Below, piece after piece: positions 1 to 32,243 of a DNA stretch of 32,243 bases. Under the pieces are notes generated by a model. The model had not been told where the DNA came from. It worked only from the letters and a program-made list of their open reading frames with translations, and did not search any database. The stretch is taken from positions 1-32,243 of IMG/VR virus record IMGVR_UViG_3300032676_002151, one strand, 5' to 3'. The DNA comes from a virus. Made by a program: the position numbers and the translations under genes. Numbering within the stretch: the stretch's first letter is position 1; each line of letters starts with the position of its first letter.

Positions 1-240
1 ATGGGAATGTTGCCGGCAATGAACGAGCCGCCGATGTTGCGGGCGATTCGGGTGGAAGACGAGTTTCGGGCGACGGTGGCGAAGGTGTACGGTGCCGATC
101 GCGCGGACGCGGAAGCGCAGCGGCTGATGGAGTGGTTGGAACGGAACTGGCACAAGGATGCGCAGATCGTGGGGTCGATGATGGTTGAGGTGCTGCGCGT
201 GATGCGTGACGAGAACGAACCGGCGAAGGGTAGACGGTAA
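1..240 (+). CDS. Small early phage protein of unknown function (79 aa)
   Basis: I do not recognise a family. It is a soluble, charged, mainly helical protein with no membrane segment or cysteine; the C-terminal half looks like two amphipathic helices. The first codon is at the window edge, so the true start may lie upstream, or at one of the in-frame ATGs at codons 3, 7 or 12. The stop overlaps the next start as TAATG, which indicates translational coupling with the gene at 240. Position at the head of the early run suggests a replication or regulatory accessory role, but that is inference only. Confidence 0.6.
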   Translation: MGMLPAMNEPPMLRAIRVEDEFRATVAKVYGADRADAEAQRLMEWLERNWHKDAQIVGSMMVEVLRVMRDENEPAKGRR

Positions 241-503
241 TGCCACACCACTATCCGAAGAGCACGGTGCAGGCCGATTACTTTTGCCGGAAATGCGGTA
301 AGAATACGCCGCACTACGTGTATGACGGGCGGTTGGGGCGTTGCATGAATGATCACGCAGTAGTGATGGCGCCCCCAGCCTGCCGACAGGATGACAAGCT
401 GGTGGCGCAGATGCCGATGTTCGCGGACTACACGATCTTTGACGTTGAGCCGGAGTCAGCGAAGTCCTTGAGTGATGGCGAGATCTGGGGAGAGAAGTTG
501 TGA
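240..503 (+). CDS. Small zinc-ribbon-like early protein (87 aa)
   Basis: Function unknown. Residues 16-35 hold a CxxC pair (FCRKCG), with a further Cys and a His in a RCMNDH context about 15 residues later, which resembles a small zinc-binding knuckle of the kind found in many phage early proteins. A fourth Cys follows at about position 48. The start ATG overlaps the previous stop (TAATG), and the 3' end overlaps the next GTG start, so it is part of a coupled early operon. Metal binding is inferred from residue spacing only. Confidence 0.7.
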   Translation: MPHHYPKSTVQADYFCRKCGKNTPHYVYDGRLGRCMNDHAVVMAPPACRQDDKLVAQMPMFADYTIFDVEPESAKSLSDGEIWGEKL

Positions 504-667
504 CGATAGCAGCCAGGGATCAGAGATCAGGAATCAGTAAGGCCCTGGCCGTTGTGGATCGGATGCGGCTGATCTTTGTGGGCGCGGGCGTTAAGTCGGT
601 GAGTGAGGAAATTGTTTTGAAGTGGGCGCGGGAGATTGAGGCCGCGGTGAAGAAAGAGGCGGAGTGA
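500..667 (+). CDS. Short early protein with GTG start overlapping the previous stop (55 aa)
   Basis: A 55-residue frame starts at GTG 500, overlapping the upstream TGA as GTGA, with a GGGGAGAG ribosome-binding site 5 bases upstream. The C-terminal half (VSEEIVLKWAREIEAAVKKE) is a good amphipathic helix and is clearly coding-like. Codons 5-13 are made of the heptad repeat array at 514-540, so the N-terminal residues come from translated repeat. An alternative is a start at ATG 562, giving 34 residues. Function unknown. Confidence 0.5.
   Translation: MTIAARDQRSGISKALAVVDRMRLIFVGAGVKSVSEEIVLKWAREIEAAVKKEAE
514..540 (+). repeat. Heptad array, CAGNNNN orientation (4 units)
   Basis: CAG recurs at 514, 521, 528 and 535, exactly 7 bases apart, with variable four-base tails (units such as CAGGGAT, CAGAGAT, CAGGAAT). 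It lies at the junction of two early genes and is read through by the small frame starting at 500. Confidence 0.8.
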
Positions 668-670
668 GCG

Positions 671-1000
671 ATGGCGACGGCGGCGGTGCGCAAGACGAAG
701 CGGGAGCGGCCGGAAGATGGCGGCGTGGTTTGGCGTGAGCAGTTCAACGCGTTCGAGTGCTATGGCTGCAAGGAGTTCACGGAGATCCGCGACCGGCAGC
801 GGCGCACGCCGGACAGGCTGGCGGAGATGCGGGAGTTTCTGATCATTGACCACACCGAATGCTGGGAGTTCGACGATCCGCGAATGGCGGCCGACGCGCG
901 GAAATACCGGAGCGAAAAAAAGCGGCGGGAGAACTTGAAGGCGCGCGCGGCCAGCGCCCTGAATCGGCAGAATGTGAGCTGGCGCGGGGGACCGCGCTAG
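671..1000 (+). CDS. Hypothetical early protein with CxxC (109 aa)
   Basis: Unrecognised. Highly charged; residues around 34-37 carry a FECYGCKEF motif with CxxC, and a later Cys and His sit in a DHTECWEF segment, so a small metal-binding site is possible. The C-terminal third is very basic (KKRRENLKARAAS), consistent with nucleic-acid contact. Start chosen at ATG 671 because GGAG lies at 661-664. It ends 35 bases before the next gene, and that gap contains CAG heptads. Confidence 0.65.
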   Translation: MATAAVRKTKRERPEDGGVVWREQFNAFECYGCKEFTEIRDRQRRTPDRLAEMREFLIIDHTECWEFDDPRMAADARKYRSEKKRRENLKARAASALNRQNVSWRGGPR

Positions 1001-1011
1001 TGGTCGGTTAG

Positions 1012-1036
1012 CAGTGGACAGCGAGAGGCGGGACAG
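1012..1036 (+). repeat. Degenerate CAG heptad array
   Basis: CAG occurs at 1012 and 1019 (7 bases apart) and again at 1034. The last unit reads CAGTGAA and contains the GTG start codon of the next gene at 1036. Confidence 0.45.
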
Positions 1037-1611
1037 TGAAGAACATCTGGAAGCAGGTTGTGGAGTGGGTGGCCTGGCGCAGGAGGCTGCCTTTGAAGTT
1101 CAGGGCGGCCCAGGAGTTGATGTTGCTGGAGCAGCAGCGCCTGAAGGCGCGCTGCGAGAAGGTGGAAGCCGGTATGCGGGCCGAGCTTGAGCGGGAGCGG
1201 GCGTTTTCGAAGGCGGTGGGGATGCAACTGCTGGAGGTGCGCGAAGAGTTGCGCGCGGCCTGGGCGGAGGCGCGTGCGAGCGAGGCGAAGTGCGATGCGC
1301 TGCGAGATGGGCAGACGCTCTCCGGCCTATCGCCAGCGGAAGTGGAGCGGCTGGCGCTGCTTGTGATGGCGGCGGGGAAGTTGTCGGCCGAGGCTGCAAA
1401 GGTGGTGCTGTATGGGTGGGGCTCACCCTCGCCCTGCACGGGGCGGCCGGCCTATGTGGATGTGGAGCGCGGGATGGGGCGGCTTGCGGCGGCGGCGGAG
1501 CTGATGGCCGAGGCCGGCGACGTGCGCGAGGGGGATGTGCGCGCGTATGGGGTACGGGCAAAGGAGCGCATGGCGGAGCAGGCGACGCGGCAGGGAGCCG
1601 CGAACAGTTAA
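1036..1611 (+). CDS. Coiled-coil early protein of unknown function (191 aa)
   Basis: Begins with GTG at 1036 after a GAGAGG-like site. A basic, Trp-containing N-terminus (KNIWKQVVEWVAWRRR) is followed by a long heptad-rich helix over about residues 30-95 (EQQRLKARCEKVEAG, ELRAAWAEARASE), which should form a coiled coil. The C-terminal half is Ala- and Glu-rich helix. This resembles small phage coiled-coil proteins that act as recombination or replication accessories, but no family is recognised. No catalytic motif is visible. Confidence 0.6.
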   Translation: MKNIWKQVVEWVAWRRRLPLKFRAAQELMLLEQQRLKARCEKVEAGMRAELERERAFSKAVGMQLLEVREELRAAWAEARASEAKCDALRDGQTLSGLSPAEVERLALLVMAAGKLSAEAAKVVLYGWGSPSPCTGRPAYVDVERGMGRLAAAAELMAEAGDVREGDVRAYGVRAKERMAEQATRQGAANS

Positions 1612-1625
1612 AAGTGTGGTGAAGT

Positions 1626-2231
1626 ATGGATTTTCGAGAAAACTCGAGTGTGGCGCCGCGGCGCGATGAGTTTGGCGAGCTGGTGTTCGGCAGCGACTGC
1701 AACGGGCCGGTGATTCATCGGACGCCGGAGGAGCTGGGCCTTGCGCGGGTGGTGAAGGATGCGATGCCGCCGCGCCAGGTGAGCACCTGGGTGGAGCGCG
1801 AGGAGCGGCCCGCTCGGCCGATTGTGAAGAAGGACGCGGCGCGGAAGAACACGCCGGTGGTACCAAGCGCAGTAACAACTGAAAGGAGAAGAGCGATGTC
1901 GAATGGAACGATTCCAGCAGCGGTGAGCGCGGACAAGCGGAGGCTGAACAGCGTGCCGTCAAAGCGCTATGGGAAGCCGGCGATCGGTGTGGTGACCATG
2001 CAGGATGTGCCGGAGCCCCCCCCCCGCAATGGAAGTATCGCCGAGGAGCTGTACGTGCAGATTGCGGCGCTCAAGCCTGGAACTGCGGTGAAGGTGGCTT
2101 TCGAGAGCGAGCAGCATGGCGATTATGTGCGCTCGAAGCTGCGCGGCAAGGCGAAGAAAGACGGGCGGTTTATGGCCAGCTCGCGCACGCTGGATGGGAA
2201 GACGCGGTACTTCTGGCTGGAGAAGCTGTAG
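1626..2231 (+). CDS. Hypothetical early protein with a nested in-frame start (201 aa)
   Basis: Unrecognised. The N-terminal 90 residues are charged and probably disordered. The C-terminal 65 residues (IAEELYVQIAALKPG, then a TRYFWLEKL end) look like a compact alpha/beta domain with basic patches, a candidate nucleic-acid binder. The site upstream of ATG 1626 is weak (GAAG). An in-frame ATG at 1896 has a much stronger Shine-Dalgarno and would give a 111-residue product of the folded part alone. A run of ten C (2016-2025) sits in the coding sequence and encodes part of PEPPPR. Confidence 0.65.
   Translation: MDFRENSSVAPRRDEFGELVFGSDCNGPVIHRTPEELGLARVVKDAMPPRQVSTWVEREERPARPIVKKDAARKNTPVVPSAVTTERRRAMSNGTIPAAVSADKRRLNSVPSKRYGKPAIGVVTMQDVPEPPPRNGSIAEELYVQIAALKPGTAVKVAFESEQHGDYVRSKLRGKAKKDGRFMASSRTLDGKTRYFWLEKL
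1881..1898 (+). promoter_or_regulatory. Strong internal ribosome-binding site and ATG within the 1626-2231 gene
   Basis: GAAAGGAGAAGAGCG precedes an in-frame ATG at 1896 with ideal spacing. It is far better than the site before the annotated start at 1626, so the shorter product is probably made, alone or together with the long form. Confidence 0.6.
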
Positions 2232-2250
2232 GCCGGCCGCCTGTTTAGAG

Positions 2251-2266
2251 CTAACAGTGTTGTTAG
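2251..2266. promoter_or_regulatory. Short inverted repeat, possible operator upstream of the replication gene
   Basis: CTAACA and TGTTAG flank a 4-base centre, 66 bases upstream of the GTG start at 2332, inside a 100-bp non-coding gap that is less GC-rich than its surroundings. It could bind a dimeric regulator such as the XRE protein at 4045. Binding is inference. Confidence 0.3.
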
Positions 2267-2331
2267 AAGTCAACGCACAAACAAACGAATAGACGCGGCG
2301 TACCTGTTGCAGCCGCGCACGGGAAAGCACT

Positions 2332-3573
2332 GTGAACTCTGACTTGAAAAATCTGACGGGCTTGCGCAACGAACGCAAGCCTTGTCATTTCTGGGTGGAT
2401 AACGAGGTTGCGGATTGTTACCAGCCGATTGTGGGCGCGGACGCGATCTGGGTGTACTGCCGGATTGCGCGGAATGCGCACGGGGCCTGGATTGTGTCGC
2501 CGAAGGTGCGCGGCGGCGATACGCGCGTGAGTTTGCGCGAGATGGCGGAATGGTGCGGCAAGAGCGTGGATACGGTGTGGCGCTGCCTGCAGGTGCTGCA
2601 ACATGTTGGGCTGCTGCAAGCGGTGCGCGGCGCGAAGGCAAAGGGGCGTTACGCGCTGGCAGACGTGAAAGACCTGGTTACGCGGGAGGGTGGGGAATAC
2701 GACCGCGAGATCGGTAGCTTTCGACTGCCGGCGGCGAGGGCTGCCGAGCTGAAAGAGCAAGTGCGCGCACTGCGGCTAAAGCTGGCCAGGAAAAAGGCTT
2801 CGGATGCCATGGAAGCCACTCTGGCACAGGGGAAGGATGAGATTTCATCTGTCGCTCAGAGCGACAGATTGGAGGGTGAGCTTTTTGCTGTGCCTGAGGC
2901 AAAGAGCGACAGATTTGTCGCTCTGAGCGACAAAACTGTCGCTCTGGACGCACAGCCTTCTATTACTACAAAAAGCAAGACTGCAAGACAAAATCTACCC
3001 CCCCAACCCCCGCAAGTCACCCCAACGGGCAAAGGGCGCCCGTCGGGGACCCCGACAGCGGGGGAAGCTGGCTTGACCGAGGAGCAGCTTGCTCACCTGG
3101 CTACGATCACGGGCGATGAGGAAGAGCAGAAAAAGCACGGCCTGACAAAGCGGGAGTGGGAGGGCTACTACCGCGAGCAGAACCGGCAGGCGGCCGAGGC
3201 CGCCTGGGAGGAGTGCGCCAAAGCGAAACGGCAGCAGGCACTGGAGAGCCTGCTGCCGGACGAACCGAGGGCGCTGACCTGGGTGATGCAGGAGTGCGGG
3301 TTTTCCGGCGATGAGCGCGGGAGGGGGGTGCGGGGCGCGATTGCGGCGGTGCTGGCGCAGGAGCATGCGCGGGGCAGGCCGCTGTGGGATGTGGCGCCGG
3401 CGATGGCGTTGGCCTGGCGCGACTACGACCAGATCGGCGATCTGCTGGCGGTGCAGTATGGCGCGGTGAAGTTTTTCAGGCTGGGCGTCTGGGCTCGCCG
3501 GAACAGCTGGCGGATTGATGAAAAGAAAGCCGAGCGCAACAGAGCGAGCACGGGGAGTGGGGGAAGACAGTGA
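2332..3573 (+). CDS. Replication initiator-like protein with N-terminal winged helix (413 aa)
   Basis: Residues about 63-110 form a helix-turn-helix with wing (VSLREMAEWCGKSVDTVWRC, then a Gly-Arg-Tyr wing), typical of phage replication initiators of the lambda O / DnaD-like kind and of HTH_36-type proteins. A Lys/Glu-rich coiled segment follows (about 125-160), then a polar linker, then an acidic/basic helical C-terminal domain (about 240-400) that may contact helicase or loader. The linker DNA (2847-2944) carries six inverted or direct octamers, as expected when an origin lies inside its initiator gene. GTG start inside a CTGTGAA unit; the site upstream is GGGAAAG. No helicase Walker motif is seen, so helicase must come from the host or from outside the window. 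Confidence 0.65.
   Translation: MNSDLKNLTGLRNERKPCHFWVDNEVADCYQPIVGADAIWVYCRIARNAHGAWIVSPKVRGGDTRVSLREMAEWCGKSVDTVWRCLQVLQHVGLLQAVRGAKAKGRYALADVKDLVTREGGEYDREIGSFRLPAARAAELKEQVRALRLKLARKKASDAMEATLAQGKDEISSVAQSDRLEGELFAVPEAKSDRFVALSDKTVALDAQPSITTKSKTARQNLPPQPPQVTPTGKGRPSGTPTAGEAGLTEEQLAHLATITGDEEEQKKHGLTKREWEGYYREQNRQAAEAAWEECAKAKRQQALESLLPDEPRALTWVMQECGFSGDERGRGVRGAIAAVLAQEHARGRPLWDVAPAMALAWRDYDQIGDLLAVQYGAVKFFRLGVWARRNSWRIDEKKAERNRASTGSGGRQ
2847..2944. repeat. Iteron-like inverted octamers (TGTCGCTC / GAGCGACA), candidate origin of replication
   Basis: Six exact copies of the octamer lie in 98 bp: plus orientation at 2850, 2916 and 2937; minus orientation at 2859, 2904 and 2925. Two pairs form near-perfect palindromes with a single central base: 2847-2869 with 11-bp arms (ATCTGTCGCTC) and 2914-2934 with 10-bp arms (TTTGTCGCTC). 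An A-rich stretch with several short A runs (2960-2994) follows, which could serve as an unwinding element. Lying inside the initiator gene, this matches the lambda ori/O arrangement. Confidence 0.6.
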
Positions 3574-3594
3574 ACAGTGGAAAGCTGACAGCGG
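3568..3594 (+). repeat. CAG heptad array across a stop/start overlap
   Basis: Units start at 3568 (CAGTGAA), 3575 (CAGTGGA), 3582 (AAGCTGA) and 3589 (CAGCGGG), in exact 7-base register. The first unit supplies both the TGA stop of the replication gene and the GTG start of the next gene. Confidence 0.65.
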
Positions 3595-3815
3595 GCACGA
3601 AGATCGGCGCCGGGCGACGGGGCAGGAAGAGCACTGTGAAGCAGCGGCAGGATTGGTTTAAGGGTGAGATGCTGCTCGGGCGCGCGATGCTGCACGTTCA
3701 ACAGCAATACGCTTTGTATCCGGGTGATTTTCCAGGCGCCGAGGGGGATCCGCATACGTATCTCGCGCGGGCGTTGGCGCGGATTCGCAGAGAGCGTCGC
3801 GAGGCCGGCCGATGA
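3570..3815 (+). CDS. Small basic hypothetical protein (81 aa)
   Basis: GTG start overlaps the upstream stop (GTGA). The first eight residues are encoded by heptad-repeat DNA. The body is strongly basic (GAGRRGRKSTVKQR, and an Arg-rich C-terminus), with a QQQYALYPGDFPGAEGDPHTYL core, suggesting nucleic-acid association. No family recognised. Its 3' end overlaps the next start (ATGA). Confidence 0.6.
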   Translation: MNSGKLTAGTKIGAGRRGRKSTVKQRQDWFKGEMLLGRAMLHVQQQYALYPGDFPGAEGDPHTYLARALARIRRERREAGR

Positions 3816-4045
3816 GAAAGTTTGTGGTGGTGGCGACGTGTATGCGCGGGATCGTGAGTTCACGAGAGCCGCTGGACGATGCGGGGCAGTTGGCCGCGAA
3901 CCGGCAGCTGGACCGGGAAGAGGCGCTGGCGAGCGATGTGGTGGTGTGGCGCAAGCAGCCGCCGCGCGATGGCTGGCGCGAACGCATCAAAGAGCCGACA
4001 CCCTACGTGCAGCGGTTGATGCGGGCCGCGGAGCGGGTTGCGTGA
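3812..4045 (+). CDS. Hypothetical early protein (77 aa)
   Basis: Coupled on both sides by ATGA overlaps. A hydrophobic beta-strand start (MRKFVVVATCM) is followed by a charged helical tail with no known motif. Function unknown. Placement between a basic protein and an XRE regulator argues for an early control or replication accessory role, without direct support. Confidence 0.55.
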   Translation: MRKFVVVATCMRGIVSSREPLDDAGQLAANRQLDREEALASDVVVWRKQPPRDGWRERIKEPTPYVQRLMRAAERVA

Positions 4046-4338
4046 TGGTTAAGCGAAAGGCGATGTCGGAGCGAGAGAAGCAATTCAATGTGTTGGTGGG
4101 CCAGCGGATTTGCAGGGCTCGAAAGGTTGCGGGGTTGAGCGCGAAACAGCTGGCCGCGGTGGCTGGAATCAGCGATTCGCAGCTCTATTACTACGAGGTT
4201 GGCTATTTTCGATGCCCACCGTTCGTGCTGACGGCGTTTGCGCAGCGGTTGAACGTCTCGTTGCGGGATTTGGTTCCGAAGCTCAGGTTATCTGAGGATT
4301 CAGGGAATTCCGCTGGCGCGGGCGGAAAACTCTTCTAG
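4045..4338 (+). CDS. XRE/Cro-CI family helix-turn-helix regulator (97 aa)
   Basis: Residues about 18-75 match the lambda-repressor-like five-helix fold: RICRARKVAGLSAKQLAAVA, then GISDSQLYYYEVGYF as the recognition helix region, then VLTAFAQRLNVSLRDLV. It lacks the C-terminal protease/oligomerisation domain of a full CI repressor, so it is more like Cro or a small single-domain regulator. Start ATG 4045 overlaps the previous stop. It is the last gene of the early run before a 224-bp gap with hairpins, so it may control early transcription. Confidence 0.85.
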   Translation: MVKRKAMSEREKQFNVLVGQRICRARKVAGLSAKQLAAVAGISDSQLYYYEVGYFRCPPFVLTAFAQRLNVSLRDLVPKLRLSEDSGNSAGAGGKLF

Positions 4339-4562
4339 TATTGCGAATGGAACAGAGCCTGCGGTGCGGTGGACTTGAAAGCGTATGCAGGGATGAAGCT
4401 GGACCCGTCGCCGGCAAGACCGGCGAGCACTACGACAGTGGGCAGTGGTAAAGGTAGGTCGACGTGCGCCTGCTGAAGTGTTGCGTTCACAATCCCGGAT
4501 GCGCTCCTGCGCATCGCTGAACGGATCGCTGTTTTTCTCTCCTTTCTCTGACGCGAACCTGT
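4339..4562. other. Non-coding gap with two hairpins between early and lysis regions
   Basis: This gap separates the early genes from the next gene. It holds a perfect hairpin at 4408-4426 (TCGCCGG arms, 5-base loop) and a second at 4498-4515 (GATGCGC arms, 4-base loop). The second is followed 15 bases later by a T-rich run (GTTTTTCTCTCCTTTCTC), so a weak terminator or antitermination site is possible. No promoter was identified with confidence. Confidence 0.4.
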
Positions 4563-5057
4563 ATGGGCAAATCGCGCGCGGCGCGCCGCACGGACAGCGG
4601 CGAGCTCTTCAACCTCTATGGTCCGGAAAGCGCTTTAGGCTTTCCGGTGATTGGCCAGGTCACGGCGGCGCAAGCGGCGGAAAGGGTCGCGGTTGCGCAG
4701 TGGCGCGAGGTCTTCTACTTAACCGGCGAGCTGGCAGGTTACCAGGTCCTGGTGAAAGCCAGGGTCCGCGTAATGCCGGAGCTGCAACCTGCGCTCACGA
4801 TCACGCTGAGTGAGATGCAGATGAACGCGGGGCTGTTTGGGCGTTCGCATACAAAGGGCATGCCGGAGTGGAAGCGGCTGCAGCGGCATGCGAAGTACGA
4901 CAAAGAAAAAATTCTCGCGCCTGAGGATGCGATTGAGCGGGCGCAGGAGAAGGTCAGGTTGTGGCCGCAGCCGGCGAGTCGCATTGACGACGGCAGCGGC
5001 GAACCTATCTATGGCGATCGGGCGACACGCGTTTACCCGAAAACACCTAACAGCTGA
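4563..5057 (+). CDS. Hypothetical phage protein (164 aa)
   Basis: Unrecognised. A mixed alpha/beta N-terminal half (residues 25-85) contains hydrophobic strands, and a basic, helical C-terminal half has a KRLQRHAKYDKEKI segment. There is no signal peptide or TM segment. No good Shine-Dalgarno precedes ATG 4563, so the start is uncertain, but the frame is open and coding-like throughout. It lies between the early region and the lysis genes. Confidence 0.55.
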   Translation: MGKSRAARRTDSGELFNLYGPESALGFPVIGQVTAAQAAERVAVAQWREVFYLTGELAGYQVLVKARVRVMPELQPALTITLSEMQMNAGLFGRSHTKGMPEWKRLQRHAKYDKEKILAPEDAIERAQEKVRLWPQPASRIDDGSGEPIYGDRATRVYPKTPNS

Positions 5058-5081
5058 CTGCAAGAGCGGCGGAGGAAGACG

Positions 5082-5321
5082 TTGGCGATTTCAGACTTGA
5101 ACTGGATCGTTCCGATTGCGGCAGTGCTGGGCATCGTGGGCCAGTGGGGGGTTGGGGCGTTCTATGCGGGCCGGATGGATGAACGTGTGCGCGGCCAGGG
5201 TTTTGAAATTCGCGATTTGAAAGACAAGCAGCGCGAGACGGACAGCACACTGGTGGAGCATGAGGGCCGCATCTCGCATATCGAAGGGCAGAAGGGCTTT
5301 CCGCGCGGCGGTAGCCACTAA
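5082..5321 (+). CDS. Small membrane protein with coiled-coil tail, possible lysis accessory (79 aa)
   Basis: Start TTG 5082 is supported by GGAGGAAG four bases upstream. One N-terminal TM helix (about residues 7-27, NWIVPIAAVLGIVGQWGVGAF) is followed by a charged heptad helix (about 33-68). This resembles phage lysis-cassette membrane proteins (holin-like, XhlA-like or inner-membrane spanin-like in architecture), and the following gene is holin-like. Family assignment cannot be made from sequence alone. Confidence 0.6.
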   Translation: MAISDLNWIVPIAAVLGIVGQWGVGAFYAGRMDERVRGQGFEIRDLKDKQRETDSTLVEHEGRISHIEGQKGFPRGGSH

Positions 5322-5325
5322 CCGG

Positions 5326-5349
5326 CAGTTGGAAGTGAGGAGTGAGGAT
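5326..5349 (+). repeat. Heptad array merging into the RBS of the holin-lipoprotein gene
   Basis: Units CAGTTGG (5326), AAGTGAG (5333) and GAGTGAG (5340) are in 7-base register, and the last provides the purine-rich ribosome-binding site before ATG 5350. Confidence 0.5.
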
Positions 5350-6183
5350 ATGTTCTCGAATATCTGGAATCATCCGAAGACGTCGGCGGCTGGTCTGCTG
5401 ATTGCGATTGTGACGATTGCGAGCGTGTTTTCTCAGCAGGGCATCACGCTGGGAAATGCGGGATCGGGCAGCGTGGTAACGCTGATCAGCGGAGTTGCGG
5501 CGGCGCTGCTTGGCCTGCTGGCGCGCGATCCGGGCGAGCCGGGTTCGCAGCCGGGTTCGACGGCCAAGCTGGGCGTGTGGGCGCTGATTGCGCTGCTGTT
5601 TTCGGGATCGATGTTGACCGGCTGCACGCAAGCGCAGAAGGTGAGCGTGGCGCAGGAGATTGTGAACTGGACGCCGGCGTTTGTGAGCGCGGTGGACACG
5701 TTGGGTGGGGTTGTGGAGATGCTGGACCCCGCAAGCGCTTTGATTGTGAGTCCGGTGACGACGGCCTTGAACGCGTTTGCGCCGCAGTTTGAGTTGGCGG
5801 CAAAGAGCTATCTGGTCAACCCGAACCAGACGACGCTTAAAGTGCTGCAGGCGCTGATTGTGCAGATCCAGCAGAACACGAACATGGCACTGCTGAGCGC
5901 GGCCAAAATTACCAATCCGAACAGCCAGAAGACCGCGCTGACCAATATCAACATGGTGGCGACGATTGTGAACACGCTGCTGGGGTTGGTGCAGAGCGTC
6001 AGCTCAAAGGCGCAGATCGCGGAGATGGCAAGCGGTGTGACGGTGACCTTGGCGATGGTGAGGCCGTTGATGGATGAGCCGGCGTTGGAGTCGGCTGGGG
6101 TGCGGGTGACGGCTGATTTGCGATTACCGGAGCGGGTGACCGCGCAGAGGTATTTCGCGGCTGAGGCGGCGAACGGGTTTTGA
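5350..6183 (+). CDS. Holin-like two-TM domain fused to a lipoprotein (277 aa)
   Basis: Start ATG 5350 follows GAGTGAGG. Residues 11-28 and 41-57 are two hydrophobic helices typical of a small holin-like protein, ending in a polar ARDPGEPGSQPG linker. Then STAKLGVWALIALLFSGS leads to a textbook lipobox LTGC with Cys 92, so residues 71-277 look like a complete lipoprotein with its own type II signal. The C-terminal domain (93-277) is helical and Ala/Val/Thr-rich, with no known motif. An internal GTG at 5575 could start a separate lipoprotein. By neighbourhood (endolysin downstream) it should act in lysis. A fusion of two normally separate genes is the simplest reading. Confidence 0.65.
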   Translation: MFSNIWNHPKTSAAGLLIAIVTIASVFSQQGITLGNAGSGSVVTLISGVAAALLGLLARDPGEPGSQPGSTAKLGVWALIALLFSGSMLTGCTQAQKVSVAQEIVNWTPAFVSAVDTLGGVVEMLDPASALIVSPVTTALNAFAPQFELAAKSYLVNPNQTTLKVLQALIVQIQQNTNMALLSAAKITNPNSQKTALTNINMVATIVNTLLGLVQSVSSKAQIAEMASGVTVTLAMVRPLMDEPALESAGVRVTADLRLPERVTAQRYFAAEAANGF

Positions 6184-6194
6184 GGAGTCGTTCG

Positions 6195-6225
6195 CAGATA
6201 GCAGTGGACTGTGAACGGTTTGCGG
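6195..6225 (+). repeat. Heptad array, CAG/CTG/CGG units
   Basis: C-N-G triplets occur at 6195 (CAG), 6202 (CAG), 6209 (CTG), 6216 (CGG) and 6223 (CGG), exactly 7 bases apart, in the 129-bp gap after the holin-lipoprotein gene. Confidence 0.6.
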
Positions 6226-6312
6226 CGGTGGTGGCCGGGATTCTTGGCGCCGGTTCGCCTCCGGAATAGATGACCCCTAAGCCGCTGCAATTCAATCAAG
6301 AGGAGCAATGCA

Positions 6313-6558
6313 ATGATTCGTGGAAAGTTTGTTGTGGACCATGTGACGCGGTATCGGGGCAATCACGCGCAGGTTGTTCTGGATGCGCGCTATGATTCAA
6401 AGCTCCCTGAAGATCAGCGCTTCGCCGAAGCGACGCCGAGCGGGAAGATCGAGATGTCGGTCACTGTTCCGGCTGTCATCGAAGCATTTCAGCCGGGCAA
6501 GGTGTTTTATGTCGATTTCACCGAAGCGCCCGAAGGAACGTCGCCGAATCACACGTAA
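6313..6558 (+). CDS. Conserved-type small phage protein of unknown function (81 aa)
   Basis: ATG 6313 has GAGGAG 7 bases upstream. The pattern of an N-terminal MIRGKFVVDHVTRY strand pair, a central FAEATPSGKIEMSV segment and a FQPGKVFYVDFTEAP ending is one I know from many siphophage genomes as a small all-beta protein without assigned function. There are no Cys or TM segments. Followed by a 232-bp gap before the next gene. Confidence 0.7.
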   Translation: MIRGKFVVDHVTRYRGNHAQVVLDARYDSKLPEDQRFAEATPSGKIEMSVTVPAVIEAFQPGKVFYVDFTEAPEGTSPNHT

Positions 6559-6790
6559 GGTGTTTGAGGGATACCAAACCAACAGAGGGGCTCGCAGTTC
6601 GGAAAAGACGAGTCGAGAGGTGGCTGGCCTGGGGGATCGCGTGGAACCGGGCTGCTGTTTGTGCATAAGACGCGAATCGACGGGTCTTGCAGTTTCCGAG
6701 AGCCTATTGTAAAAACCGAGCGGCGCTGAGTAGCGAAATGCGAAAGGCGCCGTTCGGGCGTTGAAGTGAGAGTCAAGATTGGGGCTGGTG
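6559..6790. other. Non-coding gap, one long-range inverted repeat
   Basis: No convincing gene is visible here. CGGCGC (6721-6726) and GCGCCG (6747-6752) can pair across an intervening 20 bases. A TATTGTAAAA stretch near 6707 is the only promoter-like feature, with no properly spaced -35. Confidence 0.3.
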
Positions 6791-7069
6791 ATGGTAGTGA
6801 GTACGCCGCAGGTTTTTCAGGGTGTGACGCTGGCTGAATACGGCGTGCTGTGCCAGAAGGCGCAGGCGGCAGGAATCGCGATCAGTGGGCCGAGCGGACA
6901 GGCGAGCAAGTTTGGAGTCCAGGTCGGCTGGAGTTATGACGGGGCGACGGGCAACCTGACTGTGACGGTGCTGAAGGATTCGTTTTTGATGCGCGCGCCG
7001 GCGGTGCAGGCGAGGATTGCCGCGCTGATGTTGGAAGCAACGGGAATTGAGGCGACCGAATGCATTTGA
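6791..7069 (+). CDS. Hypothetical protein upstream of endolysin (92 aa)
   Basis: Unrecognised. It reads as an alpha/beta protein: an N-terminal helix (LAEYGVLCQKAQAAGI), a Gly/Ser loop, beta strands (GVQVGWSYDGATGNLTVTVL) and a C-terminal helix. The start could also be TTG 6779 or GTG 6797; ATG 6791 is used as the only ATG. It overlaps the endolysin start by 10 bases, so the two are probably co-translated. Confidence 0.6.
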   Translation: MVVSTPQVFQGVTLAEYGVLCQKAQAAGIAISGPSGQASKFGVQVGWSYDGATGNLTVTVLKDSFLMRAPAVQARIAALMLEATGIEATECI

Positions 7070-7500
7070 CGCTGCACTTTGAGGATGCGGAGCTAGGCGT
7101 GGCGGGCTGCGAGCAGCGGCTGATCGGCAATGCTACGGCGCTGTGCGTGAAGCTGCTGGAGCCGATCCGGGCGAAGTTTGGCCCGGTGGTGGTGCATGAC
7201 GGCTATCGCGACCCTGGGCACAATGGGCGCGTGGGCGGCAAGGGTGACAGTCAACACCTGTTCGAGGGCGGCAACAGCGCGGCGGACATTGGCGTGCCGG
7301 GCGTCGAGATGTGCGACGTGTTTGATTGGATCAGGCTGGAGAGCGGGCTGCCGTTTGACCAGGTAATTCTGGAGTCGAGCCAGGGTGTGGATTGCTGCGT
7401 GCATGTGAGCTATGACAGCGGCAAAACGGCGCAGCGGCGCATGGCGCTGGTGGGCCAGACGGGCGACGGCAAGGTGTATGTGCCGGCTGAAGTGAGATAA
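7060..7500 (+). CDS. M15-family peptidase endolysin (146 aa)
   Basis: A small zinc peptidase of the M15 (PF08291-like) group that would cut peptidoglycan stem peptides at lysis. The zinc ligands appear as His66 in GDSQHLFEGG, Asp76 in SAADIGVPG (together the SxHxxGxAxD signature), and His115 in CVHVSY. The length is typical of a single-domain M15 endolysin. No signal peptide is seen, so export through a holin is expected, fitting the holin-like gene upstream. It ends in a TAATG overlap with the HNH gene. Confidence 0.85.
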   Translation: MHLTLHFEDAELGVAGCEQRLIGNATALCVKLLEPIRAKFGPVVVHDGYRDPGHNGRVGGKGDSQHLFEGGNSAADIGVPGVEMCDVFDWIRLESGLPFDQVILESSQGVDCCVHVSYDSGKTAQRRMALVGQTGDGKVYVPAEVR

Positions 7501-8045
7501 TGCCAGGACGAATCAAGAGGCCCTGTGCAGCTCCTGGTTGTGCGGTATTGGTAACAGGCGGGTACTGTGATCGCTGCAAGTCAAATGCTCCGGCAAGGAT
7601 GGCTGAGAAAGCAAGGCCGAGCGCGTGGAGGCGGCATTACACGAGAGCGTGGTTTAAAGCGAGTTCTGCCCGTTTGGATAAGTATCCGCTGTGCGCTGAC
7701 CCGTTCAAGGTGCATCTGGAGATCCCAGAACCGGCCACGGTGACCGATCATATCGTGGCTCACAAGGGCGATAGGAGGCTGTTTTGGGATTCAAAGAACT
7801 GGCAGTCGCTTTGCATATCTTGCAATAGCCGGAAGGCTGCTGAGCAGGAGGGCGCATTTGGGAATGCGCGCGCGAGCGGCGGTGTCTTTGAGATGGCGGC
7901 TAGCCGATGGTCGGTAGACCGGGGTGGTTCAAATCTTCAAAGGCGATCCGGCGCAGACCGTGTTCAAAACCAAACTTTTACGTCCACAAAATACGAAAAA
8001 CGGCACAAATCAGCCAAAATCGGCAATCCTGCGGCTTGCTTGTAG
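7500..8045 (+). CDS. HNH endonuclease (181 aa), terminase-associated
   Basis: An N-terminal Cys knuckle (CAAPGC, then CDRC, residues 9-26) is followed by an HNH core: ATVTDHIVAHKGD (Asp83-His84), LFWDSKNWQ (Asn100) and LCISCNSRK (Cys105, Cys108, Asn109). Asn109 replaces the usual third His (an HNN variant), and only one Cys (65) of the usual upstream CxxC is kept. HNH proteins beside terminase commonly take part in cos cleavage and packaging. The last 60 residues are low-complexity, A-rich in DNA, and overlap an inverted repeat, so they may be non-conserved or partly serve as DNA signal. Confidence 0.85.
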   Translation: MPGRIKRPCAAPGCAVLVTGGYCDRCKSNAPARMAEKARPSAWRRHYTRAWFKASSARLDKYPLCADPFKVHLEIPEPATVTDHIVAHKGDRRLFWDSKNWQSLCISCNSRKAAEQEGAFGNARASGGVFEMAASRWSVDRGGSNLQRRSGADRVQNQTFTSTKYEKRHKSAKIGNPAACL

Positions 8046-8052
8046 GATTGCC
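8022..8052. repeat. Inverted repeat at the HNH-terS junction, cos or terminator candidate
   Basis: GGCAATCCT (8022-8030) and AGGATTGCC (8044-8052) are perfect 9-bp arms around 13 bases, spanning the HNH stop codon. No T run follows, so it is a poor intrinsic terminator. The position between HNH and terS is where cos sites lie in HNH-bearing siphophages. Confidence 0.4.
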
Positions 8053-8136
8053 CCGCAAAACGCAATAAACCGCGCTGGAGGCGACAACGCAGCACGAAAG
8101 ACGCCGCGCGGACTCCGAGTCGTTTGAAAGGCTCCC

Positions 8137-8556
8137 ATGTCGCGACCTCGAACCTCGCTCAAAGTGCTTGAAGCGCGCGGATCTGTCGCCAAGAATCCCC
8201 AGCGGTACCGGGAGCGCATGGCCCGGGCTGCGACCGCCTCGAAGTCGAGGCTGGGAGCGCCCCCGGACAAGTGGAACGTGGCGCCCGAAGCGATAGGCGC
8301 TATCAAATACGCGCGCTGGAAGGCGATCTGGTCTGAGTTTGCTGACCTGGTGCCGAACGCATCACCGTTGAAACGGGTCACTCTTGAACTTCTTTGTGAG
8401 GCGATGGATCGCTTTCGCCTGAATCCAACCAGCATGAAGACATCCGATCGTGCGTTGATCGTGACGCTTATCAAGCAGCTTGAATCAGATGAGGTTTCGG
8501 TCAGTGGCGGCAAAAAACCGGAAGGCTATGGCGGCCAGTGGGAGGCCTTCGGGTAA
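8137..8556 (+). CDS. terS: Terminase small subunit (139 aa)
   Basis: Placed between HNH and TerL, with AAAGG 6 bases before the ATG. The RLGAPPDKWNVAPEAIGAIKY region, with the Gly-x-Pro-Pro turn followed by helices, resembles P27-type small terminases, and the remaining helical body with a charged C-terminus fits the DNA-recognition and oligomerisation role. It overlaps the TerL start in another frame, as is usual. The call rests on context plus this motif. Confidence 0.8.
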   Translation: MSRPRTSLKVLEARGSVAKNPQRYRERMARAATASKSRLGAPPDKWNVAPEAIGAIKYARWKAIWSEFADLVPNASPLKRVTLELLCEAMDRFRLNPTSMKTSDRALIVTLIKQLESDEVSVSGGKKPEGYGGQWEAFG

Positions 8557-10318
8557 GCCACATCTCAAGCCTCCAGGAGCCGCGCGCCGCGCGACCGTGG
8601 CTGATCGTCACTTCGCCGCCGTCGCCAACCGTTACGCTCGTGAAGTCGCCGCTGGCAAGATTCTCGCCGGAAAGTGGGTCATTAAGGCCTGCCAGCGTCA
8701 TCTCAACGACCTTGAAAAGTCGCGAAAGGACGATTGCTCATATCGGTTCGACGCCACCCGCGCCGGCCGCGTCTGCCGTTTTATCGAGATGCTCCCGCAC
8801 GTCAAGGGAGAGTGGGCGCGCGCTCAGCACGGCCAGGTGCCGCACATCAAGCTTGAGCCCTGGCAGACGTTCATTGTTTGCGTTATCTTTGGCTGGATAT
8901 ACAAGTCGTCCGGCTTTCGGCGTTTTGCCGAGGCCTATATCAAGGTCGCGCGCAAGAATGCCAAATCCACTCTGGCCGCGGCCATCGGCCTTTACATGCT
9001 GGTGGCGGATCGCGAGTGCGGCCCTGAGGTCTACTCGGGCGCGACAACCAAAAAACAGGCGATGGAGGTGTTTCGCACTGCGCGCCGCATGGCAAAGACG
9101 GCCCCGCGGTTCAAGGAACACTTCGACCTCGAGGTGAATGTCGAGTCCATTGTCGCGCAGCGCGATGATGGAAAGTTTGAACCGCTCATCGGCGATCCGG
9201 GAGATGGGGCATCGCCATCGTGTGCTCTCATTGATGAGTTTCATGAGCATCCAACCGCAAACCTCCACGACACCATGGTCACCGGCATGGGCGCTCGCCG
9301 CCAGGGCCTGACCATTGAAATTACCACCGCCGGCACTGACACGGCCAGCCCCTGTTACCTGGCTGAAAAGGATTGCGAAAAAATCCTCGACGGTCTGGTC
9401 GACAACGACTCCTTCTTCTGCGTCATGTACGCCGCCGACGAGGGCGACGATTGGAAGTCGGTCGCAGCGCAAAAGAAGGCCAATCCCAACTATGGCGTCA
9501 GTGTTTTTCCCGAATACCTTGACAAGCAGCTCCACGACGCCCTGCTCTCGCCGCACAAGCAATTCATTTACAAAACCAAGCATCTTGACCTATGGGGCAA
9601 CGCCCTCAACGGCTTCTTCAATATGGACGCCTGGGCAAAATGCAAAGACGGCAGCCTCTCGCTTGACGAGTTCAAGGGCGAGGCCTGCTGGATGGGCAAC
9701 GACCTCGCCGCGCAAATCGATCTGGCTTCGCGCATCAAGATCTTCCAGCGCATGAAGAAGAACGATCAGGGCATCCTGGTCCGCCACTATTATGTTTTCG
9801 GTCACCATTACGCGCCGCTCGACCGCATCATGGACGGCGACCATCCTCACTACCAGCGTTGGTATGAGGATAAGCATCTCCATGCCGTTCCCGGGCCTGA
9901 GATCCAACTCTCCACCATTCAGGCTGATATTGAGCGGGAGATCGAGGAGTACGATATGCAGCGCCTGGCGTTCGATCCGTGGTCTGCTCTGCAGATGCAG
10001 CAGCAGCTCCAGGAGCAGCTCGGCGACGATGTCGTCGCCTCTGTTCCGCAGACAGTGCAGCACCTCTCGCCGCCTATGAAGGAGCTTGACGCCGCAATGC
10101 GCGCCGGCCGGTTGCATCACGACGGCGATCCGGTCCTCACTTGGGCAATCTCCTGCGTCGTCGCCCGCGTCGACGCAAACGATAACGTCTTTCCCCGCAA
10201 GCTTGAAAACGGAAAAGACAAGATAGATCCGGCCACCGCGCTCATCACCGGAATCAGCCAGGCCATGGCCGGCGAAGTCCGGCGCCGCTTCACAAAGCCG
10301 CTCATCGCCTACGCGTAA
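8504..10318 (+). CDS. terL: Terminase large subunit, packaging ATPase-nuclease
   Basis: YmfN/Terminase_1-type TerL of about 600 residues. Walker A appears as KVARKNAKST (about residues 147-156), Walker B as CALIDEFHEH (about 240-249), then the coupling-type segment TIEITTAGTD. The RNase-H-like nuclease domain shows GNDLAAQIDLAS, RLAFDPWSAL and a late DGDPVLTWAISCVVARVDAND-type segment with conserved acids. It cuts concatemers and pumps DNA through the portal. Start GTG 8504 (GAGG nine bases upstream) is favoured; ATG 8480 and ATG 8528 are in-frame alternatives. The coding strand becomes C-rich from here on, unlike the G-rich genes upstream. Confidence 0.95.
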   Translation: MAAKNRKAMAASGRPSGKPHLKPPGAARRATVADRHFAAVANRYAREVAAGKILAGKWVIKACQRHLNDLEKSRKDDCSYRFDATRAGRVCRFIEMLPHVKGEWARAQHGQVPHIKLEPWQTFIVCVIFGWIYKSSGFRRFAEAYIKVARKNAKSTLAAAIGLYMLVADRECGPEVYSGATTKKQAMEVFRTARRMAKTAPRFKEHFDLEVNVESIVAQRDDGKFEPLIGDPGDGASPSCALIDEFHEHPTANLHDTMVTGMGARRQGLTIEITTAGTDTASPCYLAEKDCEKILDGLVDNDSFFCVMYAADEGDDWKSVAAQKKANPNYGVSVFPEYLDKQLHDALLSPHKQFIYKTKHLDLWGNALNGFFNMDAWAKCKDGSLSLDEFKGEACWMGNDLAAQIDLASRIKIFQRMKKNDQGILVRHYYVFGHHYAPLDRIMDGDHPHYQRWYEDKHLHAVPGPEIQLSTIQADIEREIEEYDMQRLAFDPWSALQMQQQLQEQLGDDVVASVPQTVQHLSPPMKELDAAMRAGRLHHDGDPVLTWAISCVVARVDANDNVFPRKLENGKDKIDPATALITGISQAMAGEVRRRFTKPLIAYA

Positions 10319-10329
10319 AGGGGTACAAG

Positions 10330-10500
10330 GTGAAATCAATCTTCGCCGATCTCGCCGTCCTCGTCGGGCTTGTCGCGATCTCGTATGGCTTCTGGCTCGC
10401 ATGGCGTCCTCTCAGCTTCATCGTCGGCGGTATGGCGCTCGGCGCGCTCGGCCTTCTCTTTGGACGCAGTATTCCCAGCAAGCCCGGGAGGCATTCGTGA
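10330..10500 (+). CDS. Two-TM microprotein between terL and portal (56 aa)
   Basis: GTG start at 10330 with AAAGGGG about 6 bases upstream. The product has two hydrophobic helices (about residues 6-24, LAVLVGLVAISYGFWLAW, and 28-45, LSFIVGGMALGALGLLFG) and a short basic tail. It ends in a GTGA overlap with the portal gene. Small membrane proteins of this shape sit at the same locus in other siphophages, with no assigned function. A membrane role in packaging or superinfection exclusion is speculation. Confidence 0.75.
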   Translation: MKSIFADLAVLVGLVAISYGFWLAWRPLSFIVGGMALGALGLLFGRSIPSKPGRHS

Positions 10501-12134
10501 GTCTTGTTCGATCCTTGCTGGTGGGCCTCCAGGGCCTGCGCGCCGATGTCGGGGGCGCTCCCGCTCCCTGGGATGACTTCTGGTACCGGGCAGTCGGTGC
10601 GCCCTCGGTGAGCGGCATGCGTGTCACGCCTGAGACAGCCAAGCGGCTCAGCGCTGTGATTGCCTGTGTGGGAGCCAAATGCCGTGCGCTCGGGGTTCTG
10701 CCCTGCTTTCTCTATGCCGAGATCGCCGGCGGTGGCAAGCGACTCGCCAAGGAGCATCCCTATTTCAACCTCCTCCACAAACGGCCCAACAGCCTGCAGA
10801 CCGCCTTTGAGTTCTTTGAAATGCTTCAGGGCCATGTCGAGCTGCGCGGCAACGCTTACGCTGAAAAGCTCACATCGAGCCGCGGCCTGGTCGGCGAGAT
10901 GATCCCTATGCACCCGGATCACGTCCGCCCTGAGGTGCTTTCCAGCGGTCGCATCCGCTATATCTACAACGATCCACTCACAAGCTCCACGCGTGTGTTG
11001 GTTCAGGATGAGGTTGTTCATCTCCGCGAATGGCCAGATCAGAGCTATGTGGGCCAGTCGCGCATCAGCATGGCGGTTGACGTCTTTGGTGTGGCGCTCG
11101 GGCAGCAGGATTACGCCGGAAAGTATCTCAAAAACGACGCTACTGCCGGCCTCGTCATCACCGGAACGAACTTCGAGACCAAGCAGGAAGAAAAGCAGTA
11201 TGAAGAGGCGTTTATCGCGGCCTCGACCGGCGAAAACCGCCATAGGGTCAAGATGCTTCCGCCTGGGGTCGATATCAAGTCGGTCGGCGTAAAACCCAGC
11301 GACTTTCAGCTTCTCGATGGCATCAAGGCCTCCGACGTCAAAATCTGCTCCATCTTCAACGTGCTTCCCCACCTGGTGGGCATTGACGCGGGCAAGGCTG
11401 CCACCTACGCCTCGGTTGAGCAGTTCAACCTCATGCACGCGCAGCAATGCGTGCTGCCTATGGCAGTCCGCTGGGAACAGGTCCTCCAGCGCGATGTCAT
11501 TGACGACGACAGGTTCTACTGCAAGTTTTCCATGGCGTCTTTGCTCCGCGGTGACTCGGCCACGCGCACGGCAAATGAGGCGGTAGCCATCGAGCATGGC
11601 ATCCTTTCTCAGGATGAGGCCCGTGAAATCGAAGACATGAATCCGATTCCGGGCGGCATTGGTAAGAAGTACTGGCGCGCCCTCAACTGGACCACTCTCG
11701 ATGCTCAGCCAGTCAAGCCTTCAGTTTCGGCCCCGCCGCCCGAGGATCCTTTGGACTCAAACGAGGACGAAGGATCCGGACAAAGTCTCGACCAGCAAGC
11801 CGCCCTCCGTGGCCAGCTTGCGCTCTTTGCGCATGACTCCGCGGCCCGGTGCGTGCGCCGCGAGGTCAATGGCGTTCGAAAGCTCATCGGCCATGAGGCC
11901 TCCCTGCCGGAGATCGGCGCCTTCTACGCCGAGCACTACCGCTTCGTCTGTGAAGTCTTTCATCTCAACGCGCTTCAGCAAGTCAAGGCAAAGCAGGCCT
12001 GCGACGCGCGCCTCTATGAGCTAGCGCGCGTGTTGAGCGAAGAAGGCTCGGCCGCCGCAACCGTCTGGATCGAACAGGTAGGCCTCACTGAGCCCATGAA
12101 ACTGGCGGCCCTGGCCGTCGAAGGAGTTGCTTGA
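10497..12134 (+). CDS. HK97-family portal protein (545 aa)
   Basis: Forms the dodecameric DNA channel at the head vertex. Typical features are the N-terminal segment SAVIACVGAKCRALGVLP, the LLHKRPNSLQTAFEFFEML and GNAYAEKLTS motifs, LVQDEVVHLREW, and the FNVLPHLVGIDAGKAATYASVEQFNL signature followed by NEAVAIEHGILSQDEAREIE and NPIPGG. The usual portal core is about 400-420 residues. Here a C-terminal extension of about 130 residues (acidic linker plus helical domain) follows. Start GTG 10497 overlaps the upstream stop, and the stop overlaps the protease start (TGATG). Confidence 0.95.
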   Translation: MSLVRSLLVGLQGLRADVGGAPAPWDDFWYRAVGAPSVSGMRVTPETAKRLSAVIACVGAKCRALGVLPCFLYAEIAGGGKRLAKEHPYFNLLHKRPNSLQTAFEFFEMLQGHVELRGNAYAEKLTSSRGLVGEMIPMHPDHVRPEVLSSGRIRYIYNDPLTSSTRVLVQDEVVHLREWPDQSYVGQSRISMAVDVFGVALGQQDYAGKYLKNDATAGLVITGTNFETKQEEKQYEEAFIAASTGENRHRVKMLPPGVDIKSVGVKPSDFQLLDGIKASDVKICSIFNVLPHLVGIDAGKAATYASVEQFNLMHAQQCVLPMAVRWEQVLQRDVIDDDRFYCKFSMASLLRGDSATRTANEAVAIEHGILSQDEAREIEDMNPIPGGIGKKYWRALNWTTLDAQPVKPSVSAPPPEDPLDSNEDEGSGQSLDQQAALRGQLALFAHDSAARCVRREVNGVRKLIGHEASLPEIGAFYAEHYRFVCEVFHLNALQQVKAKQACDARLYELARVLSEEGSAAATVWIEQVGLTEPMKLAALAVEGVA

Positions 12135-13324
12135 TGCGCTATTCCGCCATTGTTCGTGCCGTTTATTCCAGCGTCTGGGCCATTCTGCCTGAAAAGCTCG
12201 AGGCTATCGCCGCTTTTCTTGAGTTAAAAATCTCAGGAGAGTCGGCCTCACCGCAGGTGATTGCTGCGATCCGCGCGGAAAACCAGCTCGCCGAGGCTCG
12301 TATGCAATCGCTCTCGGCAGATAAGCCCGGCTCCGTCGTGGTCATGCCGCTGTACGGCATCATCAACCAGCGCGCCTCGGGCGATGTCTCGGGGCCTAGC
12401 GGCACATCGGTCCAGCAGTTCACTCAGCAGTTCCGCCAGGCCGTGGCCGATCCCAACGTCAAGGCCATCGTGCTTGACGTCGACTCGCCCGGCGGCACGG
12501 TCAGCGGGGTTGACGAGCTGGCCACTGAGATCTTCAACGCGCGCAAGCAGAAGAAGATTACCGCGGTATCCAACTGCCTATGCGCGTCGGCCGCTTACTG
12601 GCTCGCCTCGCAGGCCTCAGAGCTTGTCGTCAGCCCCAGTTCGCTCACTGGCTCCATCGGCGTCTATCAGCTCCATGAGGATGACTCTGAGGCTCTGGAG
12701 TCGATGGGCGTCAAGGTCTCGCTCATCGCGGCCGGAAAATATAAAACCGAGGGCAACAGCTTTGAGCCGCTCGGCGATGATGCTCGCGCCGCCATGCAGG
12801 GCGTCGTTGACGACTTCTATTCGCTCTTCACTAAGGCAGTCGCCCGCGGCCGCGGCGTCGCCGTCAAGGCGGTCGCCGGCGGCTTCGGCCAGGGCCGCTG
12901 CCTCACCGCGCAAGATGCTGTCAAACAGGGCCTCGCCGATCGCGTCGCCACGCTCGATGAGGTCCTTCAGAAATACGGCGTCCGCATGGGCGGCGGCGCG
13001 TCGGCCGCGATCCATCTCAGTCCGGCCCAGGCCGCCGCAAATCCCGGCATTCTGGCTACCGTGGATCCCGCGGTGATCGAGGTCTCGGCAGAGGTCATTG
13101 ACCCAAGCGACGGCGTGGACGATTCAGAGGCCTGCGCCTGTGCCTGTGGGTCCTGCCAGGGCGGCGACTGCTCCGGATGTACCCATGAGGGCTGCGACAC
13201 CGAGGCTGAAGGCTGCGAGGGCTGTGGCATGGTCTCCGCCGAAGACAGCTCTGAGCCAGACGGCGCCGCGGCCGTGGCAGAGTCTGAAGCGCGCGACCGG
13301 CGCATGCGCCTCGCGCTGCTCTAG
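12134..13324 (+). CDS. S49 (SppA/ClpP-like) prohead protease with Cys-rich C-terminus (396 aa)
   Basis: Head maturation protease of the S49 clan. DVDSPGGTVSGVDELA (about 115-130) is the oxyanion strand, CASAAYWLAS supplies the nucleophile Ser152, SPSSLTGSIGVY follows, and Lys204 in GKYKTEGN is the general base. It would cut scaffold and delta domain, and it sits as usual between portal and capsid genes. After residue about 325, a 35-residue stretch with nine Cys (runs such as CACACGSC and CSGCTHEGC) forms a candidate metal-binding or disulfide module, then an acidic tail. Start is ATG 12134, overlapping the portal stop. Confidence 0.92.
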   Translation: MRYSAIVRAVYSSVWAILPEKLEAIAAFLELKISGESASPQVIAAIRAENQLAEARMQSLSADKPGSVVVMPLYGIINQRASGDVSGPSGTSVQQFTQQFRQAVADPNVKAIVLDVDSPGGTVSGVDELATEIFNARKQKKITAVSNCLCASAAYWLASQASELVVSPSSLTGSIGVYQLHEDDSEALESMGVKVSLIAAGKYKTEGNSFEPLGDDARAAMQGVVDDFYSLFTKAVARGRGVAVKAVAGGFGQGRCLTAQDAVKQGLADRVATLDEVLQKYGVRMGGGASAAIHLSPAQAAANPGILATVDPAVIEVSAEVIDPSDGVDDSEACACACGSCQGGDCSGCTHEGCDTEAEGCEGCGMVSAEDSSEPDGAAAVAESEARDRRMRLALL

Positions 13325-13333
13325 TAGGTTTCC

Positions 13334-13349
13334 GGCGGCCAAAGCCGCC
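13334..13349. other. Hairpin between protease and capsid genes
   Basis: GGCGGC and GCCGCC pair around a CAAA loop 10 bases after the protease stop. No T run follows, so it is more likely an mRNA-stabilising hairpin or a remnant than a terminator. Confidence 0.4.
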
Positions 13350-13443
13350 ATTGTTCTGACGCTCGCGCGCTGCCCGATGGCGGCCCGGCGGCGTCGCGGC
13401 CTCAACGCTTTTCAACAAACGGGTACCGGGTGGCGCTCAGGGA

Positions 13444-13478
13444 CTGTTCTCTGTGCCCTGCTCCATGTTCCCTGTTCC
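13444..13478 (+). repeat. CTG heptad array upstream of the major capsid gene
   Basis: Units begin at 13444 (CTGTTCT), 13451 (CTGTGCC), 13458 (CTGCTCC), 13465 (ATGTTCC) and 13472 (CTGTTCC), in exact 7-base register, ending just before the ribosome-binding site. Confidence 0.8.
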
Positions 13479-13488
13479 TGAAAGGAAC
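13474..13488 (+). promoter_or_regulatory. RBS hairpin of the capsid gene
   Basis: GTTCC (13474-13478) can pair with GGAAC (13484-13488) around TGAAA, partly masking the AAAGGA ribosome-binding site 2-3 bases before ATG 13491. The 5' arm is supplied by the last heptad unit, so the repeat may tune capsid translation. Confidence 0.35.
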
Positions 13489-13490
13489 CC

Positions 13491-14768
13491 ATGAAACTGA
13501 GCAAGTTGCAGCAGCAGCGAGCCGAGGCCATTGACCGCGCCAAGGCGCTTCAGAAGGCCGCGGAAAATCGCGCCATGACTCCGGAAGAGAAAACCGAGTT
13601 TGAGGCCAGCGTGGCCCTCGGCGAGTCTCTGCAAAACGACATCGCCGCCGCCGAGCGGCTCAACGAGCTTGACCGCATCGCCGTCTCCGGCGTTCAGGTT
13701 GGCGACAACCTGGCAGCCAGGAAGCCCTGGCAGAGCAAGGCGGAGTTCTTCGGCACCGTCATCTCAAACACTCGGGCCAATCGCGTCACTGACCCGCGCC
13801 TGCAGGCCGCCCTGGGCGGTTCCGAGTCGGTTCCGGCCGAGGGCGGGTTCCCTGTGCCACCTGAATACGGTACTGATTTGCTTCAGCGCAGCTACGACGT
13901 CGGCGAGGTTGCCAGGCGCTGCGCCCATATCGATATGACCGCCGCGCGCCTCATCCTCAACGCGGTCGATGAGAGCAGCCGGGCAGACGGCTCTCGCTGG
14001 GGTGGCTTGCTCGCCTACTGGGCGGCCGAGGCATCTAACTACACCGGCACCAAGCCCAAATTTCGCGAGGTGCAGCTCGTCGCCAACAAGCTCATCGGCC
14101 TGGCCTACCTCACTGAGGAGCTCATGGAAGACACCACTGCGGTCTCTTCCTACATCGACACCATCTTCCCCGAGGAGTTCGCTTTCAAAATCGACGATGC
14201 CATCATCAACGGCAACGGCGCCGGGCAGCCCCTGGGCATCCTCAACGCCAAGTCGGCCGCTACCATCGTGCAGGCCAAAGACTCCGGCCAGGCGACCGGC
14301 ACCGTGTCGGCCACCAACATCCTCAACATGTGGGCGCGCTGCATCGCCAAGGGCCGCAAGAATGCGTGCTGGTTCATCAACCAGAGCATCGAGCAGGCTC
14401 TCTATCCGCTGCTCATCGCCGGAACCGCCGGCACCAGCACGGCCACCCTCATGTACACCGCGCCCGGACAGTACGGCAACAATTCCGACTATGGCCTCCT
14501 CATGGGAAGGCCGGTCATCCCCATCGAGCAGTGTGCGGCTCTCAGCTCCCAGGGCGACATCATCTTGGCCGATATGAGCCAGTATCTGCTCGCCAAGCGC
14601 AGCGAGGTCCGTGCCGACTCGTCCATCCACGTCGCCTTCCTCACCGGCGAGCTGGCGCTCCGCTTCATGGTCCGCCTCGATGGCCAGTGTTGGTGGAACA
14701 AGCCGTTGACCCCCAAGGCCACCACGGCTCCCACCCTCTCGCCCATCGTCACTCTCGCCGCCCGGTAA
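13491..14768 (+). CDS. HK97-fold major capsid protein (425 aa)
   Basis: Builds the icosahedral head. Residues 1-60 form a charged coiled-coil delta/scaffold-like segment (KLSKLQQQRAEAIDRAKALQ). The mature region starts near 95-115 (ALGGSESVPAEGGFPVPPEYG), the usual boundary for protease cleavage. Later motifs are typical: KLIGLAYLTEELMEDT, FKIDDAIINGNGAGQPLGIL, LLMGRPVIPIEQC and DMSQYLLAKRSEV. Length is normal for the family. It follows the S49 protease, which presumably removes the N-terminal segment. Confidence 0.96.
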   Translation: MKLSKLQQQRAEAIDRAKALQKAAENRAMTPEEKTEFEASVALGESLQNDIAAAERLNELDRIAVSGVQVGDNLAARKPWQSKAEFFGTVISNTRANRVTDPRLQAALGGSESVPAEGGFPVPPEYGTDLLQRSYDVGEVARRCAHIDMTAARLILNAVDESSRADGSRWGGLLAYWAAEASNYTGTKPKFREVQLVANKLIGLAYLTEELMEDTTAVSSYIDTIFPEEFAFKIDDAIINGNGAGQPLGILNAKSAATIVQAKDSGQATGTVSATNILNMWARCIAKGRKNACWFINQSIEQALYPLLIAGTAGTSTATLMYTAPGQYGNNSDYGLLMGRPVIPIEQCAALSSQGDIILADMSQYLLAKRSEVRADSSIHVAFLTGELALRFMVRLDGQCWWNKPLTPKATTAPTLSPIVTLAAR

Positions 14769-14878
14769 ACGCGCTCGTTGTCATCCTGGGCGCAGCGCGC
14801 CGGCGTTGAATAAGCCGGGTTTCGCCCGGGATGGCCTGGCAACTCTTCACCTTCCACTGTTTTCGACAAGGAGAAAAC

Positions 14879-15361
14879 ATGTCCGCAAAGGGCTTTTGGG
14901 CCGCTCAAGACGGCCACGTCGTCAGTGTCCTCTCGCCGCAGAACATCACCGGAGGAGTCACTGGCCAGATCTTCAACATGCAGGGGTATCACCACGCCTC
15001 GATCATCGTCCAGCTCGGCGCGCAGGCCGCGGCGGCCACCAAGATTCTGGTCAATGCCTGCCAGGATAACGTCGGCACCGGCGCGGCCGCCCAGCCGTTC
15101 AACCTCTTCACGCAGGAGACGGCGGGGCTCAGCAATGACGCGCTCTCCACGCGTCAGGCCGTCGCCGCGGCGGGCTATACCCCCAGCGGTAACGCCAACA
15201 TCTTTTACGTCATCGAGCTTGACGCCGACGCCCTTCCCGCGGCCTCTCCGTTCGTCCAGCTCCAAATCACCAACGGGGCCAACGCTGACTACGCCTCCGC
15301 CGTAGCCGTGCTCTCCGGCGGCCGGTTTACCGGAGATCAGTCGCCCACCGCAACCAGTTAG
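14879..15361 (+). CDS. Head accessory/decoration protein candidate (160 aa)
   Basis: Strong AAGGAG before ATG 14879. The protein is beta-rich with Ala, Gly and Thr, without Cys clusters or TM segments. Its motif QIFNMQGYHHASIIVQLGA and periodic hydrophobic strands suggest a compact beta-sandwich. Immediate placement after the capsid gene suggests a decoration or head-stabilising protein, and the strong RBS fits high copy number. Family not recognised. A CCGGG/CCCGG mini-hairpin (14815-14829) lies upstream. Confidence 0.6.
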   Translation: MSAKGFWAAQDGHVVSVLSPQNITGGVTGQIFNMQGYHHASIIVQLGAQAAAATKILVNACQDNVGTGAAAQPFNLFTQETAGLSNDALSTRQAVAAAGYTPSGNANIFYVIELDADALPAASPFVQLQITNGANADYASAVAVLSGGRFTGDQSPTATS

Positions 15362-15399
15362 CAGTTTTCAGTTGCCAGTGGTCGGCGGTCGGGGCCCGG
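15362..15399 (+). repeat. CAG/CGG heptad array (6 units)
   Basis: CAG at 15362, 15369 and 15376, then CGG at 15383, 15390 and 15397, all 7 bases apart, directly after the stop of the preceding gene. It is the opposite orientation to the CTG array 20 bases further on. Confidence 0.75.
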
Positions 15400-15417
15400 T
15401 TTTTCGGCTGCCGATCG

Positions 15418-15448
15418 CTGTCCATTGTTCACTGTTCGCTGTTCGCTA
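15418..15448 (+). repeat. CTG heptad array upstream of the 15467 gene
   Basis: CTG 15418, TTG 15425, CTG 15432, CTG 15439 and CTA 15446, in strict 7-base register. With the CAG array at 15362-15399 it makes a divergent pair around a CCCGG-containing centre. Confidence 0.75.
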
Positions 15449-15466
15449 AATTTCCGAAAGGCAAAA

Positions 15467-15910
15467 ATGGCTCAACAGGTTATCTCTTCCAACGTCGGCA
15501 TGGCTTTGCCCGGCGACGATAGTCACAACGCTCCGTGGGGTCCGGGTGACCTGCTCATCTCGCAGGCTCTCCAGGCTCTTGACGCGCGTCTCAACAATGT
15601 CGAGGTCAAGCCCGCCGCTCTTGCCATCGTCAGCTCCATCGGCAAGGTCATGCTCACCAAGACCTCCGCCGGTGCCTATACGCTGCCCGCTCCGCTTCCC
15701 GGACTTCCATCCGTGGGCGGCTATGACGGTCAGTTGCTCAACATCATCTGCATCTCGTCCTACGCTCACACGGTCACCACCCCAGCCAACAAAATCAACG
15801 GCAGCAAGCAGACCATCACCTTTACTGCCGCGCCCGGTAACAATGTCCAGCTTGAGGCTTATCAGGGCGTCTGGTATGTCACCAACGGCCTCGGCTACGC
15901 CCTCAGCTAA
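15467..15910 (+). CDS. Beta-rich virion-like protein of unknown function (147 aa)
   Basis: ATG 15467 has AAAGG 7 bases before it. A short N-terminal segment with LLISQALQALDARLNNVE helix is followed by a beta-rich domain (GAYTLPAPLPGLPSVGGYDGQ, then YAHTVTTPANKINGSKQTI), a pattern seen in phage fibre or decoration domains that trimerise. Placed between accessory head protein and connector, it is probably a second decoration or head-fibre protein. Family uncertain. Confidence 0.6.
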   Translation: MAQQVISSNVGMALPGDDSHNAPWGPGDLLISQALQALDARLNNVEVKPAALAIVSSIGKVMLTKTSAGAYTLPAPLPGLPSVGGYDGQLLNIICISSYAHTVTTPANKINGSKQTITFTAAPGNNVQLEAYQGVWYVTNGLGYALS

Positions 15911-15927
15911 CCCGCCAACCAGCGGAA

Positions 15928-15957
15928 TTCCAAGCCTCTTTTGCCGGAGGCTTGGAA
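15928..15957 (+). terminator. Strong hairpin, probable terminator or processing stop after head accessory genes
   Basis: TTCCAAGCCTC (15928-15938) and GAGGCTTGGAA (15947-15957) are perfect 11-bp arms around 8 bases. A T-rich stretch follows about 7 bases later (TCTTTC and then CCTTTTTCC). It would partly end transcription of the abundant head genes before the connector genes. Confidence 0.6.
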
Positions 15958-15983
15958 AGCTGAGTCTTTCTATACCTTTTTCC

Positions 15984-16007
15984 CTGCTCCCTGCTCCCTG
16001 TTCGCCG
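15984..16007 (+). repeat. CTG heptad array upstream of the connector gene
   Basis: CTGCTCC at 15984 and 15991, CTGTTCG at 15998 and CCG at 16005, in exact 7-base register, ending at the GGAGG ribosome-binding site of the next gene. Confidence 0.8.
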
Positions 16008-16020
16008 GAGGCGAATCGCC

Positions 16021-16896
16021 ATGTCTGAAGATCTCAGGTGCATCGCTCAACCGGCCGCCGAGCCGGTGACGCTTGCGCAGTTCAAGGGCCTGCTGCGCAT
16101 CCCGCTCGCTGACACTTCGCGCGACAGCACGCTCACGCTCTTTTTGCAGGCCGCGCGTGAGGCCTTTGAGGGCTACTGCCGCATCGCCATCGTCACCCAG
16201 ACCTGGCTCTATCGCCTCGATTCGTTCCCGGGCATCTCGCCTCGCTACGACCGCAACGGATTTCCGCAGTTTCCGCTGCCCAGGCCGCCGTTTCAATCCG
16301 TCGACTGGATCAGCTATGTTGACACCGGTGGCGTCGTTCAAACGCTCGCCCGCGATACCAGCTACGGCGCCAATCCGGCAGCGCCTTTTTATGGCTATCA
16401 GATGCAGCCCGGCGGAGGCATCGCCCCGGCGTGGATCTCGGCGCCCTGGGCGCGACCCAATCCGCCCCAGCGCATGGTTCCCGCCAACACGCTCATCCAG
16501 TTCCGCTGCGGCTACGGCGGCCCGCTCACTGTCTCCATGACGTCCGGCTCAGCGGCTCTCGCTGCGCCCGGCTTCGCCTTCAACCCTGACGATGCGCCCG
16601 CCATGGTCGGCGACGTCGGCACGCCTATCAGCATTCCCGGCGCCGGAGCCGCCAGCGCGGCGCTGCTCTCTCATGTTGCCGCGGTTGATGGCTCCGGCAA
16701 TGCAACCCTGGCTGTCCCTGCCGCCACATCGGTCGCCGCCGCCACAGCCTGGCTGGGTGACCCGGTGCCTTACAAGCTTCAGCTCGGCATTCTCTTCCTC
16801 GCTCAGCATTTTCATGAGGCGGGCGCCGTGCTCGATATCGATGAGCCCGGGGTGATCGAGCGCCTGCGCCGTTACTCTAGAAATCTGGTGAGCTGA
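16021..16896 (+). CDS. Head-tail connector (gp6/gp8-like) with an inserted beta domain (291 aa)
   Basis: The N-terminal part (PVTLAQFKGLLRIPL, then FLQAAREAFEGYCRIAIVTQTW) and the C-terminal helix (KLQLGILFLAQHFHEAGAV) match the HK97 gp6 / phiE125 gp8 connector family, which forms the ring under the portal. Between them, residues about 168-244 hold extra sequence (AMVGDVGTPISIPGAGAASA, then ATLAVPAATSVAAATA) resembling small beta modules common in phage fibre and tailspike proteins. Usual family length is about 200 residues, so this insertion explains the size. GGAGG lies 9 bases before the ATG. Confidence 0.85.
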   Translation: MSEDLRCIAQPAAEPVTLAQFKGLLRIPLADTSRDSTLTLFLQAAREAFEGYCRIAIVTQTWLYRLDSFPGISPRYDRNGFPQFPLPRPPFQSVDWISYVDTGGVVQTLARDTSYGANPAAPFYGYQMQPGGGIAPAWISAPWARPNPPQRMVPANTLIQFRCGYGGPLTVSMTSGSAALAAPGFAFNPDDAPAMVGDVGTPISIPGAGAASAALLSHVAAVDGSGNATLAVPAATSVAAATAWLGDPVPYKLQLGILFLAQHFHEAGAVLDIDEPGVIERLRRYSRNLVS

Positions 16897-16897
16897 C

Positions 16898-17275
16898 ATG
16901 CCAAGCAATCGGCCGCCGCGCGTGCCATGGTACACGGTCAATCCAGCCGATCTCCGCAACGAGATCCAGCTTGCATCCAGGAGCGCCGCCGTTGACGGCT
17001 TTGGCCAGCCGCTCACCGCCTGGAATGTTTACTACACCACCTACGCCTCGATTCGGCTGCTTTCCGGCCGGGAGGCCTATCAGGGCGCTGAGTTTACCTC
17101 CGCCTCCCAATACCGCATCCGCTTCCGCTGGCCGGGCGATCTTGTTGGCGTCATCGGCACCGGAGATCGTGTGCTTTTTGGCGGTCGCGTCTTTGTCATC
17201 CAGATCGTCGACAACGTTGAAATGCGCAGCATCGTCGTCGAACTCACATGCCTTGAGATCGATGGAACCTCCTGA
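16898..17275 (+). CDS. Head closure / head-tail joining protein (125 aa)
   Basis: SPP1 gp16-like (PF05521-type) stopper. NEIQLASRSAAVDGFGQPLTAWNVYYTTYASIRLLSGREAYQG is the characteristic start, and the remainder is a small beta barrel (YRIRFRWPGDLVGVIGTGDRVLFGG). It seals the connector after packaging and receives the tail. It starts one base after the connector stop, so the two are translationally linked. Confidence 0.88.
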   Translation: MPSNRPPRVPWYTVNPADLRNEIQLASRSAAVDGFGQPLTAWNVYYTTYASIRLLSGREAYQGAEFTSASQYRIRFRWPGDLVGVIGTGDRVLFGGRVFVIQIVDNVEMRSIVVELTCLEIDGTS

Positions 17276-17331
17276 GCGGATCGCCGTAAGCCGTTGTCTT
17301 TCGCCTGTCATACGTTTTTGTGGAGTCACAA

Positions 17332-17748
17332 GTGATCGAGCAGGGAATCGCTGAATTTGTCGCCGCCAGCTCCGCCATCCAGGCGCTCATTGGCAACCCG
17401 GCGCGCTTCTACCCGGTGCTACTGCCGGAGAATGTCACCTATCCCTGCGCCAGCTACCAAGTCGTTAGCGAAGTGCCCAATTACCTGCTCAGCGGCGAGA
17501 GCCCCATGAATCAGATTCGCCTTCAGGTTGATACCTGGTCGGGAGGGGCGTCCAGCGCAACTTACGCCGCCGCCAAGGCCGTGCAAGCGGCCATCCGGGC
17601 TTTGCTTGAAGGGTTTTCCGGCCCGCTGCCTGACGGCACAAATGTGGCCGTTATCCTGGTCTCCGGCTCTCGCGACCTCTATGAGTCAGATGCCCGGTGT
17701 TACCGCACTACCACCGATTACATGGTCCAGTTCTACACTGGCGCCTAA
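17332..17748 (+). CDS. Tail terminator protein, DUF3168-like (138 aa)
   Basis: GTG 17332 with GGAG six bases upstream is preferred over GTG 17320. IAEFVAASSAIQALIGNPARFYPVLLPENVTYPCASYQVVS is the typical N-terminus of gp17/gpU-like terminators. A RLQVDTWS strand, a TYAAAKAVQAAIRALL helix and a C-terminal DLYESDARCYRTTTDYMVQF segment complete the alpha/beta fold. It caps the tail tube and joins it to the head. Confidence 0.85.
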   Translation: MIEQGIAEFVAASSAIQALIGNPARFYPVLLPENVTYPCASYQVVSEVPNYLLSGESPMNQIRLQVDTWSGGASSATYAAAKAVQAAIRALLEGFSGPLPDGTNVAVILVSGSRDLYESDARCYRTTTDYMVQFYTGA

Positions 17749-17763
17749 ACTCCAACGTGGTCT

Positions 17764-17794
17764 ATGATCTCCGATCTCTGACCCCTGAACCTTG
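17764..17794 (+). repeat. Heptad array upstream of the tail tube gene
   Basis: ATG 17764, CCG 17771, CTG 17778, CTG 17785 and TTG 17792 in 7-base register, with recurring ATCT and ACCC tails. It fills most of the gap between terminator and tube genes. Confidence 0.75.
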
Positions 17795-17818
17795 TTTTGC
17801 GAACAAAGGAGCAAAACC

Positions 17819-18328
17819 ATGACGCAAACCGCCGCCCCACTTCTCGGCCTGGCAACCAAGCTGTATATCGCCACCAGCCAGGCGACTGCTCCCACCATTA
17901 CCGCCGGCTCGGTCACGGGCGGCACGCTCATCGGAAAAATCAAAAAAATCACCCCGCCCAAGCCCAAGTTTGGCACTGAAGACACCACCACGCTTGACAC
18001 GGCGGGCGGCGTCCGCACCTTCATCAAGACTCTGCAAGATCCTGGCGAACTCACCATCGAGGGCGAGTATGAGTCGGCAGATCCCGGTCAGGTTCTGCTT
18101 CAGTCTTCCTTCGCAACCCTCTCGAACTCGGCCAACGGGGCCGCGTGGCCCTTCCTGTTGCTTTATCCCACCAACTTGCAGGGCGGCCAAACCGTCAATG
18201 GCGACTCCGATGCCTTTAGCGGTCTGGTGACTGACTGGTCTGTCGGCGAGGCGGAGCCTGATAAGCCGCTCACCTTCAGCGCCACTGTCAAGGTCACTGG
18301 CGCTGTCACCTTCACTGAGGGTTCCTAA
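17819..18328 (+). CDS. Major tail tube protein (169 aa)
   Basis: AAAGGAG before ATG 17819. The sequence is beta-rich; KKITPPKPKFGTEDTTTLDTAGGVRTFI followed by DPGELTIEGEYES and a C-terminal PDKPLTFSATVKVTGAVTFTE is typical of siphovirus tube proteins (lambda gpV-like fold). Placed after the tail terminator. A strong RBS fits a high-copy virion protein. A length of about 170 residues is normal when no Ig-like extra domain is present. Confidence 0.88.
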   Translation: MTQTAAPLLGLATKLYIATSQATAPTITAGSVTGGTLIGKIKKITPPKPKFGTEDTTTLDTAGGVRTFIKTLQDPGELTIEGEYESADPGQVLLQSSFATLSNSANGAAWPFLLLYPTNLQGGQTVNGDSDAFSGLVTDWSVGEAEPDKPLTFSATVKVTGAVTFTEGS

Positions 18329-18394
18329 GAGCGCTCAAAGGGAAAAGGGAAACCCCTTCTGTTGCCGATATATACTTGTGCACCGGGAGGGGTT

Positions 18395-18970
18395 ATGCCA
18401 GATCGTATGCGTAAGTGCTTGTCTGTTGTCCTTGCTTGGGCAATGCTGTTGATCGGGGTTCCCGTTTCTGCTTCAGGCGGACATGGGGAATATGTTGTCA
18501 AGAACGCGGGCGGCTCGATAGACGCTCCAGTCGGGGATGACGTCACCCTCGATGTCGAATCTGGCGCAATCATCATCACGGCGCGCCAGCAGTATCTTGG
18601 CGCCCAAACCAACGGGCAGGAAACTACGGGACCGCGGCGGCCGGCGCCGCGCACTGTTCTGGCCCGGATCACGCCCGCGCAGGTGACTGATCTGAGTTAC
18701 GGGTCTGAGGTGCATCATCGCATCGGTGCCGGCATCGCCTGGGGAGTTGTCTCTCTAGGTGTCGGGCTCATCGTCGGCTTTTCAAAGGCCACAAAGCACT
18801 ACATCGGCATCACGTGGGAAGCTGATGGCAAAAAGGGCGGCCTGGCCTTCGAGGCAAAGAAGGGCGAGTATCTTGGCATCATCAACGCTCTTCAGACGGT
18901 AACGGGTAAAAAGGCTGTCGATACCGATGCCCCCGGAATTGCTGGCAGGCTGGGTGTTACCGGGAAATAG
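18395..18970 (+). CDS. Exported host-like protein inserted in the tail module, probable moron (191 aa)
   Basis: GGGAGGGG precedes ATG 18395. Residues 1-27 are a Sec signal peptide (basic MPDRMRKC start, hydrophobic LSVVLAWAMLLIGVPV, ASA cleavage region). A second hydrophobic segment lies near 113-131 (IGAGIAWGVVSLGVGLIVGF), followed by a KHYIGITWEADGKKGG beta part. This layout matches small exported proteins of acidobacterial genomes rather than virion proteins. Codon use is less GC-biased than its neighbours. A TATACT hexamer at 18371-18376 could be a -10, but no good -35 is seen. Likely expressed from the prophage; function unknown. Confidence 0.65.
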   Translation: MPDRMRKCLSVVLAWAMLLIGVPVSASGGHGEYVVKNAGGSIDAPVGDDVTLDVESGAIIITARQQYLGAQTNGQETTGPRRPAPRTVLARITPAQVTDLSYGSEVHHRIGAGIAWGVVSLGVGLIVGFSKATKHYIGITWEADGKKGGLAFEAKKGEYLGIINALQTVTGKKAVDTDAPGIAGRLGVTGK

Positions 18971-18987
18971 CTTCTGGAGCAAACCGC

Positions 18988-19512
18988 ATGGCAGAAGAAC
19001 TCACCATCGACACCCACGAGCTCGACGGCTTCGCCGAGCTGCTTGATAGGTTTCCTGTCGAAGTGCAGAACAAGATGGTGAAGCAGTCTCTAGGTGCGGG
19101 CGCGGCAGTTTTCATGTTGGGTGTAATTCAAAAGCTCCCGCCGAGACCAGAGGCGCCTTCGCCTCACAGCACGGCGTCGCAGCCGGGTGCTCTGGCTGCT
19201 GATATTCACGCCGTGGCGTCGAGTTCGGGGCGCACATGGTTTGTGGGTGCCGGCCCAACGATGGCTTATTTGCTGCGGTGGCTTGAGTATGGTCATCAAC
19301 TCGTCAAGGGTGGGCAAATTCCCTGGACGGACGGAAAGAGACGCCGCGGTGGAACGGGTCGCGTAATTGGTCATGTGCCTGCTTATCCAGCTCTCCGGCC
19401 AGCTTTCGATACCTACTGGCAAAACGCGCTTCATGCTTTCTCTGAGGAGTTGCAAACGCGGATGGCTACCTATTGGAACGATAGCCTTCGCAGGGTGGGG
19501 AGGGTCGCCTGA
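18988..19512 (+). CDS. HK97 gp10-like tail-joining protein (174 aa)
   Basis: GGAG lies 8 bases before ATG 18988. It shows the gp10 (PF04883-type) plan: an N-terminal helix pair (FAELLDRFPVEVQNKMVKQSLGAGAA), a KLPPRPEAPSPHS proline segment, LLRWLEYGHQLVKGG, then the conserved GHVPAYPALRPAFDTYW motif and a C-terminal helix. Such proteins help complete the head-tail interface. It lies downstream of the tube gene rather than before the terminator gene, which is an unusual order and suggests a rearranged or imported segment. Confidence 0.82.
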   Translation: MAEELTIDTHELDGFAELLDRFPVEVQNKMVKQSLGAGAAVFMLGVIQKLPPRPEAPSPHSTASQPGALAADIHAVASSSGRTWFVGAGPTMAYLLRWLEYGHQLVKGGQIPWTDGKRRRGGTGRVIGHVPAYPALRPAFDTYWQNALHAFSEELQTRMATYWNDSLRRVGRVA

Positions 19513-19563
19513 CGTTTGCTTAACAAAGTGTTTGGGTTTATACTGGCGGCCTTGGAGGGCATC

Positions 19564-19797
19564 ATGGAAGCGATCATCGGCAATCCGGCAGCTGGCGGCC
19601 CGCAACTGGCTGAACCTGCGCAGATCATGGCCGCGTGGGAGCGCGAGGCAAAAGAGAAAGCGTTTGCCGCCGCCCTCGCGACTGCCAGTGCATCGAAGGG
19701 TTTGACGTTTGGAAAGATTGTCTGGGCTATCGTTCTGGGCAACCTGCTTTCAGGCCTGATTGGCGGCCTGGTCTATGCTGCGATTACGGCGAAATGA
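19564..19797 (+). CDS. Small single-TM protein (77 aa)
   Basis: ATG 19564 is chosen for its GGAGGG site; an in-frame TTG at 19516 would add 16 residues. A polar helical N-terminal half (AEPAQIMAAWEREAKEKAFA) leads to a C-terminal hydrophobic helix (about 50-73, IVWAIVLGNLLSGLIGGLVYAAI). Directly followed by a strong terminator. It may belong with the exported protein at 18395 as a lysogenic-conversion pair, or act in superinfection exclusion; both are speculation. Confidence 0.6.
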   Translation: MEAIIGNPAAGGPQLAEPAQIMAAWEREAKEKAFAAALATASASKGLTFGKIVWAIVLGNLLSGLIGGLVYAAITAK

Positions 19798-19821
19798 GCC
19801 TCAATCTTTGAATGAAGACTG

Positions 19822-19845
19822 AAAAGCCGCCTGTGGGCGGCTTTT
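19822..19845 (+). terminator. Strong intrinsic terminator, bidirectional
   Basis: AAAAGCCGCC (19822-19831) and GGCGGCTTTT (19836-19845) are perfect arms around TGTG, giving a T tract on both strands. It lies 24 bases after the small TM gene and closes the 18395-19797 segment. Confidence 0.88.
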
Positions 19846-19860
19846 CTATTGGAGAAAAGA

Positions 19861-20223
19861 ATGTTCGAACGCAAGATTCCCGTGCTCGACTCTGTCGCAA
19901 GGGAAACCGAGTTTATCGTCGATGGCCACACTTATCGCCTGCGCTACGGATTTCAGGCTATCGCCGGGTTTGAAGAGGGCACCGGCATTAATCCAGCCAT
20001 CCAGCCCGTTCCGCCCACTATCTTTAATCTGATGTGCCTGCTGTATGCGGGCCTCAGTGAGCATCATCCCGAAGTGAAGATTGACCAGGTGAAGGCCTGG
20101 TTTAATGAGGCTACTTCGCAGCACCTGTGCAAAATCGCCTGGGAATCTTTTTTTGGAACGCTTCCCGAGCCGAAGCCTGAAGCGGACCAGGAGACGCAGC
20201 CCACGGACCCTCCCAGCGCCTGA
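19861..20223 (+). CDS. Tail assembly chaperone, gpG-like (120 aa)
   Basis: ATG 19861 has GGAGAAAAG upstream. FIVDGHTYRLRYGFQAIAGFEEGTGINP is a typical start for siphophage chaperones, and VPPTIFNLMCLLYAGLSEHHPEV continues it. It is placed just before the tape measure, where G/GT-type pairs sit. The protein binds the tape measure during tail assembly and is not found in virions. The C-terminal end is acidic and Pro-rich, and lies in the window where a -1 shift can occur (20181-20223). Confidence 0.82.
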   Translation: MFERKIPVLDSVARETEFIVDGHTYRLRYGFQAIAGFEEGTGINPAIQPVPPTIFNLMCLLYAGLSEHHPEVKIDQVKAWFNEATSQHLCKIAWESFFGTLPEPKPEADQETQPTDPPSA

Positions 20224-20603
20224 CTGGCGCCGCCTGGTGGCGTCATTACTGGGCCATCGCCCGCTATGATCTTGGCCTCTCTGAGGGCGATTTTTGGCGC
20301 GTTACGTTGGCTCAGTTGGATGCCCTTCATCGGCGTCATGCACAGGCGTGCGAACTGACGTTTTGGCCTTTTGGCGTCGTCGCCAGCGCGGTGGCGAATT
20401 TCAGCATGTATCCGCCCAGGAAGCCGCTCCAGCCCGTGGATTTTGGGCTGGGCCCTAAACCTCGCTCTTTGCCGGCATCTTCTTCTGCTGCTGCAGTCGA
20501 GCAGCAGGAAAGCCTTTTGCGCGCTGCCTTTCGCGCCCTGCGTGGTGCTGTTCCCGCGCCGCGCGCTGCCGTTGCCGATCTGGAGATCTCTCATGCCGAA
20601 TGA
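20181..20603 (+). CDS. Second tail chaperone frame, reached by -1 frameshift (gpT-like)
   Basis: This frame is open from 20181 to 20603, in the -1 phase relative to the gene at 19861. Coding-like residues (LTGAAWWRHYWAIARYDLGL, then SEGDFWRVTLAQLDALHRR) begin well before any usable start; the first is TTG 20307. The FW motif with helix matches second-frame (T-type) chaperone parts. The product is therefore expected as a fusion with the preceding protein. No perfect slippery heptamer is present; a CCCTCCC stretch at 20208-20214 is the best candidate. The end overlaps the tape measure start. Confidence 0.65.
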   Translation, partial: SGPGDAAHGPSQRLTGAAWWRHYWAIARYDLGLSEGDFWRVTLAQLDALHRRHAQACELTFWPFGVVASAVANFSMYPPRKPLQPVDFGLGPKPRSLPASSSAAAVEQQESLLRAAFRALRGAVPAPRAAVADLEISHAE

Positions 20604-22590
20604 AACCGTAGCCGGGCTGCTTATCTCCATCGACGCCAACACCGTGCGTTTGCGCACGGAGATGGACAAGGCTAAAGCCAGCACCCGGGCCGCCTCGCAG
20701 CAGATGAAAAAGGATATGGGCGAGGCGCGGGGCTCCATCATGGTGCTTGGTGAGGAGATCGGCGTTCACCTGCCGCGCCATGTGCAGAGGTTTGTGGCTG
20801 GCCTTCCTGGCGTCGCTTCCGCCATGTCGGCTGCCTTCAACACTATCGCCGTTCTTGCCATCGCCCAGGCCATCTTTGAAGCAGGCAAAAAGCTCTACGA
20901 GTTCGCACAGAAAGCCGAGGAGGCGGCCCGCAAGCATCAGCAGGCATGGCGGGCCATCGCTCAGCCCATGCGGACCATGAATGACGAGCTTGACCTCACC
21001 AAAACCAAACTCGAAAACGCCATTGCCAAACTGGAACACAAGCCCCAGAACCTGCTCAAGCAGGCCATTGAAGAGGCCACTGTCGCGGCAGACAAGCTTG
21101 ACCAAAAGCTCGGAGAGTCGATCGGCAAAATTGCCGCTGTACTCAAAGAGCAGCAGGTGAGCTGGTTCAGCCGGACTCTGTTGCATCAAACCGCAGGTGT
21201 TGGGCCGGCAAGACTGGCTGCCGATACCGAGGAACGGTTGCAGCAGGCCGCCGCGGGCACGCTCAAGGTGGCGGACCTGAACGCCAACGCTGACGCCTTT
21301 TTCGCTTCGCGCGGTGATCGCGACGCCCAACAGCGCTACGTTGTCAGCGAGGCGCTGTCCAGAGCGCGAGCCGCATTGGCTATCGCAACGGCGGATGCTG
21401 AGCATATTGCCGCACTTCAAAGCGGCATGCGCTATGCAAACCCGAGTGCCGCCGCTCAGGATGTGAAGGGTTACACTCGGCTCGTGGCTGGCCTCTCTGC
21501 AATGCAACACGAGGTAACCACGACGCAGGATATCGTGTCTTTAGAGGCGCAGCGCGACCGGGATGAGGCTGCGGGTAAGGGCCCGGTTGTCGCGGATGTC
21601 CATAAGCCTATTTTGGGCCCGATGCCCAAGGGGCCCGGCTCAACCTGGGTTGATCCTGTGCATGCATCCATCGTCGCGGCGCAGCAGCGCCAACGCGACA
21701 AGTTGCTTGAAGATCAGGCTACGGCCGAGGCGCTGGCCGCAGCTGCCACTGATGCGTTCTATCAGCAGATGCAAAACTCGGCCATGCCCAACCTGTTCGG
21801 CGCGGCCGGAGCCCCCACGGTGAAAGGCCCGTCGCAATGGCAGGTCTTTGCTGATCAGATGGATGAGCACTTCAAAGACTGGATTGACCGGGCTACTGAC
21901 CTTAGCTCGATTATGAGCAGCACCTTTGATAAGTCAATGGCTGACTTTAACTCCGCCATCGTTAAAAAGCTCACTGAGCCTGACTCTCGTGGCGCTTGGA
22001 AAGACATGGGGAAATCCATGTTTACTGACGTCACCCGCAGCGCGCTGGAGTATGGCGAGGGCACGCTGATGAAGGGCCTGGGGTTGGGTAAGCGGGATGG
22101 AAGTTCGGCGGCCAGTGCTCTCTTTGTCCAGCAAGTGGGTGGGGCAGGTGCGGCCGCGGGTGCGGGCGGCATCTTTAGCTCAATGCTGAGCGGGTTTGGC
22201 GGCGCGCCCACCGCGGGCACCGGAGACGGGGCGGCTGGCGCGGCTGGCTTTGGCGCATTCGTTCAGGACGCGCTGCCTTTCTTTGGCGGAATGGCGGATG
22301 GCGGCCTGATGTCGCCGGGCGGCTTTTATCTTACGGGCGAGCGCGGCCCTGAGTTGCTCCAGGTCGGAGCAGCCAGCCGCATTCACAACACGCGCGACAC
22401 GGCCTCGCTCTTCAACGGCGGCGATCATCACGAGCATCACTACCACATTGACGCCCGCGGCTCGCACGATCCGGCCGCCGTCCGCCTTGCCGTCCAGCGC
22501 GGCATTATCGAGGCCGCTCCGGCTATGATCGCCGCTTCGGTCAGGGCGCACGGCGAGGCGGCCGCGCGCCGCCCCGGCTCGGTGCGATAA
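20593..22590 (+). CDS. Tape measure protein (665 aa)
   Basis: Sets tail length; 665 residues at about 1.5 A each suggests a tail near 100 nm. Start ATG 20593 overlaps the chaperone frame. A helical N-terminus (ISIDANTVRLRTEMDKAKAS), a hydrophobic stretch (about 66-95, AGLPGVASAMSAAFNTIAVLAIAQAIF) and long coiled helices are followed by Gly-rich sequence and the conserved C-terminal ADGGLMSPGGFYLTGERGPELLQVG motif of tape measures. A His cluster (HHEHHYHID) follows near residue 614. No lysozyme or peptidase domain is seen. Confidence 0.92.
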   Translation: MPNETVAGLLISIDANTVRLRTEMDKAKASTRAASQQMKKDMGEARGSIMVLGEEIGVHLPRHVQRFVAGLPGVASAMSAAFNTIAVLAIAQAIFEAGKKLYEFAQKAEEAARKHQQAWRAIAQPMRTMNDELDLTKTKLENAIAKLEHKPQNLLKQAIEEATVAADKLDQKLGESIGKIAAVLKEQQVSWFSRTLLHQTAGVGPARLAADTEERLQQAAAGTLKVADLNANADAFFASRGDRDAQQRYVVSEALSRARAALAIATADAEHIAALQSGMRYANPSAAAQDVKGYTRLVAGLSAMQHEVTTTQDIVSLEAQRDRDEAAGKGPVVADVHKPILGPMPKGPGSTWVDPVHASIVAAQQRQRDKLLEDQATAEALAAAATDAFYQQMQNSAMPNLFGAAGAPTVKGPSQWQVFADQMDEHFKDWIDRATDLSSIMSSTFDKSMADFNSAIVKKLTEPDSRGAWKDMGKSMFTDVTRSALEYGEGTLMKGLGLGKRDGSSAASALFVQQVGGAGAAAGAGGIFSSMLSGFGGAPTAGTGDGAAGAAGFGAFVQDALPFFGGMADGGLMSPGGFYLTGERGPELLQVGAASRIHNTRDTASLFNGGDHHEHHYHIDARGSHDPAAVRLAVQRGIIEAAPAMIAASVRAHGEAAARRPGSVR

Positions 22591-22610
22591 CCGTTTTTTT
22601 TTCTGGGGAT

Positions 22611-22646
22611 CCCGGCGGTGCGCGGTTCGTATCGCCGGGCTTTTTT
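22611..22646 (+). terminator. Intrinsic terminator after the tape measure gene
   Basis: CCCGGCG (22611-22617) and CGCCGGG (22633-22639) pair around 15 bases, followed by C and six T (22641-22646). It separates tape measure from tail-tip transcription, at least partly. Confidence 0.75.
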
Positions 22647-22647
22647 C

Positions 22648-22678
22648 CTGACCACGGATCTCTGATCCCCGATCTCTA
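22648..22678 (+). repeat. CTG heptad array upstream of the Dit-like gene
   Basis: CTG 22648, CGG 22655, CTG 22662, CCG 22669 and CTA 22676 in 7-base register, starting two bases after the terminator T run. Confidence 0.8.
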
Positions 22679-22698
22679 CGAATTTTCGCGGAGTAAAA

Positions 22699-23355
22699 AT
22701 GAGTTCTACCATCACCATCGGCGCCAATACCTACACGCTGATCGCTCTGCCCACCAATGTCGGTCCGCGGCAGATGTCCATCACCATGCAGGACGCGATT
22801 GCCATGGTGGGGTCGCCCTACGTCCCCGGGAACTTTCAGACTCAGCGCTGGCCGGGAGCCGATGCCTGGGGGGCCGAGATCACGCTGCCGCGCATGTTTC
22901 GCAGCCAGGCCGGGGTGTGGCGCGGCTTTCTGGCTGAGTTGCGCGGCGTGCTCAACGTCTTCCAGATCGGCGATCCGCTGGGCGCCACGCCCCAGGGTGC
23001 GGCCACCGGCGCGCCGGTCTGCGATACGGTCTTCGGCGGCGGCGTCAATCAGGCAACCTCGACCGTTCTTTACACCCGCGGCTGGACCGCTTCGGTCTCA
23101 AACCAGCTCATGGCTGACGATTACATCCAGATTGGATATCGGCTCTATAAGGTCTGCGAAAACTGCAATAGCGACTCTGCTGGCCGCATCCAGATCCCCA
23201 TCTGGCCCAGCCTGCGTGAGAGCCCTGCGGATGGCGGTGTTCTCACGCTCAATAACACTGTGGGCCTCTTCCGCCTGACTAACAATCAGCGCGCTAGCCA
23301 TGCCGATGAAACCCGCCTGACCGATATGAGCTTCAAATGCATCGAGGTGCGGTAG
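22699..23355 (+). CDS. Distal tail / minor tail protein (218 aa)
   Basis: GGAG lies 6 bases before ATG 22699. The pattern of ALPTNVGPRQMSITMQDAIAM, RWPGADAWGAEITLPRMFRS, GDPLGATPQGAATGAP, then LMADDYIQIGYRLYKVCENCNSD and IWPSLRESPADGGVL is that of a siphophage tail-tip protein that follows the tape measure (Dit/M-like position). It likely forms the ring joining tube to tip. Contains a CENC pair near residue 153. Its stop is followed immediately by the next ATG. Confidence 0.8.
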   Translation: MSSTITIGANTYTLIALPTNVGPRQMSITMQDAIAMVGSPYVPGNFQTQRWPGADAWGAEITLPRMFRSQAGVWRGFLAELRGVLNVFQIGDPLGATPQGAATGAPVCDTVFGGGVNQATSTVLYTRGWTASVSNQLMADDYIQIGYRLYKVCENCNSDSAGRIQIPIWPSLRESPADGGVLTLNNTVGLFRLTNNQRASHADETRLTDMSFKCIEVR

Positions 23356-23913
23356 ATGAGCAGGTCAATCAGCTCCGCCATGCTCTCCTCGCTTACTTCG
23401 AATGGGATCATCCCGGCCATTCTGGCCAAAATTGCGTTTCAGAGCGAGACCGTCTATGTCTGGACCGGAGTGGGAAGCTTGAGTTATGCCGGCAACACGT
23501 ATGTGGGCGTTGGCAGCTTCGGCAAGATTGGCCGCGTCACCGAGGGTACCGACCTACAGGCCTACGGGCTTACCATCTCGCTCTCGGGCATTGATCCCAC
23601 CCTGCTCAACGAGTGCATGACCGATGTGCAACTCGGCGCGCCAGTCGCCGTCTATTTCGCCCTGCTTGACCAGAACGCCAGCATCCTGGGAACGCCGTAC
23701 ACGCTCTTCTCCGGAATCGTCGACAAGCCCACAGTGAAGGCCGGCATTGACGAAATCACCATCTCGCTCTCTCTTGAAAATCGTCTCGCCAACCACCAGC
23801 GCGCCAGTTGCCGCCGTTACACCGCCGCCGACCAAAACCTCTATTACCCCGGCGACACCGCCTTCAACTGGGTCGAGATTCTTAATGACCAGGCCCTGCG
23901 CTGGACACCGTAA
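23356..23913 (+). CDS. DUF2163-like tail-tip protein, gpL position (185 aa)
   Basis: MSRSISSAMLSSLTSNGIIPAILAKIAFQSETVYVWTG is the standard N-terminus of this family, with GITLS-type strands (AYGLTISLSGIDPTLLNE) and the LENRLANHQRASCRRYT ending. It starts right after the previous stop, and acts in the tip complex between Dit-like and TipJ proteins. It is shorter than many family members, which continue beyond the RRY motif. Confidence 0.82.
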   Translation: MSRSISSAMLSSLTSNGIIPAILAKIAFQSETVYVWTGVGSLSYAGNTYVGVGSFGKIGRVTEGTDLQAYGLTISLSGIDPTLLNECMTDVQLGAPVAVYFALLDQNASILGTPYTLFSGIVDKPTVKAGIDEITISLSLENRLANHQRASCRRYTAADQNLYYPGDTAFNWVEILNDQALRWTP

Positions 23914-24000
23914 AAGCAGTTGTCGATCTTCAGCGATCTGCGGCCGGTTCCGGGCCGCCGCGCCGGGCTGTCGTTGTCATTGTCGGCTTTGCCTTTACGG

Positions 24001-24044
24001 GAACTCCAATTCGTAGGCATGTGAACTCCGATTCGTAAGAATGC
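24001..24044 (+). repeat. Tandem imperfect 22-bp duplication
   Basis: Two adjacent 22-bp copies start GAACTCCAATTCGTAGGC (24001) and GAACTCCGATTCGTAAGA (24023), matching at 18 of 22 positions. They lie in the 174-bp gap between the gpL-like and NlpC-like genes, directly before a heptad array. Confidence 0.75.
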
Positions 24045-24050
24045 GGAATA

Positions 24051-24067
24051 CTGACCACTGAAAACAG
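24051..24067 (+). repeat. Short CTG heptad array
   Basis: CTG 24051, CTG 24058 and CAG 24065 are 7 bases apart (units CTGACCA, CTGAAAA), just upstream of the AGGAG site of the next gene. Confidence 0.55.
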
Positions 24068-24087
24068 ACTGACCACCAGGAGCAGAC

Positions 24088-24522
24088 ATGCTGCGACTCG
24101 AGCATTGGGCCACCCGCGGCTTTCATGACTTTTTGCTCTCCCGCGCCCAGGCGCCTTTCGCTTGGGGCCAGCATGACTGCGCCCTCTTCGCCGCCGATGG
24201 AGTGCTCGCCATCACTGGCGTCGACATCGCCGACGACTTCCGCGGCAAATACTCTGACGAGGCCAGCGCCTTCGCGGCCATTGCCCGGATATGCGGCGGC
24301 ACGACCGTTGCCGATGCGGCCGCGCATTGCGCCGCCAAGCACGGCCTTGAGCCATGGCTCTCGCCTTTGATGGCCCAGCGCGGTGACCTGGTGGTAATGG
24401 AGGAGTCGGGCCGCATCATCGCTGGCCTTGTCCACCTAAATGGCCGTCATGTTGTTTGTGCCGGCGAAACGGGACTGCTGCGGCTTCCGCTGACGGCGGT
24501 CCTGAGGGCCTGGCATGTCTGA
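24088..24522 (+). CDS. NlpC/P60-like tail protein, DUF6950-type, gpK position (144 aa)
   Basis: AGGAG lies 6 bases before ATG 24088. AWGQHDCALFAADGVLAITGVDIADDFRGKY matches the Cys-bearing N-terminal helix of phage tail NlpC/P60-like proteins, with Cys33 as candidate nucleophile. AGLVHLNGRHVVCAG supplies a candidate His. It would cleave or bind peptidoglycan at DNA entry, and sits between L-like and TipJ genes as in the lambda order L-K-I-J. It is short, so it is the peptidase-like part without a JAB domain. Confidence 0.8.
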   Translation: MLRLEHWATRGFHDFLLSRAQAPFAWGQHDCALFAADGVLAITGVDIADDFRGKYSDEASAFAAIARICGGTTVADAAAHCAAKHGLEPWLSPLMAQRGDLVVMEESGRIIAGLVHLNGRHVVCAGETGLLRLPLTAVLRAWHV

Positions 24523-24564
24523 AGCGCCCGCGCCGGCCGCAAGCTCCCTTCCCCGGCTCAATCT

Positions 24565-24609
24565 CTGATCCCCGATAACTGATAACTGAACACCGAAAAC
24601 TGACTTCTG
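24565..24609 (+). repeat. Longest CTG heptad array (7 units)
   Basis: C-N-G at 24565, 24572, 24579, 24586, 24593, 24600 and 24607, every 7 bases without a break (units CTGATCC, CCGATAA, CTGATAA, CTGAACA and so on). The array reaches to the GGAG site of the TipJ gene. Confidence 0.88.
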
Positions 24610-24622
24610 GAGCGGCGCTGCC

Positions 24623-27600
24623 ATGAGCAAAGCGATTGAAGGGGCGGCCATGCTGGCGGGCGCGGCGGTCTTGATGTTTGTCCCAGGTCTGAACGTGCTC
24701 ATGACGCCCGTGCTGATGCAGCTCATGTTTTCGCTTGCCGCCGGCGGCATCGCTATGGAGGCGGCGGCGATCGCCGACGCGCTCACTAGCAACCGCGGCC
24801 AGAACATCACCACGCGCATGGCGGCCGGCGCCCGCCAGATCATTTATGGGATCCAGCGCGTCGGCGGGACCACCATCTACCAATCCACCGTGAGCCTGGG
24901 CGGCTCCGGAACCCCGCTCTATAACTACGTCATCGTCCTTGCCACCCATGCCATCGATGGCATTGTCAACCTCTACCTTGACGGCCGCCAGGTCTACTGG
25001 TCTCAGGATGGCAACGCCGCCAACATGGGTTGCGGGACGGTTGCCAATCCGCCCGCGTGCTCGGTGACCCTTTCTTCCGGCGCCATCACTGCCATCACGG
25101 CGGCAGGCGGCTCGGGCTTCTGCGATGTCAAGCCTGCCCGCTATCGCGTCCGCATCACCGGCGGCGGCGGATCGGGAGCAGCCGCCTACGCCACAGGCTC
25201 ACCCACCGCCTGGACCGTGCATGTGACCCATGGCGGCTCGGGTTACGTTAATCCGCCTGTGGTCTCATTCTCGGGCGGCGGCGGCTCGGGCGCGGCAGGG
25301 CAGGCCGTCGTCGTCGGCGGCGTTATCGCCTCTATCAACATCACCAGTGCGGGCGCCGGCTACGCTTCCGCGCCCACCATCTCCATCTCCGGCGGCGGTG
25401 GGTCGGGAGCAACTGCAACAGCCATGGTCAGCAGCGGACACGTCGCCGCCATCGCTGTCACCGCGCCAGGCTCCGGCTACCTCACGCCACTGCTCGTTGA
25501 CATCCAGGGCGCGTACACTTTTGGAGGGAATGCGGCTGAGGATCAGCAGGATCCCGCTCTTCCTGGCTTCGGTCTTGGTTACGGCATCGGCCCCGGCGGT
25601 CCGCACTACAACTTCGCCGGCAAGGTCTACTGCGAGGCGCGCTTTGGCGATCAGCTCCCCGGTGATGTGATGGCCAGCTTGGCTGGCTACGATGCCACCT
25701 GGGCAGGCACCGGCAGCAGCGGCGCGAACGCCGGCGCGGTCGCCCAGCTCTCCAGTATCTATCCGGCCACGGTCACCGGCGTCGTGGTCACAAACGGCGG
25801 CAACGGTTATACCACCACGCCAACGGTCACCATCTCCGGCGGCGGCGGCTCCGGAGCAACGGCCACAGCCACCGTTCGTGGCGGCCGGGTTATCTCCATC
25901 GCGGTCACCAATGGCGGTTCGGGTTATACCTCTGTGCCGAGCGTCTCCATCGATGCCTCCACGACCATCGCCAACGGAGGCCCCTATGTCGGCGGCTGCG
26001 CCTATATCTACCTCAATATCGGCTATGACTCGATCAATTTTCCAGCGGCTCCCGAGATCCGCGTCACCGTCAGCGGCAAGAACAATATCTACGATCCGCG
26101 CACCGGCCAAACTGGCTACTCGGCCAATTGGGCGCTGCTGGTGGCCGACGTCATTACCGATCCGGTCTGGGGCTTGAACGATTCCAACGTCAACCAGGCG
26201 CAGCTCATCGCCGCCGCCAATGTCTGTGACGAGCAGGTGATGACCAGCCAGGGCTACGAGGCCAACTACACCTGCCATGTGCACTATGACACCGGCACGT
26301 CGCCCGGTGATGCGCTCTCGCTCATGCTGCCCGGTGCCGCTGGCAGGCTCAGCTATATCGGCGGCCAGTGGTATCTATGGCCTGCTTACTGGCAGGGACC
26401 CAGCTTCACCTTTGACCAGGGCGCGCTCATCGACGCGCCCGAGTGGAATCCCTACCGCAGCTTTAAAGAGCTCTTCAATCGCGTCAACGGCACCTATGTG
26501 GCGCCCAACTTTCCTTATTCCACCAAGGTCACCGGCGGCATTCCTGGCCAGCTCTACGACGCCAACGGGTGGTATTACGGCACGAGCGAGGATGTGTGGC
26601 CCTTCGCCTTTCAACCCACCAACTTTCCTCAGTACGCCTGCGATGTGCTTCACGGCTACAGCTCTGACGCCCTGCTCGCGCAGGATGGCGGCGTCGTGCT
26701 CCCGAAAGAGGTCACCTTCCGCTCGGTCATCTCCATCGTCCAAGCGCAGCGCGTGGCTAAAATCATGCTGCTGCGCAATCGCTGGCAGGGATCGGGCAGC
26801 TTTCCCATGCAGCTTGCCGCCTTCCAGATGCAGCCCACCGACGTGATGCAATTCACCATGCCGGCCATGGGGTGGGCCAGCAAGATACTTGAGGTCGAGA
26901 GAATCCAGTTTGTTGCTGAGCCTCAAAAGGGAGTGGAGGGCGACGAGGGTCCGGTGGCTCTGTCCGTGATTGCATCTGTCATCGAGACCGATCCTAGCAT
27001 CTATGAGTGGAATGGCTATGAGGAGCTAAGCCCCTACGACGTGCCTGCGCTGCTTGCGCCTTTGGATGTCAAGCCGCTTGCACCCACCGCGCTCACCATC
27101 ACAGACGATGCGGCCACCGGCGTGGTGACGGCTGGAGGTGTGTCCGTCAATCGCGCCCTGGTCTCATGGACTCCGCCGGCCGACGCACGCATTACGCTCA
27201 ACGGGTCCATTCAGGTCCAGTATTATTTCTTCGATCTGTTGGTCGCGGGCTTTGTGGATGGGCTCGTCTGGACGCCGGGACCGCCCATTCCCTGGGTCGA
27301 TTACGGCCTGGTGTCGGGCGACGCCACAAGCATCTATCTCGTCAACTCTGCCGGGCTGCCCTGGCTGTTGGTTCAGATTCGCTCGGTGATGGCGAATGGA
27401 TCGGCGAGCGCCTGGGTCAACAGCGCCATTGTTGTCGCCGGGTCGCCCACATTTTACGGGGTTGCCTCTGCGACGGTTCCTCCCATGGCTCGAGCTGTTG
27501 CTGTTGCTTTCGCCCCGACGATGACCTTCGACCTTTCCGAGGGTGTGGCGCAGTCAGTCACGCTTGCTGGGAATGTATCTGCATCCAGCGCCATCAACGC

Positions 27601-27808
27601 CGCCAACTCTGTCTACACCTTCGCCATCATCCAGGACGGCGCCGGCGGTCATAGCTTCGCCTGGCCTTCGAACTTCTATGGCGGCGGGGGCATCAGCGCG
27701 GCCAATGGCACCGCCGCGGCCAACACGGCCGCTGTGCAGTCGTTTCTTTACATCCCGGCGAGCAACCTCTTTGTCGCCACCGGTCCCATGACCATTACCA
27801 CCATCTAA
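24623..27808 (+). CDS. TipJ / host specificity-like central tail protein (1061 aa)
   Basis: An N-terminal hydrophobic helix pair (about 8-52) resembles the gpI-like region often fused to J. The J-type domain (about 70-130; [43 protein letters not shown]) is interrupted twice by GGSGY/GGGGSGA beta modules (about 146-294 and 381-446). The J core resumes ([36 protein letters not shown], then [16 protein letters not shown], and a WTPPADARI fibronectin-like start near 845). The last 75 residues form a module also present at the end of the next gene. It should sit at the tail tip and contact the host surface. Confidence 0.9.
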
Positions 27809-27818
27809 GGAGCCCACC

Positions 27819-29402
27819 GTGCGCAGAATTCTGTTGCTCGTTTCGTTGGCCATTTTGCTGGCAGTCTTCACAGCGCCCGCGGTGGCTCAAACCATCCTCG
27901 TGACCGCCGTCAACTATGGCGCGAATGTCATCGTTGCCGAGTCGTCGGGGACGGGCGCTCCCTCGGGCGGGTGCACCGGCTTTAATCGGTACATCCAAAC
28001 CTCCGGTGCGAATACTGCATCGCTCTGGCAATGCCTCGGGGGCACCTGGTATCAGCAGGGCGCGATCGGCAGCGGGGGCACAGTCACCAGCTTTTCGGCC
28101 CCGTCTGTGAGCTGGCCTGCATGGCTTGTGCCTACGGTAGCCACATCTACGTCCACACCGTCGTTGACCGTTGCGGCGAGCGCGATTCCAAACTCGGCTC
28201 TGGCCAACACGGGCACAACTGTCAATGGGCAATCATGCGTGCTTGGGTCGAGCTGCACGCTACCCTTTCAGACGAATGGCTCAAGCAACAGCTCGCAAGC
28301 AGGCATCAACCTGCTCACAAGCACGGCGAACGCTGTGGGCTTGACGGTGACTCCGGTCAACTCGGGGACCAATCAGGAAAAGTTCGAAATCACCGGCGGC
28401 AGCTATACCGGATCGGCGGCAGGATATTCGGGTTCGGCTCACGGCCTGGCCGCTCCACTGATCTGTATCGGCGGCTCGGATACGAGCTCGGCGATGGCCT
28501 GCACGACCAGCCCAACATTTACACCGGCCGCAGGGGATACGATTCTTTTCCTGCCTGACGTCACGCCGACTGTGACCGCTACGCTTTCTGTCAACGGCGC
28601 TGCTGCCAAGTCCTTTGGCTCGGGCGGAGCTTCGTTCGCGCCCGGTAATGGCTACTTTCTGCTGACTTATACAAACATCTTGGGCATCTACAACTGGATT
28701 CCGGCTGGAGCCAATTTTGTCATCGGACCCGGTGGCGGCGGAACGGGCGCAGTCAGCCTCTCTGGCATCCCCTACGCCAGCGGTACAGCCTGGACCAACG
28801 CCACCGCTGCGCAGCTTGGCACGCTGTTCTCATCCTACATCTCCACAGTCACTGGTTGCGGGTCGGCGGGATACTTCTATGTCCCCGGCAGCACCACTTG
28901 TCGCCTCCTGGCTTCGGGGGATATTCCGGCCAACGCGGCCAATACAAGCGGCACGGCCGCCAACCTGAGCGGCACTCCTGCCCTACCCAACGGCACCACC
29001 GCAACCACGCAGACGGCTGCTGACACAACCAACGATCTTGCGACGGACGCCTTCGCGACACTCTCCGGAGTCACCGCGCCAGCGTATACGACCTGCTCCA
29101 CAACTTGCGCTGTGAACCTGGCCACCGGCCGCACGCAGATCATTCTGCTCACCGGCTCGCCCTCGGCTATGACCTTCACCAACGCCAGCGCCGGGCTTTA
29201 CACCTTCGCCATTGCGCAGAACTCGACAGGCGGCTACACCTTCACCTGGCCCACCGGGACGCGCGGCGGTGGCACCATCAGCTCTGCGGCCGGCACGGCC
29301 ACGGCGAGTACGGTGGCCACGCAGTCCTTTGTCTACATCCCTTCCGGCGCAATCACCACCGCCGCTTTGGTGGCCCAGGGTGCGATGACCTTCGGCAACT
29401 AA
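27819..29402 (+). CDS. Tail fibre-like protein with a Sec signal peptide (527 aa)
   Basis: GTG 27819 follows GGAG. Residues 1-23 are a clear signal peptide (MRRILLLVSLAILLAVFTAP, then AVA before Gln24). The rest is Ser/Thr/Gly/Ala-rich, beta-repetitive fibre sequence. Cysteines are ten in the mature part and come in pairs (QSCVLGSSC, TTCSTTC), consistent with disulfides made outside the cytoplasm. The C-terminal module (about 430-527; LYTFAIAQNSTGGYTFTWPTG) is homologous to the TipJ end. Position suggests a receptor-binding fibre, yet export would keep it from cytoplasmic tail assembly. It could instead be a secreted or surface fibre. Confidence 0.75.
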   Translation: MRRILLLVSLAILLAVFTAPAVAQTILVTAVNYGANVIVAESSGTGAPSGGCTGFNRYIQTSGANTASLWQCLGGTWYQQGAIGSGGTVTSFSAPSVSWPAWLVPTVATSTSTPSLTVAASAIPNSALANTGTTVNGQSCVLGSSCTLPFQTNGSSNSSQAGINLLTSTANAVGLTVTPVNSGTNQEKFEITGGSYTGSAAGYSGSAHGLAAPLICIGGSDTSSAMACTTSPTFTPAAGDTILFLPDVTPTVTATLSVNGAAAKSFGSGGASFAPGNGYFLLTYTNILGIYNWIPAGANFVIGPGGGGTGAVSLSGIPYASGTAWTNATAAQLGTLFSSYISTVTGCGSAGYFYVPGSTTCRLLASGDIPANAANTSGTAANLSGTPALPNGTTATTQTAADTTNDLATDAFATLSGVTAPAYTTCSTTCAVNLATGRTQIILLTGSPSAMTFTNASAGLYTFAIAQNSTGGYTFTWPTGTRGGGTISSAAGTATASTVATQSFVYIPSGAITTAALVAQGAMTFGN

Positions 29403-29412
29403 GAGGAGATCC

Positions 29413-30312
29413 ATGAAAAAGCTTAATCTGTATCTCTGTCTGGTGGCGGGACTGCTTCTCCTGCCTGTCGAAGCCTTCGCTCAGAACGTCCAGGTCGGCG
29501 CCGAACAAAACCGGGGCGTCACCAGCGCGGCGGCGGTCGCCACCGACAGCACCGGCAAGCTCAAGGCTGCCACCATCGCCGGCGCGGGCGCAGGCCTGAC
29601 TACTGGGCCAACCTCCTCGGTCTCCGGGGATTGTGTCGCATTCACCGGCACGGCCGGCCAGATCGCCGACAACGGCGCGGCCTGCGCAACAACTTACACG
29701 CTGCCGACGGCCACCAGTTCGACGCTGGGCGGCGTCAAGCCTGACGGCACAACCATCGCCGATTCCTCCGGCGCAATCAGTTGCGCCACCGCGACCTCTT
29801 CGCAGCTTGGCTGCGTCAAACCAGATGGGACTACTATCACGATCGCATCCGGAGTAATCAGCGCGGCGTCGGCGTCACAAAGCAACTTCGTTTCCACCGC
29901 GCAGAACATCACCGCATCGACGTTCACCGCGATCACCAACATGGTGACGCCAACCATTCCGGTCAACACGACGCGGCGCGGGGTCTGCTACCTCTTCTGG
30001 GGCCAAACGAGCGGGAACGCTGCAATCACGATTGGCGCGGCTCTGAGCGCATCCGGGGCAACCGGCACAATCGGCATGTTTGGATCGATCTCAAACTTCT
30101 CCGGCGCAACCACGCTGAGCGGCACCTCTACGGCCACAGTTGTATCCAGCACTCCGCTTGCAGTCGGGTCGCTGCTCTATACCTCGATGATCACCTTCAC
30201 GGTGACAACCGGGGCAACCAACCCGGTGACGCTTCAGCTCTACGGCTATACGGCAACCTCTGGCGATCCCTTCGTCGTCAACGTGGGGAGCAACTGCGGG
30301 CTTCTGCCTTAG
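29413..30312 (+). CDS. Second fibre-like protein with a Sec signal peptide (299 aa)
   Basis: GAGGAG lies 6 bases before ATG 29413. Residues 1-23 are a signal peptide (MKKLNLYLCLVAGLLLLPVE, then AFA before Gln24), like its neighbour. Residues about 95-155 hold two tail-fibre repeats (LPTATSSTLGGVKPDGTTI, and SSQLGCVKPDGTTI), a module common in phage fibres. The C-terminal half is a beta-rich, Thr/Ser/Gly-rich domain. Six Cys occur after the signal, in pairs. It starts 10 bases after the previous stop, so the two are an operon. Confidence 0.75.
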   Translation: MKKLNLYLCLVAGLLLLPVEAFAQNVQVGAEQNRGVTSAAAVATDSTGKLKAATIAGAGAGLTTGPTSSVSGDCVAFTGTAGQIADNGAACATTYTLPTATSSTLGGVKPDGTTIADSSGAISCATATSSQLGCVKPDGTTITIASGVISAASASQSNFVSTAQNITASTFTAITNMVTPTIPVNTTRRGVCYLFWGQTSGNAAITIGAALSASGATGTIGMFGSISNFSGATTLSGTSTATVVSSTPLAVGSLLYTSMITFTVTTGATNPVTLQLYGYTATSGDPFVVNVGSNCGLLP

Positions 30313-30315
30313 TGA

Positions 30316-30360
30316 CTCAATGCTGATAACTGTCGGCTGTCATCTGTTGGCTGTTTGCGG
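30316..30360 (+). repeat. CTG heptad array after the fibre genes
   Basis: CTC 30316, CTG 30323, 30330, 30337, 30344 and 30351, and CGG 30358 are exactly 7 bases apart (units CTGATAA, CTGTCGG, CTGTCAT, CTGTTGG). It fills the gap up to the next gene. Confidence 0.88.
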
Positions 30361-30370
30361 AACGGGAATC

Positions 30371-30646
30371 ATGACTGCTCGCGGCTTGATTGACTCGATC
30401 TTCACGCGCGCGCAACCAGGCGTCGCCGGCAACGTGCGCCGCATAACCCTTCCGCAGTTGGACTTGCTTCGCCGGCTGATCGCTGAAGATCGGGAGGCTG
30501 GCGCCATGCATGCCGATGGGCTCGGTGTGGCTGTCTGGAAGCCGGCTGGGCGGGAAAAGTTTGTAATCACTGAAGATCTGCGCGGCGATCGTCATACTCT
30601 CGCCCGTGCGCCCAACTTCTCGGCCACCATGGGGAGCCTGTTCTGA
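30371..30646 (+). CDS. Hypothetical protein convergent with integrase (91 aa)
   Basis: Start ATG 30371 is chosen because the in-frame upstream ATG (30320) lies within the heptad array; the RBS (ACGGGA) is weak. The product has a helical N-terminal half (LPQLDLLRRLIAEDREAG) and a small beta segment (GVAVWKPAGREKFVITEDL). No known motif. It ends 13 bases before the convergent integrase stop, with no visible terminator between them. Confidence 0.6.
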   Translation: MTARGLIDSIFTRAQPGVAGNVRRITLPQLDLLRRLIAEDREAGAMHADGLGVAVWKPAGREKFVITEDLRGDRHTLARAPNFSATMGSLF

Positions 30647-30659
30647 CCGGTCTTTCATC

Positions 30660-31934
30660 TCAGCCTCTCGTTCCGTCTGCCGGCTGCCTTGCGGTTTGCG
30701 AGGCAACAGGCTTTTTCTTCTTTGTTTCGATTGCGCAGACGGCCGCGTATTTCACGCGCGTCCGCTGATGCGCGTAATAGCGCGTCATCGCGGGATTGAG
30801 ATGGCCCATGAGGGCCTGGGCGGTCTCGATATTGACGTCCGCTTCCAGTAACTTGGTTGCGAAGTGGTGTCTGAGCTGGTAGGGTTCGAGCGTCTGAAAG
30901 CCAGTCGCCTTGCGCAATTTAGCCCAGCTCTTGCGCAGCCAGGAGCGGGAGGCTTGGCGGGTCGGGTCAAAGCGGTTGCGGAGAACCCTGAACGGAAACA
31001 GATAGTGATCCGGTTCGCAGCTGCCAAGCTGCAGGGCGCGCTTGTAGATCTGCTCGACGGCCCAGCGCGCCTTGGGGTTGAGCGGCAGCTTGCGCGGCCG
31101 CGAATTGTTCTTGACCGAATCTTCGGGGATGTAAATCTCGGCGATGCCCTCGGCGGGAAGAAAGATGTGTTTCAAGCGAAGGCCTCGCAATTCGAGGCCG
31201 GCTGCGCCGGTGTTATTGGTGATCACGGCGACGTGATAGGCGAGCGCCGCCTCTGGATGAGATGCCGCGATTTTGAAAAGCCGCTCCTCTTCGTCCTCGG
31301 TAAGGATGGTGCGGGGTGACCATTGCTTGACGCTGAGCGGAAAGTAGAACGGCTGGATGCGCTGCCATAGACGGCAGTGCTTCAGCATCTGGCCGAGCAC
31401 GCTGATCTCATGATTGATGAGCATGTGGCCGGCGCAGTGCTGCCACGGATGCAGGTCTTTACCGCCCTGGCGCACAAAATTGTGCAGCCGGGCGATCTGG
31501 TAGCCGCGGACATGGCCAGGCGTGATGTCGCAGAGGCGGAGGGCCCCGAGGAATTTTGCAAGCGCATCAAGATATCCCTGCGTGGCCTCGTGGGTGCGGG
31601 CATGTAAAGACATTGATTGTCTGCGCAGGCGCATCCAGACGCCGGCGGCGCCGCGGTCAATGCCATTCTCGTCGATGTTTGTGAATTGTAGCTTGGCGAA
31701 ATTGACCTTTACGCCCTGGAGGGCGGAGTCGGCCGCCATGCATGCGGGACAGTTGCGATGGTCTGCCGTATGCTCCGCTGAGAGATCGGGATCGAATGAA
31801 TCCGTGAGAGAATCGGGTGCAGATATGAGAATCAATGGGCTCATTTCATTCGTTTCGGGGCTGGGAGGTAAATTGAACAGTGCTTCAAGGTCTTGCGAAA
31901 AACTGTCTGTCTGATTGTTTTGTGGGGTAAGCAT
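30660..31934 (-). CDS. int: Tyrosine recombinase / phage integrase with altered active site (424 aa)
   Basis: Leftward gene. Start chosen at ATG 31934 because AAGGAGAC lies 4 bases upstream; a TTG at 31985 would add 17 residues. The N-terminal 100 residues are polar with an NCPAC motif. SAM-like core-binding helices (about 105-190) are followed by a catalytic domain from about 210. Visible active-site residues: Lys in the VKNNSRPRKLPL region, Arg355 in YQLRHHFAT, His378 in LMGHLN and the nucleophile Tyr387 in TRYYAH. Arg I in the TGxR motif is Ala245 (TGAAGLELRG), and the His of HxxR is Tyr352. It catalyses attP x attB recombination if active. Confidence 0.88.
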   Translation of the reverse strand: MLTPQNNQTDSFSQDLEALFNLPPSPETNEMSPLILISAPDSLTDSFDPDLSAEHTADHRNCPACMAADSALQGVKVNFAKLQFTNIDENGIDRGAAGVWMRLRRQSMSLHARTHEATQGYLDALAKFLGALRLCDITPGHVRGYQIARLHNFVRQGGKDLHPWQHCAGHMLINHEISVLGQMLKHCRLWQRIQPFYFPLSVKQWSPRTILTEDEEERLFKIAASHPEAALAYHVAVITNNTGAAGLELRGLRLKHIFLPAEGIAEIYIPEDSVKNNSRPRKLPLNPKARWAVEQIYKRALQLGSCEPDHYLFPFRVLRNRFDPTRQASRSWLRKSWAKLRKATGFQTLEPYQLRHHFATKLLEADVNIETAQALMGHLNPAMTRYYAHQRTRVKYAAVCAIETKKKKPVASQTARQPADGTRG

Positions 31935-31999
31935 ACCGTCTCCTTCCGCGGTTTTAAGTGCGTTTGCGCACGGAATTGAGGTCAAAAGGCCGGTAAAAC

Positions 32000-32050
32000 G
32001 TGCATAATGCGTGCATAATCCGGGGCAAAATGGTGCGTAAATCGCGCATA
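32000..32050. promoter_or_regulatory. Helically phased GTGCATAAT direct repeats, operator or arm-site candidate
   Basis: GTGCATAAT is exact at 32000 and 32011, with related copies GTGCGTAAA at 32033 and GCGCATA at 32044. Spacings are 11, 22 and 11 bases, so all copies face one side of the helix. They lie in the 138-bp divergent gap between int and the RHH gene. Such tandem sites suit a cooperative RHH repressor or integrase arm binding. On the minus strand, TTGCCC and TATGCA 16 bases apart could be an int promoter overlapping the repeats. Confidence 0.55.
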
Positions 32051-32072
32051 GGGCGCAGGTTAAGCTCTGGTT

Positions 32073-32243
32073 ATGGCCTTGAAACGGGTGTATCTGGGGT
32101 TATCGCCGGCGCAGTACGCATTGCTTCGGAAGCTCTCAACCAAGCTCGGTCTGGACGTGACGAACACAATTCGTTACTGCGTCTCCCGGATAGCCGAGCA
32201 GGAGGGCCTTGGGCATGAAAGGCCCGGTCGGAGCGGTATTTGA
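32073..32243 (+). CDS. Ribbon-helix-helix (Arc-like) regulator, divergent from int (56 aa)
   Basis: The sequence MALKRVYLGLSPAQYALLRK begins a classic RHH fold: strand residues 4-10 (KRVYLGL), helix A about 11-25 (SPAQYALLRKLSTKL), a GLDVT turn, and helix B about 29-45 (TNTIRYCVSRIAEQE). Length is typical of Arc-type repressors or small excisionase-like regulators. It is transcribed away from int, across the phased repeats, so autoregulation and control of int are likely. The RBS is weak. Its stop is the last base of the window. Confidence 0.7.
   Translation: MALKRVYLGLSPAQYALLRKLSTKLGLDVTNTIRYCVSRIAEQEGLGHERPGRSGI

Follow-up and report, generated by a model that had tools for sequence, protein, structure and literature searches.

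Heptanucleotide arrays with a fixed polarity at gene junctions of a viral genome, of other phages and of Acidobacteriota

The window, by which we mean the whole stretch of 32,243 nucleotides of virus record IMGVR_UViG_3300032676_002151, comes from a soil-type phage and carries between its genes triplets of the CTG type repeated every seven bases, read as CTG or, in the opposite sense, as CAG (Table 1). Two of these arrays precede genes identified with PHROGs as those of the major capsid (after 13444..13478) and the major tail protein (ATG 17819). An initial annotation had listed at least fourteen such gaps. We called a site clear when it held at least three in-phase CTG/CAG units, degenerate when it held four in-phase units with part of the cores mutated, and weak when it held only one or two, such weak sites being individually indistinguishable from chance. 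Eight of the listed sites are clear (514, 3568, 13444, 15362, 15418, 15984, 24565 and 30316), two are degenerate (17764 and 22648) and four are weak (1012, 5326, 6195 and 24051), so that a fair count is 8–10.

Table 1. Heptad arrays and leader hairpins of the window (score, CTG-heptad chain score; listed as, position in the initial annotation)
Feature	Position	Strand	Details
CAG-sense array, 4 units	510..537	-	Score 8; listed as 514; minus-strand units CTGATTC CTGATCT CTGATCC CTGGCTG; starts 7 nt past stop 503
Weak CAG-sense pair CAGTGGA CAGCGAG	1012..1025	-	By sequence, under chain threshold; 12 nt beyond stop at 1000
CAG-sense array, 4 units, one core mutated	3564..3591	-	Score 5.5; at stop 3573
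Very weak: single CAG unit, then AAG, GAG	5326..5346	-	By sequence, under threshold; 28-nt gap
Weak CAG-sense pair	6195..6208	-	By sequence, under threshold; 12 nt past stop 6183
CTG-sense array, 5 units	13444..13478	+	Score 7.5; 5' of major capsid gene; CTGTTCT CTGTGCC CTGCTCC ATGTTCC CTGTTCC
Small hairpin GTTCCT GAA AGGAAC	13474..13488	+	Encloses Shine-Dalgarno-like sequence; abuts ATG 13491
CAG-sense array, 4 units	15351..15378	-	Score 8; spans stop 15361; listed as 15362
CTG-sense array, 4 units, one core mutated	15418..15445	+	Score 5.5; before ATG 15467
CTG-sense array, 3 units	15984..16004	+	Score 6; before ATG 16021; CTGCTCC CTGCTCC CTGTTCG
Hairpin TTCGCC GGA GGCGAA	16001..16015	+	Shine-Dalgarno-like loop
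Degenerate CTG-sense array, 4 units	17764..17791	+	By sequence; before ATG 17819; ATGATCT CCGATCT CTGACCC CTGAACC; orthologous gap of L018: CTGACCC CTGACCC CTGATCC CTGAACC
Hairpin GTTTTGC GAACAAAGGA GCAAAAC	17794..17817	+	Shine-Dalgarno-like loop
Degenerate CTG-sense array, 4 units	22648..22675	+	By sequence; before ATG 22699
Weak CTG-sense pair CTGACCA CTGAAAA	24051..24064	+	By sequence, under threshold; before ATG 24088
CTG-sense array, 7 units	24565..24613	+	Score 9; before ATG 24623; CTGATCC CCGATAA CTGATAA CTGAACA CCGAAAA CTGACTT CTGGAGC; includes TAACTGATAACTGA
CTG-sense array, 5 units	30323..30357	+	Score 10; before ATG 30371; listed as 30316; CTGATAA CTGTCGG CTGTCAT CTGTTGG CTGTTTG

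The claim of heptad arrays between genes was thus overstated, but the arrays themselves are real. Across 21 window gaps (2,336 bp), identity at lag 7 was 0.3285 (z=7.3 against shuffled gaps); lag 14 reached z=3.8 and the remaining lags were all below 3.1. With the window taken whole, codon periodicity alone is visible. The window holds nine CTG-heptad chains scoring at least 5.5, whereas 20 Markov-simulated windows averaged 0.65. When all triplet cores were ranked on a fixed gap list, CTG/CAG came first with eight gap chains, against four for the runner-up, and the CTG gap chains were distributed by period as eight at 7, three at 14 and none at the other periods within 4–15. Three sites overlap possible coding DNA: at 514 and 3568 a small candidate ORF begins at an overlapping GTGA, so that 510..537 may be N-terminal coding sequence of a GTG ORF (500-667) and 3564..3591 may be coding within ORF 3570-3815, and 15351..15378 covers the final codons of a gene. 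Three near-identical assemblies, two of which match the window at 100% while the third has one mismatch, revealed no change in unit number within this phage. No Rfam family matched in the window, L162, L182, L208 or L159.

The arrays are oriented with respect to the genes, a feature overlooked in the initial annotation, which had placed them just before start codons. This placement holds for the eight CTG-sense sites of the window, whose first base lies 37–58 nt upstream of the start codon, but the six CAG-sense sites adjoin stop codons instead (-5 to +12 nt), although at 1012 and 5326 the gaps are too short to separate start from stop proximity. CTG therefore reads into whichever gene is nearer. 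The same rule was recovered among 80 viral loci, with CAG near the stop in 60:9 and CTG near the start in 59:19 cases (p=1e-14); these loci were picked by a CTG DNA pattern, which biases the share of CTG words among them. In Acidobacteriota the rule also holds (p=0.002).

The presence of similar repeats in acidobacterial genomes, suspected in the initial annotation, is borne out: the pattern (CTGWYCN)3CTGW matched in 87 of 396 Acidobacteriota genomes and in 6 of 119 Bacillota, while a reversed control pattern also matched in 50 of the 396, indicating that other cores, too, are often found in heptad arrays there. In some phages the arrays are dispersed through most gaps. The gaps of phage group D, taken unselected, contain 96 repeat runs at lag 7 compared with 4–24 at other lags, and other heptad words are present among them (AAAACGG 11, AAAGTTC 4). 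Relatives in the W group with a capsid protein ~74% identical are without arrays. The first candidate host of the window phage, G001 (portal 47% identical), had no match to the strict patterns. For the dense contig L162, a tape-measure query brought up no other relatives.

Outside the window the arrays often occur as inverted CAG...CTG pairs in Acidobacteriota and other phages, an arrangement that the initial annotation had also missed. Two-arm gaps almost always have this order, the exceptions being a clean reversed case in the viral set and a mixed case in Acidobacteriota; in two Acidobacteriota chromosomes, where CTGATCC is the dominant word, array pairs less than 1 kb apart were CAG...CTG in 14 cases and reversed in 1. 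Single-armed gaps are about as frequent as paired ones, and the window arrays are mostly single-armed, its only two-arm gap being that of 15351-15378 and 15418-15445. Full CAG...CTG gaps of the densest phages fold at -35 to -86 kcal/mol, and the spacers that replace arrays in relatives are palindromic too, both of which favour intergenic RNA hairpins acting as RNase III sites, in mRNA 3'-end protection or in insulation. We consider such a role very unlikely, given the frequency of single arms and the lack of arm-arm covariation: in 27 gaps, own-gap arms paired no better (-48.1) than swapped arms (-48.15), and a selected hairpin was rejected on this basis. In the gaps read, no stem followed by a T tract, as in intrinsic terminators, was found; the array stems continue into the start codon or a Shine-Dalgarno-like sequence. 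Two array-bracketed Acidobacteriota genes resemble, as read from sequence, dtd and a hotdog thioesterase; the arrays were accordingly rejected as transposon ends enclosing their own transposase, and no transposase or RAYT was noticed beside the arrays at these two genes.

CTG-sense leaders contain little G and form only weak structure, and those of the W group often end in a Shine-Dalgarno-like hairpin, properties that could be expected of unstructured pyrimidine-rich leaders working as ribosome standby sites, with the heptads as merely convenient sequence. This is highly improbable, as array-free leaders are neither G-poor nor unstructured, which also gives no support to the mRNA spacer suggested earlier as a general rule, and the CAG arrays past stops would be left unexplained. 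The Shine-Dalgarno hairpins exceed expectation in the W group (21, null 6.9 with a maximum of 14) but show no enrichment in group D; they were therefore rejected as an array component and appear to be a separate W-group trait.

Variation was informative among relatives of other array-bearing phages, where 12 of 36 intergenic indels of at least 4 nt were multiples of 7. Words are genome-specific, with an identical word in 0.185 of comparisons within a contig and 0.040 between contigs, and variability is only about two times lower in the core than in the tail positions. At a junction shared by L159 and L193, phase and unit number are equal and the words differ. At the stop-start junction upstream of the portal gene, the group D clade, which is separate from the window phage, carries at least six unrelated palindromic tandem-repeat spacer cassettes between proteins that are ~75–97% identical. 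Relatives have a different spacer at this junction instead of simply lacking one, and neither a clear target-site duplication nor a clear empty site was found there. A mechanism that seeds or expands arrays between genes, as initially proposed, thus gains support from the 7-step indels, genome-specific words and spacer replacement, though in phages other than this one. The further proposal of a recombination seam for module exchange was rejected, since breaks in gene order were not clearly more frequent where arrays lie than at other gaps (0.70 vs 0.64 in group D, 0.39 vs 0.69 in the W group).

These data bear on two other explanations. Slippage alone, as in STRRs, by which chance heptamers would grow, shrink and mutate with neither movement between loci nor function, agrees with the 7-bp steps in unit number and with the existence of arrays of other words, including the matches to the reversed pattern. 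We regard it as rather unlikely, because it leaves unexplained the fixed CAG...CTG orientation, the word homogenised chromosome-wide, the change of word at constant unit number and the swaps to unrelated palindromes. Alternatively, the arrays might serve as binding sites for a protein that recognizes DNA or RNA, a role already suggested for TAACTGA before starts, or be analogous to phage stoperators. The conserved core with variable tails, the strict polarity at gene edges and the spread through most gaps of some phages would fit such a function, and genome-specific words could track protein specificity. It is nonetheless an unlikely one, since the start/stop symmetry implies no tie to the direction of transcription, protection of the core is modest, near relatives swap whole spacers for unrelated sequence, and the W relatives mentioned above are array-free.

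The reading to which we give an even chance is that the arrays belong to a widespread family of foldback-like intergenic repeats that can expand and be exchanged, are related to the TAACTGA heptamers and are tolerated at gene junctions. Each array is an arm of (CTGNNNN)n units with CTG facing the nearer coding sequence, and the fuller form, seen in other phages and in Acidobacteriota, is an inverted CAG...CTG pair that takes up the spacer between a stop codon and a start codon. Short direct repeats would build the inverted arms, and entire spacers would be acquired, deleted or exchanged, probably moving as units; slippage would alter unit number, and words would become homogenised within a genome. 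Arrays would be retained at gene junctions, presumably through purifying selection, because insertions are tolerated there. The window would then represent a sparse, degenerate and mostly single-armed version, whose single arms may descend from paired forms. On the other hand, spacer replacement could be explained by flanking-gene recombination together with fast spacer turnover. More tentatively, and with less probability, some phages and their bacterial hosts might share interchangeable foldback cassettes, with inverted arms of tandem 7- to 11-base words, inserted or exchanged precisely from stop to start by a putative enzyme, the window arrays being remnants. DnaG primase initiates at CTG, and a link between priming sites and the beginnings of units is conceivable. 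Leaders and spacers of such phages should not be aligned as though vertically inherited.

Several known systems share part of this organization. Cyanobacterial STRR heptanucleotides are likewise intergenic tandem heptamers, and we know of no paired palindromic arrangement for them. Foldback (FB/TU) transposons and MITEs have inverted arms, each a series of short direct repeats, with a variable interior between them in which a gene may lie, FB elements being eukaryotic; the inverted heptad arms of other phages and Acidobacteriota are similar, but in the window they occur in just one gap, and neither a transposase nor a clear target-site duplication was noticed. REP/BIME sequences, associated with RAYT transposases, are palindromic intergenic repeats often inside operons; the present arms differ in consisting of tandem heptads, with no RAYT noticed beside them. 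T4-type intergenic regulatory cassettes were reportedly proposed by Arbiol et al. in 2010 to be mobile in phage genomes, whereas no shuffling of gene order was seen at the arrays here. In contrast to mycobacteriophage-type stoperators, which are asymmetric single sites in one orientation, the arrays are tandem, occur in both orientations and are symmetric between starts and stops.

The sole direct precedent found in our literature search is the TAACTGA heptamer of marine Beggiatoaceae, Cyanobacteria and Bacteroidetes (MacGregor 2015, PMC4679880), a single exact word whose repeats lie forward before starts and as reverse sets after stops, differ by 7-nt indels between strains and occur in gaps where Shine-Dalgarno sequences are rare; phages and Acidobacteriota are not mentioned there. 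The arrays described here share with it the exact 7-nt spacing of direct repeats in intergenic DNA, the placement relative to starts and stops, and the register, TAACTGA corresponding to the CTGATAA word; as a direct repeat it occurs in the window once, as one TAACTGATAACTGA at ~24576-24589, the other arrays having other words. They differ in their degenerate, genome-specific words, in the CAG...CTG pairs and exchanged spacers, and in the Shine-Dalgarno-like sequences kept after several window arrays. Relative to this precedent, our results add phages and Acidobacteriota to the known range of intergenic heptamer repeats, show that the orientation of these repeats relative to genes is fixed, and supply orthologous junctions at which the whole spacer differs while the genes are retained; the origin and spread of these repeats can now be tested by comparison and experiment.

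The heptad pattern in the intergenic gaps of the window is real. Identity at lag 7 reached 0.3285 (z=7.3 against shuffled gaps), bearing out the 7-base periodicity proposed in the initial annotation, and lag 14 was also elevated; among periods 4–15, gap chains occurred only at 7 and its double, and CTG/CAG had the most gap chains of all triplet cores compared. Nine CTG-heptad chains were observed against 0.65 expected, one of which (14525, inside a gene) is probably due to chance. Of the fourteen sites originally listed, eight count as clear; two more are degenerate, and the remaining four are weak.

The window, a virus record of 32,243 bases, represents a tailed phage, as seen from gene matches to the families of the terminase large subunit, portal, head maturation protease, major head, major tail and distal tail proteins. 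Relatives of the portal protein number 45 in viral contigs (with the window, the W group), and one more, at 47% identity, lies in an Acidobacteriota genome; an Acidobacteriota host is therefore plausible. The array pattern was matched in 87/396 Acidobacteriota and 6/119 Bacillota genomes, groups unmatched in genome size and base composition; similar repeats thus occur in acidobacterial genomes, as had been suspected. The trait is patchy, because distant relatives in group D (phages related to the portal of L159) and several W relatives lack arrays. One such W relative is L003, whose capsid protein is 74% identical.

Orientation follows the genes. With positions from a simple custom gene caller and ORF list (start sites approximate), the eight CTG-sense sites start 37–58 nt upstream of a start codon (a place before starts had been claimed for all arrays), while the six CAG-sense sites instead lie at −5 to +12 nt from a stop codon; the word read toward the gene is CTG at every listed window site. 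A DNA pattern applied to either strand retrieved 80 viral loci. In these, arrays of CAG sense lay closer to the stop by 60:9 and those of CTG sense closer to the start by 59:19 (p=1e-14); the respective median distances were 4 nt past the stop and 13.5 nt ahead of the start. The rule held in 30 Acidobacteriota loci (p=0.002); the W relatives by themselves gave p=0.54, their number being too small for the rule to show.

Gaps with two arms are almost exclusively CAG...CTG, rarely CTG...CAG; the window has only one two-arm gap (15362-15466). In some viral contigs most gaps hold arrays (18 arrays in 10 kb for L162, 16 in 7.2 kb for L208, 14 in 5.4 kb for L182), and the gaps of these contigs form CAG...CTG palindromes with folding energies of −35 to −86 kcal/mol. 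A selected stem was rejected, as the pairing of two arms from one gap did not improve on that of arms swapped between gaps of one contig. In regions of two Acidobacteriota chromosomes picked around known matches, array pairs at most 1 kb apart were CAG...CTG by 14 to 1, separated by 20–720 bp and sometimes enclosing a gene. Palindromes of the GTAGGGGCGGG...CCCGCCCCTAC type form spacers at several junctions per phage (L263, L270-L274). CAGTAAARGC recurs at the inner edge of the CAG arm in many gaps (L182, L208, L220, L261, L263, L266, L277), suggesting that shared spacer ancestry may extend past the heptads.

Units of different arrays share an identical word with probability 0.185 within a contig vs 0.040 between contigs; CTGATCC is the main word in the Acidobacteriota genomes G356 and G068. 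Tail positions vary about twice as often as the core in units flanked by matching units, and 12/36 intergenic indels of at least 4 nt between close phages are multiples of 7. Between L159 and L193, one gap keeps phase and three units with different words, and another, after a 98.8%-identical gene, holds a heptad spacer in one and an unrelated hairpin in the other. In the group D clade, with portals 83–100% identical, the portal-upstream stop-to-start junction carries differing spacers between the same flanking genes, whose proteins are ~75–80% identical in the most distant pairs compared.

A period of 7 is a general feature; among the cores, CTG is the most frequent without being the only one. 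Gaps of group D, collected by protein rather than DNA pattern, contain 96 repeat runs at period 7 vs 4–24 at other periods, with CTG in 57/96; random stretches of two Acidobacteriota genomes gave 19/82, near the ~20% expected for random heptamers by simple counting, and the reversed control for the search pattern (CTGWYCN)3CTGW matched 50/396 Acidobacteriota genomes (hand count). These many control matches indicate that the matching genomes hold heptad arrays of other words in abundance. One genome, G065, had 503 such matches, and 49 further genomes matched.

A structured leader upstream of the major capsid gene is conserved in 12 aligned W-group phages (window, L003, L004, L007, L009, L012, L016, L020, L022, L023, L024, L031), with 22 predicted base pairs, 6 showing compensatory change; it had no Rfam match and is possibly an autoregulatory leader RNA. 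Short perfect hairpins enclosing a Shine-Dalgarno-like sequence directly 5' of ATG numbered 21 in the W group vs 6.9 under the null, with no enrichment in group D.

Locations and sequence types of individual features
Feature	Location	Sequence or content
Capsid leader	window 13322-13417	GGCGGCCGAAGCCGCC ... GCCCGATGGCGG ... GCGGCGT
Shine-Dalgarno-like hairpins	window 13474-13488, 14859-14878, 16001-16015, 17794-17817; also L006, L011, L012, L015, L017, L018	
Inverted repeat arms around small gene	L265 portal-upstream gap	unnamed ORF
Inverted repeat arms around small gene	L426 6895-7408	hotdog thioesterase-like protein
Inverted repeat arms around small gene	L413 10079-10554	dtd-like protein
Portal-upstream spacer type	group D	CTGCTCA heptads
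Portal-upstream spacer type	group D	CTGATCA/CTGACCA heptads
Portal-upstream spacer type	group D	CGGAAAA heptads surrounding small ORF
Portal-upstream spacer type	group D	ATCGGCGT repeats
Portal-upstream spacer type	group D	GGGTAAAA repeats
Portal-upstream spacer type	group D	GGGAACC heptads

The arrays may be exchangeable, foldback-like intergenic repeats. Given the strand-symmetric rule at the DNA level, the replacement of whole spacers and the genome-wide homogenisation, we prefer this reading to regulatory sites or plain slippage, and put the chance that it is correct at about even. Neither a mobilising enzyme among the two genes bracketed by arrays in Acidobacteriota nor an insertion footprint at the group D spacer junctions was found. 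The closest precedent is the TAACTGA heptamer family, whose reported start/stop orientation and 7-nt indels agree with the present arrays.
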